A DNA stretch of 64,000 nt from Ulota crispa (lineage: Eukaryota; Streptophyta; Bryopsida; Orthotrichales; Orthotrichaceae), in NCBI GenBank assembly GCA_963920765.1, contig OY987250.1, forward strand, positions 2,852,001-2,916,000, given 5' to 3'. The first letter of the stretch is position 1, and each line of letters starts with the position of its first letter. Positions 1-64,000 of the stretch are shown piece by piece. The translations under genes and the position numbers were made by a program. Under the pieces are notes generated by a model. The model did not search any database. It was given only the letters and a program-made list of their open reading frames with translations, and was not told the DNA's origin.

Positions 1-7
1 CCACAAC

Positions 8-428
8 AATCCATTACAACAACACCAAAAGGAAGCAGAGAATTATATAAAGACGAAAAAAATCAGAGCTACCGAGTAACTCTTCCCTCACAATTCCAGC
101 ATAAAACCTTCGCAACCTACCAAACCCTAGCGATTGTCAAAAACCACACAATCCATTACAACAACACCAAAAGGAAGCAGAGAATTCTATAAAGACGAAA
201 AAAATGAGAGCTACCGACCAACTCTTCCCTCACAATTCCAAACCTTTGCAATCTACCAAGCCCTAGCGATTGTCATCAAAAACCAGAAAATCCATTACAA
301 CAACACCAAAAGGAAACAGAGAATTCTATAAACATGAAAAAAACAGAACTACCTAACAACTTTTCCCTCACAATTCCAACCCTTTGCAACCTACCAAACC
401 CTAGCGATTGTCAAATACCAGAAAAACA
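8..428. repeat. Tandem repeat, three ~140-bp units with teloboxes
   Basis: Three tandem units begin near 8, 150 and 289 (periods of about 142 and 139 bp). Each carries a block reading AATCCATTACAACAACACC near its start and ends with a telobox-like CCAAACCCTAGCG or CCAAGCCCTAGCG. Teloboxes are common in plant promoters and 5' leaders. The array may therefore belong to the leader of a minus-strand gene whose body lies left of the window, but no coding exon is visible here. The short ORF in this array follows the repeat period and is not a convincing gene. Confidence 0.8.
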
Positions 429-674
429 CGATTCAAACAACTACAAATATTCAAATTGACGATAACTTGAAAACTATACTTAAAAAAGGAGGCCATTTTT
501 CACATCACTACAAACAGGTAAAGAACATCTTCTTAAACCACGAGATTTATTGCAAAAAGAAGAAGATTGCGTGGAGATGAAGAATCAGAGTCGCCTACGA
601 AGTCTACTTCGGAATTCAAGCATCATCGGCGACATCCTTCTACTCTACCAAACCCTACGTAGCATCTGTTGAAA

Positions 675-1113
675 CCGCAAAGGTCTAGAAACTTCAAAAG
701 TCAGGAAGAAGAAGAAGAGTAATAAGAAGAAGAGTTTTTGTGTGAGGATAAATGAAGAATTTAGAGGTGCCTACCCGTTCTTACTCACAATGTAAAGCAT
801 TCTGCGGCGAAATCCTCGTGCACTAACTCATTAACCTAAACTTTCAGCGCTGAACTGCAAATTCTTGAGTGGAGCTCTAAAATTGGTAGGCCGCAAAGGT
901 TTAGAAACTTCAAAAGACATTTCAAACACCAGAAAGAAGAATAACAACAACAACAACAACAACAACAGTTTTTGTGTGAAGATAAATAAAGAATTCAGAG
1001 GTGCATACCCGTTCTTTCTCACAATGTAAAGCATTCTGCGCCGAAATCTTCGAGTATTGTTACCTAAACTTTCAGCGTTGCACTGCAAATTCTTGAGTGG
1101 AGCTCAAAAATTG
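675..1113. repeat. Tandem duplication of a ~216-bp segment
   Basis: Two adjacent copies start at 675 and 891 with CCGCAAAGGT(C/T)TAGAAACTTC. They share the blocks TTTTTGTGTGA, ACAATGTAAAGCATTCTGCG and GCAAATTCTTGAGTGGAGCT. The second copy contains a CAA trinucleotide run near 944-966 where the first has GAA-rich sequence. Six-frame ORFs across it are low-complexity (poly-Leu, poly-Ser) and look incidental. Together with 8-428 this suggests a repeatedly duplicated untranslated leader or promoter. From 1114 to 1480 I see only GC-richer unassigned sequence. Confidence 0.8.
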
Positions 1114-1480
1114 GTGGACTTGAAGACACATTTTGCGAGAAGAGCAACAGGAAGTGGAGAGTTGTGTGGAGTTGGAGAATCAAGGATATTGGAGCGGAAA
1201 TGATTTCGTTGTTGTTGAAGTTTTTTTGCGGAATGCGAGGGAAAAGTATTGCGAAGATATGTGCAGCTGTGAGCTGCGGGCTGGTGTGATTCTGCTGCTG
1301 CTGCACCGGCTGGCTAGGCTGGCGAGCTAGCTAGGGTGGTGCACTTTGCCAGTGGCCACACAAAGAGGATGATGAAGCTGGCTGCTGTGGGAATAGGGCT
1401 TTAATTAGCCCCGAAAGTGCACTACAGCTTTCCCTCTTTAATATCACCTGAAAACGGCCTACGTTCCTGCATCTTTGGTA

Positions 1481-1800
1481 CTCCCTCCGTCCCAAAATGA
1501 TCTTCCTGTTGCAGTAGGAAGGGAGCTAGTGACACTTGCACATAGTTCAAAAGCATGGCCATGCTGACCAATCCCATGCCATCAAGTGAGTGGTCATCGG
1601 TGCTTTTCAAAAATGCCTCAAAAATTAAAATTTCAAGCACTTTGAAACCACACCTTGAAAATTAATTTGAAACTCAAAATTTCAGAACAATAAGAGGACA
1701 TCAAACTCTATTCATAGGTCAAAACACATTTGAAAAATGATTATTTTCAAGCTTAATCTATTAGATTTTGTGTAATAGGAAGATCATTTTGGGACATCAT
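1481..1800. mobile_element. Stowaway-like MITE (Tc1/mariner type)
   Basis: The left end reads CTCCCTCCGTCCC directly after TA at 1479-1480, which is the classic Stowaway terminus. The right end near 1778-1795 reads AATAGGAAGATCATTTTGGG, the inverted match of the left interior CCCAAAATGATCTTCCTGTT. The outermost right-hand bases have decayed. The length of about 320 bp and absence of an ORF fit a non-autonomous element mobilised in trans by a mariner-like transposase. Confidence 0.85.
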
Positions 1801-1814
1801 ATAAAAGTGCCCTA

Positions 1815-2116
1815 CACTAAATAAAGCACTTAGGTTGCCTTAACAATTAGGTTGCCTTACCATGGAAAATTACCTCATGATATATGGCTTGGCCACTTGG
1901 AGGTGCAAGTAGCCCTTTAAATATTAAGATTTCACATGGTTTACAACATGGACACCGCTAATTTGTCTTTCTGTAGTTGTGTTGTTATTGTCAAGGCCTT
2001 TAAAAGTTGCTTTTTGCAATAATTATTGTTGAAAACTATTGTAGTAGCAAGAAGTATTTAAATAGTGTAAAATGTCAAGAAATTAGTGTGGGGCAATCTA
2101 AATGCACTATTTAATG
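1815..2116. mobile_element. MITE family H, copy 1 (TA target duplication)
   Basis: The element runs from CACTAAATAAAGCACTTAGG to TGCACTATTTAATG and is flanked by TA on both sides (1813-1814, 2117-2118). The ends are imperfect inverted repeats of about 25 bp. Related copies lie at 16797-17980 and 32537-32834, with shared interior blocks such as AGGTTGCCTTAC and TAGTGTAAAATGT. It has no coding capacity. A TA duplication fits a mariner-like source, but the end sequence is not one I recognise. Its interior TTAA at 1917-1920 corresponds to the site occupied by an insertion in copy 2. Confidence 0.8.
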
Positions 2117-3972
2117 TACATTCATGCCTCTTTAATATCACATTAAAAGGCCTTACAATGCCCTACATCCTTACCTACTAGCATGGCATTTTTTTTGAAC
2201 CGTCAATTCTTTGTCATTCTAGTGGGTAATACATGGAGGGACCAATCCACATTAGTTTAAATTTGTTAAAATTGTTGTCAACTAGCTCCATTTGGCAAAA
2301 AAAAAATGCCTAATCTACTAGTACACAATCACAAAATGCCTTACAGTGCCCTATAATTATGTCCTTTTAAGATCACATCAAAATGTTGTATGATGTCCTA
2401 CGTCCTTACCTATAGGTACACAAGCACACACTTTGCACAAACTAGTAGCACATGATAAGTTTGCACTTGGTGTTGTGCTTGAAGCAATGTTCTTTTTTTC
2501 TTTATCATTGAAGGGAGTGCAAGATGCAATCTTCAATGAAGAAGTGAAGCTACTTAAATCCATGGATCTACGCAACATGTAAATTTTACATGAACAATTG
2601 TTTACTCATTCAAAATGTAATCTTATAATTGTAAAGTTAAGGAATGTCTTTGCAATTTCATCAATATTGAAATGGAAAATTTCTTGCTAAATTTTTCATC
2701 CCAAAAATTGTTTAGATATCAAATTAAAAACTACTCAAAAAAGATATTCTAGCCAAGAATGTTGTTTGCAAAGTATACCTAGTCTAATGATTTGCCTAAA
2801 ATTAGTTCTAAGCATCTCATTAACACCATTTTTAACATCAAATATACATATATTTGTAAAGTAAGAAAGAGAGACTAGTATTCAGTAATAAGAATGCCTT
2901 TCCAATTGTAAAGAGACAACACGTAGGAGAATAGATACGCAAGAGAATAGATATGTTGAGAACCAATAAAGAATTCTCTCTTCAAATTTACTATATGATA
3001 ATTGCATGGTAATGAGGTTTCAAGAAATATTTAAACCACTTGAATTATAAGCAATAATGGTGTAATATTACTAAGCCTAAAAGACTACCATCTTTTAGCA
3101 TTAAGAAGAAAGTTAGGCTCTTTTATTTTGGTGAAAATTATACAATCAAATTTGCACCTACTTAGTAAGGATGCACTTGTTTCAATGTAAGGCCATATAT
3201 TTTTGGATGCTAAAGCCTTATTATTGTTTCAATGCAAGCCTTTATCATTTTTGGCAGTAATGCAACTTTTAGCTACTTATTCATAAGTTTAATAAAAAGA
3301 AAATCAACAAGCCTTTACTGATCTCTTTTGTTGCTGCAAAAGTTCCATTTACATATGCAAAATTAGCTAAAGACTGCTTTAATAATACCCTTAACAATTC
3401 AAATAAAAATCCTATCATGTTGGTAACCACAATTTATGCTACCTCATACAATGTTAACATAACTTACTGACCAACAAGACAACAAACTACATATTTCAAA
3501 ATCATGTGCTACCTATTAAAATACAGTACTATACTACCACCCCATTTTCCCTCACGCCCACTTACCGACACAATTTCCACAGCACCACTAACTCAAAAAC
3601 CAAAGCAAAACTAAACCCAAAATCAGAAAAACAAAAAAAAACAAAAAAAACACGAAAGAGAAAACACTCAAATGTCAAAGCAAATGGACAGAGCTCATGT
3701 GAAACATGGAGCAGAGTTTCAATTTCCGCATTTGTTTTCCTTTCACCTCAGCTCACCAGTTCAGTGAAACATTGAAACATACTGATCCGCTTCGAAGCCC
3801 AAAAAGGCAGGCTTCTAGCAAACCTCTCAAACCCTGGCATATGAGCAATGAAGGAAAAAAGTCTGGTAATACAAAATGCCTTCTACAGAGAAAAAAATAG
3901 AGTAAAAGAAATTGGGATAAGTAAAAAGAAAAAATGGGATCTATCTCTGCATTTGGTAAAAGAGAGCTTTTT
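2117..3972. other. AT-rich intergenic DNA 3' of the otubain gene
   Basis: No gene is recognised. Degenerate copies of a short motif (CCTCTTTAATATCAC followed by a CCTAC...CCT block) occur at about 1434, 2128 and 2360, so part of this region is duplicated. An A-rich stretch at 3600-3660 lies just beyond the 3' end of the otubain gene. The ORFs at 3506-3900 (plus) are compositionally biased and have no recognisable product; they probably overlap the 3' untranslated region of the minus-strand gene. Confidence 0.5.
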
Positions 3973-6900
3973 CTACGTGACTACTTGCAAACCATTGCCG
4001 TTGCCGGGCTTGTCTTTTCGGTAGAGAATGTCGTAGTGTCCAGGGCGGTAGAGAAGGACCACGTAAGGATCCACGGTTGAGTCCATTCCTTCTGGGACGA
4101 AGTCGTGGTTGTTCACGGTCACAGGCTTCTCGTTTATGTCCCCACTTTGGTCCAAATACACCACGCGTACCGGTACACCAAGAGCGTCTGACAAAGCGGT
4201 GATGTGTACATGGTCACTTTCCTCGCCCATAGGCTCCACTGATGACCGACAAAACTGTCCAAAATCCATGTACAAATATGTCTGTTAATAAGATGTGGCA
4301 AAAGAAAATCCACTTTGGAAGCTAAATACCGGAGTCAAAAACAAAACAAAACAAAGCCAAACTCTAATCCATTTTGGGAGTTAATACAAGCAAGGTGAGA
4401 AATGGATAGAAGTAACAAAGTAAACTTATATTGTAATTGGGTTGACGTGTTGACATAATCCTACATCCATTGATAAGATAACTCGATAAGACCACAATAA
4501 TGCATACAAATACTATTTGTTTGCAACAACGGATGACAACTGAAACTTACATCCATTGTTGACTCAATGAGCATTATTTAGTTATTATAGCCTCAACATT
4601 TTTTACTATCATTTTGGAACGAAATTTTTTTAGAAATTTTCTGAAGAAAGTGGTGAACTCAGGTCTTGGCAAAGTGAAATTACTCTGTGCCTTGAGAGAG
4701 ATACAAAAAAAAATCCAATTCTGTGTGGATATGAGAAGAAGGAAATTTATGTAGGTAGTTGAAACCTTACCTGAACTACGTTCATATTGCTCATTCCTTG
4801 AATAAACGGTTCAAAAAACTGAGTGCGCCGGCGTATTTCCCCAGACGTCACAAACCTGAAAAACATCACCACTGGATCCCCACATGCTGTAAGACGCAAT
4901 CTATGCAGCACACTGTATGACAGATATTTCTATATTAAGGCAGAAGTGGAGCTCTACACAAGCACATTCCCATTTGTTGCATGCATATAGTCACTTACCA
5001 TAGTTGGACACGTACTGATCCCTGCAGCGCTCCACGAGTATTTCAAGACTGCACGACCACAGAAACGGCAATTAATTTAGACAACCTCAACCTCTTGAGA
5101 AACATAAATATACACCCGCAAGAAACAAAAACACAAGTAATTACACACTGGTGCAATGAAACTTTCAAACAAAGGAAAGTAGGAAAAGAATAAAAAGCAA
5201 GTAACTTCACTAGTATTAACTAAAAGCCAAGGCAGCTCCGATCCCAAAATATCACAATAATACGTACCTTATAGAAGTTTCTTTGCCTTGAATAACGCTC
5301 TGTAATTGCTCAACAAAGATCTGAGAGAAACGGGAAAAGGTTGAGAATGGTCAGGATTTAAACCTAGGCAACGTAGATGGAGCATCCGTGGCCTTGCATT
5401 GGAGCAAAACTAGCAGCATATAAGGCTTAGCCCTCATATTGCCTAGTATGGTAACTTTTTTGTAGGCAAACGGGCTAAGCAATTCAAGCGGGTTTTTTTT
5501 ATCCTTAGCCGCGGTGTATAATGTATATGTGTTTTAGCCAATGAAATAAATAGTATGTAGCATAAGTGCGGTGCGTTATATATATTAGTTCTTACGGTTT
5601 GCCATATGCTACTAATTGACAGGGCAAGGTAGCTCAGATGCAAGTTTCTCGCAGTAAGGTTAACCCTAAGTCAACCAAAGCCAAGCAATAGCAAAAACTA
5701 CGTGTCACTTACCGCCAGGAAATCTTCAAATGTAAATTCAGCATGGCCCAGACTAATGAGAGTTTTCTTGCTAGAATCAATAGCAGTCTCCATGCGCGCT
5801 GCCTCTGCTTCGTCTTGAGTTTCAAGAATATGCTCCTGTTCCAATTATCACGCATTTTGCCATCAGCATACACATAATCGAACCTAGACCTAAACCTAAA
5901 ATTATGTCACAACAGAAAACCCTAGTAAATAAGCTTACCAGATATGAAAACATGAAACTTCGAAAAAAGCAGTTTCCGTCACCACGAGCTCGTCTAACAG
6001 CACCATAGCTCTCCTTCAATATCTGTCAAAAAAACGTTACTGTAAGTTAAGCAAAAAGCCACTAAACTAGATAAACCCTAAACATACGATGTGTTGGTCA
6101 TAGAAAAGCTCATGAAATGTACCTGGAGTTTAGCAAGGAAAACAGGACTCCCGGCTTTATACTCATCTTCAAGTACCGACAGTGGCTCCTGCAATGACGA
6201 AGAGCAAAGCAAAAAACTGGACTCAGTTAATGCTCAGGTTCTCTGTCTCATAGAGTATTTCCATACCTGCTCCATGACAGAGCCTCCATTACAAACATAT
6301 AGTCCAGCTTTGAACGGCAATAAAAACTAATGATAAAGCAAAAATTGGTTGCAAACTGTGGTAATATGAATTTGTCTTTATCAACAGTCTAGATTAGCGT
6401 CACCACATTCAAATTAGCAGCACTAACGACAACCTTCTTCCCGCAATTTCAAAACACTAACAAACACTGAAAAAAACTGCATTCACTCATAAAACACAAA
6501 TGCTTCTTACATTCGCTTGTCCTTGTAAATGTCGCCCAACCAAGGTCTAGTGCCATACTCTATAAAGGTTTTATGGCAAGTTACTTCAGGATAATGACTG
6601 GCATAGGGAGTTGTGAAAATGTTATCGTGTATAGTTTCAGGGTTTTTGCAACAATTCTTTTTTATCCGCCTGCTGTACACAATGCACTACACTATGACCA
6701 GTGGAGGAGCAACACACGATGCAGCTTCCAAAACCTAATCATAGAAACCTGTTATCAAAGTGACCTAATCTGTTTATGGAACGTTTGCTTAGGTCTCTCT
6801 GCATTCAAGAGAAACTTCAAAACATGAAAGGCGTGTAACAAAGCTAACAGTCCAGCTCTTAAAACGGCAACAAAACCTTAATGAAAGAAGAAAGCATTGT

Positions 6901-7593
6901 CAATTTCGTATTGCCAGCTCTTAATCAGTAGTCTAGATTGGCGGCATTGCATACTTTCCTCGCTTTTTTTCAAATTTCAGTAGCCAGACATCTCTATGAC
7001 CAGTGGAGGAGCAACACAGGATGCAGCTTCCAAAACCCTAATCATCGTAACCTGTTTACAAAGAAAACCTAATCTGTTCATGCATTATCTGCTTAAATCT
7101 CTCTGCATTCAAGAGAAACTTCAAAACATGAAAGGCGTGTAACAAAGCTAACAGTTCAGCTCTTAAAACGGCAATAAAACCTTAATGAAAGAAGAAAGCA
7201 ATGTCAATTTCGTAATGCCAGCTCTTAATCAGTAGTCTAGATTGGCGGCATTGCATACACTCCTCGTTTTTTTTTCAAATTTCAGTAGCCAGGCATCTTA
7301 ACAACGCTAGTGCAGAAACTCAACTGTGAAATCGACAAGACATGAGCAAGTGAGAATAGCTACATTTTCAGCTGGTGCTTGGTATTCCGAAACTTTGAAA
7401 ACAAGGAATGAAAGGTTTGCAACAAAGGTTTGGCAGCAAAGATTTTCAATCTGTGAAATGAAAAAGTGCATCGCCTCACCTTCTCTCCGACGAATTCCAG
7501 CTTCTCCGCATCCGCAGCCCGGATCTGGTTGTGGAACGCCTGGATCTCGTCGTCTCGAGGCCTGTCGCTCTCAGCGCCCGTCTCCGTCTCCAT
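3973..7593 (-). CDS. OTUB1: Otubain-like ubiquitin thioesterase (OTU deubiquitinase, peptidase C65)
   Basis: This is a cysteine protease that removes ubiquitin from chains; otubains usually prefer Lys48 linkage and are cytosolic or nuclear. I place eight exons: 7480-7593, 6123-6188, 5939-6022, 5713-5835, 5268-5320, 4999-5048, 4771-4886 and 3973-4254. They join in frame to 295 residues with GT-AG introns. The catalytic loop RGDGNCFFRSF gives Asp75 and Cys78. EEMGEESDH-type sequence (VEPMGEESDHVHITAL) and the C-terminal LYRPGHYDILY supply His275. The whole protein follows plant OTB1 closely in length and motif order. I chose ATG 7591-7593 because its context is good (A at -3, G at +4). An in-frame ATG at 7686 would add a Gly/Trp-rich stretch of low credibility. 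Intron 1 is 1.29 kb and carries a tandem duplication. Confidence 0.93.
6693..7296. repeat. Tandem duplication of ~302 bp inside otubain intron 1
   Basis: Two copies start at 6693 and 6995 with TATGACCAGTGGAGGAGCAA and share long blocks, for example GCATTCAAGAGAAACTTCAA and CAGTAGTCTAGATTGGCGGC, at roughly 90% identity by eye. A shorter and older third relative lies at about 6298-6410 (TCCAGCTTTGAACGGCAATA ... CAGTCTAGATTAGCG). The duplication accounts for about half of the intron. I found no ORF or transposon end in it. Confidence 0.85.
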
Positions 7594-7828
7594 TCTCGGG
7601 AATTCACCTATCTCGACTAAATTGCTAATCCACCAGCACCACCACTCCCCCGCGGCCCCTGCCCCTGCTCCCTGGATTCCTCCCACTCGCGCTGTTCACA
7701 GCTCCGTCTCGGATACCACGGCTCACGCAAACTCAGAGTGCGAGGTTCGCTTTGGAATTGGCAATGGAGGCCCTGAAAACGCTCAGAAATGGAAAACGGA
7801 AGCGCGCTCTGCAATACAAATGTGCTTG

Positions 7829-7886
7829 GCGATGATGATGGCGATGGCTATGCGGATGGCGATGGCGATGGCGATGGCGATGGACG
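7829..7886. repeat. GATGGC microsatellite
   Basis: A run of GATGGC/GATGAT units lies about 240 bp upstream of the chosen otubain start. The local DNA (7500-7920) is GC-richer than its surroundings, as expected around a promoter or 5' leader. The plus-strand ORF through it only reflects the hexamer period. Confidence 0.8.
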
Positions 7887-7956
7887 TGTGCTCGGCGAAG
7901 TCGACGTCTTCTTCGTTTACAAACTTGGAAGAAAATGAATCCCTAAGGACACTCGT

Positions 7957-8160
7957 GATACCCTTACCTGGGCCTCTATTGATATCCTTAACTAGGCATC
8001 GTCTGATACCCGTTTCATGGGCGTATTCAGATATCCGTACATGGGCATCTTTAGGATACCCGTACCTGGGCCTCTCATGATATCTATACCTGGGCCTTTC
8101 ATGATATATATACCTGGGCCTTTCATGATATATATACCCGGGACTCTACTGATATCCTGA
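7957..8160. repeat. 24-bp minisatellite, about eight units
   Basis: Units of the form GATATCTATACCTGGGCCTT plus TCAT start at 7957, 7981, 8005, about 8030, 8055, 8079, 8103 and 8127. The last three are nearly identical, which suggests recent expansion at the right side. Because 24 is a multiple of three, an ORF can run through the array without being a gene. Confidence 0.85.
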
Positions 8161-8624
8161 GGTCATCCTCGATCTAGTCGGCAAAAAGGCTTGGTATACC
8201 AAGCTTGATTTATTAACCCATTAAGGTTTGGTCGATTAGTTCCTAGTCGATTTTGACTCTCTTTACTTTGTAGAGAGAGCATGTCAAGGAACTTGATGAC
8301 ATGGCAAAGGGGACGGGTCTAGGAAATTGGAAAGTGCAGAGTTTAGGACAATAATCAGGCGAATATGAGGTAGCATGTGTTGGTTAGAGGTTTGAAAAAA
8401 TTAAAAGAGTACCGGCTGAAAATACACTAATAAATGTAAAAAGATGGCCATAACAACTAAAGAATGAACATAATTCATGATGCATAACATTTAACCCTAC
8501 AAGATACTTCCATATGTACGGTCTGATTTGTGATAGGCATCTATATTCAATAACCTTAAAATTTCCCCCAAATGGCCATACAAAAGATTGCCCTCCCCCA
8601 GACTTGACCACGGTTGTTAAAGAG
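8161..8624. other. Intergenic DNA without recognised content
   Basis: Unassigned sequence between the minisatellite and the foldback element. A minus-strand ORF of 88 codons at 8384-8650 has no family resemblance that I can see and overlaps the left foot of the foldback. Confidence 0.4.
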
Positions 8625-9027
8625 TTAATAGTAGATAATTCATCACACAAAAATTATATGATTTGAAGGGCATTGAAAATTTGTATTTTGAAAACACAAT
8701 AGAATTTTGATTTGGACATTGCATGATTTAGATACATTACATCAAATGTTAACTAACTTCCAAAAAATTAGAAGCCTCTTCAAATGAAGCTTAAATAAAA
8801 AAAATTAGTAAAGGGTCCGTACTATTGTTGTCCCCTTTACTAAAGTTTCCTTATTTAGACTTGATTTGGAGAAGCCTCTAATTTTTTTGAAAGTTAGCTA
8901 ACATTTGACATGATGTATCTAAATTGTGTAATGTTCAAACCAAAATATTATTGTGTTTTTGAAATATAAATTTTCATGCCCTTCAAATTGTATAATTTTT
9001 ATGTGGTGATCTATTTTCTATTAATAG
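8625..9027. mobile_element. Large foldback element (two ~190-bp inverted arms)
   Basis: The left arm (about 8625-8815) and right arm (about 8832-9027) are inverted copies. AGTAAAGGG at the inner left pairs with CCCTTTACT at the inner right around a loop of about 18 nt. Further out, TTTGAAGGGCAT pairs with ATGCCCTTCAAA, and AAATGTTAACTAACTT pairs with AAGTTAGCTAACATTT. Identity is about 85% by eye over the full arms. There is no ORF. A foldback MITE is the simplest reading; a transcribed hairpin giving small RNAs is an alternative. Confidence 0.85.
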
Positions 9028-9264
9028 ATCATGCTTGATATACTGGGCCTATTTGCCGGGTGGATTGAGGATGCCCTTCTCTGTGCATCTTTGGACATCT
9101 TTATCGGGTTTTTATTGATAGCCTTATCCATGTCAAGCTCTTGAAATGTCTTGGGCTTATCTAGTAAAGATCAAAATAAATAATATTCTAACAAACTTAA
9201 AGTAGTCCTTTTCATTTTGTGTAAAATAAAAATTTTAATCATAATATTACTTTTTTATTTTTAA

Positions 9265-10534
9265 GCCCTAAAGGACCAACTATCCCTTGGGGGACAAATG
9301 GGATTATGGACATGTACTTACAACTAAATTACAATGTCTGATTATTTGAAATTTTTATGGAAGATGGGAAATTCAAAGATCTGCGTGGGCATTTGATTTT
9401 TTCTTCATTCCAACATGTATTGAAGAAGTTGTGCATGAATTTTTAGAAACTAGGGGATGGATGGCAGCCTAAAAACTTCTTTAACCCCTAAAGGACCATT
9501 GTCCGTTTGGGAAACAAATGGGATTTTAGGCAGGTACCTACAGTCTCAATTTTTGTCTTGATTTTTTGATTTTTTTTTTAAGATAGGAAAACACATTAGC
9601 TTTTGGGGAATATAATTTTTATTCCAACCAATGCTAAAGAGCAAAAGTTATGCCCAAATAAGCAAAAAAGTTGGGGAGTCCGGGCAGCAAACAAAATTTT
9701 ATACAAAAACTTGAATTTTTTTTAAAATTTTATTTACTTGTAGATTATATCTTTGTCTACCTTTGATGCTTTGATTCATTCCATTTGGACTAGTTATGAA
9801 AAAGTTATGGACAATCTTGTTTTTTGGACAATTCAGGCATCCTCTTGAAAAAGTTACTTATAAATGTTATTTTTGAATACAAATTTAACAATTTTGTAAA
9901 AAAAATTATTGGAAAGGGTGAAGATTGCTTGCTAGAACAATCTTGCCATTAGGATTATTGTGTTTCAATTCCATTGCAAGGTTATTAACAATCTAAGTTT
10001 TTGTTCAATCTCAAGCCTTCTTCTATTTAATGTTATTTTTAAGAATGAAAATTAAGTAATTTTTGTTTTGGTTTTTTTCCACAGATTCTCAACTCAATTC
10101 CCCGCCATAAAAAAATCAACTTCAAAACTCCGTGGTGCAAAAACTTTAAGTCGAAAAAGTTTAAAGTCAAATAATCTAGTGGTGCAAGGTGCAAAAAAGC
10201 TTGATTTTTACACTTTAAACGCAAATATCTTGCAATCTGTGAAGTCAAAGTTTTTAAGTTCTGAATGACACATTCTAATACAAGTCTAGTACAAGAGTGT
10301 ATGGTTAGCTATGCAAAAAGACCAATTTTCAAACTTTTTTACTCTTTGCCATAGAAGTGGCAGTTATGAGTGTCTTTTGACAAAATAAAGGCTACGGTCC
10401 TTTAGGGGTTAAAAGTTACAATTTTTTGTAAATTTTTTTTTGACATTGGTTCTTTAGATCCATATATATGTGGGAAGCTCTAGATCATTCAATTTTAATT
10501 GGTAAGATGAAAGTTATGAGAAGTTTTACTTTGC
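9265..10534. mobile_element. TTAA element, family A copy 1, split by a nested insertion
   Basis: It starts after TTAA (9261-9264) with GCCCTAAAGGACCAAC. It matches the reverse complement of the family A copy at 33533-34465 through the GGGATTNTGG and TTCTTCATTCCAACAT blocks. The match stops at 9480, where element B1 is inserted, and resumes after 10412 with GGTTCTTTAGATCCATATAT against GGCTCTTTAGATTTATACAT. It then fades near 10530, where a family C element begins, so its own far end is lost. No transposase is encoded. Confidence 0.75.
9485..10408. mobile_element. TTAA element, family B copy 1 (nested in family A)
   Basis: A 924-bp element with termini CCCCTAAAGGACCATTG and CGGTCCTTTAGGGG is flanked by TTAA on both sides (9481-9484, 10409-10412). 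It resembles the copy at 16872-17781 along its whole length, e.g. TTCAATTCCATTGCAAGGTT and AATCTAAGTTTTTGTTCAAT in both. TTAA duplication with CCC-starting ends is the pattern of piggyBac-type elements. That superfamily assignment is inference because no transposase is present. Confidence 0.8.
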
Positions 10535-11090
10535 GGATATTTTAAGTTTGTTTTGAAGTTTATTTTCAACATCAAAAGTCCAATTTTGAAGATGAATGTT
10601 GATGATTTTTCTACTCAAGATTTTGTACAAGAATGTTTACTACAAAATGGAGTTGTTTGGTGTTGAAAGATCTTGAAAATGAGCCTCAAGTATAGTAGAG
10701 CTTGGAGAAACATCCACATTAGAAATTCATTTAAAATATATACTTGAGTAGATTTTGAAAACCGTAATTTGATTAAAGTTAAACATGTAATGACCTTAAA
10801 TCTCATATTTTTTTGGTGACCAGCTTTTTAGACTTGACATGTGAAATGAGGATTGGAAGACTTCAAGCCACTATTGCAATTTTAGCATTCTCATGTTCAA
10901 ACATTACAATCTTTCAAACTACAAGTGATGTTGTTATGTTTTCCTTTTCTATGTAATATCTAACATGTTTTAGTTTAAATTTGTGTGATTACAATTGAAT
11001 AAACCTTGATGAAATATATGAAAGGGTTGATTGATTATTCCATATCATGGAAATTCCAAAAAGCTTATAAAGACCTTAGGCATTTAGGGG
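10535..11090. mobile_element. TTAA element, family C copy 1, truncated on the left
   Basis: The right end reads GGCATTTAGGGG before TTAA at 11091-11094. The body matches the copies at 24985-25628 (opposite orientation) and 35247-35893, with shared blocks such as TTTTAGACTTGACATGTG and AGATCTTGAAAATGAGCCTC. About 100 bp of the left end present in the other copies is missing at the junction with family A. Confidence 0.75.
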
Positions 11091-11094
11091 TTAA

Positions 11095-12865
11095 AAATGT
11101 TATGGTATGAAGTTAGCTTCAACGTTCAATTCTAGCGTCCTTCATACTTTAATCCAATTGTTTTTTGTGAAAGCTAAGTTGCAAACATGCGTCTTGAGCA
11201 CCAAAAGTGTGATGAATAGTGTCATTAAAGAGCAAATGACAAGCTACCACATTGAAAAGATGGACAACAAGTTGAAAATAAAGTCAAAATTTCCCTTGGG
11301 TACTCCCTTGGGCAATGAGAGCCTTTTTACTAAAATTTGATCATCTAAGAAATTCTAAATGAGTTTTTGCCCTAATTTCACTTGGAATGTTTTTCTAGTA
11401 CAAGTTAGAATTTGTTCATAGTTGAATTCTCTTTCATTCATAATGATTTTTGGTCATATGTTGGAGCTAATTTGTTTGTTTGTATTAGGTGAGAGCTCTT
11501 TGATAGAGGCATTGCAAGCTCATTTGTAAAATTGTGATCATGAATTAAGATGGGGAGTCATCAGTTCAAAAGTAACAACAATAAGCACTAAATTATCATA
11601 GGTGGTTGTTTTCCATTTTTGTAGCCAAAAATTGTCATTTTTGTACATAGAAATTGTCATTTTTGCATTAGACATTTCTAACAGCTCCAAAAAAAATCAA
11701 AAATTTCATATTCATCCACACTCAATCACAAATGTTTTAATATCCACAAGGCTTTTTTGGATTATTTTTGGCAACACTAATTAAAAGCCTTGTAGTTTAA
11801 GATCATTTAGTTACCATTTTGTTTCAATGTTTAATAATGATCTTATAAGGACAATTTCAAACCCTCAAAAATGGCATCATGAATCAAGAAAAGTACCCTC
11901 AAGCATTTAGAAGTTGACCTTTGAGCGCCCCGGCCATGAGTCCAAAAATATTGCCACGGGGGACCCCTACTCAGAATCATATCCCTTGCTGAGTTGATAC
12001 TAAGAACTAGCAAACTTCACTACTGAATCGGCATGAACGGGTACAAGATGCGATTTAGCTAAATTTTCTATCAAGATTGCACGATGGAATGCTAAGATTA
12101 TAACAGTCAAAGCCTCATTGAAATTTGTGGAGGGGATGGAATTTTGTGGATTTCTAGACTTTGAGGTGTTGGGTTGGTCATAAGAATATGGCTGATTTCC
12201 AAGCTGATTTTGCCAAAATCAACACAATAGGTGGGAGAAACAATTAGGGCTGTGCTGTCACATTTTCTGCAAGTTTTGACCATTGCAAGGCTGCCAAATT
12301 TTACCTCAAAGCTAGGAGCTAGGCATTGCAACCAAGGGATGGACCTGACAGCATGTATAAGTGCTACTAGTATGTAGAAAGTGGGATCTACAGAACGATT
12401 GCATTCAAGTGTGCAAGGTCCTGCCACCGTATGCCAACTTCTACCAATCACAAACCAATGGTCTCTAGTTGTCTTGGTTGCTGAAATTGCAAAATGCCAA
12501 ACCAGCTTAGTAGTCTTGCGGATCATGCTCCAAAATCCACCAAACCTAAACGGGCTCTGTCTGTGATCCCACTCCGTCTCATCACAATCCCTAACCCCTA
12601 AGCCCAAGTGCAATCCTCAACAAAGTCCAAGCTAATCTCCGCCCAAGAGACCTTGTTTTGTAATTTGCAGCAACAGGATCTTGCCCATGGAGCGCTCAAG
12701 GATTAAAATTCCAATGTTTGAAAAGACCAAAATGAAGGTTTGCAAATTCTTAATTATACAAGCAATCTTTTTTTGCTACAAATGACAAAAATATCAAAGT
12801 AAAAAGAAACCTCTACAACTATCAACAGATACGCCACAAATTCTAAGCTAGGTGCATCCAACTCC
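11095..12865. other. Intergenic DNA; one 168-codon ORF of unknown meaning
   Basis: No gene is recognised. The largest open frame is 12107-12613 on the minus strand (168 codons, Cys/Trp/His-rich, starting MHLGLGVRDCDETEW). It lies in locally GC-richer DNA and resembles no family I know. It could be a decayed gene or transposon fragment. The remaining ORFs are short and AT-biased. Confidence 0.35.
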
Positions 12866-13512
12866 TTTGAGCTTGATGTATCCAACATCTACAAGAGTAC
12901 AAGCTTGATGAATCCAACATCTAAGAGCTTGATGTATTTGATGTCTCGAAGCTTGATGTATGTAATGTCTCCCAGCTTGATGCATCTGACAACGCCGAGC
13001 TTGATGCATTTGATGTCTCTGAGCTTGATGCATTGGATGTCTCTAAGCTTGATGCATTGGATGTCTCTAAGCTTGATGCGTTGGATGTCTTTGAGCTTGA
13101 TGAGTTGGATGTCTTTGAGCTTGATGCTTTGAATGTCTTTGAGCTTGATGCGTTGGATGTCTTTGAGCTTGATGAGTTGGATGTCTTTGAGCTTGATGCT
13201 TTGAATGTCTTTGAGCTTGATGCGTTGGATGTCTTTGAGCTTGATGCTTTGAATGCCTTTGAGCTTGATGCGTTGGATGTCTTTGAGCTTGATGCGTTGG
13301 ATGTCTTTGAGCTTGATGCTTTGAATGTCTTTGAGCTTGATGCTTTGAATGTATTTGAGCTTGATGCATTTGATGTCTTTGAGCTTGATGAGTTTGATGT
13401 CTCCAAGCTTGATGCATCTAACGCCTCCCAACTTGATGCAATGGATGTTTCCGAGCTTGATGAGTACAATGACTCTGAGCTTGATGCCTGTGATATTTCA
13501 AAGCTTGAGGAT
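12866..13512. repeat. 24-bp minisatellite, about 26 units, open in several frames
   Basis: The unit GAGCTTGATGCNTTGGATGT plus CTTT repeats with a 24-bp period. It is degenerate at both ends (12866-13020 and 13390-13512) and nearly uniform in the middle. The plus strand reads as (LDVFELDA)n in a 217-codon frame (13033-13686); the minus strand reads as IKLKDIQS, SSSKTSNA and HQAQRHPT repeats in other frames. The same degenerate pattern continues into 13513-13700. Open frames on both strands are what any 24-bp array lacking internal stops would show, so I do not call a protein. Confidence 0.85.
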
Positions 13513-13699
13513 TTAGATGTCCTAGAGTTTGAAGATCCTGACGTCGTAGAGCTTGAGGATTCCACATCTCACAAGATGAGGATCCCAAAGTATCACAGCT
13601 TGAAGATCCCAAAGTCCACAAATTTGAAGATCTCAAAATCTCAATGTTTGAGGATCCTAGAGTCCAAGCTCTTGATAATAGCTTAGCCCTCAAGCGTGG

Positions 13700-14190
13700 T
13701 GCCTTTGAGATTCAAGATCTTGATGATTTTGAGACTCAAGATTGGGGCCTTAATGAGCGGGAGGTCCTTGACCTTAATGAGTTTGAAGTCCTTGGGCGCG
13801 ATGACTTTACTAAGTTAAATATTGCTAAATTGATTGCTAACAATGAAAGAAATGCACTAATTGTGCTAAGTAGTAAGTAGGCCATGGTTGTTTTGTATGA
13901 ATATGCGCACCCTCTCTCTTTTTACTTTAGAAAACATAAAAATGAATTTTTTAATTATGTGTATATATCTTAATATACAAAAGAATTGGGTGCGTACGTG
14001 TGTCAGATTGATGATCCATTTTCAGTTTGCTTTCTATTTATAAATAGGGTAGGGCAAGAGTTTGAATCCATTTTTAGTTGGATTTTCACCTAAAAATAGA
14101 ATAGAGTGCAAAATAAACCAAAGTAGTAAAACTAAAAATAGAGTGTAGTACAAGTTTAACAAAAGTGAAATTTGGACAAAAGTAGAAGAT
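13700..14190. other. Array flank and AT-rich DNA
   Basis: At 13700-13860 GAxxTTGAxGAxxTTGA-like sequence continues the degraded minisatellite and gives a 78-codon acidic ORF (13644-13880). Beyond 13880 the sequence is AT-rich with no recognisable feature. Confidence 0.4.
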
Positions 14191-14372
14191 GGATGCAATG
14201 CTAAATGGATGCTAAATGGACTATATGGATTTACCTATGCCAAATGGATGCTAAATGGACTATATGGCTTTACCTATGCCAAATAGATGCTAAATGGACT
14301 ATATGGATTCACTTATGCTAAATGAATGCTAAATAGATGCTAAATGGATGCTAAATGGGTTTTTCCTATGCG
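14191..14372. repeat. 39-bp tandem repeat built from AAATGGATGCT
   Basis: Units of about 39 bp (AAATGGATGCTAAATGGACT then ATATGGATTTACCTATGCC) occur in roughly four copies. Each unit contains two copies of the 11-bp motif AAATGGATGCT/AAATGGACTAT, so the array is a higher-order repeat. Confidence 0.8.
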
Positions 14373-14997
14373 TCACCATTACTTATTTAGCTTAGCTAAA
14401 TGGATTAATCAACTAATATATATATAATATTTACTTCAACTTTACGTATACTTTTATACATGCCAATGTAATTTTACTTTTCCTTAATTTTTTAAAATTT
14501 TACCGGTATTTTCAACCTAATCACAATGGCTTTTTTGAACTCCTGATTTTACTTTTGTAAACATACACTTCATAATTCATTTGATTTGCTTTTACTTCTC
14601 CATTGCCTTTTATTGGTGTTCTTTTAGCTAAACACATTGCTGCTTTAATCTTTCTTGTTTTTTTCCATCAAAAAAAATGTAAGGTTCTTTATTTTAAAGA
14701 TATCATAATTATGCACTATTTTGGAATGAGCGTTATTTGTGATTGTAGTGCACTTTCAATTACGCAAATCAGTTGTCCATTATTCTCATATTTCTCTTGA
14801 AAAAGAAAAGAAAATCATTCTTTTTTTACCATGCATTGATTGAAATGCAAAAAATGAACTACAATCGTCAAACTTGTAAACATATGTTAAAGATTGCATC
14901 ATGCAAATTTCAAATTTGAAGGATGATTAAATCATTGTAGTGAACATACTCAAATCTCAATTTCAAGCATTCAACAATGATTGGAGTATCAATATCC

Positions 14998-15248
14998 CAA
15001 ATTTTAAAAGTTGATGAGAGTTTTGGTATAAGATTTTCTCAAAATTTCCAAAATTGCCTAAGCAGTTCAAAAGTGTTTGGGTAGTATAATTTTTGAGTTG
15101 AGTATTTGATTGAGGAAAAAATACATTTCCACTTCAAAAATACATCTTAAGTAACAATTTTGAGAAAATCCAATAAAATTTGACTTTGTATGACACTATT
15201 ATTTGAGTTTTGAAGTGCACATTAAGCAAACACTTGGTCCTTTAGGGG
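14998..15248. mobile_element. TTAA element, family D, partial copy
   Basis: The right end ACTTGGTCCTTTAGGGG precedes TTAA at 15249-15252. It aligns with the right third of the full copy at 18491-19440 through AAAAGTTGATGAGAGTTTT, TAACAATTTTGAGAA and ACTTGGTC. No left end is found. The stretch 14373-14997 upstream is AT-rich and shows nothing I recognise. Confidence 0.65.
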
Positions 15249-15339
15249 TTAAAAATCCAATACAATGCCTGAATATTTTCACATATTCACTTTCTATCAC
15301 ATGGCAATTGTTCATTGTCATTGACACAAAGATAATTTA

Positions 15340-15600
15340 TATTTATATATATATATATATATATATATAAATATAAATAGAAAACATGATACAATTGGCA
15401 ATCCTTTTATTGTGTGGATAAAAAACATGTGTGGGTAAAAAAACGTGCTTGGATAAAAACTTGTGTGGGTGAAAAACTTGCATAGGTAAAAAATTTGAAT
15501 GGGTAAAATATTGCATAGCTAAAATATGAAACAAAAACAAAAAAGTTGCTTGAATGATTACTATGTGGGTAAAAATTTTATGTAGGTAAAAAATAAATAA
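15340..15600. repeat. TA microsatellite followed by a GTGGGTAAAA-type minisatellite
   Basis: A TA run at 15345-15369 is flanked by the palindromic pair ATTTATATAT and ATATATAAAT. From about 15411 to 15600 a degenerate unit of 18-20 bp (TTGTGTGGGTAAAAAAC and variants) repeats roughly nine times. Confidence 0.7.
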
Positions 15601-16263
15601 TGTTTTTTATGCTCTAGTGAATAGTAATGTTGTGAACAAAGACAAATATTTTACTGCATATGTAAAGTTTAAAATTGGAGTACGCGGATAAAAAATAAGA
15701 CTTATTTTCTTGCAAAGGAAATGTTTTGCATAATTGAGCTTGAAATTTTTTTGCATCCAACAGGCGACAGGTGCTTATCTTGGTATAATATGGTTACAAG
15801 GGGATGTTGCATAATTGCATAATCTTATTCACTCATGCAATTGAGGAATCTTTGATGAATAGTGTAACCAAGACACATGTACCTAATTAGTCCATATTAT
15901 GCAAAGGTTCATTAGACATACTCGCACAACTTGTAAGGTAAGAGGCTTGTAAACCGACCATCTAAGAGCTTAAACTGAATTTTGGGGTGGTGGAACTTCT
16001 TGAAACATTTTTCAGTAAATTTTCCTTGAAAGACAAGAGGAATTGACATCTAACTCAAGAAGTTTTGTATTTTTTAGAGCAATGTGGAATTAGTTATGAA
16101 ATTTTGAAGTAGAAAGGTCATAGGGTTCTAAAATGGTGCACCTCCTCAAATGTATGTCTGCTGTACATTATGGAAAGGCTATGAATAAGACATGTACTGA
16201 TGGAGATCATTTGAGGAGGTGAGCTGAGTTAGTGCCCTAACGGAGTTCAAGCCTCCAACCTTA
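15601..16263. other. AT-rich intergenic DNA containing a short perfect hairpin
   Basis: No gene is recognised. CACCTCCTCAAATG at 16139-16152 is the exact inverse of CATTTGAGGAGGTG at 16208-16221, giving a potential hairpin of about 83 nt just upstream of a family K element. Confidence 0.5.
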
Positions 16264-16570
16264 AGGTAGTACGCTTGAAAACCGTTTGCTCATTTTGAAC
16301 CATCCAATAGCTTGTTGTGAAATCGTGCATTCCTGGTTCTTACATTAGCCTCTTACAACACATTGAATGCATGGAAGAAAATTTGATTTTAATTGCAAGA
16401 GCCAATCATTCTCCTTGCTTCCTCAAATCTCTTCACGACTTGCAAGTGAACGATTCTTGAAAGGTCTAAGGTTAATAATAGGTACCTATGACACATGCAC
16501 TTTGAAAAAGCAACATAAGAAAGATTATGTCATGACAACAAAAAAACTTTGTCACATCAAATCATAAGCC
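16264..16570. mobile_element. MITE family K, degraded copy
   Basis: It starts after TA with AGGTAGTACGCTTGAAAACC, matching AGGTAGGTAGCTCGAATTAC of the intact copy at 56545-56954 read in reverse. The blocks GCAAGAGCCAATCATTCTCC and AGGTACCTATGACACATGC match the corresponding parts of the other two copies. Its right end cannot be placed. Confidence 0.6.
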
Positions 16571-16796
16571 GTCACTACACAATTTCTATTCCCTTATGTT
16601 GAATTCAGTGTTTGATTTGAGTGCATGTGTGTCTTGTTTGGGTGCAAGAGCACTTGGCTTTATGTTTATTTATAGATGTTACTAAATAGCTAGTGTCACT
16701 TTTGCATGCTTCTACTTTACAACCCTCATGCCAAAGTGCCAAAAGCTCCCTCACGAATTTGTTTTTTGTTTTTTCAATGATTTACTACACTAAGCA

Positions 16797-17980
16797 TTCA
16801 GGTTGCCTTACCCTAAAAAGTTATCTCATGACTCAATGATTGTCCACTAGGAGGAGCATGCAACTCTTTAACTCCTAAATCCCTATTGTCCCCTCAGGAG
16901 ACAATAGGGATTTTGGGCAATTACCTACAACCTCAATTTTTGTCTAGATTTAATGAAACTTGTTTGGAAGATATGAAAACACATAAGCTTTTGAGGAATA
17001 TATAATTTAATTCCAATCTACGCCTAGGAGCAAAAGTTATGCCCATATAAGCACATATTTATGGAAATCAAGTAGCAAACTTTATTTTACAAAAATTTGG
17101 TTTTTTTTTTCTATTAGGTTATAGTTTTGTCTACATTTGAAGCTTTGATTCATTCCATTTGGACTAGTTATGAGAAAATAATGGACACTCTTGTTTTTCA
17201 GGCAATTCAAGCATCTTCTTGAAAAAATAACTTATAAACTTCATTTTTGAATGCAAGTTTAAAAAGTTTTCAAAAAAAATTATTAGAGAGGGTGAAGTTT
17301 GCTTTCTAGAACAATATTGCCACTAGAATTATTATGTTTCAATTCCATTGCAAGGTTATTAACAATCTAAGTTTTTGTTCAATTTCATACATTCTTCTAC
17401 CTAATGTTTTTTTTAAGAATGAAAATTAAGTATTCCTTGTTTTGATTTTTTTCCACAAATTCTCAACTCAATTCTCCACAATACAAAAAAAAACATCAAA
17501 ACTCTATGCTGCAAAAAAATTAAGTTAAAAAAGTTCAAAGTCAAATAATCTAGTCATGCAAGGTGCAAATTCTTTTGGTTTTTACACTTCAAACACAAAT
17601 ATCTTGCAATTTGTGAGGTCAAAGTTTTTGAAGTTTTTTCTCCACATTCTTATACAAGTCAAGTACAAGATCCTATGGTTAAATATGCAAAAATACCAAT
17701 TTTCAAACTTTTTACTTTTTGCAATAAAAATGGCAGTTTTAAGTATCTTTTGACGGAATAAAGGCCCCAAGGCTTTAGAGGTCAAACACCGAGGTTTTAC
17801 ATAGTTTATGACCTAAATGTTGTTAATTTGTTTATAGTAATTTTATTGTTGTTGCTGAGCCCTTAAAAAGTTGTGTATTGTAATAGTTATTGAATAGATT
17901 TACTGTAGTATCAATAGATGATTATGTAGTGTAAAATGTCAAGCAACAAGTGTGAGGCAACCTAATTGCAATATTTAGTG
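16797..17980. mobile_element. MITE family H copy 2, interrupted by a family B element
   Basis: The left part is 16797-16867 (CACTAAGCATTCAGGTTGCC...) and the right part about 17786-17980 (...TAGTGTAAAATGTCAAG...ATATTTAGTG). Between them sits element B2. Removing B2 restores the order seen in H copies 1 and 3. The break falls at CTCTTTAA, where H copy 1 reads CCCTTTAAATATT. Confidence 0.8.
16872..17781. mobile_element. TTAA element, family B copy 2 (nested in MITE H)
   Basis: It starts after TTAA (16868-16871) with CTCCTAAATCCCTATTG and ends CTTTAGAGG before TCAA (17782-17785), a one-base variant of TTAA. The length is 910 bp. It follows family B copy 1 throughout, with a subterminal palindrome ATTGTCCCCTCAGGAGACAAT-like near its left end (about 16885-16905). 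Confidence 0.8.
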
Positions 17981-18395
17981 GAGCTACACATACCCAAGAA
18001 CGCAAGCGAGGAAAGGAAAAGGATACAATAATCCATGTTAGCACATTTATCCATGAAGTACAGTATACTAATATTACTATATTCCCAAATTTTGGCCAAC
18101 CTTGTGATTGTGTCAGATTGATGTGGCTATTTCATCAACTATTTCACTCATTATATTTAATCTTCAAGTAGCCAATGTTAAAATGAGGTAAGATTCTCCC
18201 AGAAAAAAAGTGTTTAAGAAAAGATCATCAAACTCACCAGCTTTTACTTTCTAAGAACTTTTTTCACTGAATAGCCATACAATTTTACTTACGAAACTTT
18301 TTAGCAAGATACCATTCCTTTTTAGTGGCGAAAAACTCTGATCTGCTCCACCATCTTAAGATGACATCACACTTATTTTGGATGAATGTGGACTA
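17981..18395. other. AT-rich intergenic DNA, nothing recognised
   Basis: No ORF, repeat or element end could be identified between MITE H copy 2 and MITE K copy 2. Confidence 0.4.
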
Positions 18396-19744
18396 AGGTA
18401 GTGAGCTCAAATTGCCATTCCTCTCTTGTAAAGTGTTCCATACGTAGCTCAAGAATGGATATGAAGTGGTTCTTGAATGGACCTTTTTAATCCCTAAAAG
18501 TTCAAGGGTGTTTTTGAGAAAAATTCTTAAAAACTGTCAATTTTTAATGCATTGCCCAAAATCAAAAATCAAAACTTTTTTCTCAATTTCAACCATACAA
18601 AAGTTTGTAAAACCAATAAACCAATGTGTGCAAAAAATTTCAGCCCATTTGACCATGCGGATTGCATGATTATAACGTTTGAAGTGAGAATAAACAACAA
18701 TTTTTTTTCATTCCTGCAAAATAAGGACAACAAACTTTGAGTCTTCCTAGAGTAAAACTTTTGGTCTACACAAATTTGAGCTTTTTGACCTTTCACAAGT
18801 ATATGATGTTGGGTTCACTTTTAAAAAAATCAGACGCAAATATAGAGTTTATCTTATTCTAAATCACCCTCCAATGCAAGGAGGTTTAGTGAATAGGCAA
18901 CACATTAGTCATTCTTTCATGATTTCTTGTGCAATGTGGAAGAATTTTATTTGAAATAGGAATGGTGAAAAGTTGGAGAAAAACATTTGGAATATGTGAA
19001 AAATAGTTTCAAGAGCTTTAGATTTGTAGATTGAAAGATAATAGGGCTTGAAGTTAGAGGATTTTGTTTTCCTAAAACCGCCCAAACACATGGTTAACAA
19101 AGTTTGACTCCCTTCAAAATGTGATGTGAGAGCTGAATTTTTTTTTGACAATTGTACACCATGTTTTTTTACTTACATTCTTGCCAAATTCCAAAAGTTG
19201 ATGAGAGTTTTAGCATAAGATTCTCCAAAGATGCTCAAATTGCCCAAATTGTCTAATTTCTTTTGGGCAACATAACTTTTGAACCTGGCATCCAATTAGG
19301 GAGAAAATAAGATTTTTACATGGGGGATACATGTTTCTACCTTGTGTAACAATTTTGAGAACATCCAATAAAAAATAACTCCATATGACCCTACCCGAGT
19401 TTTCAAGTGGCTGTTGAACAACCACTTGGTCTTTTTGGGGTTAAGTTATAAAAGAAAAAATGTATCTAATTCCAAGAGCCAATCATACTCTTCAATTTCA
19501 CCTCATCTCTTTACAACTTATAAGGGAACAATTTATGGGAGACCTAGAGCCACAAATAGATGCCTACTACAAAAAATTCTCAAATATCAACGATTCAACA
19601 ATACTTCAAAAAATACAAAAAAAATTGTGGTACATTTGGCATCTATTTCTCTTTGACTAAAAATTAAACAAAAAAATGAGCTATCTCAAAAAACTCATCA
19701 AAAGATAGACCAACCTTAAAGTGTCACTTTTAGAGCACATTACT
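18396..19744. mobile_element. MITE family K copy 2, interrupted by a family D element
   Basis: The left part 18396-18486 (AGGTAGTGAGCTCAAATTGC ... CTTGAATGGACC) and right part 19445-19744 (ATAAAAGAAAAAATGTATC ... TAGAGCACATTACTT) together match the reverse complement of the intact copy at 56545-56954. The insertion point reads TTTTTAA/TTAAGTTATAAAAG here and CCTTAGTCATAAAAG in the reverse-read intact copy, so a single TTAA-like site was present before insertion. Confidence 0.8.
18491..19440. mobile_element. TTAA element, family D, full-length copy
   Basis: It is 950 bp and lies between TTAA at 18487-18490 and 19441-19444. The ends are TCCCTAAAAGTTCAAGGG and CCACTTGGTCTTTTTGGGG, imperfect inverted repeats. 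There is no open frame of note; the ORFs at 18466-18796 and 18909-19151 are short and AT-biased. A truncated relative lies at 14998-15248. Confidence 0.8.
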
Positions 19745-21475
19745 TCATTCTTGATGGAAAGAGGATTTTTCATCCATATTATATAGATTATATTTATTAC
19801 CATGGCCATGGATGTAAAATTGCTTTGTGTCATTGTCTAAATCTTATCTCAAATGGTCATTGGCTACCAAAACATAGAAAAACTACGGTGAAAAATTGGA
19901 TGAAATTGCCAAATCCTTCCCCAAACCTACACCAAAGTCACCAAAATTTGGATGAATTTTACTATTATTAATATAATTTGTAGATAAACTTCCACATTTC
20001 AACTATTCTATCCAATTTTTCCTTACTTGCTTGTATTATTGAGTGCAAGTTGTTCTACTCATCGTTGGGGGAGAACCAACAGTTAGTATATTGTTAGCTG
20101 GGTGAAATTGCAAAAGAATTGGTTGAAACTTGAAAGTAGCGGCTAGAAAAGTGATCAAAAATTTCCAAAAGTCCCAATTATAGAAGAATGTAGTAGAATT
20201 ATATAAATTCTATAAAAATTATTGACACATACTAGTGAAATTCTTGTTGAAACCATGAGATGTCGGATTTTAGCTAGTGAAGCTAAAAATTCTCCCTAAA
20301 CATCAGCTCTACTAGGGTTTTGTTTTGGGCTTTATGAGACTAGATTTGAAGTTGATTGATGCAATTTCAGCCAATGGCCTGCCTCCCTCCAAAAGCACTC
20401 AATGCTTAGGAGGGAACACATGCTTTTTATTGTTGAATTGTTAGTTTCCAAAATAAAAAAATTGCGCTCTATCCCAATGTGCAGGAAAAACCAAAGGCTT
20501 GTTCATTGTTAGCCAATGGGATAGGAAAAATAATTGGTTACATTTTAAATTTAAATGAAGCAAAGCTGGAAGGAAATTTAAAAAATCAGATTTCAAGTGT
20601 TACCTTCCAAAATTGGAGGATACTTTACTACCTCTTTACAAAAAAGGATGGAATTCATATTGTTAGTAAAAGTATTTACTGACTGATACCAGGATAAGGC
20701 AAAATTTATATCTAGGTATCAACCCAAAACCCTCCAAGTATTAGCAAAGAAGATATTAGTTTCTTAGTTTTCACCTTAATCTTAGTGCACAAAGTACATC
20801 ATTGTTGGCGCTACCTCTATAACCATAAAATGTTGTCGCGGCATTTGCAACAATTGAGTTTGTTCACAAAAATCACTACTTTAGGAGTTAGTTTGCTTCC
20901 GCCTCCTAGTAAATTCACAATTTACTACCCAACATTTTTGATTTGCTTGCAATTTTCTTACTAGAAAACTTTTGTGATTTATTTGTGAGGTGGAATTCTT
21001 GCCTTGTTGTGCTTCCAAAGTGCAAAGTCCTTGCAAGATTGAACAAAGGCCAAATGAGGACTTTGACAACATTTTAGAAGAAGCCATTATCTTGTGGAAA
21101 AATGCCTTTAAGTTTTGCCATTCATATTCTAATCAAGAGCAATACCATATAGAAGCAACTAAAGAATCATTTAAAGGTGACTTCAAAACTCTTCTAATTT
21201 ATGCAACCTTTTCATAACTTCTCAACATCATCAAATGTGTGGAGGGATTCTTGGTCTTCAAATGGTGAAGGAATATGCCACGTTCAATTCTTGCCAAGAA
21301 TGCGATAATAAACATAGTTTTTGGTTAAAAATTGGCTTTTTCTTATATGCATTTAAAAAGATTAATAATGTAACCAATGCAAATTCTAATTTGGAGGAAA
21401 TTAGCTAGTGGAAATTTGAAATTGCATGAAATGAATTAGATGTTTTTCTAACTAAGGATTTGCAACTGGCGCTTG
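19745..21475. other. AT-rich intergenic DNA, nothing recognised
   Basis: Short ORFs exist (for example 20990-21217, plus, 75 codons), but none has a recognisable motif, and no transposon ends or tandem repeats were found. Confidence 0.4.
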
Positions 21476-21479
21476 TTAA

Positions 21480-21831
21480 CCCTTTAGTGCCGAGCAGGTC
21501 ACCATGGCCTGCCCCAATTGTAGAAGCTATAATGTTTCTCACTGTGTCCACTTGTAGTATTGTTCTTAAAAGTTGCAAAAGTCTACAATGCATGCTTATT
21601 TCATGAAAATTGCACTAAGGGCAGCTTGGGACCTAACACAGTGCTTTTGAAGTTCTCACAATTTGTGTTACCAAAAAACATGAGAACGTTATGTGAGGTT
21701 GATTTTTGCCTTTCATGATGGACCATTTGATTATGGTCACTTTTGAAAAAAAATTAAATGAAAAACGGCTTTATCTTGCCATACAAAAGGCTTTTTAGAA
21801 ACCAGAGGACGAAAAACGTCCTCCTCAACTT
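21480..21831. mobile_element. TTAA element, family G copy 1
   Basis: It lies between TTAA at 21476-21479 and 21832-21835. The left end CCCTTTAGTGCCGAGCAGG matches, in reverse orientation, the far end of the family G copy at 60445-60792. The right side, AGAGGACGAAAAACGTCC, corresponds to AGAGGACGTTCTTTGTCC there. The right terminus is decayed. Confidence 0.65.
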
Positions 21832-21835
21832 TTAA

Positions 21836-22450
21836 TGTAGGCACACCCATCCCCGTCATGTCCCCATGGGCGTTACTTGACATTGTTAGGAACTAACAAA
21901 TATAAATCAAATGGTTATGGGTAATTAAGTGATAGTTATGGGTGACAATGTGATGGTTGTGGGTGGCTCACATGATGGTTTTGAGTACCCATGTCGCTAT
22001 TTAAGAACCAATAAGCCTTGTTTTAGCACATAACATTTAGTAGCGTGAAGAGAGGTTGCCTTTCTCTCTCTTTAGGTATCATCCACGAACTTCATCTTGA
22101 CGGAAAAAACAATATATATATACATTTTATTTTATTTTAATAAAATCTCTAACACGTTTGGCCCCCTCGACGTGTGTGCACTAAACAAAGCCTCCCTTTC
22201 ATAAACTCTAGCAAATTCAGCCAAGTGTCCCCATAACTAAAGAAAGGTGTGGAATATTTCACACCATTCTCTTGGGGGGAGGGCAGCCTTTACTAGTGCT
22301 ACTAAATGTTATGCATCTCTTACACATGGTTCCTACAATTTCAATTAATTTGAACTTTGAAAAATCTTTGTGAACAAATACTTGCAATTAGAACCTTGAT
22401 GTCAATATTATTAGTTTCCACTTGGTCAATTATTTTACCTACTTATTTCC
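21836..22450. repeat. Dispersed repeat, possibly a solo-LTR-like fossil
   Basis: This segment matches 36895-37285 in several blocks (AAATGGTTATGGGT / AAATGGTTGTAGGT, CTATTTAAGAACCAA, ACACATGGTTCCTACAATTT, TTGTGAACAAAT). A sub-segment at about 21888-22156 begins TGTTAGGAAC, contains a TATA-like CTATTTAAG, and ends near CTCTAACA, which resembles a long terminal repeat. No internal retroelement genes or priming site are seen, so the family is undecided; it looks old and incomplete. Confidence 0.4.
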
Positions 22451-24036
22451 ATGCTTATGGAAGCGCCTCAGTTCATTTCTGTGGAAGGAGGAAATAAGCT
22501 GCAGGTGCCCCAAAAATTCCCCGAACACCGCTCTATCCTCGTAAAATGAAAAAAAAAAAAAAAAACCCTGCCCTGGATCTCCTCCATGAATGACCAAAGT
22601 AGGGGGGCCTTGTCCTGCTCGGCCAGCAAAATCCAAGCGAAGCCAAAGTATCTCCCGGGGAGCAGGCGGAGCGGGGGGGCGGTCAATGGAACCTCGATTC
22701 CTGCCATGCTGTCCGAATCCCCCCTGCAATCCAGGCCACCGCAACCAATCCTGTCCACCGACCAGCCGAGCGTGCACAACAGTGCGACACAGCAACGACA
22801 AAAACCTCTTCGAGCAAATGCATGTGAATATACTAATCAAGGTGGGAATGGGATCACTCGGTGACTCGACAGAATACCACTCTCTCACAAACTCCACTCT
22901 CCAGGCAAGCTCAGACTTGAGCTGTCGCATTCTCGCACAATACGACGAACCGCACTTCCGGAGCCCGGGACTACGAAAAATAAGGCGCGATTGTCGCCAG
23001 AGCTATGGAATTTGGTTCTCTGTCATCACCATCTTGCATAAAGCAAGCAAACGGGGCCTGGGACGGTGCTTAAGTTATTGCCGGATGGCTCTCGCCACTT
23101 CCTTGAAAATCCTAGACAATCCTTGACAATCCTTGACAATCCTAGACAATCTATTCAGCATACAGTCTCTTAAACCCTAACGCTCAGTTCAATCGAATAC
23201 TTGACTCGTAAAGTGCAAGCGGTCCATGCTCTAATCCGGTGTGTCCCAAAGGTGAGGCGCTTTGATCCCATACACCGTGGATCGATCACTGCACAATCGA
23301 GTGCACGTGTATTGGATTCATTGACAACTTTTTTCAGTCGGTGTACCGAATTGGCGGTTGTAAGTTTGTCAATTGGGTGTTTGCCAAATGGGTACATTTT
23401 CTAGAAGTGGAGCTTCACGAGACAGCGTTGGTAGTGGTACAGGATTCGAGTGTGGCTGTAAGAGCATCGCCACCACCGCAGACGGAAAGAGGCGCACTTA
23501 ACCTGTACTTTCAGTGCATTTTTTTTCATGTCGGCAGTTATCGCCAGATTTCTCGTGTTCACAGGCGATTGGGTGAAAATAGGAGGGACCCCACATCAGT
23601 GGCTGAAACCTGTCAGACTTTTTGTCAACTCCATATTGCTAGAAACATATAGGCCTTCATCACATAACCAGCTACCAATTTTCAAAAAACACAGAGAGTC
23701 AGAGTCGGTACAAGCTTCCGTTCACACCATTGTGGAGATCTTTCCCTCTCATGGTTAGGGCTCAAGGAACTATTCAAGTATTTTAAATATATAGTTGAGA
23801 GGTCAACGTGAGTGCAATGAAAGTGTGTTTTGGAAATGATTGAGTCGCTATTGCAATTGGTTGACCCGCTTTGTGGCTCTCCAAAACACTTGTTGCATTC
23901 TCTTTATAGTGAAAGGGGGTGGAGCTCCTCTAAGTATCTTGCGAGATGAGATACATATGATCATGTCTGAGAGTTTCAATTGCTTGAGAAAAATGTGTTT
24001 GTGGTTTTGTCATTTGACAATTATTCTTCAATGTGG
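22451..24036. other. GC-richer unassigned DNA upstream of the dioxygenase gene
   Basis: From 22480 to 23170 the base composition rises and overlapping ORFs appear on both strands (22590-23126 plus, 178 codons; 22439-22930 minus, 163 codons). Neither encodes a recognisable domain; the plus frame is Pro/Arg/Cys-rich and the minus frame ends in poly-Phe from an A run at about 22549-22565. A short repeat of AATCCTTGAC/AATCCTAGAC occurs at 23107-23150. This could be a decayed gene or a distal promoter. Confidence 0.35.
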
Positions 24037-24208
24037 CACTACAAGAGACTAGTGTCAATTTGGACATTTTTTTGTCACTTGGACATGTTGATTTGGACAT
24101 TTTTTTATCAACATTTATTTATTTATTTATTTATTTATATTTTTTCATTTTGGACACATTTAATCAAATTGGACGGGTCCACTTGGACAGACAGTTTTTC
24201 TTGCACCA
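24037..24208. mobile_element. MITE family J copy 1 (CACTA-like ends, TGG duplication)
   Basis: The left end CACTACAAGAGACTAGTGTC is the CACTA-type terminus. The right end GACAGTTTTTCTTGCACCA is its diverged inverse. TGG flanks both sides (24034-24036, 24209-24211), fitting the 3-bp duplication of CACTA elements. Inside, TTTGGACATTTTTTT is repeated and an ATTT microsatellite lies at about 24115-24140. A second copy is at 58030-58168. Confidence 0.65.
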
Positions 24209-24401
24209 TGGTGTGATTGAGAGCAAGTGCATAATCCGTGGTTTACTGAATTCTTGTTGATTTAGTTCGTTTGTGGTTCACCGACTGAGTATGAGGCTGG
24301 AATGAGAATAATTGTCCGTTGATTACAGATTGAAGAGACTGGAGAGTTTTACGCATGAGGTGAAGATTTTAGTGGTAAAGTGAGCTGTGTGCGACAGAAG
24401 C

Positions 24402-27400
24402 ATGACGATGCCCCAAGTGGCTTCGAATTATGGCGGCACTGCGGTGCATCATGAGAAGCCTGGAGTCAAAGGAGGCTGTAGTGAGAGCGGCAGTGGTACA
24501 GCCAGTCCGTTGTATACGATGCAAGCGTATTTCGAAGGGAAGATGAGTGTGGAGGAGTTCGCCCGGTCCGAGGAGGAGAGGCCCACCGTGGCGCACAACG
24601 AGTTCGACGAAACGCTTCCGGTTATTGACGTCGGTGCTCTTCGTACCGGTACTCCGGAGGAACGGCAAGTTAACGCTGCGCGTATGCTGGACGCCGCTAA
24701 GTCGTGGGGGTTTTTTAAGATCACAAACCACGGCGTTCCTTTGCAAGTGGTATGTACACTTACCGCAAACTGAACTTGCAATACGTCGGCATAAGCTAGG
24801 AGGTCCATAAACAGACCATTTATTTAGCTCATCAATGTTAGTAATAATATTTGAAGGAATATGTCACGTTTTTTTTTTGTAGATAGGGAATGTATTTAGA
24901 ACATGGTCAGTTTATGGACCTCCTATCTTACATCAAGAGTACTCATACATCTTTCTTTTCATTCTCAATTCACTCCAATCTTAACCCCTAAATGTCCAAG
25001 GTCTTTCTGAATTTCTTGACGTTTTCAACAAAGTGAACAATCAACCAACCTTTTCATAAATCTCATTAATTGTTTTAAAAATATAAGTGTACAAATTTAA
25101 ACTTGACATGTTAGAGATTACAAGGAAAAAGAAAACACAACAATATCACTTGTAGTTTGAAAGATTATAACGTTGGAACATGAGGGTGTTAAAATTGCAA
25201 AATTGACTTGAAGTCTTCTAATCCTCATTTCACATGTCAAGTCTAAAAAGTTGGTCATCAAATAAATATGAGGTTTAAGGCCATTACATGTTTAACCTCA
25301 ACCAATTTACAATTTTCAAAACCTACTCTTGTATTTTTTTTAAATGGATTTCTAATGCGGATTTTCTCCAAGCTCTAGTGTATTTGAGGCTCATTTTCAA
25401 GATCTTCCAACACTAAAAAACTCAAGATTGCAGTGGACACCCTTGTACAAAATTTTGAATAGAAAAATCATGAACTTTCATTTTCAAAATGAGATTTTTG
25501 ATATTGAAAATAGACTTCAAAACAAACTTGTGTTCCAAAAAAAATACCAAAAATAGTAATTTGATAAGATTTTATTTGTCTTTTAAGTTTTGCAAACACC
25601 CAAATTGAGTGCCTTGGGCATTTAAGGGTTAATCTTTATAGAATCAGGACATGGCAATTTCTCTTTGATCTTTGAAAACCACATTCTCTAAAGAAAGATT
25701 GAAATTTTTTTTTCTTTACATTTAGAGAGAAAGAAAGGAATTTTCTTCCTTGCTTGTTTTTGTTCAATTGTCATTATTCTCTTTTAGATGTTGCTCCTCT
25801 TGTTTTAAAGGAAAATTTCATGGACACCCCTACAGTTTGCAATATTTACACAAATACCTTTGCTTTTTCAGAAATTGCACAAATACCTTTGGATCATAAA
25901 TTTTTTAGGCATTTATTATTGGTTGTGCGAGTACTTCCTTCATGACTAACATTGAAGAAGGGAATATAACAAAACAAGAAATAAGCAACATGCACATAGA
26001 GGAAGAAAGGGAAGTGGAATGCACAACAAAACGAACTCCTGAAAATTTTGGTGCAAGGGTAATTGTGCAATTTCTGAAAAAATAGGGGTATATATTGCAA
26101 ATATTGCAAACTTCAAGGGCATCCATGAAGTTTTCCCTTCTCGATTCACCTCATTCTCATTTTTCAAAGGATGAGGACAAGGCAATTTCCTCTTGGTTCT
26201 TAAAGATTGAATGTTTTGGATTTTGGATTTTTTTTTTTCTCTTCACCTTTAGAGAAGAAGAATGGGGTGAAAAAATCTTTGTATGCTAATTTTTCACCCT
26301 TGCTTATCTTTGTTTAACTGTCCCTTTTTCTTTTTAGTCTCCATTCTCCATTCTATACCACCCACAAAATGAAAATTACACCTTCTTCATGAAGAAGTGC
26401 TCCCATGGACTCCTACTTCCACTCCTAAACTTCTCAATCTTCACAAAAATTTCAATCTTGGAGAAGGTTTGACTACCGCTATTATCCAATTTTGTTGCAT
26501 GACTGTACTTCACTAATCACGAAGCGTTACAGTTGGAACTGTTGCTAGAAGATGCAAAAACCAAAAACATTGGTTTTTGCTTTAGGATAACTAACAACGC
26601 CATTGAATATTCCACCTTCTGAGATTTTTATTAAACCCAAGGGAGGAGTTGAATTCTGAGAATCTTTTTGGTTTTTGAAACCCGTTTTGCATGTGACAAA
26701 GTTCACGTGTATCACCCAAGAGTTGTATCTTTTGATAGATGTTTTAACTCTAATACCCACTTTTCTGTTGTCCCGTCTGAAGTTTGTTGTTTTTACAATA
26801 TGGTCAATAGAACTGGTGATATGAAAATGGTCAATTCTTTGGCTGTTTCGGGAGTTAAGAGCAAGAAGACTTGGTGGTGGTGTGCGTGAGCGCAGGTGAA
26901 GCAGGTGGAAGCGAATGGGAAGGAATTCTTTGCGTTGCCGATGGAGCGCAAGCTGGCAGTGCGAGCTCCGGATTTTGTGTTCGGCTACACCGGTGGGTCG
27001 CCCATCAAATGGAAATCCAAGTGGTGGTTGGAAGGCCTCATGATCAAGGTAATATGCCAAAGTTGTACTGAAAAAATGCTGGTCCCAGTCATCTTGCTAC
27101 CCTAATGTACAAAACTGAGAGTTGTTTAAGAAAAAGCGATCTCCATCAAAGGAGACTACGTGTAAAAAACACTAGTTATTAGTGCAGGTGAAGCTCTCTC
27201 AAGCTACACTAGAAAATACTTAAGTTTTTTATGTGATACTAGTGAGATGGTCTGAATTAACCACCCTAAGAGTACACGGGCTGGGGTAGCATGTAGATTT
27301 TGGAGCTTTTGATGTAAAATGAATTAGCCTGAGCAGATCTCAGAAACAAGATATTCAGTTTTGCATGTTTTTTTGTTTTTGTTTTTTTTGTCTCATCTGA

Positions 27401-30400
27401 ACAGCTACATGAACTGGTTCAAAAAATTGCACAAAAATCATGAAACATCCAATGATTCAAATTAGTCACAAAATTGTAGACTAGGTAAAATTAATAAATA
27501 AATAAATCTAACCACATGTGAACGTATTTCATCCATTTCACACCGCTCCTACATGAAGCGTTTGAAGTCATTTATCAACCACATTTTGGGCGCTGGGAGG
27601 GGTGAAGTTTATGAAACTACGTACTCAGTAGTATATTTATGTTTGAATTTAGATTTTTTTTTGTACCAGGAGAGCACTGGAATTAACTTATCTGCAGTCT
27701 GAATTATAAACCGACCTTCTTCTCAGCCAAGTTGAGTTTGGTTCTTCTCCCCAGTAGCCAAGCTGACTATTTTGGTGACTGGCTCTGTGGCAGGTCACGG
27801 ATGAAGCATTGGATGACTTGGTGGGTCAAGTGTTTCCCGAAGAGGAGGAACAAGCTGCACGATTCAAGTAAGCTCCTTCCCTTTCGAGTGGGGTCAAGTT
27901 TACAACTTTAAAAATCCGAGTTTTTTCACTGGAAAGGTGAGGAATGCTATACCGCGAGCTGTGAGTTTAGATTTTTGAATCAAAATATTAAATTCACCTA
28001 CAATTGTGAATATAGGACCCTGCAATTGTGCATTTTATTATTTTCATCTTTCAATCAAACTTGCTGTTTTTAGTTTTTCCTCTGAATTGGAGCTCAAAAT
28101 CCATCCCCGGTCACAAAATCTTGGCCTACCACTCACAATTCACTGTTTTAAGCTCATAGAATAGCGTCGTCCTTGGAAGGGTTAGGTTACTTCATTCTGG
28201 TAATACAAGAAGGTTTGGGATTGATTTGTAAGTTGTTTTCACAAAGCCTCAATTGAGGGTTAACAAATGATCCAACTATGTGATTGGATAGGCAATTGGA
28301 TCTTATTATCTACATGTGTGCAAATGGTTAGAAATGCCATATTCATTAAATTGGGAAAATCAGATTCTCAAGTTGTATTTCACCTTAAATTCAATGTTTT
28401 TTTTCTAGCGTTAACCCCTGAGTGTCCCAGCAACTAGATTCTGGTTGCTCCAGATTTCAAAGGCGTGTTTGTGGCATTGGATATAATTTTTTGGTCTTGC
28501 TATAAACTACAATTATGAAGGCATTCAAGTTGTTCATGTCAATGGCATAATGGCAAGGAAAGCCAAATTGTTGTACAAGTGCTGCAAGAGATTTGATTTG
28601 GTGAAACACCATATGGGACAACATGGGCGTGGTGGCAAGCAGAGTTTTATAGGTTGCAATTGATTAATATCCCTTGCAAGCTTCCTTGTGTAAGCTTTGT
28701 GGTGGCAGGAAAGTTGTTGGCAAGGGTTCAAGCATGTTCTAGACCCTTATTATGACAATCGTCACCAACTGTGTCGGTCATTGTTTTCAGTGCATTAGCA
28801 ATTTGAAGCCCTAAACCTTAACATAAAAAGAAGTGCAATCTTCATTCATTTACAAGTGTGTGCATTCACATCTAATCTTGCTACTCACAAAATTTAAGAT
28901 GAATCTAGGGCTTATAGAATTTTGTATAAATCATCAAATAGCAACTACCTACCAAAAAATGAGATTTTGTCATCACATGTTGTTTGATCAAATGTTATAA
29001 TCTCCCATCTCCCACAGTGAATTCTTCCCAAAATTTGCAAGCCATTTCTAAGTAGATGTTCCACTATTTTCAATGGTCACTTTTTGTGGATCATCCAATT
29101 GACCGAGATACAATGCATCAAAGTTATCGGTCTCCAAAAACCCTGATTTTGGTGAATACTGCATGGGCACTCAGGGGTTAAACGTCAAACTTGAAGGTAT
29201 CAAATTCAGTTTGAGCCACTAAGATTTTGTCCCTTACAAATGCCTCCTCTCAAGTGAGGACACGTGTACCCAAAAATGCTGCTTAAACCTGGGGCTCAAT
29301 TTTAGTTGATCACCTTAAACCTAATTTATTCCCAAAATTGGGGTTTCTTCCCAAATTAATGAACATGGGGTTTAGAGCTGTTTACAGATGAAAGGCTTTC
29401 CATTTATGTAAAAATCTCAAAACATGTTATAATTTTGTTTTAGATACCAGGCCTCCTACTAGGGGATTTGAGAATTCTTGAGTTTGGAATGTATGAGGAG
29501 TTGTCACTGAATTCACAGGGTGGGTGAGTTATTTTTTTGGTAAACAGGCAGGATTTGCAGGCGTTTTTCCGGCCCATGCACGAGCTGTCGAGGTTTGTAG
29601 TCGAGGAGCTGACGGCGGCGCTGGGGCTGGAGCGGGACACGTACACGCGGCTGGAGTCGGTGAACTCGAATTGCACGGGGCGCATGAACCACTACCCGGT
29701 GTGCACGGACCCCGACAGCGTGCTCGGCATCCCGGGCCACGCCGACACGCAGATGCTGGGCATTCTGTTCCAGGACCACGTGGGCGGGCTGCAGATCCTC
29801 AGAGACGGGCGCTGGGTGGGCGTCCGCCCCGACGACTCCTCCTTCGTCGTCAACATCGGCGACACCTTCCAGGTCCTCCCAAACCCCCTCAGTCTCTTCC
29901 GTCGCCGCTTCCTTCCCTTCTCCTGTTCAAAGCTTGCAACCTTCGGCGTCAGTTTCTGTCAGCCTCGGTCTCTGCGTCAGTAGGGATAAGGTGAAAGCAC
30001 CCATACCCGATAAATTAAGCGATTTGCAACAAACTACAAAAAGTTTGAGGCAATAAATAAGAAGATAAGAAATATTGGGATTGTAAATATTTCATAGTTT
30101 TATTTGCAATCTGAAATTATTATGAATTTTGGGAGTGAAAAAGTGTTATGCACCCATTGCCCAACCTCTAAATTCATGTAATTATGATGATAACCAAACT
30201 ACATTTCGCTCATTACTTCCTACTTCACTTTGGGACACGTGGCATGATTTGAGTGGTCCTAATCTTGAAAAAGATATAAGATTGCATTCCAAAGCACTTA
30301 TTTCTAGTGATGTTGGAAATAGCCCACCCTATTGGTTGGATAGGGGTGTTGTTGACTATGGGTGCTTCTACCTTAATGCCAATTTTCTTATATTGATGAA

Positions 30401-32221
30401 TATTTACAACATTGCATTAGTAAAAGACACATGTTCACAACAGCTGTAAAATTTGTTCACTATGACTGAAAGTTGTTTGCCATTACTTATTTACAATTAT
30501 TGAGAACTAGGGTTAGAGTCATTGTGAACATGTTTCTTGACTAGTAATGGCCTTTTTCATTAAGAGTGCTTTGAAACCCAAGCTGCTCTTGGTTTTTAGC
30601 TGTTCATGTCATTGGTGGTAGGCAATTTTTGGCATTTAGATTCCTCACTTAGACGTTGGTTTTCTCTCCAGCTCTTTTTACAAGAGGAGAAGTTTGAGTG
30701 TGCAAATTTTCCGGATTTTCTCACGAAATAGCACAATTTCGCATGATGAAGGATTCACTTCCTTCTCTTGTATAAATTGCCTTGAGAAAATGTTGTTTTC
30801 CTTTCCAAGGTTCAAAACCATTTGATATAACCTCACTACAGTAATTAGAATGGCATTGAGGAGCCACGTTAGCCATATTACATTCATTTATGTAGAGGTG
30901 GCAACCAAGCATTGGATATGGAGAATACGGTTGTATCTCATAATCTACCATTCATTATTTTCAAAACCATACCCACAACATGAGAACAGAGCTTTTCACA
31001 TGAAATAACATCACAATTCGTTGCCACTTCCGAGAAACGTACCATGGCATGGAATCTCTCGTCTCCGAATTGTCTCCAAAAGTAGTCTTGCTAACATGGT
31101 GCAACTCAGTTGGTTCCAAACAAACTAGCTCTGTATTGATAACCAAATCTAAAGAACATGGAGCTAAACAAAATTGAATTGCAAAATTTAGGATAATGAT
31201 TGGATGAGTTCGTAAGTTGCCATAGCTTGCTTATTTTGTTGCTGATTATGTCCGATAACCGTTTGGATGATGTTGCTCATTGACAGTCCTATCGTCATCA
31301 AGAGAATTTCGGCTTGAAACACCATATTAGGTAATTTGGGAAGAAAGGGTGTCCCACTTTGTTTTCCCCCAACCCAAAATGTTAGATTTGAAGTTATCAG
31401 ATTCAGTATGAGCCACTAAGATTTTTTCCCTCGCAAATCGCTCCTCTCATGTGAGAATACGTGTGCAAAAAAAAATGTTGAGCTCGGTTGAGGAGATCAC
31501 CTGAAACTTTTGAAAGCGAGTCTAAAAGTCCCAAATTATACCCTTTTTCCCAATTTACCTTGTTTTGACGGCCTTGATCCTCTTGATGACGTCAATTCTC
31601 CATTGATTACCAGCGTCCTTGAAACGATTACCTAATACATAAAATGGCTCTTCCAGCTTACGATACACAGTCCTTTGTAAGAATGTCGCAAGAGCTGTTG
31701 TGACATTCATTCGAAACACCTTCTCTCTCTTTCAAAGAGCTTCACTTTCGATTCCCAAATGAGATATACGCATGTTTGGATTCCCATTTTGCTGGTACTT
31801 CCTGCAAACACTTCCCAGGATTTTGTAAAGGCTGGGGCTACATTCGAAGTAATGTGAAAGGAGGAGTTGGGAATCAGAGAAGGGATCTTACGGCTGACGA
31901 ATGAGTTGCGTGGGGATGATAATGATAATGACGATGGTGATGATGATGATGGTGTTGCAGGCGATTACAAACGGGATCCTGCACAGCGCGGCACACAGGG
32001 CGGTGGTGAATGCGAAGAAGGAGCGGTTCTCCACCGTCTACTTCTACGGCATCGACAACAACATCACGCTCACCGTGCCCCCCCAGCTCATCACGGCACA
32101 CCGCCCTCTGCTGTACCGCCCCTTCACCGTCGTGGAGCACCGCAAGTTCATCGTCGACAACGAGGCGCCCTTGTTCGCTGTCCGGCACTTGCTCATCCAC
32201 CCGGAATCAGAACCTGCATAA
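24402..32221 (+). CDS. 2-oxoglutarate/Fe(II)-dependent dioxygenase (plant DOXC-type)
   Basis: It belongs to the family that couples 2-oxoglutarate decarboxylation to hydroxylation or desaturation of small molecules such as hormones and phenolics; the substrate cannot be told. Five exons, 24402-24749, 26896-27048, 27794-27867, 29548-29872 and 31961-32221, join in frame to 386 residues. The N-terminal DIOX_N part holds LPVIDVGAL and WGFFKITNHGVP (about 73-115). The Fe(II) triad is His256-x-Asp258 (GHADTQ) and His312 (SAAHRAVVN); Arg322-x-Ser324 (RFS) is the 2-oxoglutarate site. MNHYPVC lies at 238-244. The start ATG is the first in frame; a GTG codon 15 bp upstream is not a plausible plant start. 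Introns are long (2146, 745, 1680 and 2088 bp) and AT-rich, whereas exon 4 is very GC-rich. Introns 1 and 3 hold transposons. The 3' region has UGUAA-type elements but no clear AATAAA. Confidence 0.9.
24985..25628. mobile_element. TTAA element, family C copy 2, in dioxygenase intron 1
   Basis: It is 644 bp between TTAA at 24981-24984 and 25629-25632, with ends CCCCTAAATGTCCAAGG and CCTTGGGCATTTAAGGG forming an inverted repeat of about 17 bp. It is the clearest full-length family C copy and lies opposite in orientation to the copies at 10535-11090 and 35247-35893. Confidence 0.85.
25810..26137. mobile_element. MITE family I copy 1, in dioxygenase intron 1
   Basis: It starts GGAAAATTTCATGGACACCC and ends GGCATCCATGAAGTTTTCCC. 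The two halves are long inverted repeats, for example TTTTTCAGAAATTGCACAA against TTGTGCAATTTCTGAAAAA. Five further copies or part-copies lie in FKGP introns. The element is a foldback without coding capacity. Confidence 0.8.
28415..29177. mobile_element. TTAA element, family E copy 1, in dioxygenase intron 3
   Basis: It is 763 bp between TTAA at 28411-28414 and 29178-29181, with ends CCCCTGAGTGTCCCAG and GCATGGGCACTCAGGGG. The right part matches a fragment at 46715-46952 (CATAATCTCCCATCTCCCAC and CACTTTTTGTGGAT). Confidence 0.8.
29182..29350. repeat. Dispersed repeat M, copy 1 (dioxygenase intron 3)
   Basis: It shares blocks such as GAGCCACTAAGATTTT, CTCCTCTCA(A/T)GTGAG and GATCACCT with 31380-31550 in intron 4 of the same gene. 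Family E element 1 sits directly at its left edge. The nature of the repeat is unknown. Confidence 0.6.
31380..31550. repeat. Dispersed repeat M, copy 2 (dioxygenase intron 4)
   Basis: It pairs with the copy at 29182-29350. The rest of intron 4 (29873-31960) has no other recognisable element. An ORF of 106 codons at 30129-30449 lies in it, without a known domain. Confidence 0.6.
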
Positions 32222-32536
32222 CCTCAGCCTGTCTCTCTCTTCCCTGTCTTCCCTTTCTTCCTTTCTTTGCTTTTTTTCTTTGAAACGTGCCTGCGTTTGA
32301 CTTACTTGTACCATCCTCCTCTGGATTTGAATGAGTGACCGATCGATCGATCGAGCGAGCTTGCTTACCCCGCTGCTGCTGCCTCGGGTGCTCCGCCAGT
32401 GGTGGAGGAGCTGGAGTTGGCTGAGCTGAGCAATACATCTATTATCTGTGTACATACTATACTGTAATTGTAGTCTGTGATTCTTTTCAACGTGTATATG
32501 TAATTACTTTTGTTCTGCTTTTTCTTTTCTTTTCTA

Positions 32537-32834
32537 CACTGAATATTGCATTTAGGTGGCCTTGACAATTAGGTTGCCTTACCCTGATAGGTTACCTAAT
32601 GACTCATCACTTGGTCACTTGGAGGTTCATGCAACTCTCTAAATATTTGAATTTCACATGATTTATGACTTGGGAGTCACTAATTTGTCTTTTTGCAACT
32701 TTGTAGTTATTGACAGGTCCTTCAAAAATCTATTTTATTGTAATTATTTTTAATGAAAATTAGGTAATAAATATTTATATAGTGTAAAATGTTGAGAAAT
32801 TAGTGTGGGGGCAACCTAAACGCAATATTCAATG
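32537..32834. mobile_element. MITE family H copy 3 (TA target duplication)
   Basis: CACTGAATATTGCATTTAGG at the left and CCTAAACGCAATATTCAATG at the right are inverted repeats, flanked by TA (32535-32536, 32835-32836). At 298 bp it is the best-preserved H copy. It lies about 315 bp after the dioxygenase stop codon and may fall near the transcript end. Confidence 0.85.
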
Positions 32835-32836
32835 TA

Positions 32837-33446
32837 CCTTGCGTACTTTGTTTTTCTTTTCTCTCTTTCTTTTTTAAGCGCATTTGTTTGGTTAGGTGTA
32901 CTGCACATACGTGTTTATGAGGTCAGGGAGGAAAAGTGAAAAATGTGTATTTTCTTAGAAACCAAGATTTATGTAGAATTTGTCCCTGTTCTGAAGTTGG
33001 TTAATTTTGACTCCTTCCATAGACTAACAGAGACTCCAAATATGAATTTAAAATTTGAACTCGTGGTGGTATGTTTTTAAACTTTGCTTGTTGAAAAATT
33101 TGGACTTTTTCACCTTGCCTTTCACAAGCACGAGTGTTTAGTATTCCAAGCCCAATTATTTGTGTTTGCTCTTATGGGATGTTGCACAAGACTTTTGTGT
33201 CCTCCACTCACTTTGGTGTGACTGAATGAAACTTTTTTTTTCTTCTCATTGTGTTTCTTTCTTTTTTCCAAGTAGAGACCAATCTTTCTGTACAGGGTAA
33301 CGGCCTCACACAAAGGCATTCTCATTCTCACATTCAAGCCATTGAGAATGAGGGCAAGGCTTGAGTTATTAATGGTGCAAACGTCAGATTGCTTGTGCTT
33401 GAGGCCTTTAGTTTGAGTAAATGTTATTTGAGAAAATTACAATGAT
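32837..33446. other. Intergenic DNA downstream of the dioxygenase, nothing recognised
   Basis: AT-rich sequence without recognisable genes. The 71-codon minus-strand ORF at 33122-33337 is Lys-rich and has no family features. Confidence 0.4.
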
Positions 33447-34546
33447 GTTTGGATAAGGTCAATGCTTTGGGTAAGGAAAAAACATTGACCATATCCAAGC
33501 TCCAACCTTAAACAAACACATCATTTAATTAACCCCTAAAGGACCAAGCCCTCTTTTCAATGAAAGTTACTGAAAACTGCCACTTTTGAGGGAATGAGTA
33601 GAAAGGTAGGAAAAACAATTATTTTTGGAAATCCAACCATAAGATCTTGCCCTAGACTATGGGAGGTAATTGTGGAAAAAAAATTAACTCATTCTAGATA
33701 TAGAGGAGTGAGATATTGACTTTTGAAGTGAAAAAAATAGATTTTTTCTGTGCTGCCCAAAAATTTCAGAAGCCTTTGATTGCCTCTAAATAAATAAAAA
33801 ATGCTTTACGCAAATGTGAGGTTTACTTTTCCCATGTAGAAGACCAAGTTAGGTAAGTGTGGGAGAATTTTCAAATGAACTGGAGGTGTGAATCATATTT
33901 TGTAAAATCCTGCAATGCCGTAAGGCCATCAAATTTGCATATACACTGGGCAAACTTGGAGGATTTATGTAAAATTGTGAATTGTGAATTACTCTGATCC
34001 AAATGACAAAAACCAAGGAATCTTAGTCTACTACAGCAAGGAAAAAAAAAGTCAAAAAACAAATTCACAAAGAACACAAAAAGTATAGCACCAAAGGCAA
34101 AAGGAATGGAAGTATGGGAGTTCCGTACCTGCCCGCAAACTAAAACTTTTCAATCATAAATTGGAATTGAATGATTCAAAGCTCCCCACACATGTATAAA
34201 TCTAAAGAGCCAATTTCACATTTTTATTTTGAAAAAATGTTATTTTTAGAAAAAAATTTGGCTGCCCAATCTCCACCTTTTTGCAGAAATTCATGCATAA
34301 CTTCTTCAATAAATGTTGGAATGAAGAAAAAATTAGATGCCCACGTAGGTTTTTGAATTCCTCATCTTCCATAAAAGTTTCAAAAAATCATACAAAGAAG
34401 TTTAGTTGTAAGTACATACCCAAAATCCCAATTGTCCCTTGAGGGGACAGTTGGTCCTTTAGGGGTTAAGTTCAATACAAAAAAAATGGGACTTTGACAC
34501 TATCCAAATGTGTCTCTTACAAAAGTTGATGGCTTATCTAAGCACC
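33447..34546. repeat. Dispersed foldback repeat P copy 1, split by a family A element
   Basis: TTTGGATAAGGTCAATG and CATTGACCATATCCAAGC form a short inverted pair at 33448-33506. The part after the insertion, CTTTGACACTATCCAAATGTG plus TCTCTTACAAAAG (34492-34525), matches the inverse of 52465-52505. The related uninterrupted copy is 52458-52630. The intervening 33533-34465 is the inserted element. Confidence 0.6.
33533..34465. mobile_element. TTAA element, family A copy 2, full length
   Basis: It is 933 bp between TTAA at 33529-33532 and 34466-34469, with ends CCCCTAAAGGACCAAGCCC and CAGTTGGTCCTTTAGGGG. Next to the right end is a palindrome, TGTCCCTTGAGGGGACA (about 34434-34450), that recurs in families A and B. 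No ORF over 70 codons lies within it. Confidence 0.85.
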
Positions 34547-35242
34547 ACTATATTGCCACGTGTCATTATGTCTCTTTTGCTGGCATGAGTGACGTTATGT
34601 AACATGACACCACTCCACAATTTTTAGTGTTACATTCACAAGTATAAGGACATCCACAATACAAAGAATTTTGTTCAAGCAATGTTTATATATTTTTTAT
34701 CTTGGTAAAATGACCTATATGGGACGTTACTGTGTGGCAATTCCACTCATGAATAGGAATAAGAATGGCCTCTGCATGTAGGCTTTTTGCAAGAAAGAAA
34801 AGCTTTGGAATGGACTATAGTGCAAGACAGCATAAGCCAACAAACATTTAAAAATCATGTTAACTATTTATAGCACCTCTCAATAAAATAAAATCTTCAG
34901 AACTATAAGCAAAGAGATGTTAGGGAAAGAGTTACCAAAACAAATTTGAGTTATTGTTTGCCAAAAAAAAGTTATCATCATTCAAAATTGGCAATAAATT
35001 TGACATTTTTCACTAAGAGGGCAAAGAATTGGCTACCCTAGCACTAGTTGCCCAAATATTAATAATTAGTTTAGATTAAATGAAGTAGTTGACAAATTAA
35101 ATTTGTAAAGATAAAGAAGGAATCACTCTATTTGTAATGGCATTTATGTCCATCATGCCAAATATAGAAGGCCCCACATGAATTTTGGGACAGGTCAAGG
35201 TAAAAAGTCAAGAAATACATATGTCCAAGGAATTTGGCCGCT
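34547..35242. other. AT-rich intergenic DNA, nothing recognised
   Basis: No ORF of interest, tandem repeat or transposon end was found in this stretch. Confidence 0.4.
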
Positions 35243-35246
35243 TTAA

Positions 35247-35893
35247 CCCTAGGATGACATTGAGGACAAAATGTGTCCTCAACCAATTTTCAAAGTTATA
35301 TAAAACCTTACCAAAATAATATTTTTAGTAGTTTATTTTTTTGAAAGATTCTTTTTGAAGTTTAGTTTCAGCTTCAATAATCTAATTTTGCAAATGATTG
35401 ATTACAATTTGTGTATTCAAGATTTTGTGCACGGGTATCCATTGCAATCTTGACTTTATGTAGTGTTGAGGGTTCTTGGGAGTGAGCCTCAAATACACTA
35501 GATCTTTGAGAAAAAATCACATTAGAAATTCATTTAAAAAAATTGTAGAGTAGATTTTGAGAAGTCATAAATTGATTGGGGTTATGCATGTTAGGCCCTT
35601 TAACCTCATATTTTTTTGGTGACCAACTTTTTAAATTTGACATGTGAAGAGAAGATTGAAAGACTTCAAATCACTTTCAGAGTTTTAACACCCTCATGAT
35701 GAAACATTATAATCTTTCAATCCGTAAGAGACATTGTTGTGTTTTCTTTTGTAATGTGATCTCTAACATGTCCAATTTGATTCTACATAATTACAATTCA
35801 AAAAGAATTGATACAACTTATCAAAATGTTGGATTTTTGATCAAATTAAAGCAAATCCCTAAATGCTTAGGAATATCCAGGGTCGTTTTGGGG
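35247..35893. mobile_element. TTAA element, family C copy 3
   Basis: It is 647 bp between TTAA at 35243-35246 and 35894-35897, with ends CCCTAGGATGACATTGAGG and CCAGGGTCGTTTTGGGG. The body matches family C copies 1 and 2 over the GTGAGCCTCAAATACACTAG, ACATGTGAAGAGAAGATTG and TCTCTAACATGT regions. Confidence 0.75.
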
Positions 35894-35929
35894 TTAAATG
35901 CAATTTGCTGGTTTATGTTGTCACGCACC

Positions 35930-36420
35930 GTACCATCTGGATTGGTGGGTTCAAAAATAAAGATAAAGGCAAGCTAGGGAGAGCTTGGATTGAAGGGCCA
36001 TTAGCAATAGTAAGCATGATGCATATATTTTATGGAGCTTTTGTCTTATTCTCTAGAGTGAGTTTACAACTCATGTCTTTATGTGCGTTTGTGGAATGTG
36101 TGAAAATATACTTTAAGGAAATGCGTTTTCCCACATGACATATTTCAATGAGGAAGTTCCCATACGATCCCAAAAAAATGAGCATTATTATTTGGGAATG
36201 AGTAGGTTGTGAGGTTCTCAAACTATCAAGAGCTTTTAGTTTATGTTCTTGTTTTTTTATCTGCCTTCATTCCTTTTACGGTTCTTGCCGTTGCACATGA
36301 AAATTCATAAAATGCATTTTGAGCAGTGCTAACAACATAATATATCCATTAATCCACAAGCTAGTGCATATGGGGCTTGAGAGGCCTTGCTTTCTCAAAA
36401 ACAATATATATCTTACTATG
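35930..36420. repeat. Dispersed repeat L, copy 1
   Basis: It shares ordered blocks with 38960-39460: GAAGGGCCATT, CACATGA, TTCCCATACGATCCCAAAA versus TTCCATATGACCCCAAAAG, TCATTCCTT, and AAAATTC(A/G)(T/A)AAAA(T/C)(G/A)CATTTTGA. Open frames across it (35863-36138) are not conserved as protein between the copies as far as I can see. Confidence 0.6.
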
Positions 36421-36894
36421 CCAAGTTGTATCAAGAATGTGGAGAGCAATTTCAAATGATTAGTTACTCATTTCTTGATTAGAAAAATCTTGCATTTATA
36501 ATACATTATTATACATTTAGATCTAAACGGGGATCTAAAGCTCTTTTGGAATTGAACCTTTGAAAGAGAGACTTGGAGAAAAGACGAGGATAACTATAGC
36601 CTAGAATTTCCTAGTTCTAAAGTTCTTTTTGGCGTGGTGAGAGTGTGTCAATGAGGGATTTGGATACAGAGTGTTATGGTATTTGGAAACATTGTGGTTA
36701 TGTAGGTGTTAAATCTAGAAAGAACTCTTCTTGATTGAGCTTCGCATGCTACTGTGCAAATGTTTTAATTCAGATTTCATTATAGTTTCCTTCAAATGTA
36801 ACCATTGGTCACATTGCATATATGATGGGTTCCTTGATGATTTCAATTTTGTGAGAGTTTGCTTCCTGTTAAGTCCTAATTCACACTACTAGTA

Positions 36895-37285
36895 AGGTAG
36901 CAGCATCCATAAGTGTTGCATCCCCATGCACGTCACCTGACAATGGCAGGGCTAATCAATAAAAAAACAAATGGTTGTAGGTGACTGAGCGATGGTTATG
37001 AGTGATGAAGCGATGGTTATGGGTGACTAGCATAAGGTTTTGAATACCCATCTCACTATTTAAGAACCAACAAGCCTTGTTCTTAGCATCTCATACACAT
37101 GGTTCCTACAATTTCAATGATTTTGGATTTTGAAAAATCTTTGTGAACAAATGCTTGTAATTGGAACCTTGAAATTGATGCCAATATTTTTGGTTTCCAT
37201 TTCCTAACTTACAGTATTTTTTTCAAAGTTAATCAATTATTTTCCCTACTCCAAAAGCCTTATTTCCATGCTTATGGGTGCGCCT
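36895..37285. repeat. Dispersed repeat, partner of 21836-22450
   Basis: The matching blocks are listed under 21836-22450. The right-hand part, ATTTCCATGCTTATGG plus GTGCGCC, also matches 22445-22469. No terminal repeats or coding parts of a retroelement are visible. The rest of 36421-37947 shows nothing recognisable apart from a T run at about 37306. Confidence 0.5.
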
Positions 37286-37951
37286 ACCTTAAGTGGTGAA
37301 GTACTTTTTTTTTTTGCTTCTAAACTTACTAGCACTAGCTCCCACTAGAACAAAGCCTTGTGTTCTACCATCCTTATATTGGTGAGCTTCAATAATTTAA
37401 ATGAAATCTCTTATAAAGTAGACATGAAGGTCCTATTTGCACCTAAGTAATGAATGGTAAAAAATCAATTCCCAAGGATTATGGATTGTTCCAAAAGGCC
37501 ACCTTTTGAGGTCATAACCTTTGTAGGTAGTATAAAGTGAGAGGATTAGTGATGTAATTATATCATCTTTGTAGTGGAACACATTTGACTATCAGCACTT
37601 TACACAAGATTTTGGTGGTGCAAAACGATATTTGTACTGATATCATTCTTGAGATTCCTTTGTTTACCCTTAAATTTTATGAAGTGAATTATTGTACCAT
37701 TTCATTTCCTTGCAGCTCTCATTGGCAAATGAATCATTTCTAATTTCCCTTTAATTAGGGAGTAAATGGAGCCTAAACTTATAATGTAACATGATGAAGT
37801 TACGCTTATAGGCACTTGCATGCTTTTCATCTACTAAAAAAATGGAAACTCCATGAAAAACAAAGTCAATTTTTTTGGTTTGAACAATTGAAGACAACTT
37901 TTTGTTGTTGTAAATATTGTGTTTTTTCTTATTTTCAGATTGTCTATTTAA

Positions 37952-38827
37952 CCCCTAAACGCCCAACATTAGGAAAAATATGGGGCCTGCAAAAGCCTTT
38001 AAAAACAAATCCAACCCCCATTTTTTTGGTTCCCAATGTGGGGAATTAGCCCTTGCTGATGGCCGGAAAAAAAGAATTAAAAAAATCAAAAAAATCAAAC
38101 AAAAAAAAGTCTAAGAAAAAAATAAGAAACATTTTTGATTTTTTGATTTTTTTTAAATTAAAATTTTTGAAAAAGCTGACATGGCATCAATGATGCCACA
38201 TGAGCTTGCTCATGATTGTATTGGAAACTAGATTCCCATGGCTAAGGACCCCCCCAAACTCAAGGCTTTATTGGGGCCCCATATTTTTCCTAATGGGGGT
38301 AAGGGCAAAACATAAATGTGTTCTAAAATGATACTTTTGTAATTTTGATGAAATTTGCTTCAAAAGAGAAAATAAGAGTCATGATGTTTAGTGATTATCC
38401 ATATAGTCAAACATTCAAAAAAAAAATTTTGGACTCTTGTTTAATGAATATAGAAGCATTTACCGTTTAATATTCATCAAAATTACAAATTTTATTCATA
38501 GAACTTGAAAGTTGGTATGATTGGTTAAAAATATACATTCTATTCAAAAGTTCAAAAATGCAATGTTTTTGATGGAGAGAACATCATCAGTTTCCCAAAA
38601 TAGTAAAATTTGTAACACTAGCAAATATTGAAGTGTTTTCCTTTGAAAAAATCTCCTTGGTGGAGTTTAACTTGGATTGACATGATTCAAATTGGGTTGG
38701 AAAGTAGACTTGATTCTTTATATGAAAATATTTTTAATTTTTTCAAAAAACATTTTCTTTTTTTTCATTTCGAACAGCTCACAAAAAAAGGCAGTGACCA
38801 GAAAATGATCAATTGGGCATTTAGGGG
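37952..38827. mobile_element. TTAA element, family F, carrying a nested MITE
   Basis: The element is 876 bp between TTAA at 37948-37951 and 38828-38831, with ends CCCCTAAACGCCCAA and ATTGGGCATTTAGGGG. A second element occupies 37967-38295 immediately inside the left end, so family F itself is about 547 bp. Confidence 0.8.
37967..38295. mobile_element. MITE with 21-bp perfect inverted ends, nested in family F
   Basis: The outermost 21 bp on each side are perfect inverted repeats; the first 20 read CATTAGGAAAAATATGGGGC. Inside are A/T-rich runs and a small palindrome, GGCATCAATGATGCC (about 38184-38198). No target duplication is evident. Perfect ends suggest it is among the youngest insertions in the window. 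Confidence 0.8.
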
Positions 38828-38959
38828 TTAAAAGACATAATGCAATATTTATAGAACAAGGGCTCTATTTTTCTCAAAATCAAAAGTCAACATCTATTAT
38901 CCAAGAAAGAGTTCATCTTAAAATTAAAAAAACTAAAAGTTCCAATTTGAATATAGTTA

Positions 38960-39460
38960 GATGGGGGCATGAATCTTGCAAGATGAAAAATATATATTCC
39001 AATGATTCTGGTTGTGAGATGATGAAACTAGTGAAGGGCCATTTACATTGACACATTGGACGTGTTTCTGTGACAAAAAATTTGTTTTCTTCTCCAACAT
39101 GAGTTCAAACAAATCTTCTTTGCATGCATTAGAGGAATGTGAGAGAGAACACATACGCACTCTTCCACATGATACATTTTCTAATTCCAAGCAAGCAATG
39201 AGGTGGTTCCATATGACCCCAAAAGATGGGAATAATCACGTGGGCCCTTTTAGATGACGGGGTTTTGAAACTTTCTTGTACCTCTAGATTATGTTTATAC
39301 CAATTTTACTCACATTCATTCCTTCGATGCTTCTGGCAATCTGGCCAACTCTAATGAAAATTCGAAAAACACATTTTGAATAGTGCCAACAATGGATCCA
39401 TAAGTTCATGGGCCACTGGCCAGACCACACCATAACAAATGAACATATCAAAACAGCTTT
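38960..39460. repeat. Dispersed repeat L, copy 2
   Basis: The partner is 35930-36420, with matching blocks given there. From 39461 to 40180 I see only AT-rich unassigned DNA. Confidence 0.6.
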
Positions 39461-40259
39461 TTGTAAAAAGAAAACAGGTAGCAACATTTACTTTTGTGTG
39501 AAAGAATCAATTCCTTCAAATTTTTGGTTTGTCTCAAACAAGCAATTTTAATTCTTCACAAATTGTCACCTCTTGGATGATGGACATGTTATCTTTAGTA
39601 AAACAACTCACAAAGCTTTGAGTAAAGTGATTGTCCCCCAATTTTTCAAAAGTACAACTTATTTCTTCATCTGTTCCAAACCAATGTTTTTTTTCTTGGC
39701 AAACCTCAATATTCTTGTGGCGACTAATAGTCTAAAAATTTAAGGTGACAAAGTGGATGAAATCACCAAATCCCTACTTCCACACACACATGATTCATCA
39801 GATTTTGGATGAAATTAGCTTATAATAGTAAAAGAATTGGATGAACGTGCACATATCATTCATACTTTCAACTTTTAGCAAAATTTTCCTTACCTTTGTG
39901 CATTCTAGGGTAAGCTTATGGGTTGCTCTACCTCCACAAATTCAAAAAAAAAAACATTGTTCCAAACAGTCTGTTTTTGCCTATGTGGCCCCTAGCATGC
40001 ATGAGTTGGAAGCAAGGTCCAAGAAGAACCGCCTGCTAGTTTAATGCTAGTCAATTGAAATGAGAAAAAACCATCTGCAATTTATAAAGTTTGGCTAAAA
40101 ACCGGTCCAAAATCTTTAAAAATTTTACTTATAATATGAGAAAATAACCGAAAGAGCTCCTTCATAACCTAGGAATTGAAGGAAATCTACCGGAAAATCT
40201 CAAATATTTCCCGGACCCAGCCTGGAAGATCAAAAGCGGTCCACTTTTACCTTAGTTGA

Positions 40260-40365
40260 AGGGCAAATTCCCTGCAAATTATCGGCAGATTATCGGCAGA
40301 TTACCGGCAAATTACCTGCTAATCATCGGCAGTTTACCTGCTAATCATCGGCAAATTACAGTGAA
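40260..40365. repeat. Short tandem repeat of ATTATCGGCAG-like units
   Basis: Units of about 12 bp (ATTATCGGCAG, ATTACCGGCAA) pass into 24-bp units (ATTACCTGCTAATCATCGGC). It lies about 600 bp upstream of the fructokinase start, in DNA that becomes GC-richer towards the gene. Confidence 0.7.
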
Positions 40366-40730
40366 GGTCCTAAAGCAGCTGACGTGGCCAGGGTAAGCGA
40401 AGTGGGCCCCATACGACCAGCCTAAAAGCCACGTCATCGGATATGTCTTAATCCTACCCGTGCCCAGCCAGGATTACCGTAACCCGAATCTTGCCCCCTT
40501 CATAGCTCTCGTACTCTCACCCTTCGTAATCACAGGGGCACGTTAAGCTTTTAGGGTTACACCAAAACCCGAGGCACGAGACCAAACAACCAGGTACACA
40601 CTAAACCTTTCGAGAGAGACTCTGTCGACTCTGTCTGTCTGTCCTTGCACGCAACTCGCTTTTCCAGTAAGGTACCTCCTCCAGATTCCTCACGGTCGCT
40701 TCAGCCGATGCTGCCGATGCTGTCGATGCA

Positions 40731-40949
40731 AGCTCCGGAGAAGAAGCGAGAGAGTTAAGAACTGCGCAAGGAGGAGGAGGAGAGAGATCAAACAGTTGTC
40801 GGAATCGGAAAAGGAGCATTGGAGAGATCAATCGAGCTCCGGAGAAGAAGCAAGAGAGTTAGGAAGTGCACAAGAAGGAGGAGCCGAGGAGGAGAGATCA
40901 AACAGTCGTCGGAATCGGAAAAGGCGCATCGCATCGGAGAGATAAATCG
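40731..40949. repeat. Tandem duplication in the fructokinase leader
   Basis: Two copies begin AGCTCCGGAGAAGAAGC at 40731 and 40835. Both include GGAGAGATCAAACAG and GTCGGAATCGGAAAAGG. The second copy ends 12 bp before the ATG at 40962, so the duplication probably doubles part of the 5' untranslated leader or core promoter. Confidence 0.85.
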
Positions 40950-40961
40950 ATCGGTTGACCG

Positions 40962-43900
40962 ATGGCTTCCAAGCTTTATAGTGTGCAGGGATCTGCACCA
41001 GCATGTTCGACCAGGATATCGCCTGGCCGTGGATCGCAATCACGGTGGATCTCTTCTTCTAGGAAGAGCTCATTGGCATCGTCGTTTCCTTTAGGAAATG
41101 CTTTTCTTCTTCCTCTTCTGAGTCGTGATTTCGCCTCGCCAGGAGCCGTGAAGAAGGCTGTCACGTCGTCGCCTAAGCGACATCATATCTCGGCTTTAGG
41201 TACACTTGTCTCGCTTCTCCTTGTCTTGTTTTGTCTGTTTAAGCTTTAGCTTTTTCCTCGAGTTTTTTGGTTACTTGGACAATGTACTGTTTCAAGTCTT
41301 TGTTATTTTATTTCTGGTTGTGTGACTTTGGTTGTTAGTGCACTAAAGTAGTGGTAGGCTAGGCCTTGACAAAGTTCTTCCTTTTTGTTGTTTCGTGGAC
41401 TTTCATGCAGTAGTGTTCAAACGTTAGAACACTTGTTTTTTATTATTGCGTGTGTCACAAAATGAAAAGAGCAGCTCCTTTCTTGCCGTTGCTCTAGTGG
41501 AGTATCCGATGTTCACTTGTTTAATAAACCAATGCTTCCAGTTTATTGATATCCCTCGGGTGTGGCAGCTTCTTATTCTCTGTTCATTCTCGCTTTAGTT
41601 TGTATAGCGCTTTATTTTTTGGTAAAAATGTAATATTCTCATCGTTAACCACTTGTGAGGTAGAAGATACTCGTTGTGTCCAGCTTCAAGCATTTGAACC
41701 GTTATTCGGAGCGTGATTTCATTGGAAGATCACTATGTAACTCGTTGGTGTGATCTCTTCTAAGTGCAAAAGCTATAGTTTTTCTTCTCATTCTAACTTC
41801 TCGTTGGTTTATGCTTTTATTCAAAGTGGGAGGTTGTAGACGACAAAGGATAGCTCCGTTTTTATTCAAAAATTAGTAGTCGTCGATAATTAGCCAGAGT
41901 ATACTCACTATTCTTCTGACAAGTTTCAATTATGGTATGTGAATAGAGGAAGTGTTGTTAGTAACAAGGGTCAATACATGAGACAGGATCAGGTCCATCA
42001 TAAGTTCAGTGTCCTCTACCTTATATGCAACTTGTCTCTACATAGGGAGATGGAACGAAAAGGAAACATAATAGAGCTTACAAACTTGGCCAGGAGAAGC
42101 CTGGCGACCTTGTTAAGGTGTGTGATCTACAAGCATGGCAGTGGAAAGGATGATATTGAAAGGATCTGGTTGTTGTTGTTTGTCGTTGTTGTTGTGTACT
42201 TGCAGCGAAGAATGACTTGGTAGTGTGCTTTGGAGAGCTCCTGATCGACTTTGTGCCCACTGTTGGAGGTCTGTCTCTGGCTGACGCTCCTGCATTTAAG
42301 AAAGCTCCAGGAGGCGCACCTGCAAACGTTGCGTGTGGGATAGCCAAGCTTGGTGGGAATGCTGCCTTCGTTGGAAAGGTTCGTCATTGTCACATTTCGG
42401 CATGTTTAGAATATCCTCAGGAAAATGTTTCTTGTTCGCGAGTGCAGGTGTTGGTTTATCCGTTTTGATGTGAGAGTTCTTTTCTTTTCTGTTTTACACT
42501 CAACTTTCGGGACACGCTCTGTGATTGCACATCTCCTGTATGGCCTCAGCATGTCATATCATGTTGTCTACATATCTTCACGAATAACCTCCTCACAAGT
42601 GTGTAGAAGCCCATTAGTCTCTCCAGGTAGTCTCAGTAGAAAGGGTTGAGTTTTTACAGCCAAGTTTTTTGCTACTGCTGAGAAAATTAAGAAATAGCAA
42701 TCACGAGGTTAGCATTGGAAGTGCTCTCTTTTCTGGTAACACGAAATGCTTATAAACTTGGAGTTGAGTAGGTGTATTAGGTTGGGATGATAACTTGTGC
42801 TTGTATGTGAATTTTGAAGTCACCATCACCTTGTATTCTTTGATAACTTGGAGCGTACACAAGTTTGAGAATGAACAACTGTGTACATTGAGTTTGGCTC
42901 AAAAGTACTTCAGATTTGATAGTTTACTCAAACGTAAGGTTCTATATTGAGCATACAATCGCCTAAAAACCCGATCTAGTAGGATTAGAGTAGTGGCTCT
43001 TCAAATGGCCTTTAAGAACAAACGATTCAGATGATAAAGTGAACTTAGGTTCTTGAAAAGTTGAGAAAAAGTTCTACGAGATTAAGGGGTTCTTTGCTCA
43101 ACTTTATTAATCACTGGGGAATATGTTGAACTGAACTGCTATACATAATGGTTCACTTTGAAATTCTAGGAGCGTCTCATGACAGTGAGCTTGGGGTCTT
43201 CTGCAGGTTGGCGATGACGAATTCGGGTACATGCTTTGCGACGTTCTCAAGGACCAGAAGGTGGAAACGAAGGGTATTCGATTTGATGCGCAGGCCAGAA
43301 CAGCTCTAGCATTTGTTACGTTGCGTGCGGATGGGGAGCGGGAGTTTATGTTCTACCGCAATCCTAGTGCCGACATGCTGTTTGAAACATCTGAGCTGGA
43401 TACTGATTTGCTAAAACAGGTATTGTTTGCTTGTAGATATGAATAGGTGCAATTTTGGTACAGTGGACTATTTTGCTGGCTTGACTACACTTCCAAAAGG
43501 TGTACGTTTGTGAAGCATATCATCATGATGAGATAAGCTCTTTTGTCAATTTCAGGCGTCTGTCTTTCACTATGGTTCCATCAGTTTGATCACGGAGCCT
43601 TCTCGCGCAACACATTTGGAGGCGATGCGCATTGCCAAGGAGGCAGGCTCAATATTGTCTTATGATCCGAATCTTCGACTTCCCTTGTGGCCATCGGCTG
43701 AGTCTGCCAAAGAGGGCATTATGTCGATCTGGGGTCAAGCTGACATCATTAAGGTTTCTACATGACCTTTATGCCCAATTTTCTCTATATTTGGTAATGG
43801 TATCGTTCGATTGGAAGCTGAATTTTATGTTCTAGTTTGAGACATGAAAATCTCTTTGCGCTTCATTGCTGGTGTTTATCACTGTTAAGCTGTCCTGTGC

Positions 43901-45095
43901 TTCTAGAACACTTGAAGTTGCTGTTCTTTTTCTTAGGATAGCAGGGTTTCAAATAGGACATTTCTGTGTTGAAGCCTATCAAAGAGTTCCACTAGTATGA
44001 TCATTATCAAGCTAGCACGTTGTTGATCTCCTTTTTAACCAGAAATGGATCCTTACTTTTGACTTTATGATAAAATTGAAACATGCTTGCATTGTACGTT
44101 GTAATTTTTGAATGAGTATAGGAATGGTGTGACATCTTTGATGTTGTGAAGCTTGAGTTGACAACGTGACTGTTTGGTTTTGTAGGTCAGCGACGAGGAG
44201 GTCATCTTTCTCACTGGAGGTGATCCCAAGGATGATGCAAGCAACATGCGCTTGATGCAATCTGGGTGCAAGTTGATGTTGGTGACTGAGGGTAGCGAGG
44301 GGTGTCGTTATTATACACCGGTACACAGATTTTCACCCGAGAATTCAAGTTTTCCAATGTTTAGTATGATATAACTGAGTTGATTTGAACACGAGAGATT
44401 GGTCTAATGCTTTTTTGATTACAAATCATTATCCTTGTATTTACATCTGAATCATAATGAAGATGCTTTTTAAATATTAAACCTGTCTTAGGGTTTTCTG
44501 ATTGTGAACTTTTTTTGGGTTCTGAAACTCATGTGATTTATTGATCGTTTTGAAGTAGCACCAACTTTCTGTGTTGCTGCCGTTATTATCAATTTGACAC
44601 TGGCTTTCTGGCTCTGGAAATGCAGAAATTTCATGGTCAAGTACAAGGTTTCAAGGTTCAGGTTGTTGATACCACCGGAGCTGGTGATGCGTTTTGTGCT
44701 GGCCTCCTGAGTCAGCTTGCGTTATCCCCAGATACTATGAAGGTAAGAAAATATTCCATATAGACAGACTGGTTAGTTACATTTTGTATTTGACTTCGGC
44801 TGTTCTGTGTTTTTTTGTAATAAGTTTGCCTTTTGTGGTAGCTAGATCATGCCTGAATACGTTATGAATGCGGCCATGGATTGACGAAGGTGCCATATCT
44901 GAAAGATAATATCCGGCTCTGACGTGTTGCGCTTCACTGTACTGTCCACAGGACGAAGCCAAGTTGCGTGAAGCTCTCTTGTATGCAAACGCTTGTGGAG
45001 CGATCACGACAACAGAAAGAGGAGCCATTCCATCTCTTCCAGATAAAGAGACTGTCTCAAGGCTCTTAAGTAAAGTTCATGGGCTCCGTGTCTAA
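40962..45095 (+). CDS. FRK: Fructokinase, pfkB family, probably plastid-targeted
   Basis: It phosphorylates fructose to fructose 6-phosphate with ATP (EC 2.7.1.4). Seven exons, 40962-41199, 42206-42378, 43207-43419, 43556-43753, 44186-44320, 44626-44742 and 44952-45095, join in frame to 405 residues, all with GT-AG borders. Residues 1-79 are rich in Ser, Arg and Lys with almost no acidic residues, which fits a chloroplast transit peptide; the mature enzyme would begin near [17 protein letters not shown]. The pfkB signature [20 protein letters not shown] lies in exon 2, and the second signature, [12 protein letters not shown], has Asp340 as the expected catalytic base. A cytosolic isoform would lack the leader, so a FRK3-like plastid enzyme is most likely. 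The ATG context (GACCGATGG) is good. AATAAA at 45284-45289, about 190 bp after the stop, could be the poly(A) signal. Confidence 0.93.
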
Positions 45096-45283
45096 TTAAT
45101 AACTCCTATTTTCTTTTATAATCCGGCGAAAAGAATCCTCAAATACGTTCACGTATTTGTTTACCTGAGAGCTAAGTGGGCCAGTCCGAGTGAGTTCACT
45201 CGGGTAGTCATATTTACGTCGCCTTGGGCTTTGTATTTCATGAAAGATCTGCACATTTTTTATGTCCTTGGGCTCTTCAGGGG

Positions 45284-45289
45284 AATAAA
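45284..45289 (+). terminator. Candidate poly(A) signal of fructokinase
   Basis: AATAAA occurs 189 bp after the fructokinase stop codon, a plausible distance for a plant 3' untranslated region. It rests on motif and position only. Confidence 0.4.
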
Positions 45290-45780
45290 GAGTTCTGATT
45301 GCACTTGGATCATTCCATCTGGTTATTGGAGGGAATACTAGAATCAGATTAAGTCTTGATTATGAAGAGTATTTCTGAGAGGGGGAGCTGATAAACTGCA
45401 AGATTTTTTTCTTGCAGAAACGTGCATTGGAGCGTATCGGACATATGTGTCCCGTACCGATATGAATGTGTTTTTTCTTGTTGTCTAGTTTGGCAGTGTC
45501 TGTCAACTGGCAATGTCGTTCTTGGTGTTGGTTATAAGCCTTTTTTTTGGAGTTTTGCTTTCATACCGTGCAATTCCTTTTTTCTGGTTCTTTTTCCGTC
45601 CTTTTCTTTGTCTTTAGAGGGAGTTTTCTCCTTTCAGTGTGAGCTTCCCGATGGTGTGTGGTATTAACAATTTACTCTACATTTTTACTTCCTATTTTCT
45701 GTTCATTGCTTTGTTATGAATGCTTTTGACATACTACTAATGTTGGAGTGGAAGTTTTTTTTGGGAAGCAAATACTAGGT

Positions 45781-46004
45781 ATGACAAATCGAAGGCTGAA
45801 GCACTTAATAAGGTAAATGAGGGGCAATATTATTTGGGCCAGCAAGTTTTACAACAATTTGGCTTTGTTTCCTCCAGGAAAACCATCTCGTGTTTTGATG
45901 GCAAACGCGGATCCTTCCTGGCAAGGCTACGAAAGGTGGAGATTCCGGAATTCGACTACAAGCTTGTGAAGGATGGCAATATGCTGATTCCTTCAATAAC
46001 CTGA
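45781..46004 (+). CDS. Possible small spliced ORF, 52 residues, unknown function
   Basis: A frame starting at ATG 45781 runs to 45812, where GTAAAT can serve as donor. After a putative 65-bp intron ending TTTCCTCCAG, the frame resumes at 45878 and stops at TGA 46002-46004. The result is 52 residues, basic at first (MTNRRLKHLIRKTIS) and then mixed-charge (KVEIPEFDYKLVKDGN). The second exon looks more protein-like than nearby random frames and follows a good acceptor. I do not recognise it. It could also be the last exon of a different transcript, or chance. Confidence 0.25.
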
Positions 46005-46714
46005 GGTCTGAAGAATCTAGCTGGTGAAGAATGTCCTAGTAAGTGATAAATATCTTGCCAAGCTATTGCTTACATATTAACGACCACAAGTACATTTTTA
46101 TTTACTTTTAACTTTGTTTGTAACTATACTGTTTAGTGGAGTTGAATCACCTTCAAGGGCGTTCTGCTGTGGTAGACTGCTAGTTTGGAGTAACAAACAT
46201 TATGAATGTGCTTCTGAGTGATGGCTTCAGTTTTTGTATGTTTTTGCTGGCGTCTCTGCAGGTGTGCACTTCGTGTGCTTTAGTTAATAATAAATGTTCT
46301 GGAGATCATCAAACATTGGAATTTGGAATAAAGCACAGCAACCTAATCACGCATAATTAGGTGCAAGTTCTGGGCATGATGGGGAATGTAGTCCAATTTT
46401 GGATCATTTTATTTGGCTACTTAATATCTTAATAACATCTTAATAAGGCGTAGTGATATTGCTCATGTTCTTATTTCTCATTCTTCGCTATACAATTTGT
46501 TTTCGTTTGTATCCTATTTATGTGGTTATGTTCAGCTATGATTTTGTCTAATCATAGATAGAATTTCTATGTTTCATGTATGGAGGTACCTTTGCTCAAT
46601 TGTTGATGGTAACTCTGTGTCGCTGTAAAGTATCCATGATTTCCCAAGCATGGAATTTATGTGATATGGTACTGTTCTGTAGTACTCAAAAGTCGCATGT
46701 CCATCATGCATACT
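46005..46714. other. Intergenic DNA, nothing recognised
   Basis: AT-rich sequence with only short ORFs. Likewise 45096-45780 holds only the presumed fructokinase 3' untranslated region and T-rich DNA. Confidence 0.4.
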
Positions 46715-46952
46715 TCTTAATGAGATTTTTCCATCACATGTTTGATGAAATGTCATAATCTCCCATCTCCCACAGTCAATTCTTCCCAATTTTTACAAGC
46801 CATTTAGCCATTTAATATGTAGGTGTCCCATTGTATTTGATGCTCACTTTTTGTGGATAATTTAAAGGATTGAGAATTTGAGATATGATTCATCAAAGTT
46901 GTAGGGTCTCCCTAAACCATGATTTTGATGAAATGGCTTGGGCACTTAGAGG
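46715..46952. mobile_element. TTAA element, family E, right-hand fragment
   Basis: It ends GGGCACTTAGAGG before TTAA at 46953-46956. It matches the last 240 bp of the family E copy at 28415-29177, including TCATAATCTCCCATCTCCCA. The left end is missing. Confidence 0.65.
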
Positions 46953-47261
46953 TTAAATGTGACATCTATGATTCTAGTTCCTACTCTATAATGAGTTTCT
47001 TTTGTATCTTGACCCATAGATGCCTGAGATTTTTTGACAAAGTTTTGCACCATTTAATACGTTTGTTTCACAGTAACTTTGCTTCTTTAATGCAATACAT
47101 CTTTTGTCAAGGAACAATCTAGATTTCTAGTTGTATCGTTTATTTCTAATAGGGTATTATACATATGCATAAGAAACTATTAGCATTTTATGTTTCTTTG
47201 TGTAATGAATGCTTATCATCACCCTTTTAGAACTTTTTCATTGGAGGAAAGATGGTTGTAA

Positions 47262-47320
47262 CCCCTCACTGCTTTAGGGGTTGGAATCAATGTGTTCTTA
47301 GATTCTTAAGCATTGAGGGG
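47262..47320. mobile_element. Very short TTAA-type element or relic
   Basis: A 59-bp segment runs from CCCCTCACTGC to GCATTGAGGGG, an inverted repeat with one extra base, followed by TTAA (47321-47324) and preceded by GTAA. It also contains an inner TTTAGGGGTT. It may be an internal-deletion product reduced to little more than two ends. Confidence 0.45.
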
Positions 47321-47324
47321 TTAA

Positions 47325-50300
47325 AGAAAATGTCTACTATATTATGTAGCTCTATGCATGAAGGGTTAAGACAATTGAGAGTGTAAATAAATATTTGTTC
47401 TTAACATGATGGTATTTGTTGTCACTAGAAGTGTTCATATTTGAATAAATCATATTACATGTGAATGATATTTTCAAGTAACTTAACCATTGATACATTA
47501 AATGATAAAAGGAATCTAAAAGGTTGATAAAATGTAAAATCAATCCTATTATATGCATTACAAAAAAATTGCATATGTTTTGGTTTTAACAATTTTTTTT
47601 TGCTAAACCTGTACATTTTTGTGATGATTGAAATGATTATAGGAGGCTCTTGTATCTTTGTTTAAGATATGAATGCTTGGTTCAAACTTTACTCAAAAAT
47701 GCCTCCTTCCAATCAATAATCTTGTAAGAAGCTTTAGACAACCTACATGAACAACATACCTAGAAAAAATGTTATTTGATAAGAAAGTAGCATAATTAAT
47801 TTGGAGGAATTACAATTTCTTTTCACAATTTAAAAGACAATTTTCTTTTTGTTAAATTGAACACTCTAGAGTCAAATGATATGAATCAATGATCTGCTAA
47901 ATGTGAGTTTTTAAGTAGCTCAAGTTACTAAGAATATTATTGAATTTGCTAAATAACCAAGTTCTTTGCCTAGCAAGGAAAAATTGATAAACTGCTTGCT
48001 AAATTTAATTGCATTTGTGGACAATTAGGGAATTCAAGTTTCGAGCATTTGTTATGCAAAAAGTTTTCTAAATGGACTAAATAGCCAAGCTTAACATTGT
48101 AGTATTTACATTTTTTGTAGCAAATAGGAAAAATTGATAATTTTTGCTAAATTAATCACATTTGCAAGCACAAATGGGATTCATAAATACAATTTTGTAT
48201 AACAATACTATGTTGATGAGTGTAAGCTATGTAGGGTTGTTTTGGATAAAAATTTGGCTTTAAAGACAAAGAAAAGACAAGGTTGTTGTTTAGCCATGCT
48301 AGGTGGAGAAGACTTGGATATTATTTATTAATAGTTTGTTTGCACTTCATTCACAATAGGTAGTGGTAAAGTGATAAAGAACAATTGTTAATTGGTGATA
48401 AAACTTTGAATTAGTTGTAGATGGATGCACACATCTTGAAAGGTGCGCATGCCTTCATAAAAATTATTTATTTAGTTTTGCATGCAAGATTCTTATTCAC
48501 TTATGGTAAGTGAATAAAAACCCCTTCAAAACAAAAACACGCAATCCCTTGTCCTTGAGCTTTTTTGTTTTCAATTCCTTGCTTGAATATTGTGTGATAA
48601 TATATCAAAAATTTCTCATCTTTGAACATCATTCTAATTCCGTTCACAAATCTTGCACCTAAATATTACTTTTCTCTCATATTTGAATCACATGAACGAT
48701 ACTATCATATATTTGTTATACATAGTCATAACAACAACGCAAGTTGTACTCAAGCAAACATAAACATAAATCATCCCACCAACAAAAAAAGAGACTTTGG
48801 CAAAGACCATCTCAAGAGAAAGAAACATCCAATCACAACAATGAATGCAATTCAAAGCCAAAGTCAAGCCAAAGTTCTTCCTTTTCAAAGCCAATGAGAA
48901 TATTTTATGCAAAAGTGTTGATGGGATTAGACTTGGTTTGAAAATGTTGGGTATAGCAAAATGTTTGACCCAAACATTGAGTGAAGTTTCACCTTTTTTG
49001 GCACCAAAATTTCCAAAAGGTGTTGTCATGTAAGCAACTTGGATGTGGGACTTGGAACATTGTGTGATGTGCCAAGTCCCAACTTTTGGCTTTACACCAA
49101 TCATATTCTTAGATTTCAATGGGAATAGGTATGTGGGACATAGTGTGAACTGCCCCTCAATAAGAGCATTTCCTACCACCCTCCAATTATCAAGCACCCT
49201 TCAATTGAAATTTATCCATTTAAGAGGAGATGCCCACTTGTATCCCAAACAGGACAACTTAGTAAATGTACTTCCAATCAATCATAATTCACTGGAACTT
49301 CTATAAAAAATAAGTGAGCTATCATTTACTATGACAACTTGCTATTTCCAAGAGAAAATATAGTTTTTAGATGGTTTAGTGACCCCTTCAAATATGGCTT
49401 ATTTAAAAGGGGAAAGTAAGAATAAAGGTTGACACACACTAGAATTGATTGCTTATCATCCAAAAATTAAAGGGAGGGGAGTTAAGGGACATTTGGAGGG
49501 TGATACAAGATACTATTACCAAGCAACATACAAAGAATGGCACGTAGGTTAGTTTCTAGATTTATTTGCTTGGTTATCACTAATAACAATTTTGAGGGTT
49601 AGTTTAGTCACTGGAAGTTGTGAATGCGTAACCGTTTTACTAACTAAGAGTCATGTGGCTTGTTCATATGAAGGTCCTCTCTCGTGTTCCTCTGATCCCA
49701 TCAAGCTCTAATTTGGTGCTTTCACCCAAAAACAATTATGTAGGTTCTTAACATTCTTAACCCCTGCCCATTAAGTCTTATTAAACAAATGAATTGAGAC
49801 AAGTGTAATCTTGCTTGTTTTTGTTTGTATTAGGCTAAAGAGTCTCACAAATGCAACCTATCTTGCTTTCAGTGTATTTGATTTCCTTTAGTTAAGTTAT
49901 GTTCAAGTTACACACAAAATCTCTATTAATTTGCTAATTTTTTGCTTTTGCATGCTATGTTTGTACTTGGGTGTCAATACAGACTTGCTTAACACTGCTG
50001 GTACGTGGAGGATGCTGGTGAATGCTTTCAAGCAATTGTGAGAACATCTGTGGCAGGTATGGTGTTAACGAGCATGGATTTTCAGTATATGTTTTAACAA
50101 CAACTCTATTTCTGAGCATAAAATAGTGAATCGTGAGCGGTATGGCAAGATTTTGTGAGCTCAAAATTAGTGAATCAATTAAAATTAACATGTTCTTCAA
50201 AAGATATAAGTTTAAAATGCACAATTATAGGACTCAATGCACACAATTATAGGTGAGATTTATATAAAAAAATCAAGCTCAAGGTTCATGGATCCATGCT

Positions 50301-51344
50301 TTGGGTATAATATTCTCCCTTCTCCATTGTACAATATCTTGCCAAAGCGAGCTATTGCCTAAAATTCCTCCCCTCTTTGCAATGCTCTCAAAAAATGCCA
50401 TTGTAATGAAGCAAATATGAACTGAAATGTTGGAGGACTCTTGTAGAACAATTTTTGAGGAACATTAACGGAAAAGAATTTAGTGTGAAAGGAATTTTGC
50501 AAGTGGTGTTGTATTTGACAACTAAAAAGACCAAAAAGACTTGAAAGTTTGACGTTCATTGTTATAGTTACTCATGACGCTCAACAAGCACCTAATGCTT
50601 GTTCTGTTCTTTTGTTGTAGCTTTTGGGTACTAACACAAACTCAATAATAAGCACAAATTAAAGCTAGCGCTTCAATAGTGGTGAGGCAGCTCCTTTGTG
50701 TGAGAAATCTTTTGGTGTCGTAGGGAAAAATGCCTCAAGTAAATTCTCTTTCCCCAACATTTAATTAAAAACCTCTAGTATCTCAACACTACTTTTGGAT
50801 CCCACCTAGTTGTCAAAGCTTGGTGCATTTCTAAGCAAAATTTGATTTTTCTCTCTACTCCATTCTTCTTTGCAAGAGAAAATCTTGTTTTTGCACAACT
50901 TCTTCAAAACTAGTCTCTTGTTATTTTCCTTATTGGATTTCTCATACAAGAGAACCCATGCTTACCCCTTTTTTGCTCCTCCAAATGAGCTTAAGAACAT
51001 ACTCAATTTTCCTCACGAGAAGATACAATCTTGCAAAGAAATTTTTAAACTTGCATGTTCTCCTGCAAAAACACCTCACAAAAATTCTGGACTTTCCCAT
51101 GAGGTTTGATACCCCATCCTAAAACTAGAACTAATATTTGGTTCTCAAAAGTTGTTTGTTTGAATGTCTGTCTATTTGTCCCAATCAAGACCTCAAACTT
51201 GCGTTTTCTCCTGCAAAAATGACTCACAAAAATTCTAGACTTTCTCCTAAAGTTCAATATCCCATCCTAAAACTTCAAATGATATTGAAATTTGATTCTC
51301 AAATTGGCATTTGTTGCTCAAAACAACAAAAACAGACATCTAGT
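47325..51344. other. AT-rich intergenic DNA with degenerate repeats
   Basis: Two related segments at 47925-48050 and 48060-48200 (CTAAATAACCAAGTT.../CTAAATAGCCAAGCT..., AGGAAAAATTGATAA) have a third relative at 52965-53085. TTAA at 49757-49760 followed by CCCCTGCCCATTAAG resembles a TTAA-element left end without a partner. A minus-strand ORF of 169 codons at 48688-49197 has no recognisable domain. No gene is called. Confidence 0.4.
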
Positions 51345-51735
51345 ATCGAAATGTTTGTTTGTTTGAGTGTCTGCTTGATTACAAAAATTTGTTTGTTTGA
51401 ATGTTTGTCTGTTTAGCTGATTATGAAAATCGGTTTGTTTGATGTATGAAAATTGGTTTGTTTAATGTATGAAAATTGGTTAGTTTGAATATATGAAATT
51501 TTGTTTGTTTGAATGTCTGTCTGATTATAAAAATTTGTATGTTTGAGTGTGTCTGGTTATGAAAATTGGTTTGTTTGAATGTATGAAAGTTTGTTGGTTT
51601 GAATGCATTTATGATCATGAATATTTGTTTGTTTGAATGCTTGTCTAATTATGAAATTTGTTTGTTTGAATTGCTTGTCTAATTATGAAAATTTGTTTGT
51701 TTGAATGTTTGTCTAAATATCTGTTTGTCTGTCAC
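51345..51735. repeat. Minisatellite of TTTGTTTGTTTGAATG units
   Basis: About twelve degenerate units of 28-40 bp combine TTTGTTTGTTTGAATG with TCTGTCTGATTATGAAAA. Some similar sequence occurs once at 51140-51180. ORFs across it (for example 51421-51618, minus) only reflect the repeat. Confidence 0.8.
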
Positions 51736-52190
51736 ATAGGGCTACATTGATTTTCAAAGCAACCAAGGCTTGTGAGACTCCAAAAACACTCCAAGGGCAA
51801 GGGAGGAGTTTGGAAATGACCAACTCGGGGTGGGTGACGTTGAGGCTAATGTGGCACCAGCTAGCAGGGACGCCATGGTTGTGTGAGGGCCTGGTCTTGG
51901 GAGGCACAGTGGCAACCATCTCCTCCACCTGCGCCCTTGCCTTCGCCTCGGCGCTGCTGAGGCTGCCCAAGCTCACCTCCATCTCTACATTGCTGCACAA
52001 AGTGACCAGCTATTCGAACGCGTGCCTCGAGTGCACTGCCTTGCGCTTGTTCAACACTGTCCACACCAGGCCCACCTTGTTGCTGCAGTTTTCTTCGGAT
52101 TCTCTCATCACAGAAACTGTCATGTCCTTCATGATCTCCTTCATTATTGTTACTTTTGCCTTGTTCTTGGTTTCCAAAATGCGATAAAAT
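51736..52190. other. GC-rich island with unassigned open frames
   Basis: Base composition rises sharply against the AT-rich surroundings. The plus strand holds a 146-codon frame (51747-52187). On the minus strand, frames at 52010-52207 (MRVLEKFYRILETKNKAKVT...) and 51713-52000 (...MEVSLGSLSSAEAKARAQVE...) look more protein-like, with helix-type charge patterns. None matches a family I know. It may be a gene fragment, a transduplicated exon or an old pseudogene; a functional gene is not supported. Confidence 0.35.
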
Positions 52191-52440
52191 TTCTCCAACA
52201 CCCTCAACTTTCCTGCACCTTTTCTCCACTTTCTCCAATTTCCCTACATTGTTTCTCCATTTTCTTTGCATTTTCTGCATTGTTTTTGTATTTTCTCTGC
52301 ATTGCTTCTCCACATGCAATTTTCTGCATTGTTTTTGCATTTTTTGCATTTATTGTACTGTCCTTTGATATGTGTATTTCTCTGCATTTACTCCATTCAC
52401 TGTGTTCTTTTTGTATTTATTGCATGTTTTGAATGTGCAT
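52190..52440. repeat. Pyrimidine-rich degenerate repeat
   Basis: TTTTCTGCATTG and TTTCTCCAC(A)TT motifs recur irregularly about every 15-25 bp over 250 bp. The plus frames read as Phe/Cys/His-rich and the minus frame as QKMQKQCRK-like repeats; neither is credible as a gene. Confidence 0.6.
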
Positions 52441-52457
52441 GCTTTGTATTAATAATG

Positions 52458-52630
52458 ATGCTTGGATAAGGTTAACCTTTGTAAGAGAAACATTTGGATA
52501 GTGTCAAGGTCCTACTTTTTGTTTGTTTTGTTGTGGATCAAGTTCAATGTAGTGATTGTTTATAGTCAATGCTTGGATATGGTCATTGTTTTTTTTGTTA
52601 TTCAAGACATTGACTGTATCCAAGCACCAA
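52458..52630. repeat. Dispersed foldback repeat P, uninterrupted copy
   Basis: GCTTGGATAAGG at the left and TGACTGTATCCAAGC at the right are inverted relatives, with a further internal copy, GCTTGGATATGGTCATTG, at about 52571-52588. Compare the split copy at 33447-34546. Confidence 0.55.
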
Positions 52631-54580
52631 TGTATCATAAACACTATTTCAAGTTGTAAACACTATTTCAAGTTAGTTTTGTTTATGTTGGGCAGAAATT
52701 TTGTAACATGGGCACTTTGTGGAGTTTGAGTGTCACAAGTTTGGTGGTATGAAATGGTGGTGCTATGTTTTGTTGCAGTGACAAGGTTGGTTGGAATTTG
52801 TAGGTTTTATTAGTATATGAGCTTGACTTTGAGGGATTGGAATTGGTCTTGAGTTGTTTGGTTGAAAACTAGGAATAGTTTTTTGAGTTGATTGTTCCTA
52901 AACTTGAGAAGTTAGTCTCATATTTGAATATTCACAATGAGTTGAAGTGATTTAAAAAAACATTGCTAAATGTTCTAAAACCTCAAATGTAACATTAGTA
53001 TACTTACATTTTGTGGCAATAAATCAAATATTAATACAAGTTTTGCTAACTTTAGCAACATTTGTGAATGCTAGTCCTTGGAGTTCAAGGTTTTGGTTGG
53101 CCACCTTGTAAGGGCATATTGAGCACTTGAAGGTCTTAAATTTTAGACTCTATCCACTTGAAGATCTAGCCAACAATCTTTGAGCCTTATACATCAACAA
53201 TAAACCCATTCAAAGCACAAAATAAATTCCCAACATAAATCACTAAGATATGGATTTTCACCAAACCTTTTTATATTTAGGAAATCAACTTGAGTGTAAA
53301 AAATTACAAGGTTACTGACCGACCTAAAAAAATTTATGTAAGATAATCAATTAAAAAAACAAAAAACTACGTGAACTCAATTAAAAGTGGAAGTTTACTT
53401 GAGTTTCATAAAAAAACTTCTCAAAATGTAGTACAATCTAAGAGCATCATCAACTCAAGATGGTGAATGAGACTATAATATTATTTTTCTTGGTTGTGGA
53501 GCAATTATATGGGAGTTGGAGGCACTTTTTACAATTCTAGTGGAACCATGGCAATGCAAAACCAAGACAAGGCCCCATCAAATTGACCTTCTTGCACAGC
53601 AATTTTTCTTATTTTCTAATGCCCTTAGACTTCTTGCGTAATGTATGCTCTAACTCCATGATGTCCGCAATAGCCCATAACTTCTTTGCAACCGCTCATT
53701 GCTAACCTCTAGCAATACCTAGAAATGCAATAGGAGTGGGTGAAATTAGCCTATTAAGGTAGGAATACCATAAACTATTACCCCCCCCTCTAATGGCAAA
53801 GTAGACTATTTTGCAATCAACAGTAGCTAGTTCTGAAAAAGATTTGAAAGATTTTGAAAAGATATAATTTTCTCGGATTTGATTGGTTCACACTTGTTTT
53901 GGAACAAAGTTCTAAAGATAACCGTTTTAGGTGAACCTATGAATCAAGAATGGATCCAAATGAAGAATCTACATTTATATTGTATAAAAAATTCATTCAT
54001 GAGGAATTATCATTATTTTTATATTCTTCCTTATCCTTGTTTTTTGCACATATTGAGCTCAATTTCTCAAGAAATTCCCCATATCTTATAGGAAAAAATA
54101 CTTATTTTAACAGTTTATGGTGTTCCTACTTTAGAACATCATCAATGTGTGCACTGGGAATGGGTTGGTCTTGCATTTCTCTGGGTGGGGGCCACTTTAA
54201 CGGGAACTATAGGTACTTTTAGGGCTCCAACGTTGCCACTTGAACAAAAACGTTCTACCTGCCCCATTAGAACCACCTCCTAGAGCAACATATTGTCTCA
54301 TTTTCTTGTGCCCCTGCTCGTTTTCCCAATGCGCACTGCATTTGTTGATGGAGTGACATGTTGCTTGTGATAACTTGCAATAACCTGCAATTTCCCAGCG
54401 ACAACTTTCAAGTACTTACATTCTTCTACTATTGTGCTTGAATCTACAACGGGAATTGCGCCAACATTGAGAAGATCCGACAGGTGAAAGAAACTGCATA
54501 CTTAAGGGACGAGGAGCAACGCAAGAGCTACTTCTGAGTCCCATTTGTAGTGTACACATTGATGATGCTCTTACCTTACA
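52631..54580. other. AT-rich intergenic DNA
   Basis: No gene is recognised. A degenerate relative of the 47925-48200 repeats lies at 52965-53085. Short ORFs at 53879-54222 show no known domain. Confidence 0.4.
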
Positions 54581-54903
54581 AAGGCTCGGTTCAGACTAGC
54601 GACCGGCCGAGACACAAAAATCGGCACTCCATCCGGTGTTTTGCTCGATAGAAACTTTTTTATGCACTCGCGTGTCATCCAAGAGTGTGCTTCTGTTGAA
54701 CAAGTTTGGTACCACCCTTGAAGCAAGCCTCAAATCTTTACTATCTTGACCGCTGAAGTGCCTATATGGGGTGGTCCCCAAGGTGATGAAAATGGATGTA
54801 AAAGTACCGGATAAACTCGCAGTCTGAACCCGACAGCGGAGAAAAACCTCAACCAATCACGTTTCAGAAATTTTCAGCCGGTCGCTAGTCTGAACCGGGC
54901 CTT
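54581..54903. mobile_element. MITE with 27-bp inverted ends, 323 bp
   Basis: The ends begin AAGGCTCGGTTCAGACTAGC and end with the inverse, GCTAGTCTGAACCGGGCCTT; over 27 bp there is one mismatch. No convincing target duplication is seen. The interior is GC-richer than the flanks and holds an incidental 86-codon frame. It is the only copy in this window, so the family is unassigned. Confidence 0.8.
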
Positions 54904-55470
54904 GAGACTTCAAAAAAAAATTGAAACTTCAAAAAAATTGTGACTCCAAAAAAATTGGACGGACAAGGGTCAGTTCGCAGTTCCATTCACCGTCTCCTGC
55001 TTGGAGATGCCCTTTCACAACAGCCCGCAGTAATCTGCTCTCGTCCCTGCCCGTCCTGTCTCAGTCTCATCCCGTCTCGGAATCTCAAACATGTAATCCC
55101 GGCGTACCGTCGCAATCAAGATTGCCAATCTACCGAATTCCTCACTCAATTCCTGGTCCACATTCTCCACAACAGCGAAAGAATTTCCAAAACACACAAT
55201 CAGCAATGCACAGTTCCTACTACACCCCACCACAAGCATCTTAGTTCCTCCCTACCACTTCTCCACACATCTAATGTCCCATTCTTGCACCAGGCATCGC
55301 TGCAGCAAGCTCAACCTCAACCTCAAAGGTGAGACACACACACACACATAGCGCAGAATCTTAGTCGATTAATCCCACCCGACTATTCTCACATCAGATT
55401 TTTATTATCGTAGCCGCAGACACGGAATTAGCTGCTGGTTGTGGATTCTGGAACTTTGAGTGCGTACCTT
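54904..55470. other. Possible distal leader of FKGP
   Basis: GC-richer sequence with a 130-codon frame (54940-55332) that is Pro/Gln/Ser-rich at its end. A good splice donor (CTCAAAG|GTGAGA) lies at 55328/55329, followed by a CA microsatellite (55332-55346). A non-coding first exon of FKGP ending here is possible, with the leader intron closing upstream of 56191. This is inference. Confidence 0.35.
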
Positions 55471-55473
55471 TCC

Positions 55474-55575
55474 AGGCTACATTCTGTTCAAGAGTTGTGT
55501 CCTTTTCAGGCTACATTCTGTTCAAGAATTGTGTCCTTTTCAGGCTACATTCTGTTCAAGATTTCTGTAGTGGTT
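55474..55575. repeat. 34-bp tandem repeat, three units
   Basis: Units starting AGGCTACATTCTGTTCAAGA occur at 55474, 55508 and 55542 with very few differences. They lie in the presumed leader or promoter region of FKGP. Confidence 0.85.
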
Positions 55576-55820
55576 GCAATCAGCCTCGATCTCGTACAAC
55601 TTGGTTGTCGGTGAAATCAAGTTCCAATGCTCGTAAGTTTGCTCATCAAGTTTTGAACGCCTACCTCGGATCGTTTCCCAACTTGTTTGGTGTGCGGATG
55701 AAAATTACGTTCAAGTGGTTTGATCACGTACAACGGCGGTGATGCAATCGGTGAACGACGAGAAATCGTTGCTCCGAGGGAATGTACCCAGTTCACGTGG
55801 AATTGGAGTTTCTGGGATTT

Positions 55821-56175
55821 GAGTATATGTTGTAGTTCCAAGGTGTATTTTAAGTAAGATTTGTGTGCTCGTGTTTGTGCAGAGTGTTTGTGCAGAGTGT
55901 TTGTAGGTGGAAGCCAGTTGTAATCCTCGCGAGTTTCGAATGCGTACCTCGGAGTGCTTGGTTACAGTTTCGAGATTTAGGGTTTTTAAGGTTTAGGGTT
56001 TAGGGTGAGTATTTGTTGTAGTTCCAAGGTGTATGTCGTGTAAGATTTGTGTGCTCGTGTTTGTGCAGAGTATTTGTAGGTGGAAGCTAGTTGTAATCTT
56101 CGTGAGTTTCGAATGCGTACCTCGGATTGTTTGTTTACGGTTTCGAGATTTAGGGCTTAGGGTTTAGAGTTTAAG
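55821..56175. repeat. 186-bp tandem duplication with teloboxes upstream of FKGP
   Basis: Copies start at 55821 and 56007 (GAGTATNTGTTGTAGTTCCA) and each ends in a TTTAGGGTTTAGGGT-type cluster, the reverse of the plant telobox AAACCCTAA. TTTGTGCAG(A) within each copy could act as a 3' splice site of a leader intron. The second telobox cluster is about 30 bp before the FKGP start codon. Confidence 0.8.
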
Positions 56176-56190
56176 GCTGTGGTTGATCGG

Positions 56191-59100
56191 ATGGGCGCGA
56201 AGAAGGAGCCGCTGGATTACTTGTCGGAAGCGTGGCGGGTGCTACGCTTGTCAGTGCGGTGTCCGAAGCGAGTGGTCACATGGGACGCGGTGGTGTTGAC
56301 GGCCGCGAGCCCGGCGCAAGCGGAGCTCTATCAACGCCATTTGGAGCAAGCGCAGGTGAACGGGACCATCGCCAGAGAAACAATCGTCCTGGCAGTGCCT
56401 GACCCTCTCGGCAGGCGCATTGGCTCTGGAGGCGCTACAATCCACGCATTACGAGCCTTATCACACCATTTGCAAGTAAAATCGAAATCCTTGCCATGTC
56501 CCTCACCACATCTCTTAGAATATGTATTTGCAAGCTGATGTATAAGGTAGGTAGCTCGAAAAGCGGCACTTTAAGGGCTGATCTGCATTTTTATGGGCTT
56601 TTAAGACAAGAAGATTTTTTGTTTAATTTTCAGACAAAGAGAAATGGATGTCATATGTAAGACAATTTTTTTCATATTTTTTAAAGCATTATTGACTTGT
56701 TGATGAAATTTCAAAGTTTTCTGTAGTAGGTACCTATTTGTGATTTTAGGTCTCCCATAAACCGTTCCCCTGCAACTTATAAAGAGATGAGGTGAAATCA
56801 AGGAGTGTAATTGGCTCTTGCAGTAAAATACACGTTTTCTTTTATGACTAAGGAGGGTCCATTCAAGACCACCTTATATCCATTTCCATATCCATTCTTG
56901 AGGGGCTTATGGGACGCCTTATATGAAAGGAGACGTAATTCGAGCTACCTACCTTACTGATCGAAATCCTCCTCTCACCACATGTCTTTAGAATATATGT
57001 TTGCAAGCTGATGTTTACTGATTTGGCTGTTTTGATTGATCAGAACCGTGTGGAGACATCTTCATGTCGCCAAGGTTTGGCAGCGATGGCGCCGCAACTC
57101 GGTTGCGAGCGAGTGTTGCTGCTGCACACAGGCGGCGACTCGAAGCGAGTGCCATGGGCGAATCCCATAGGCAAAGCGTTTATACCGCTACCGTTTTTGG
57201 CTGGAGATGATCCGGACGGGCACATCTTCACGCTATTCGATCACATTCTTGCCATTTCTGCTTCTGTACTCCAATCCTTTTCCAGCCAAGGTAACGTAGA
57301 GGATACTCTTTTGCAGCATGTGAAAGTGTTTTTTCACAGAGAGATTAGCTTAGAGGCCACTGGAGAGTTTAAGGGATTTAAATATTCATTGAAAGGAATT
57401 TTTCATGGATACCCCTGAAGTTTGCAATATTTACACAGATACCCCTGCTTTTTCAGAAATTACACAAATACCCTTGGACCAGAATTTTCAGGCGTTTGTT
57501 TAGGGTGTGTATGCCACTTCCCTTTCTTCCTTTGCGTGCACATTGCTTCTTTTTTGTTTCATTACATTCCTTTCTTCAGCGTTGGTCATGAAGGAAGTCC
57601 GAGTACAACAAATAAATGCCTAAAATTATGGTTCAAGGGTATTTGTGCAATTTCTGAAAAAGCAGGAGTATCTATGTAAATCTTGCAAATTCAGGGGTAT
57701 CTATGTAAATATTTCAAACTTCAGGGGTATCCATGAAATTTTCTCTTCATTCAGAGGTTAGTAAAATAGCACATGCTTGGTATGATTATACTCTCGGTTT
57801 TTCAAGTAGTCTCACATGACAGACGTGTTTTGTGTATGCAGGTGGCTTGCTGATCATGACGGGCGACGTCCTCCCATGTTTTGATGGTTCTTCCATAGCG
57901 CTCCCTGAACATGGTGCTGTTGTCATCACTGTTCCTGCTTCACTGACGAGAGCCTCAAAACATGGTGTGATCTTGGGCTCTCAGGTTGGCACTGCTCGCA
58001 ATGAAATCAAGTTCTTTGCTCAGGGAGTATACTACAAGGGTACACTGTCAATTCAGTCATTTTTTTGTCAATTAGGACATTTTTTTGTCAATTCAAACAC
58101 TTTTCTGTCAATTTGGACACATTTAGTCAATTAGGACGTGCCAATTTAGACACTGTTTCCTTGTAGTAGGACTTTTATTTTCTGACATTTTTCCATTTTC
58201 CCACTCACAGAAACATGAAAAAGCAGTTTGCGACCTGCCTCTTGTGATGGACCTGCTTCAGAAGCCCAGTGCAAGGGAGATGGTCGAGAAAGGAGCAGTT
58301 TTGGCAAACGGAACAGCTTTGTTGGATACCGGTATCTTTGTTGTACGAGGAGCTGCATTTAGCGACCTGATTGACTTTGCAGTCCAAGATCCAAACCCGG
58401 TGACAGACGTTCTTGCAACAGGGGACGAAGTGGGTGGGCTCCCTCTCTCTGTTACTCTCACTTGAATCAGGCACCATGGCCAGCTTGTGATGGTCTGAAT
58501 TTTATCTTCATAATCTTCTGTTGTGTGACGCATTGCAGGTGAGTTTGTATGAAGAGATTGCTGGAGCGTGGGTGTCAGCCCGACACGGATGGCTTGCATC
58601 TCGCCCGCTTGGGAAGAAGCTCATCGATGCACTGGGATCTAGCAAACTGTACCATCACTGTGCTGGTATGATACCAGCTCCCACTCTTGCATTCTTACAA
58701 AGCAATATGCCTTCTGTTAGGTGCTTCTGCTTCTGCTTGTGTCATTCCTGCTTTTATGGTATTTATTTGATGGGAAATTTTCATGGATACCGGTACCCCT
58801 GAAGTTTGTAGTATTTTCATAGATACCCCTGCTTTTTCAGAAATATCACAAACACCCTTGGCCCAAAATTTAGGCTTTTGTTTTGTTATGCATGTCACTT
58901 CCCTTCTTCCTTTGTGCGCACTTATAACAAGAAAGAAGTAGTGTGTGCACAAAGAGAGAAAGGAAGTGACATGCATAACAAAAACAAACGCCTAAATTTT
59001 TGGGTTCAAGGGTATTTGTGATATTCCTGACAAAGCAAGGCCATCTATGAAAATATTGCAAACTTCGAGGGTATCCATGAAATTTTCCCGTATTTGATTA

Positions 59101-62100
59101 TACTTCTGTACTCGTTTTTGGATGTGCGCACGCATCGCATAACAAGAAAGAAGTAGTGTGCGCACAAAGAGAGAAGGAAATGACATGCACAACAAAATAA
59201 ACGCCTGAAAATTTTGGTTCCAGGGTATTTGTGCAATTTCTGAAAAAGCAGTGGTACTTATGAAAATATTGCGAACTTCAGGGGTATCCATGAAATTTTC
59301 CCGTATTTAATTATATTTGTGTACGTGTTTTTTGGATCTAGAGGAGTTGGAGTTTCTTCATTTCGGCACATCCAGCGAAGTGTTGGACCACCTATCCGAG
59401 GATCACAAGGGCCGCATCTTACGACACCAGTTCAGTGCGATTACAAGCTCCATGATGTGCCAAGTGTCGCCATCAGCTTGTATCATAGCCTGTGACGTGC
59501 ATCCCAATGTGTCGGTGGGCGAGGACAGCTTGGTGTTCAGTTGCACGCTTGTTGAGGGAGTAAGAATCGGAAGTCGGTGCGTGGTGACAGGGCTGACATC
59601 ACAGTCACCAAATGCAAGATTCACTCTCCCCGACCGGCATTGCTTGTGGCGAGTGCCCGTGTCAGTTCAAATACCAGCAAGCACGCAGCAGGTCGTACTT
59701 TGCTGTGGCCTGGATGACGATCCAAAGCTCTCATCTGCATCTGGAGGCACCTTTTGTGGGAGGAACTGGAGTGCATTTCGCACTGAGCGAGGCATTACCG
59801 AAGCTGATCTCTGGAGTACTGTCGATGTGGAAACTCAAACTAAAAACCTCTGGAATGCGAAGCTATTTCCAGTGGTGGGAGCTTCGGAGCCAGGTCTCAG
59901 CTTTGCCATGTGGTTGATGGGGGTTCAAAGCCACGTCACGCTCCTCAACTCGTGGCGTGCCTGCCAGCGCATCAGCCTCGGCGAGCTTCACGGCCTCATC
60001 AACTTCAACGAGCTGAACCGGGAAATTAGTGAGCACGTGGCTGATCTGGCTGGCGGGTTTCTCAAGGCGAGCGTCGTTTGTGGATCATTTGGTCGCAACT
60101 TTGCTCAGTTGTGTCGCGGCGTGGCGCTTGGAGCGAATCGAGAATCTGTTGTGAAGACGCTGGATGAATCACGACGGTTGCTTGTTGTGGAACTAGCGAA
60201 GCGAGACGCGGGGAAGGGCATGATTGTGCCCTCAAGCAGGGTGTGTCAAGCTTTGACTGACATTTGTGAAGCCTCTGGAGATTCTCATTCTGTCTCTGAT
60301 GTTAAGGTCTGGGATGCTGTTGCTCAGGAGACTTCTGCTGCCGTGTCTCAAAGTCATCAAGGTGAGAGTCTTCGTTGACCCTCTCGTTTCTTCTTTTTTT
60401 TAAGCAACTTATATGCAGTTCCATGAGAATCTATTGTTTTTTAACCATTTAACGCCCAAGAGGACGTTCTTTGTCCCTTGCATAACAACAAAATACTCTG
60501 TAGCTATTTTTCATCCGATTTTTTTCAGAAGTGATCATTGATACATGTTGCATCATGGAAAGCAAAAAAAAACATTCTCACCAAATGCACTCATGTTTTG
60601 TTTTTAAGTAACTCAAATTGTGAGAAGATTCAAAGACACGGTGTTAAGTCCCGTGCTGCTATACTTGCAGTTCTCATGAGGTCAGCAAGCATTTTTTACT
60701 TCTGCAACTTTTAGAAACAGTATTATAATGGGTGGGCACTTGCCACACTATTGTAGAGGGGCAAACACAGTGACTAGCTGGGCGTTCAAGGGTTAAAATG
60801 AGTGTTGATCAACACAGCCTATTGAATTTATACGTTTCACACAGCTAAACTGTGGTGTTAACACTGGATACTCATCGTTGGTTCTTCATCGTGTTTGTGG
60901 ATTTTTGCTGCAATTGCTGGAACATGATTGTTGCTGTTGTTGTTGTTTTCTGGTTGGGTGCTTTTACACAGAAGAAGAGGTGCAATGGAATTCGAGTACA
61001 AGCGCAACAGGAGTCGTGCACTCGAGGGTTGAGCTGCCTGTACGGGTAGACATTGTAGGTGGATGGAGCGACACTCCGCCCTGGAGTCTGGAGCGAACTG
61101 GATGCGTGCTGAACATGGCGGTGCAACTGGAAGGCTGCTCGCCATTGAGCGCGGACGTGACGCTCCATCGTCACGGCGCAGGAGTCACCATATCTGACGA
61201 GGATGCAAACTCAGTCACCATTGAAGACAGGAGCACCATCCAGCCACCGTTTGAATCCGAGGACAAGTTCCGTCTCGTGAAGGCCGCCTTGGTTGTCACG
61301 GGGTTCACCAGCAGCAGCAATAGTGGAAGCAGCAACAGTGGAAGGCTGGAGATTTCGACATGCTCGAAGGTGCCACGTGGCAGTGGGCTGGGAGCGTCGA
61401 GCATCCTCGCCGCGGCCGTGGTGAAGGGGCTTCTGGAAGTGAAGCACGGCGACACCCGCGCTGAGCACGTGGCGTGGCTTGTGTTGGTGCTGGAGCAGAT
61501 CATGGGCACTGGAGGTGGCTGGCAAGACCAGATTGGGGGTGTGTACCCCGGGATCAAGTGCACCACCAGTCAACCCGGACGGCCCATGTCTCTCCACGTG
61601 GAAACCGTGGTTGTGAGTGATGCCTTGAGATCAGAACTCCAGTCTCGAATGTTGGTCGTTTTTACAGGACAGGTAAAAAGAAAACTCCTTTCAACACCTC
61701 TTTCAAAAGGTTCGAACTTCTCATTTATTTTTATAGGAAAATTTGATGGATACCCCTGAAACTTGCAATCTTTGTACAGGTGCCCCTGGTTTTTCAGAAA
61801 TTGCACAAATACTCCTGGATCATAATTTTCAGACGTTTGTTTCGTTATGCACGCTACTTTCTTCTTGACCAATGTTAAAGCAAGGAGTGCAATAGAACAA
61901 AAGAGAAGTGTAATAGAACAGAAAAGAAGCAGCGTGCGCACAAGGGAGAAAGAAGTGGTATGCACAATAGAACATATGCTTGAAAATTATGATTATGTGT
62001 AATTTCTGAAAACTAGGGGTATTTATACAAATATGACAAACTTCAGTCGTACTCATAAAATTTTCCTTTTGTTTCAAAGAAAATTTGATGAATACCCCTG

Positions 62101-62973
62101 AAACTTGCAATATTTATACGGATGCCCCTTGGTTTTTCAGAAATTGCACAAATACCCTTGACATACTTTCATAATGATGCAAAAATCTCCTTCTCCAGAG
62201 TTATCAAAGGTGCATGTCACCTATCAAGAAATCAAAAGGCTGATCACAGCACAAGTCTTGCCCCAAAAGTAGGTGACATGCACCTTTTACAACCACCGTG
62301 GAGAAGGGTGGTTTTAAAATGAAAGTAACTTACGTTAAAAGTATTTGTGGAGTTTCTAAAAAGTCAAGGGCATTTGTACAAATTTCATAAATTTCAAAAG
62401 CATTTGTACAAGTATCATATATTCCAAAGGCACTTGTACAAATATTATAAATTTCAAGTATATTCATCAAATTTTCCCTGGTTTTTAACACCTGCTTGAA
62501 TTTTGTATTGATGTTTCCCAAATTATGCATCTTGGATGGTCTTTGTTTTTGAGGTTTTTTGGAAAAAATTTGTGCAGGTCAGGTTGGCGCATACTGTGTT
62601 GCAAGTAGTGGTGCGGCGCTACTTGCAACGTGACGCGCGTCTCATAGCCGCCATCAAGCGGCTGGCCGTGCTGGCCAAGCGAGGTGAAGCGGCGTTTGCG
62701 GCCAATGACTTGAGCAGCGTTGGTGGGATCATGACGGAGGCGTGGCTGCTGCATCAAGAGCTCGACCCGAATTGCAGCAACGCTTTTGTGGACTCGTTGT
62801 TTCGGAAAGTGAGACACCTGAGCTGTGGGCAGAAGCTCGTAGGAGCCGGTGGAGGAGGATTCGCCATCTTTGTTGGTAAGAACACGAATGCCACTCGGGA
62901 GATGAAGGCTTTGCTGCAGAGCGTCGGTCCTCCTGTGGTTGTGTATGACTGGAACTTGTTTGAAGATCCCTGA
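56191..62973 (+). CDS. FKGP: Bifunctional fucokinase / GDP-L-fucose pyrophosphorylase
   Basis: This is the salvage enzyme that phosphorylates L-fucose (EC 2.7.1.52) and then forms GDP-fucose (EC 2.7.7.30) for cell-wall and glycoprotein fucosylation, normally in the cytosol. Eight exons, 56191-56475, 57044-57290, 57842-57984, 58211-58429, 58539-58665, 59342-60361, 60972-61672 and 62578-62973, join in frame to 1045 residues, close to the ~1055 of the Arabidopsis enzyme. The N-terminal pyrophosphorylase half has RLSVRCPKRVVTWDAVVLTA and LHTGGDSKRVPWANPIGKAF (about 122-141). The middle holds FLHFGTSSEVLDHL and LPDRHCLWRVPV. The C-terminal GHMP kinase has VELPVRVDIVGGWSDTPPWS, PRGSGLGASS (about 815-824) and LVGAGGGGF (about 1001-1009). 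The donor of exon 3 (GTTGGC) is weak but keeps the frame and the family alignment. Six of seven introns contain transposons. The last codons fall inside a tandem repeat. Confidence 0.95.
56545..56954. mobile_element. MITE family K, intact copy, in FKGP intron 1
   Basis: It is 410 bp with perfect 16-bp inverted ends, AGGTAGGTAGCTCGAA and TTCGAGCTACCTACCT, flanked by TA at 56543-56544 and 56955-56956. It fills most of the 568-bp intron. Degraded relatives are at 16264-16570 and 18396-19744. Confidence 0.9.
57395..57745. mobile_element. MITE family I copy 2, in FKGP intron 2
   Basis: It starts GGAATTTTTCATGGATACCC and ends GGGTATCCATGAAATTTTC, with long inverted arms (TTTTTCAGAAATTACACAAA against TTTGTGCAATTTCTGAAAAA). 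The 551-bp intron would be about 200 bp without it. Confidence 0.85.
58030..58168. mobile_element. MITE family J copy 2, in FKGP intron 3
   Basis: A 139-bp element has the perfect inverted ends TACTACAAGG and CCTTGTAGTA and repeated interior TTTTTTGTCAATT(A/C) units. It shares the TGTCAATT(T)GGACA motif set with 24037-24208. It makes up most of the 226-bp intron. An open frame runs from exon 3 through part of it, but family alignment places the exon end at 57984. Confidence 0.75.
58772..59090. mobile_element. MITE family I copy 3, in FKGP intron 5, with 8-bp duplication
   Basis: It is a 319-bp foldback beginning GGGAAATTTTCATGG and ending CCATGAAATTTTCCCG, flanked by TATTTGAT at 58764-58771 and 59091-59098. 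An 8-bp duplication fits hAT-type transposition. The arms pair over about 140 bp around a centre near 58925. Confidence 0.85.
59091..59302. repeat. Tandem re-duplication of half a family I element
   Basis: The right arm of the family I element plus the following intron sequence (GTATTTGATTATACTTCTGT) is repeated once more. The second passage ends at CCATGAAATTTTCCCG (59302) and is followed by GTATTTAATTATATTTGTGT. The copy arose by local duplication rather than a new insertion. Confidence 0.7.
60445..60792. mobile_element. TTAA element, family G copy 2, in FKGP intron 6
   Basis: It is 348 bp between TTAA at 60441-60444 and 60793-60796. The ends CCATTTAACGCCC and GGGCGTTCAAGGG are inverted relatives. 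It aligns in opposite orientation with 21480-21831. It accounts for more than half of the 610-bp intron. Confidence 0.8.
61736..62066. mobile_element. MITE family I copy 4, in FKGP intron 7
   Basis: It starts GGAAAATTTGATGGATACCC and ends CTCATAAAATTTTCC. It shares TTTTTCAGAAATTGCACAAA with other copies and carries a duplicated AATAGAACA(A/G)AA(A)AGAAG segment inside. Confidence 0.8.
62080..62478. mobile_element. MITE family I copy 5, diverged, in FKGP intron 7
   Basis: It starts GAAAATTTGATGAATACCCC and ends ATATTCATCAAATTTTCCC, only about 14 bp after copy 4. Its right arm has become a tandem of GCATTTGTACAAATTTCATA-like units (about 62370-62450). An independent hairpin sits in its centre at 62190-62312. 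Confidence 0.75.
62190..62312. repeat. Strong hairpin inside MITE family I copy 5
   Basis: AAAGGTGCATGTCACCTA (62206-62223) is the perfect inverse of TAGGTGACATGCACCTTT (62270-62287), with a 46-nt spacer. The pairing continues less perfectly outward (CTTCTCCA against TGGAGAAG). It could be a second, nested foldback element. Confidence 0.8.
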
Positions 62974-63180
62974 GCAGCAAATATTTAAGTATTTGAAGAT
63001 CCCTGAGCAGCAAATGTTCAAGTATTTGAAGATCCCTGAGCAGCAAATGTTCAAGTATTTGAAGATCCCTGAGCTGCAAGTTTGAAAACTCTGAGCCGCA
63101 AGTCTTTAAGTGTTTGAAGAATCTGAGCTGCAATTCTGAAGTGTTTGAGAATTTGAGCTGCAAGTCATAAAGTGTTTCTA
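62959..63180. repeat. 33-bp tandem repeat starting across the FKGP stop codon
   Basis: Units start TTTGAAGATCCCTGAGCAGC at 62959, 62992, 63025 and 63058 and then decay into GAGCTGCAAGT-type units to about 63180. The first unit supplies the last four FKGP codons (FEDP) and the TGA stop. The 33-bp period keeps the same frame, so each well-preserved unit repeats the stop. Confidence 0.9.
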
Positions 63181-63780
63181 ATTGACTGATGAACTTTGTA
63201 TTCGGATTTGTTATCAGTCTATTGGAAAAAATAATGGTTGATGTGCCATATCTAACTACATGTGGATCATTCATGATACATTGCATATGTTTTTCCTAAA
63301 GTTTTCCATGTTCTTTTTATTTGGACTTTTCTCTTGATTTTTTGCAAGTATCTCCCAATCTTTTGCAAATCTAACCAGTTTGTGGATGATTACTTTTTCA
63401 CTTTGGATAGTTCATATTTGGTTAAATCTGACATGGCTCTTGATGTTGTTTAATTAATTGATGGACGTTGTATTTGGATTTGTTATCAGCCTATTGAGAA
63501 AGTAATGGTTGATGTGCTATAAGCTTAATCATCTACTTCTGCATTATTCTTGATATATTGCATATGTTTTTCTCAAAGTTTTGCATGTTCTTTTGATTTG
63601 GACATATCTCTTGATTTTTTGCAAATGTCTATATCAATGTTTTGCAAATCGAACTAGTTTGTGGGCTGCTATTTATGGTTACTTCTGGACTTTGGATAGT
63701 TCATAATTTCTTAAATGTGACATTGTTCTTAAAGCCTTATAATTGATTGCTGAATGTTCTATTTGGATTTGTTACGGGAA
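63181..63780. repeat. Tandem duplication of ~275-bp segments downstream of FKGP
   Basis: Copies begin near 63181 and 63454 (AATTGATGGACNTTGTAT(T)), and a third begins near 63746. Shared blocks include GGATTTGTTATCAG, GTAATGGTTGATGTG, ATTGCATATGTTTTTC and CTTTGGATAGTTCATA. From 63780 to the window end I see nothing else recognisable. Confidence 0.8.
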
Positions 63781-64000
63781 CTTCCTAGTTTGCATTTAGT
63801 TTGCAATTGATGTGCTCACTTAATGACACCCTGGTGTCATAAAAGCACACACCATTGGGAATGTTAAGAGCACCTTCACATGTGATTGGCAGAAAGAGGA
63901 GACACATTATTGGGCGCTTGTACATTGGTCTCAACCAGAGTTAGGATTTCACACAATTTGCCTTCCTCTCCACCTACTATACACCACATTGAAAGTGTGT

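Follow-up and report, generated by a model that had tools for sequence, protein, structure and literature searches.

What are the short, TTAA-flanked repeats that populate this 64-kb stretch of DNA (the window), and which kind of transposase moved them? The piggyBac "cut-and-paste" elements are best known from animals, and a preliminary description of the window had proposed a family of that type here, with one transposase serving many unrelated interiors. Our analysis leaves little doubt that the repeats belong to the piggyBac superfamily as non-autonomous, MITE-like elements, and that they reside in the nuclear genome of a bryophyte-type plant, moss- or liverwort-like. The host group is indicated by the order of its plastid genes, rbcL-trnR-CCG-accD.

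Inverted ends and short elements in the window

All eight exact CCCCTAAANGNCC sites of the window stand directly after TTAA. In 20 Markov shuffles, TTAA+CCCCTAAANGNCC never appears at 0 or 1 mismatch and reaches 0.1 per window at 2 mismatches, compared to the eight exact ends found. Under a looser rule, TTAACCCYTNANNGNC, 14 ends fit exactly and another 6 differ at one base, versus 0 exact and 0.5 one-mismatch ends per shuffled window. Allowing at most 3 mismatches in total, nine inverted end pairs are present against 0.017 per shuffled window (60 shuffles), in agreement with the initial claim of a TTAA-flanked superfamily with common ends. The nine paired elements span 67 to 958 bp with TTAA counted and have CCCYTNANNGNC-type inverted ends at TTAA or near-TTAA; the rule is followed exactly by both ends of five elements, with a single mismatch by 60441-60796, and with 2+1 mismatches by three. 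Five other ends are unpaired: 9261 (+), 11094 (-), 15252 (-), 21476 (+), and 46956 (-). With remnants included, the total comes to ~16 to 18 elements or remnants, where about sixteen had been estimated. The density of rule ends is 3 per 10 kb in the window at up to one mismatch and 1.1 exact per 10 kb genome-wide.

The leftmost intact non-autonomous element (9481..10412, +; 932 bp, CCCCTAAAGGACC ends, TTAA on each side) shares 83% identity across 935 bp with positions 8725-9638 of locus L044 and sits inside an older remnant of the L005 family (9261..10540, +), whose left end, TTAAGCCCTAAAGGACC, has one mismatch. A truncated L006-family element (10544..11094, -) retains one intact end at 11094 and 81% identity over 560 bp to L006. 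The adjoining segment, 11105..11916, is a degenerate copy of a deletion-derivative family of the transposase-bearing loci L041 and L054 (74% over 583 bp to L041 2329-1774; 75% over 817 bp to L059), its visible end (~11916) being mutated. It abuts a candidate degenerate element (11914..12706, +) with GAGCGC-type ends and 2+2 mismatches, weaker than the other pairs, and TTGA is common to both. Farther along lie an unpaired intact TTAA+CCCCTAAAGGACC end (15236..15252, -), a degenerate copy of the 9481-type family with decayed ends (16868..17785, +; 80% over 915 bp to L044 8725-9619), a degenerate 958-bp element (18487..19444, -; 82 to 85% over ~970 bp to its family members L002, L003, and L051), and an unpaired rule-abiding end, CCCTTTAGTGCC (21476..21492, +).

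The intact L006-family element at 24981..25632 (+; 652 bp, paired ends) has a right end similar to that on the transposase side of L041 and to the far ends in L062 and L063. An intact 771-bp element (28411..29181, +) carries CCCCTGAGTGYCC ends, similar to CCCYTGAGCGCC of the transposase-bearing element in L044, and another of 941 bp (33529..34469, +) has terminal sequence in common with four transposase-bearing copies. These are followed by a degenerate 655-bp element (35243..35897, -; 80 to 81% over ~580 bp to its family members L008 and L039 8802-9454), an intact 884-bp element (37948..38831, +) whose relative in L055 is split by a transposase-bearing element, and an unpaired end with one mismatch (46940..46956, -). 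The shortest element (47258..47324, +; 67 bp), with ends CCCCTCACTGC and CCCCTCAATGC, is flanked by GTAA on the left and TTAA on the right; its body is 59 bp, exactly the minimum length first reported. The last element (60441..60796, +; 356 bp) has one exact end and one with a single mismatch. For the elements at 28411, 37948, 47258, and 60441, the apparent link to piggyBac is by ends and flanks only.

No stop-to-stop frame of at least 110 amino acids lies inside 9481-10412, 24981-25632, 28411-29181, 33529-34469, 37948-38831, or 60441-60796. The element at 33529-34469 has at least 40 further near-full-length copies of 81 to 96% identity (40 scored among 8,532 first-look candidates), located on contigs C1 to C10; since the query started at the element's own end, these copies do not serve as a test of its boundary. 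The window elements thus have the features of MITEs: they are no longer than ~1 kb, have inverted ends, lack a coding frame, and occur in high copy number.

Ends across the genome and duplication of TTAA

Is the terminal rule a property of this window or of the genome? A genome-wide search for the end and its flank, as the preliminary description had advised, finds 19,962 CCCCTAAANGNCC sites, 16,751 of which (84%) follow TTAA; the reversed-pattern controls give 41 sites for CCCCTAAANGNCC and 0 with TTAA. The broader end rule yields at least 31,318 ends, compared to 9 for its reversed control. Both hallmarks of piggyBac are present, namely TTAA target-site duplication and terminal inverted repeats starting with CCC or CCY, the latter in the nine window pairs as well as in five transposase-bearing loci.

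Two empty sites show the duplication directly. The window element 9481-10412 is absent from its counterpart in L005, and the transposase-bearing element at L055 2801-8108 is missing from the unoccupied window site near 38668; TTAA is exactly duplicated in both cases. Two other candidate empty sites (window 33529 versus 52530, and L053 versus L054) were not clean. The short elements would have been excised and then inserted into new TTAA targets by a 4-bp staggered cut, as for piggyBac elsewhere; the size of the stagger rests on homology, since a TA duplication in a target that is always TTAA would give identical filled and empty sequences.

Transposase-bearing copies and their relation to the short elements

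The remaining question is what moved these elements; the initial proposal had advised looking for long transposase-encoding copies that carry these ends. A genome search with PF13843, the piggyBac transposase domain, turned up 528 first-look candidates, of which 116 were scored; they gave at least 120 matches, with a best E value of 1.3e-73, on contigs C1 to C11. Almost every transposase copy encountered is broken, and none was delimited as an intact, full-length gene; 10 of the 120 matches listed have stop-free matched stretches, so that transposase activity and mobilization in trans are inferred. The same domain had no match in 14 control genomes, a result uninformative on plants because the five named ones are prokaryotes.

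Twelve 10-kb PF13843 loci, a nonrandom sample chosen by high score or few stops, were inspected for ends. In 5 of the 12, matching inverted ends at TTAA enclose the transposase on both sides, delimiting elements of 5 to 7.5 kb; the fit to the rule is exact in L039, L041, and L044, with one mismatch per end in L050 and one and two in L055. L018 is a 90% copy of L039, and the match stops within one base of the right TTAA. Five more (L043, L051, L052, L053, and L054) have one plausible end, and a lone end beside a transposase says little because rule ends are common. No convincing ends were found in the other two, L040 and L042: the end at L040 7437 is part of a neighboring short element, and that at L042 8263 (one mismatch) was left out of the count. 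Among the 4-kb PF13843 loci, strict-motif ends (at most 3 mismatches) are absent except for one in L030, in a best-match scan that undercounts mismatched ends. Elements extend beyond the flanks covered by these 4-kb loci.

The VDE, DN[FYW], and GVDxxDQ motifs, which we take to be catalytic, are all present with at most one substitution each in 17 of 34 transposase stretches; at least one is missing in the other 17, including L036, which was read on the wrong strand. All three aspartates are kept in 15 of the 17 all-motif stretches, the exceptions being L029 (GVE) and L043 (GVN), and related elements accordingly encode a PF13843 transposase with DDD residues. The L043 frame matches piggyBac (6x67; E value, 4.1e-20) and piggyBat (9c0f; 5.8e-17), its TVDECM and TCDNYFT aligning with piggyBac TIDEQL and TCDNWFT. 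Because dN is far below dS in L012/L022 (0.115 versus 0.89) and L028/L030 (0.16 versus 2.4), these lineages must have evolved as proteins before they decayed; L009/L018 (dN, 0.09; dS, 0.15) shows little constraint. By sequence, several diverged transposase clades coexist, with end variants that differ among clades where ends are readable.

Some elements have an extra open frame upstream of the transposase, without a match in a Pfam search. The L054 and L041 frames share 36.6% identity over 82 amino acids, a pair for which the pN/pS comparison is saturated; pN is 0.29 versus a pS of 0.61 for L054/L022 (66 codons), and 0.52 versus 0.61 for L041/L022 (143 codons). With the one comparison saturated and pN near pS in L041/L022, a coding status is only suggestive.

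Two families tie the short elements to these transposases. The ends of L041 and L054 are identical at 33 of 34 terminal bases, and a genome-wide search for this 34-base end, tolerating 3 mismatches, finds it 731 times (0 for the reversed control). Eight sites picked among the listed 0-mismatch ones were opened. Inward of the end, seven share 544 to 589 bp with L041/L054 at 83 to 88%, and the eighth, L060, is similar in two pieces at 79 to 82%; a facing end is present in six, giving elements of 877 to 933 bp, and five also match the other end of L041. The second family involves L025, L026, L034, and L038, PF13843 copies examined because of their homology to window elements, which cluster in the transposase tree (support, 0.994). 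They terminate ~1.6 to 1.8 kb beyond the domain in CCCCTAAARGA-type ends (one mismatch in L026), and their sequence is 73 to 84% identical to the first half of the window element 33529-34469. By these alignments, two large short-element families are internal-deletion derivatives of transposase-bearing copies or share long termini with them.

Could another TTAA-duplicating superfamily have supplied the transposase? Kolobok and Sola3 are TTAA users, and the duplication is common to them, but PF13843 transposases lie between such ends, PF13843 copies and short elements have hundreds of terminal bases in common, and one PF13843-bearing element has a TTAA-duplicated empty site, which makes this source very unlikely. 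More improbable still are Tourist/PIF-Harbinger or Stowaway/mariner MITEs that happen to occupy TTAA. The former duplicate 3-bp TWA and the latter 2-bp TA, and a TA duplication inside TTAA is indistinguishable by sequence at these sites; nevertheless, the full four bases precede 84% of strict ends, four-base TTAA rather than 3-bp TWA is found on both sides, and the linked transposases are of the piggyBac family by Pfam and PDB matches, so that this explanation already fails wherever a family is tied to transposase-bearing copies. The ends contain the plant telomere unit CCCTAAA, but an origin by chance or from interstitial telomere-like sequence is already refuted by the controls (9,939 to 31,318 matches versus 0 to 41 when reversed; nine inverted window pairs versus 0.017 per shuffle) and by near-full-length copies on C1 to C10.

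The piggyBac assignment proposed at the outset is thus supported by the PF13843 copies outside the window, TTAA ends, and two empty sites, and the long copies anticipated with it do enclose PF13843 piggyBac transposases between ends of this type, flanked by TTAA. The idea of one transposase with unrelated interiors calls for refinement: the transposases form several clades, and two traceable families share hundreds of bases with transposase-bearing relatives. Transposases may have recognized the ends of short elements in trans, and the coexistence of clades whose end rules differ slightly could account for many interiors beneath one broad rule.

A piggyBac system in a bryophyte-type plant

Like piggyBac (PDB 6x67) and piggyBat (9c0f), the system described here combines a PF13843 domain, TTAA duplication, and CCC-starting ends; it differs in its bryophyte-type plant host, its many decayed clades, and the extra upstream open frame of some elements. 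Its delimited elements measure 5 to 7.5 kb compared to ~2472 bp for piggyBac, the length given in the part of the source consulted (PMC10813416). Coral CMITEs, in the portion of that report seen, have TTAA duplications and are related to AmiPB piggyBac-like elements, with cross-mobilization suggested; the CMITE/AmiPB ends CCCTTTAACGCCC and CCCCTCAGTGTCC are very like those here, although CMITEs are ~100 bp with a conserved interior, whereas our elements are mostly 350 to 960 bp, differ widely in their interiors, and supply far more ends (PMC2872659). Daphnia Pokey likewise belongs to the piggyBac superfamily and has given rise to MITE groups, mPok; Pokey has a specific rDNA insertion site plus others (PMC4912750). 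In plants, repeat tables list PiggyBac at 1,230 copies and 122 kb in the fern Ceratopteris (PMC6890710) and at 1 copy of 75 bp in the feather grass Stipa (PMC8319324); these are table lines, and a transposase-to-MITE link is absent from the parts of the two texts consulted. For Physcomitrella, piggyBac is mentioned merely as a tool not yet tried (PMC5505980), and a paper on the moss Niphotrichum proved to concern "piggybacking." We found no piggyBac system described in bryophytes in the literature searched; the system itself is of a familiar kind, and it is the host group that lacks a described example there.

The piggyBac identity by itself is ordinary transposon biology. Tentatively, it is possible that bryophytes host an old, diversified radiation of 5- to 7.5-kb piggyBacs, some with a constrained upstream segment, whose clades, with slightly different and overlapping end rules, jointly gave tens of thousands of cross-mobilizable MITE ends; piggyBac would then be among the major origins of plant MITEs in this lineage. 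A land-plant genome that holds at least 31,318 piggyBac-type ends and 528 first-look transposase candidates, and in which the passage from transposase-bearing to short elements can be followed, would demonstrate that the superfamily can act as a leading source of plant MITEs. Its naturally matched ends and transposase clades may allow the study of end recognition and cross-mobilization.

Terminal motifs in the window and across the genome

The 64-kb window (C9:2852001-2916000, in a genome of 275 Mb and 157 contigs) contains 8 exact TTAA+CCCCTAAANGNCC ends, with none at 0 or 1 mismatch in 20 shuffled windows. A looser consensus for element ends, TTAACCCYTNANNGNC, is fitted exactly by 14 ends and at one mismatch by 6 more, compared to 0 and 0.5 per shuffled window, respectively. 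Nine inverted pairs of 67 to 958 bp were found (no more than 2 mismatches at either end and 3 in the pair as a whole) versus 0.017 per shuffled window; both ends are exact in five of them, and there are five unpaired ends in addition. Counting pairs, these single ends, and homologous remnants, the total is about 16 to 18 elements, in line with the ~16 elements or remnants of the preliminary description, and its shortest element, with a 59-bp body, is the shortest pair found here (47258-47324). A separate stretch, 12892-13683, has long overlapping open frames on both strands with short repeated peptide units and is probably a tandem repeat.

The proposed genome scan for the end motif plus TTAA was also carried out. 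CCCCTAAANGNCC occurs at 9,939 + 10,023 sites (17 + 24 for the reversed pattern), 8,386 + 8,365 of them preceded by TTAA (reversed, 0), meaning that TTAA is kept at 83.9% of these ends. TTAACCCYTNANNGNCC occurs at 15,685 + 15,633 sites (reversed, 4 + 5). At two ends each, and with decayed ends missed, we infer an element number of the order of 15,000. Among 40 other near-full-length copies listed for the window pair 33529-34469, 39 show 91 to 96% identity and one 81%, these being the closest copies, since scoring covered the best candidates alone; other family comparisons gave about 73 to 91%.

Transposase copies and their ends

A profile search of the genome with the piggyBac transposase domain PF13843 (DDE_Tnp_1_7) gave 120 matches on contigs C1-C11 (best E value, 1.3e-73), with 116 of the 528 first-look candidates scored; 10 among the matches listed are stop free. 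Open frames at loci L042, L043, and L051 match the domain at 4.1e-67, 8e-60, and 1.3e-47, and the L043 frame also has matches to piggyBac 6x67 and piggyBat 9c0f in which the first two aspartate motifs align. All three motifs, which we take to be catalytic, are recognizable in 17 of 34 stretches, and 15 of these 17 have all three aspartates. The copies are diverse, with a pairwise identity of 34% at the median (calculated with L036 translated from the wrong strand) and 81% at most. The pairs L012/L022 and L028/L030 show low dN/dS, unlike L009/L018, indicating that old lineages evolved as proteins and that young copies decay.

Twelve 10-kb loci, selected for high score or few stops, were opened. 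In five, the transposase is flanked on each side by matching inverted ends at TTAA: L039 (CCCCTCATCGCC), L041 (CCCCTAAATGCCTA, 14 of 14), L044 (CCCYTGAGCGCC), L050 (CCCTTGCAYG), and L055 (CYCCTTGAGGAC), the last two with one or two bases per end off the consensus. These five elements are about 5.0 to 7.5 kb long, and the match of L018, 90% identical to L039, ends at the right TTAA. Another five loci (L043, L051, L052, L053, and L054) have one plausible end, which carries little weight alone because such ends are common in this genome, and no convincing end was seen at L040 or L042. Of their 34 terminal bases, L041 and L054 have 33 in common. CCCTTTANNGACCRTGGTTG is common to L043, L051, and L053, adjoining TTGA in L051 and with one C changed in L053; these three group with L013 and L027 in the tree (support, 1.000). 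Downstream of the L040 transposase copy lies a perfect array of 8-base period and ~590 bases (5872-6459).

L041 and L054 also have upstream frames of 430 to 464 amino acids, for which a Pfam search found no match. Their conserved beginning, common to L054 (2784-4175), L041 (5802-7091), and L022 (about 94-300), is followed by Q/E-rich low-complexity sequence. This frame could encode a second protein of these piggyBac elements or else be one of their N-terminal exons, the evidence for constraint being mixed.

Probable short derivatives and insertion at TTAA

The 34-base L041/L054 end has 731 genomic sites at ≤3 mismatches (control, 0). Eight were opened, picked from the 0-mismatch sites among the matches listed, and seven share 544 to 589 bp with L041 or L054 at 83 to 88%; the eighth, L060, matches in two pieces. 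Six of the eight have a facing end, giving elements of 877 to 933 bp, and five also match the other end of L041. Judged by sequence, these short elements look like internal-deletion derivatives, and the window copy at 11105-11916 is a decayed relative of this family. A second link involves L025, L026, L034, and L038, opened on account of homology and forming one group in the tree: each has one CCCCTAAARGA-type end 1.6 to 1.8 kb past the domain and matches the first half of 33529-34469 at 73 to 84%. The piggyBac assignment is supported by PF13843 copies with matching inverted ends at TTAA and by the terminal sequence that short elements share with such copies. The idea of one transposase mobilizing many unrelated interiors needs refining; given these two links, it is better to speak of several transposase clades, each having end variants and derivatives of its own.

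Two empty-site comparisons document insertion with exact duplication of the TTAA target. The window element 9481-10412 lies in an L005-family copy (empty in L005, CTTCTTTAAAAATTAC; filled, CTTCTTTAA[element]TTAAAAGTTAC), and L055 2801-8108, enclosing PF13843, interrupts a member of the window-37948 family (empty, GGAGTTTAACTTGG; filled, GGAGTTTAA[element]TTAACTTGG). Two further candidate sites were not clean. A stagger shorter than 4 bases within TTAA would be compatible with both comparisons, because the target is TTAA at both sites. Back-to-back elements share one TTAA (or TCAA) at L041 8926-8929, L044 507-510, and L051 7347-7350, as expected from insertion of one element into the flanking TTAA of another. 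L039 330-1056 is a near-perfect palindromic element with two 338-nt arms (98% complementary) and the left end TTAA+CCCCTAAAGGCCC, which makes it a foldback version, with long arms, of the TTAA-flanked elements.

Host genome and known relatives

The gene content of the window is plant-like, with fucose pyrophosphorylase and GHMP kinase matched by adjacent frames and 2OG-Fe(II) oxygenase by another. The fucose pyrophosphorylase frame has a cluster of nested inverted repeats (57382-59286; arms of 34 to 143 nt, 76 to 91% complementary) immediately upstream. The probable plastid contig is C157 (112.5 kb): it has the gene order rbcL, tRNA-Arg(CCG), accD in a stretch of 26 to 34% G+C, and its rbcL has 9chz, a hornwort Rubisco, as top PDB match. 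Gene order, base composition, and this match all suggest a bryophyte host. At L046 (contig C97) 1-2310, one open frame fuses an unrelated bacterial-looking protein with most of plastid rbcL, and this contig is probably chimeric or contaminated.

Literature searches, mostly outside subscription papers, found no description of piggyBac elements in a bryophyte among the titles, abstract openings, and passages covered. In the text available from each source, piggyBac-like elements in plants appear in passing statements (PMC8086355, PMC10140906, PMC12732532, and PMC10813416) and as a PiggyBac line in repeat tables of a fern (PMC6890710) and a grass (PMC8319324), and the coral piggyBac-type MITEs described in PMC2872659 have ends very similar to those of the U. 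crispa elements. On the sequence evidence, the piggyBac MITEs of this bryophyte-type genome are real and abundant and are accompanied by decayed relatives that carry the transposase; the kind of system is known, and its host and scale are unusual.
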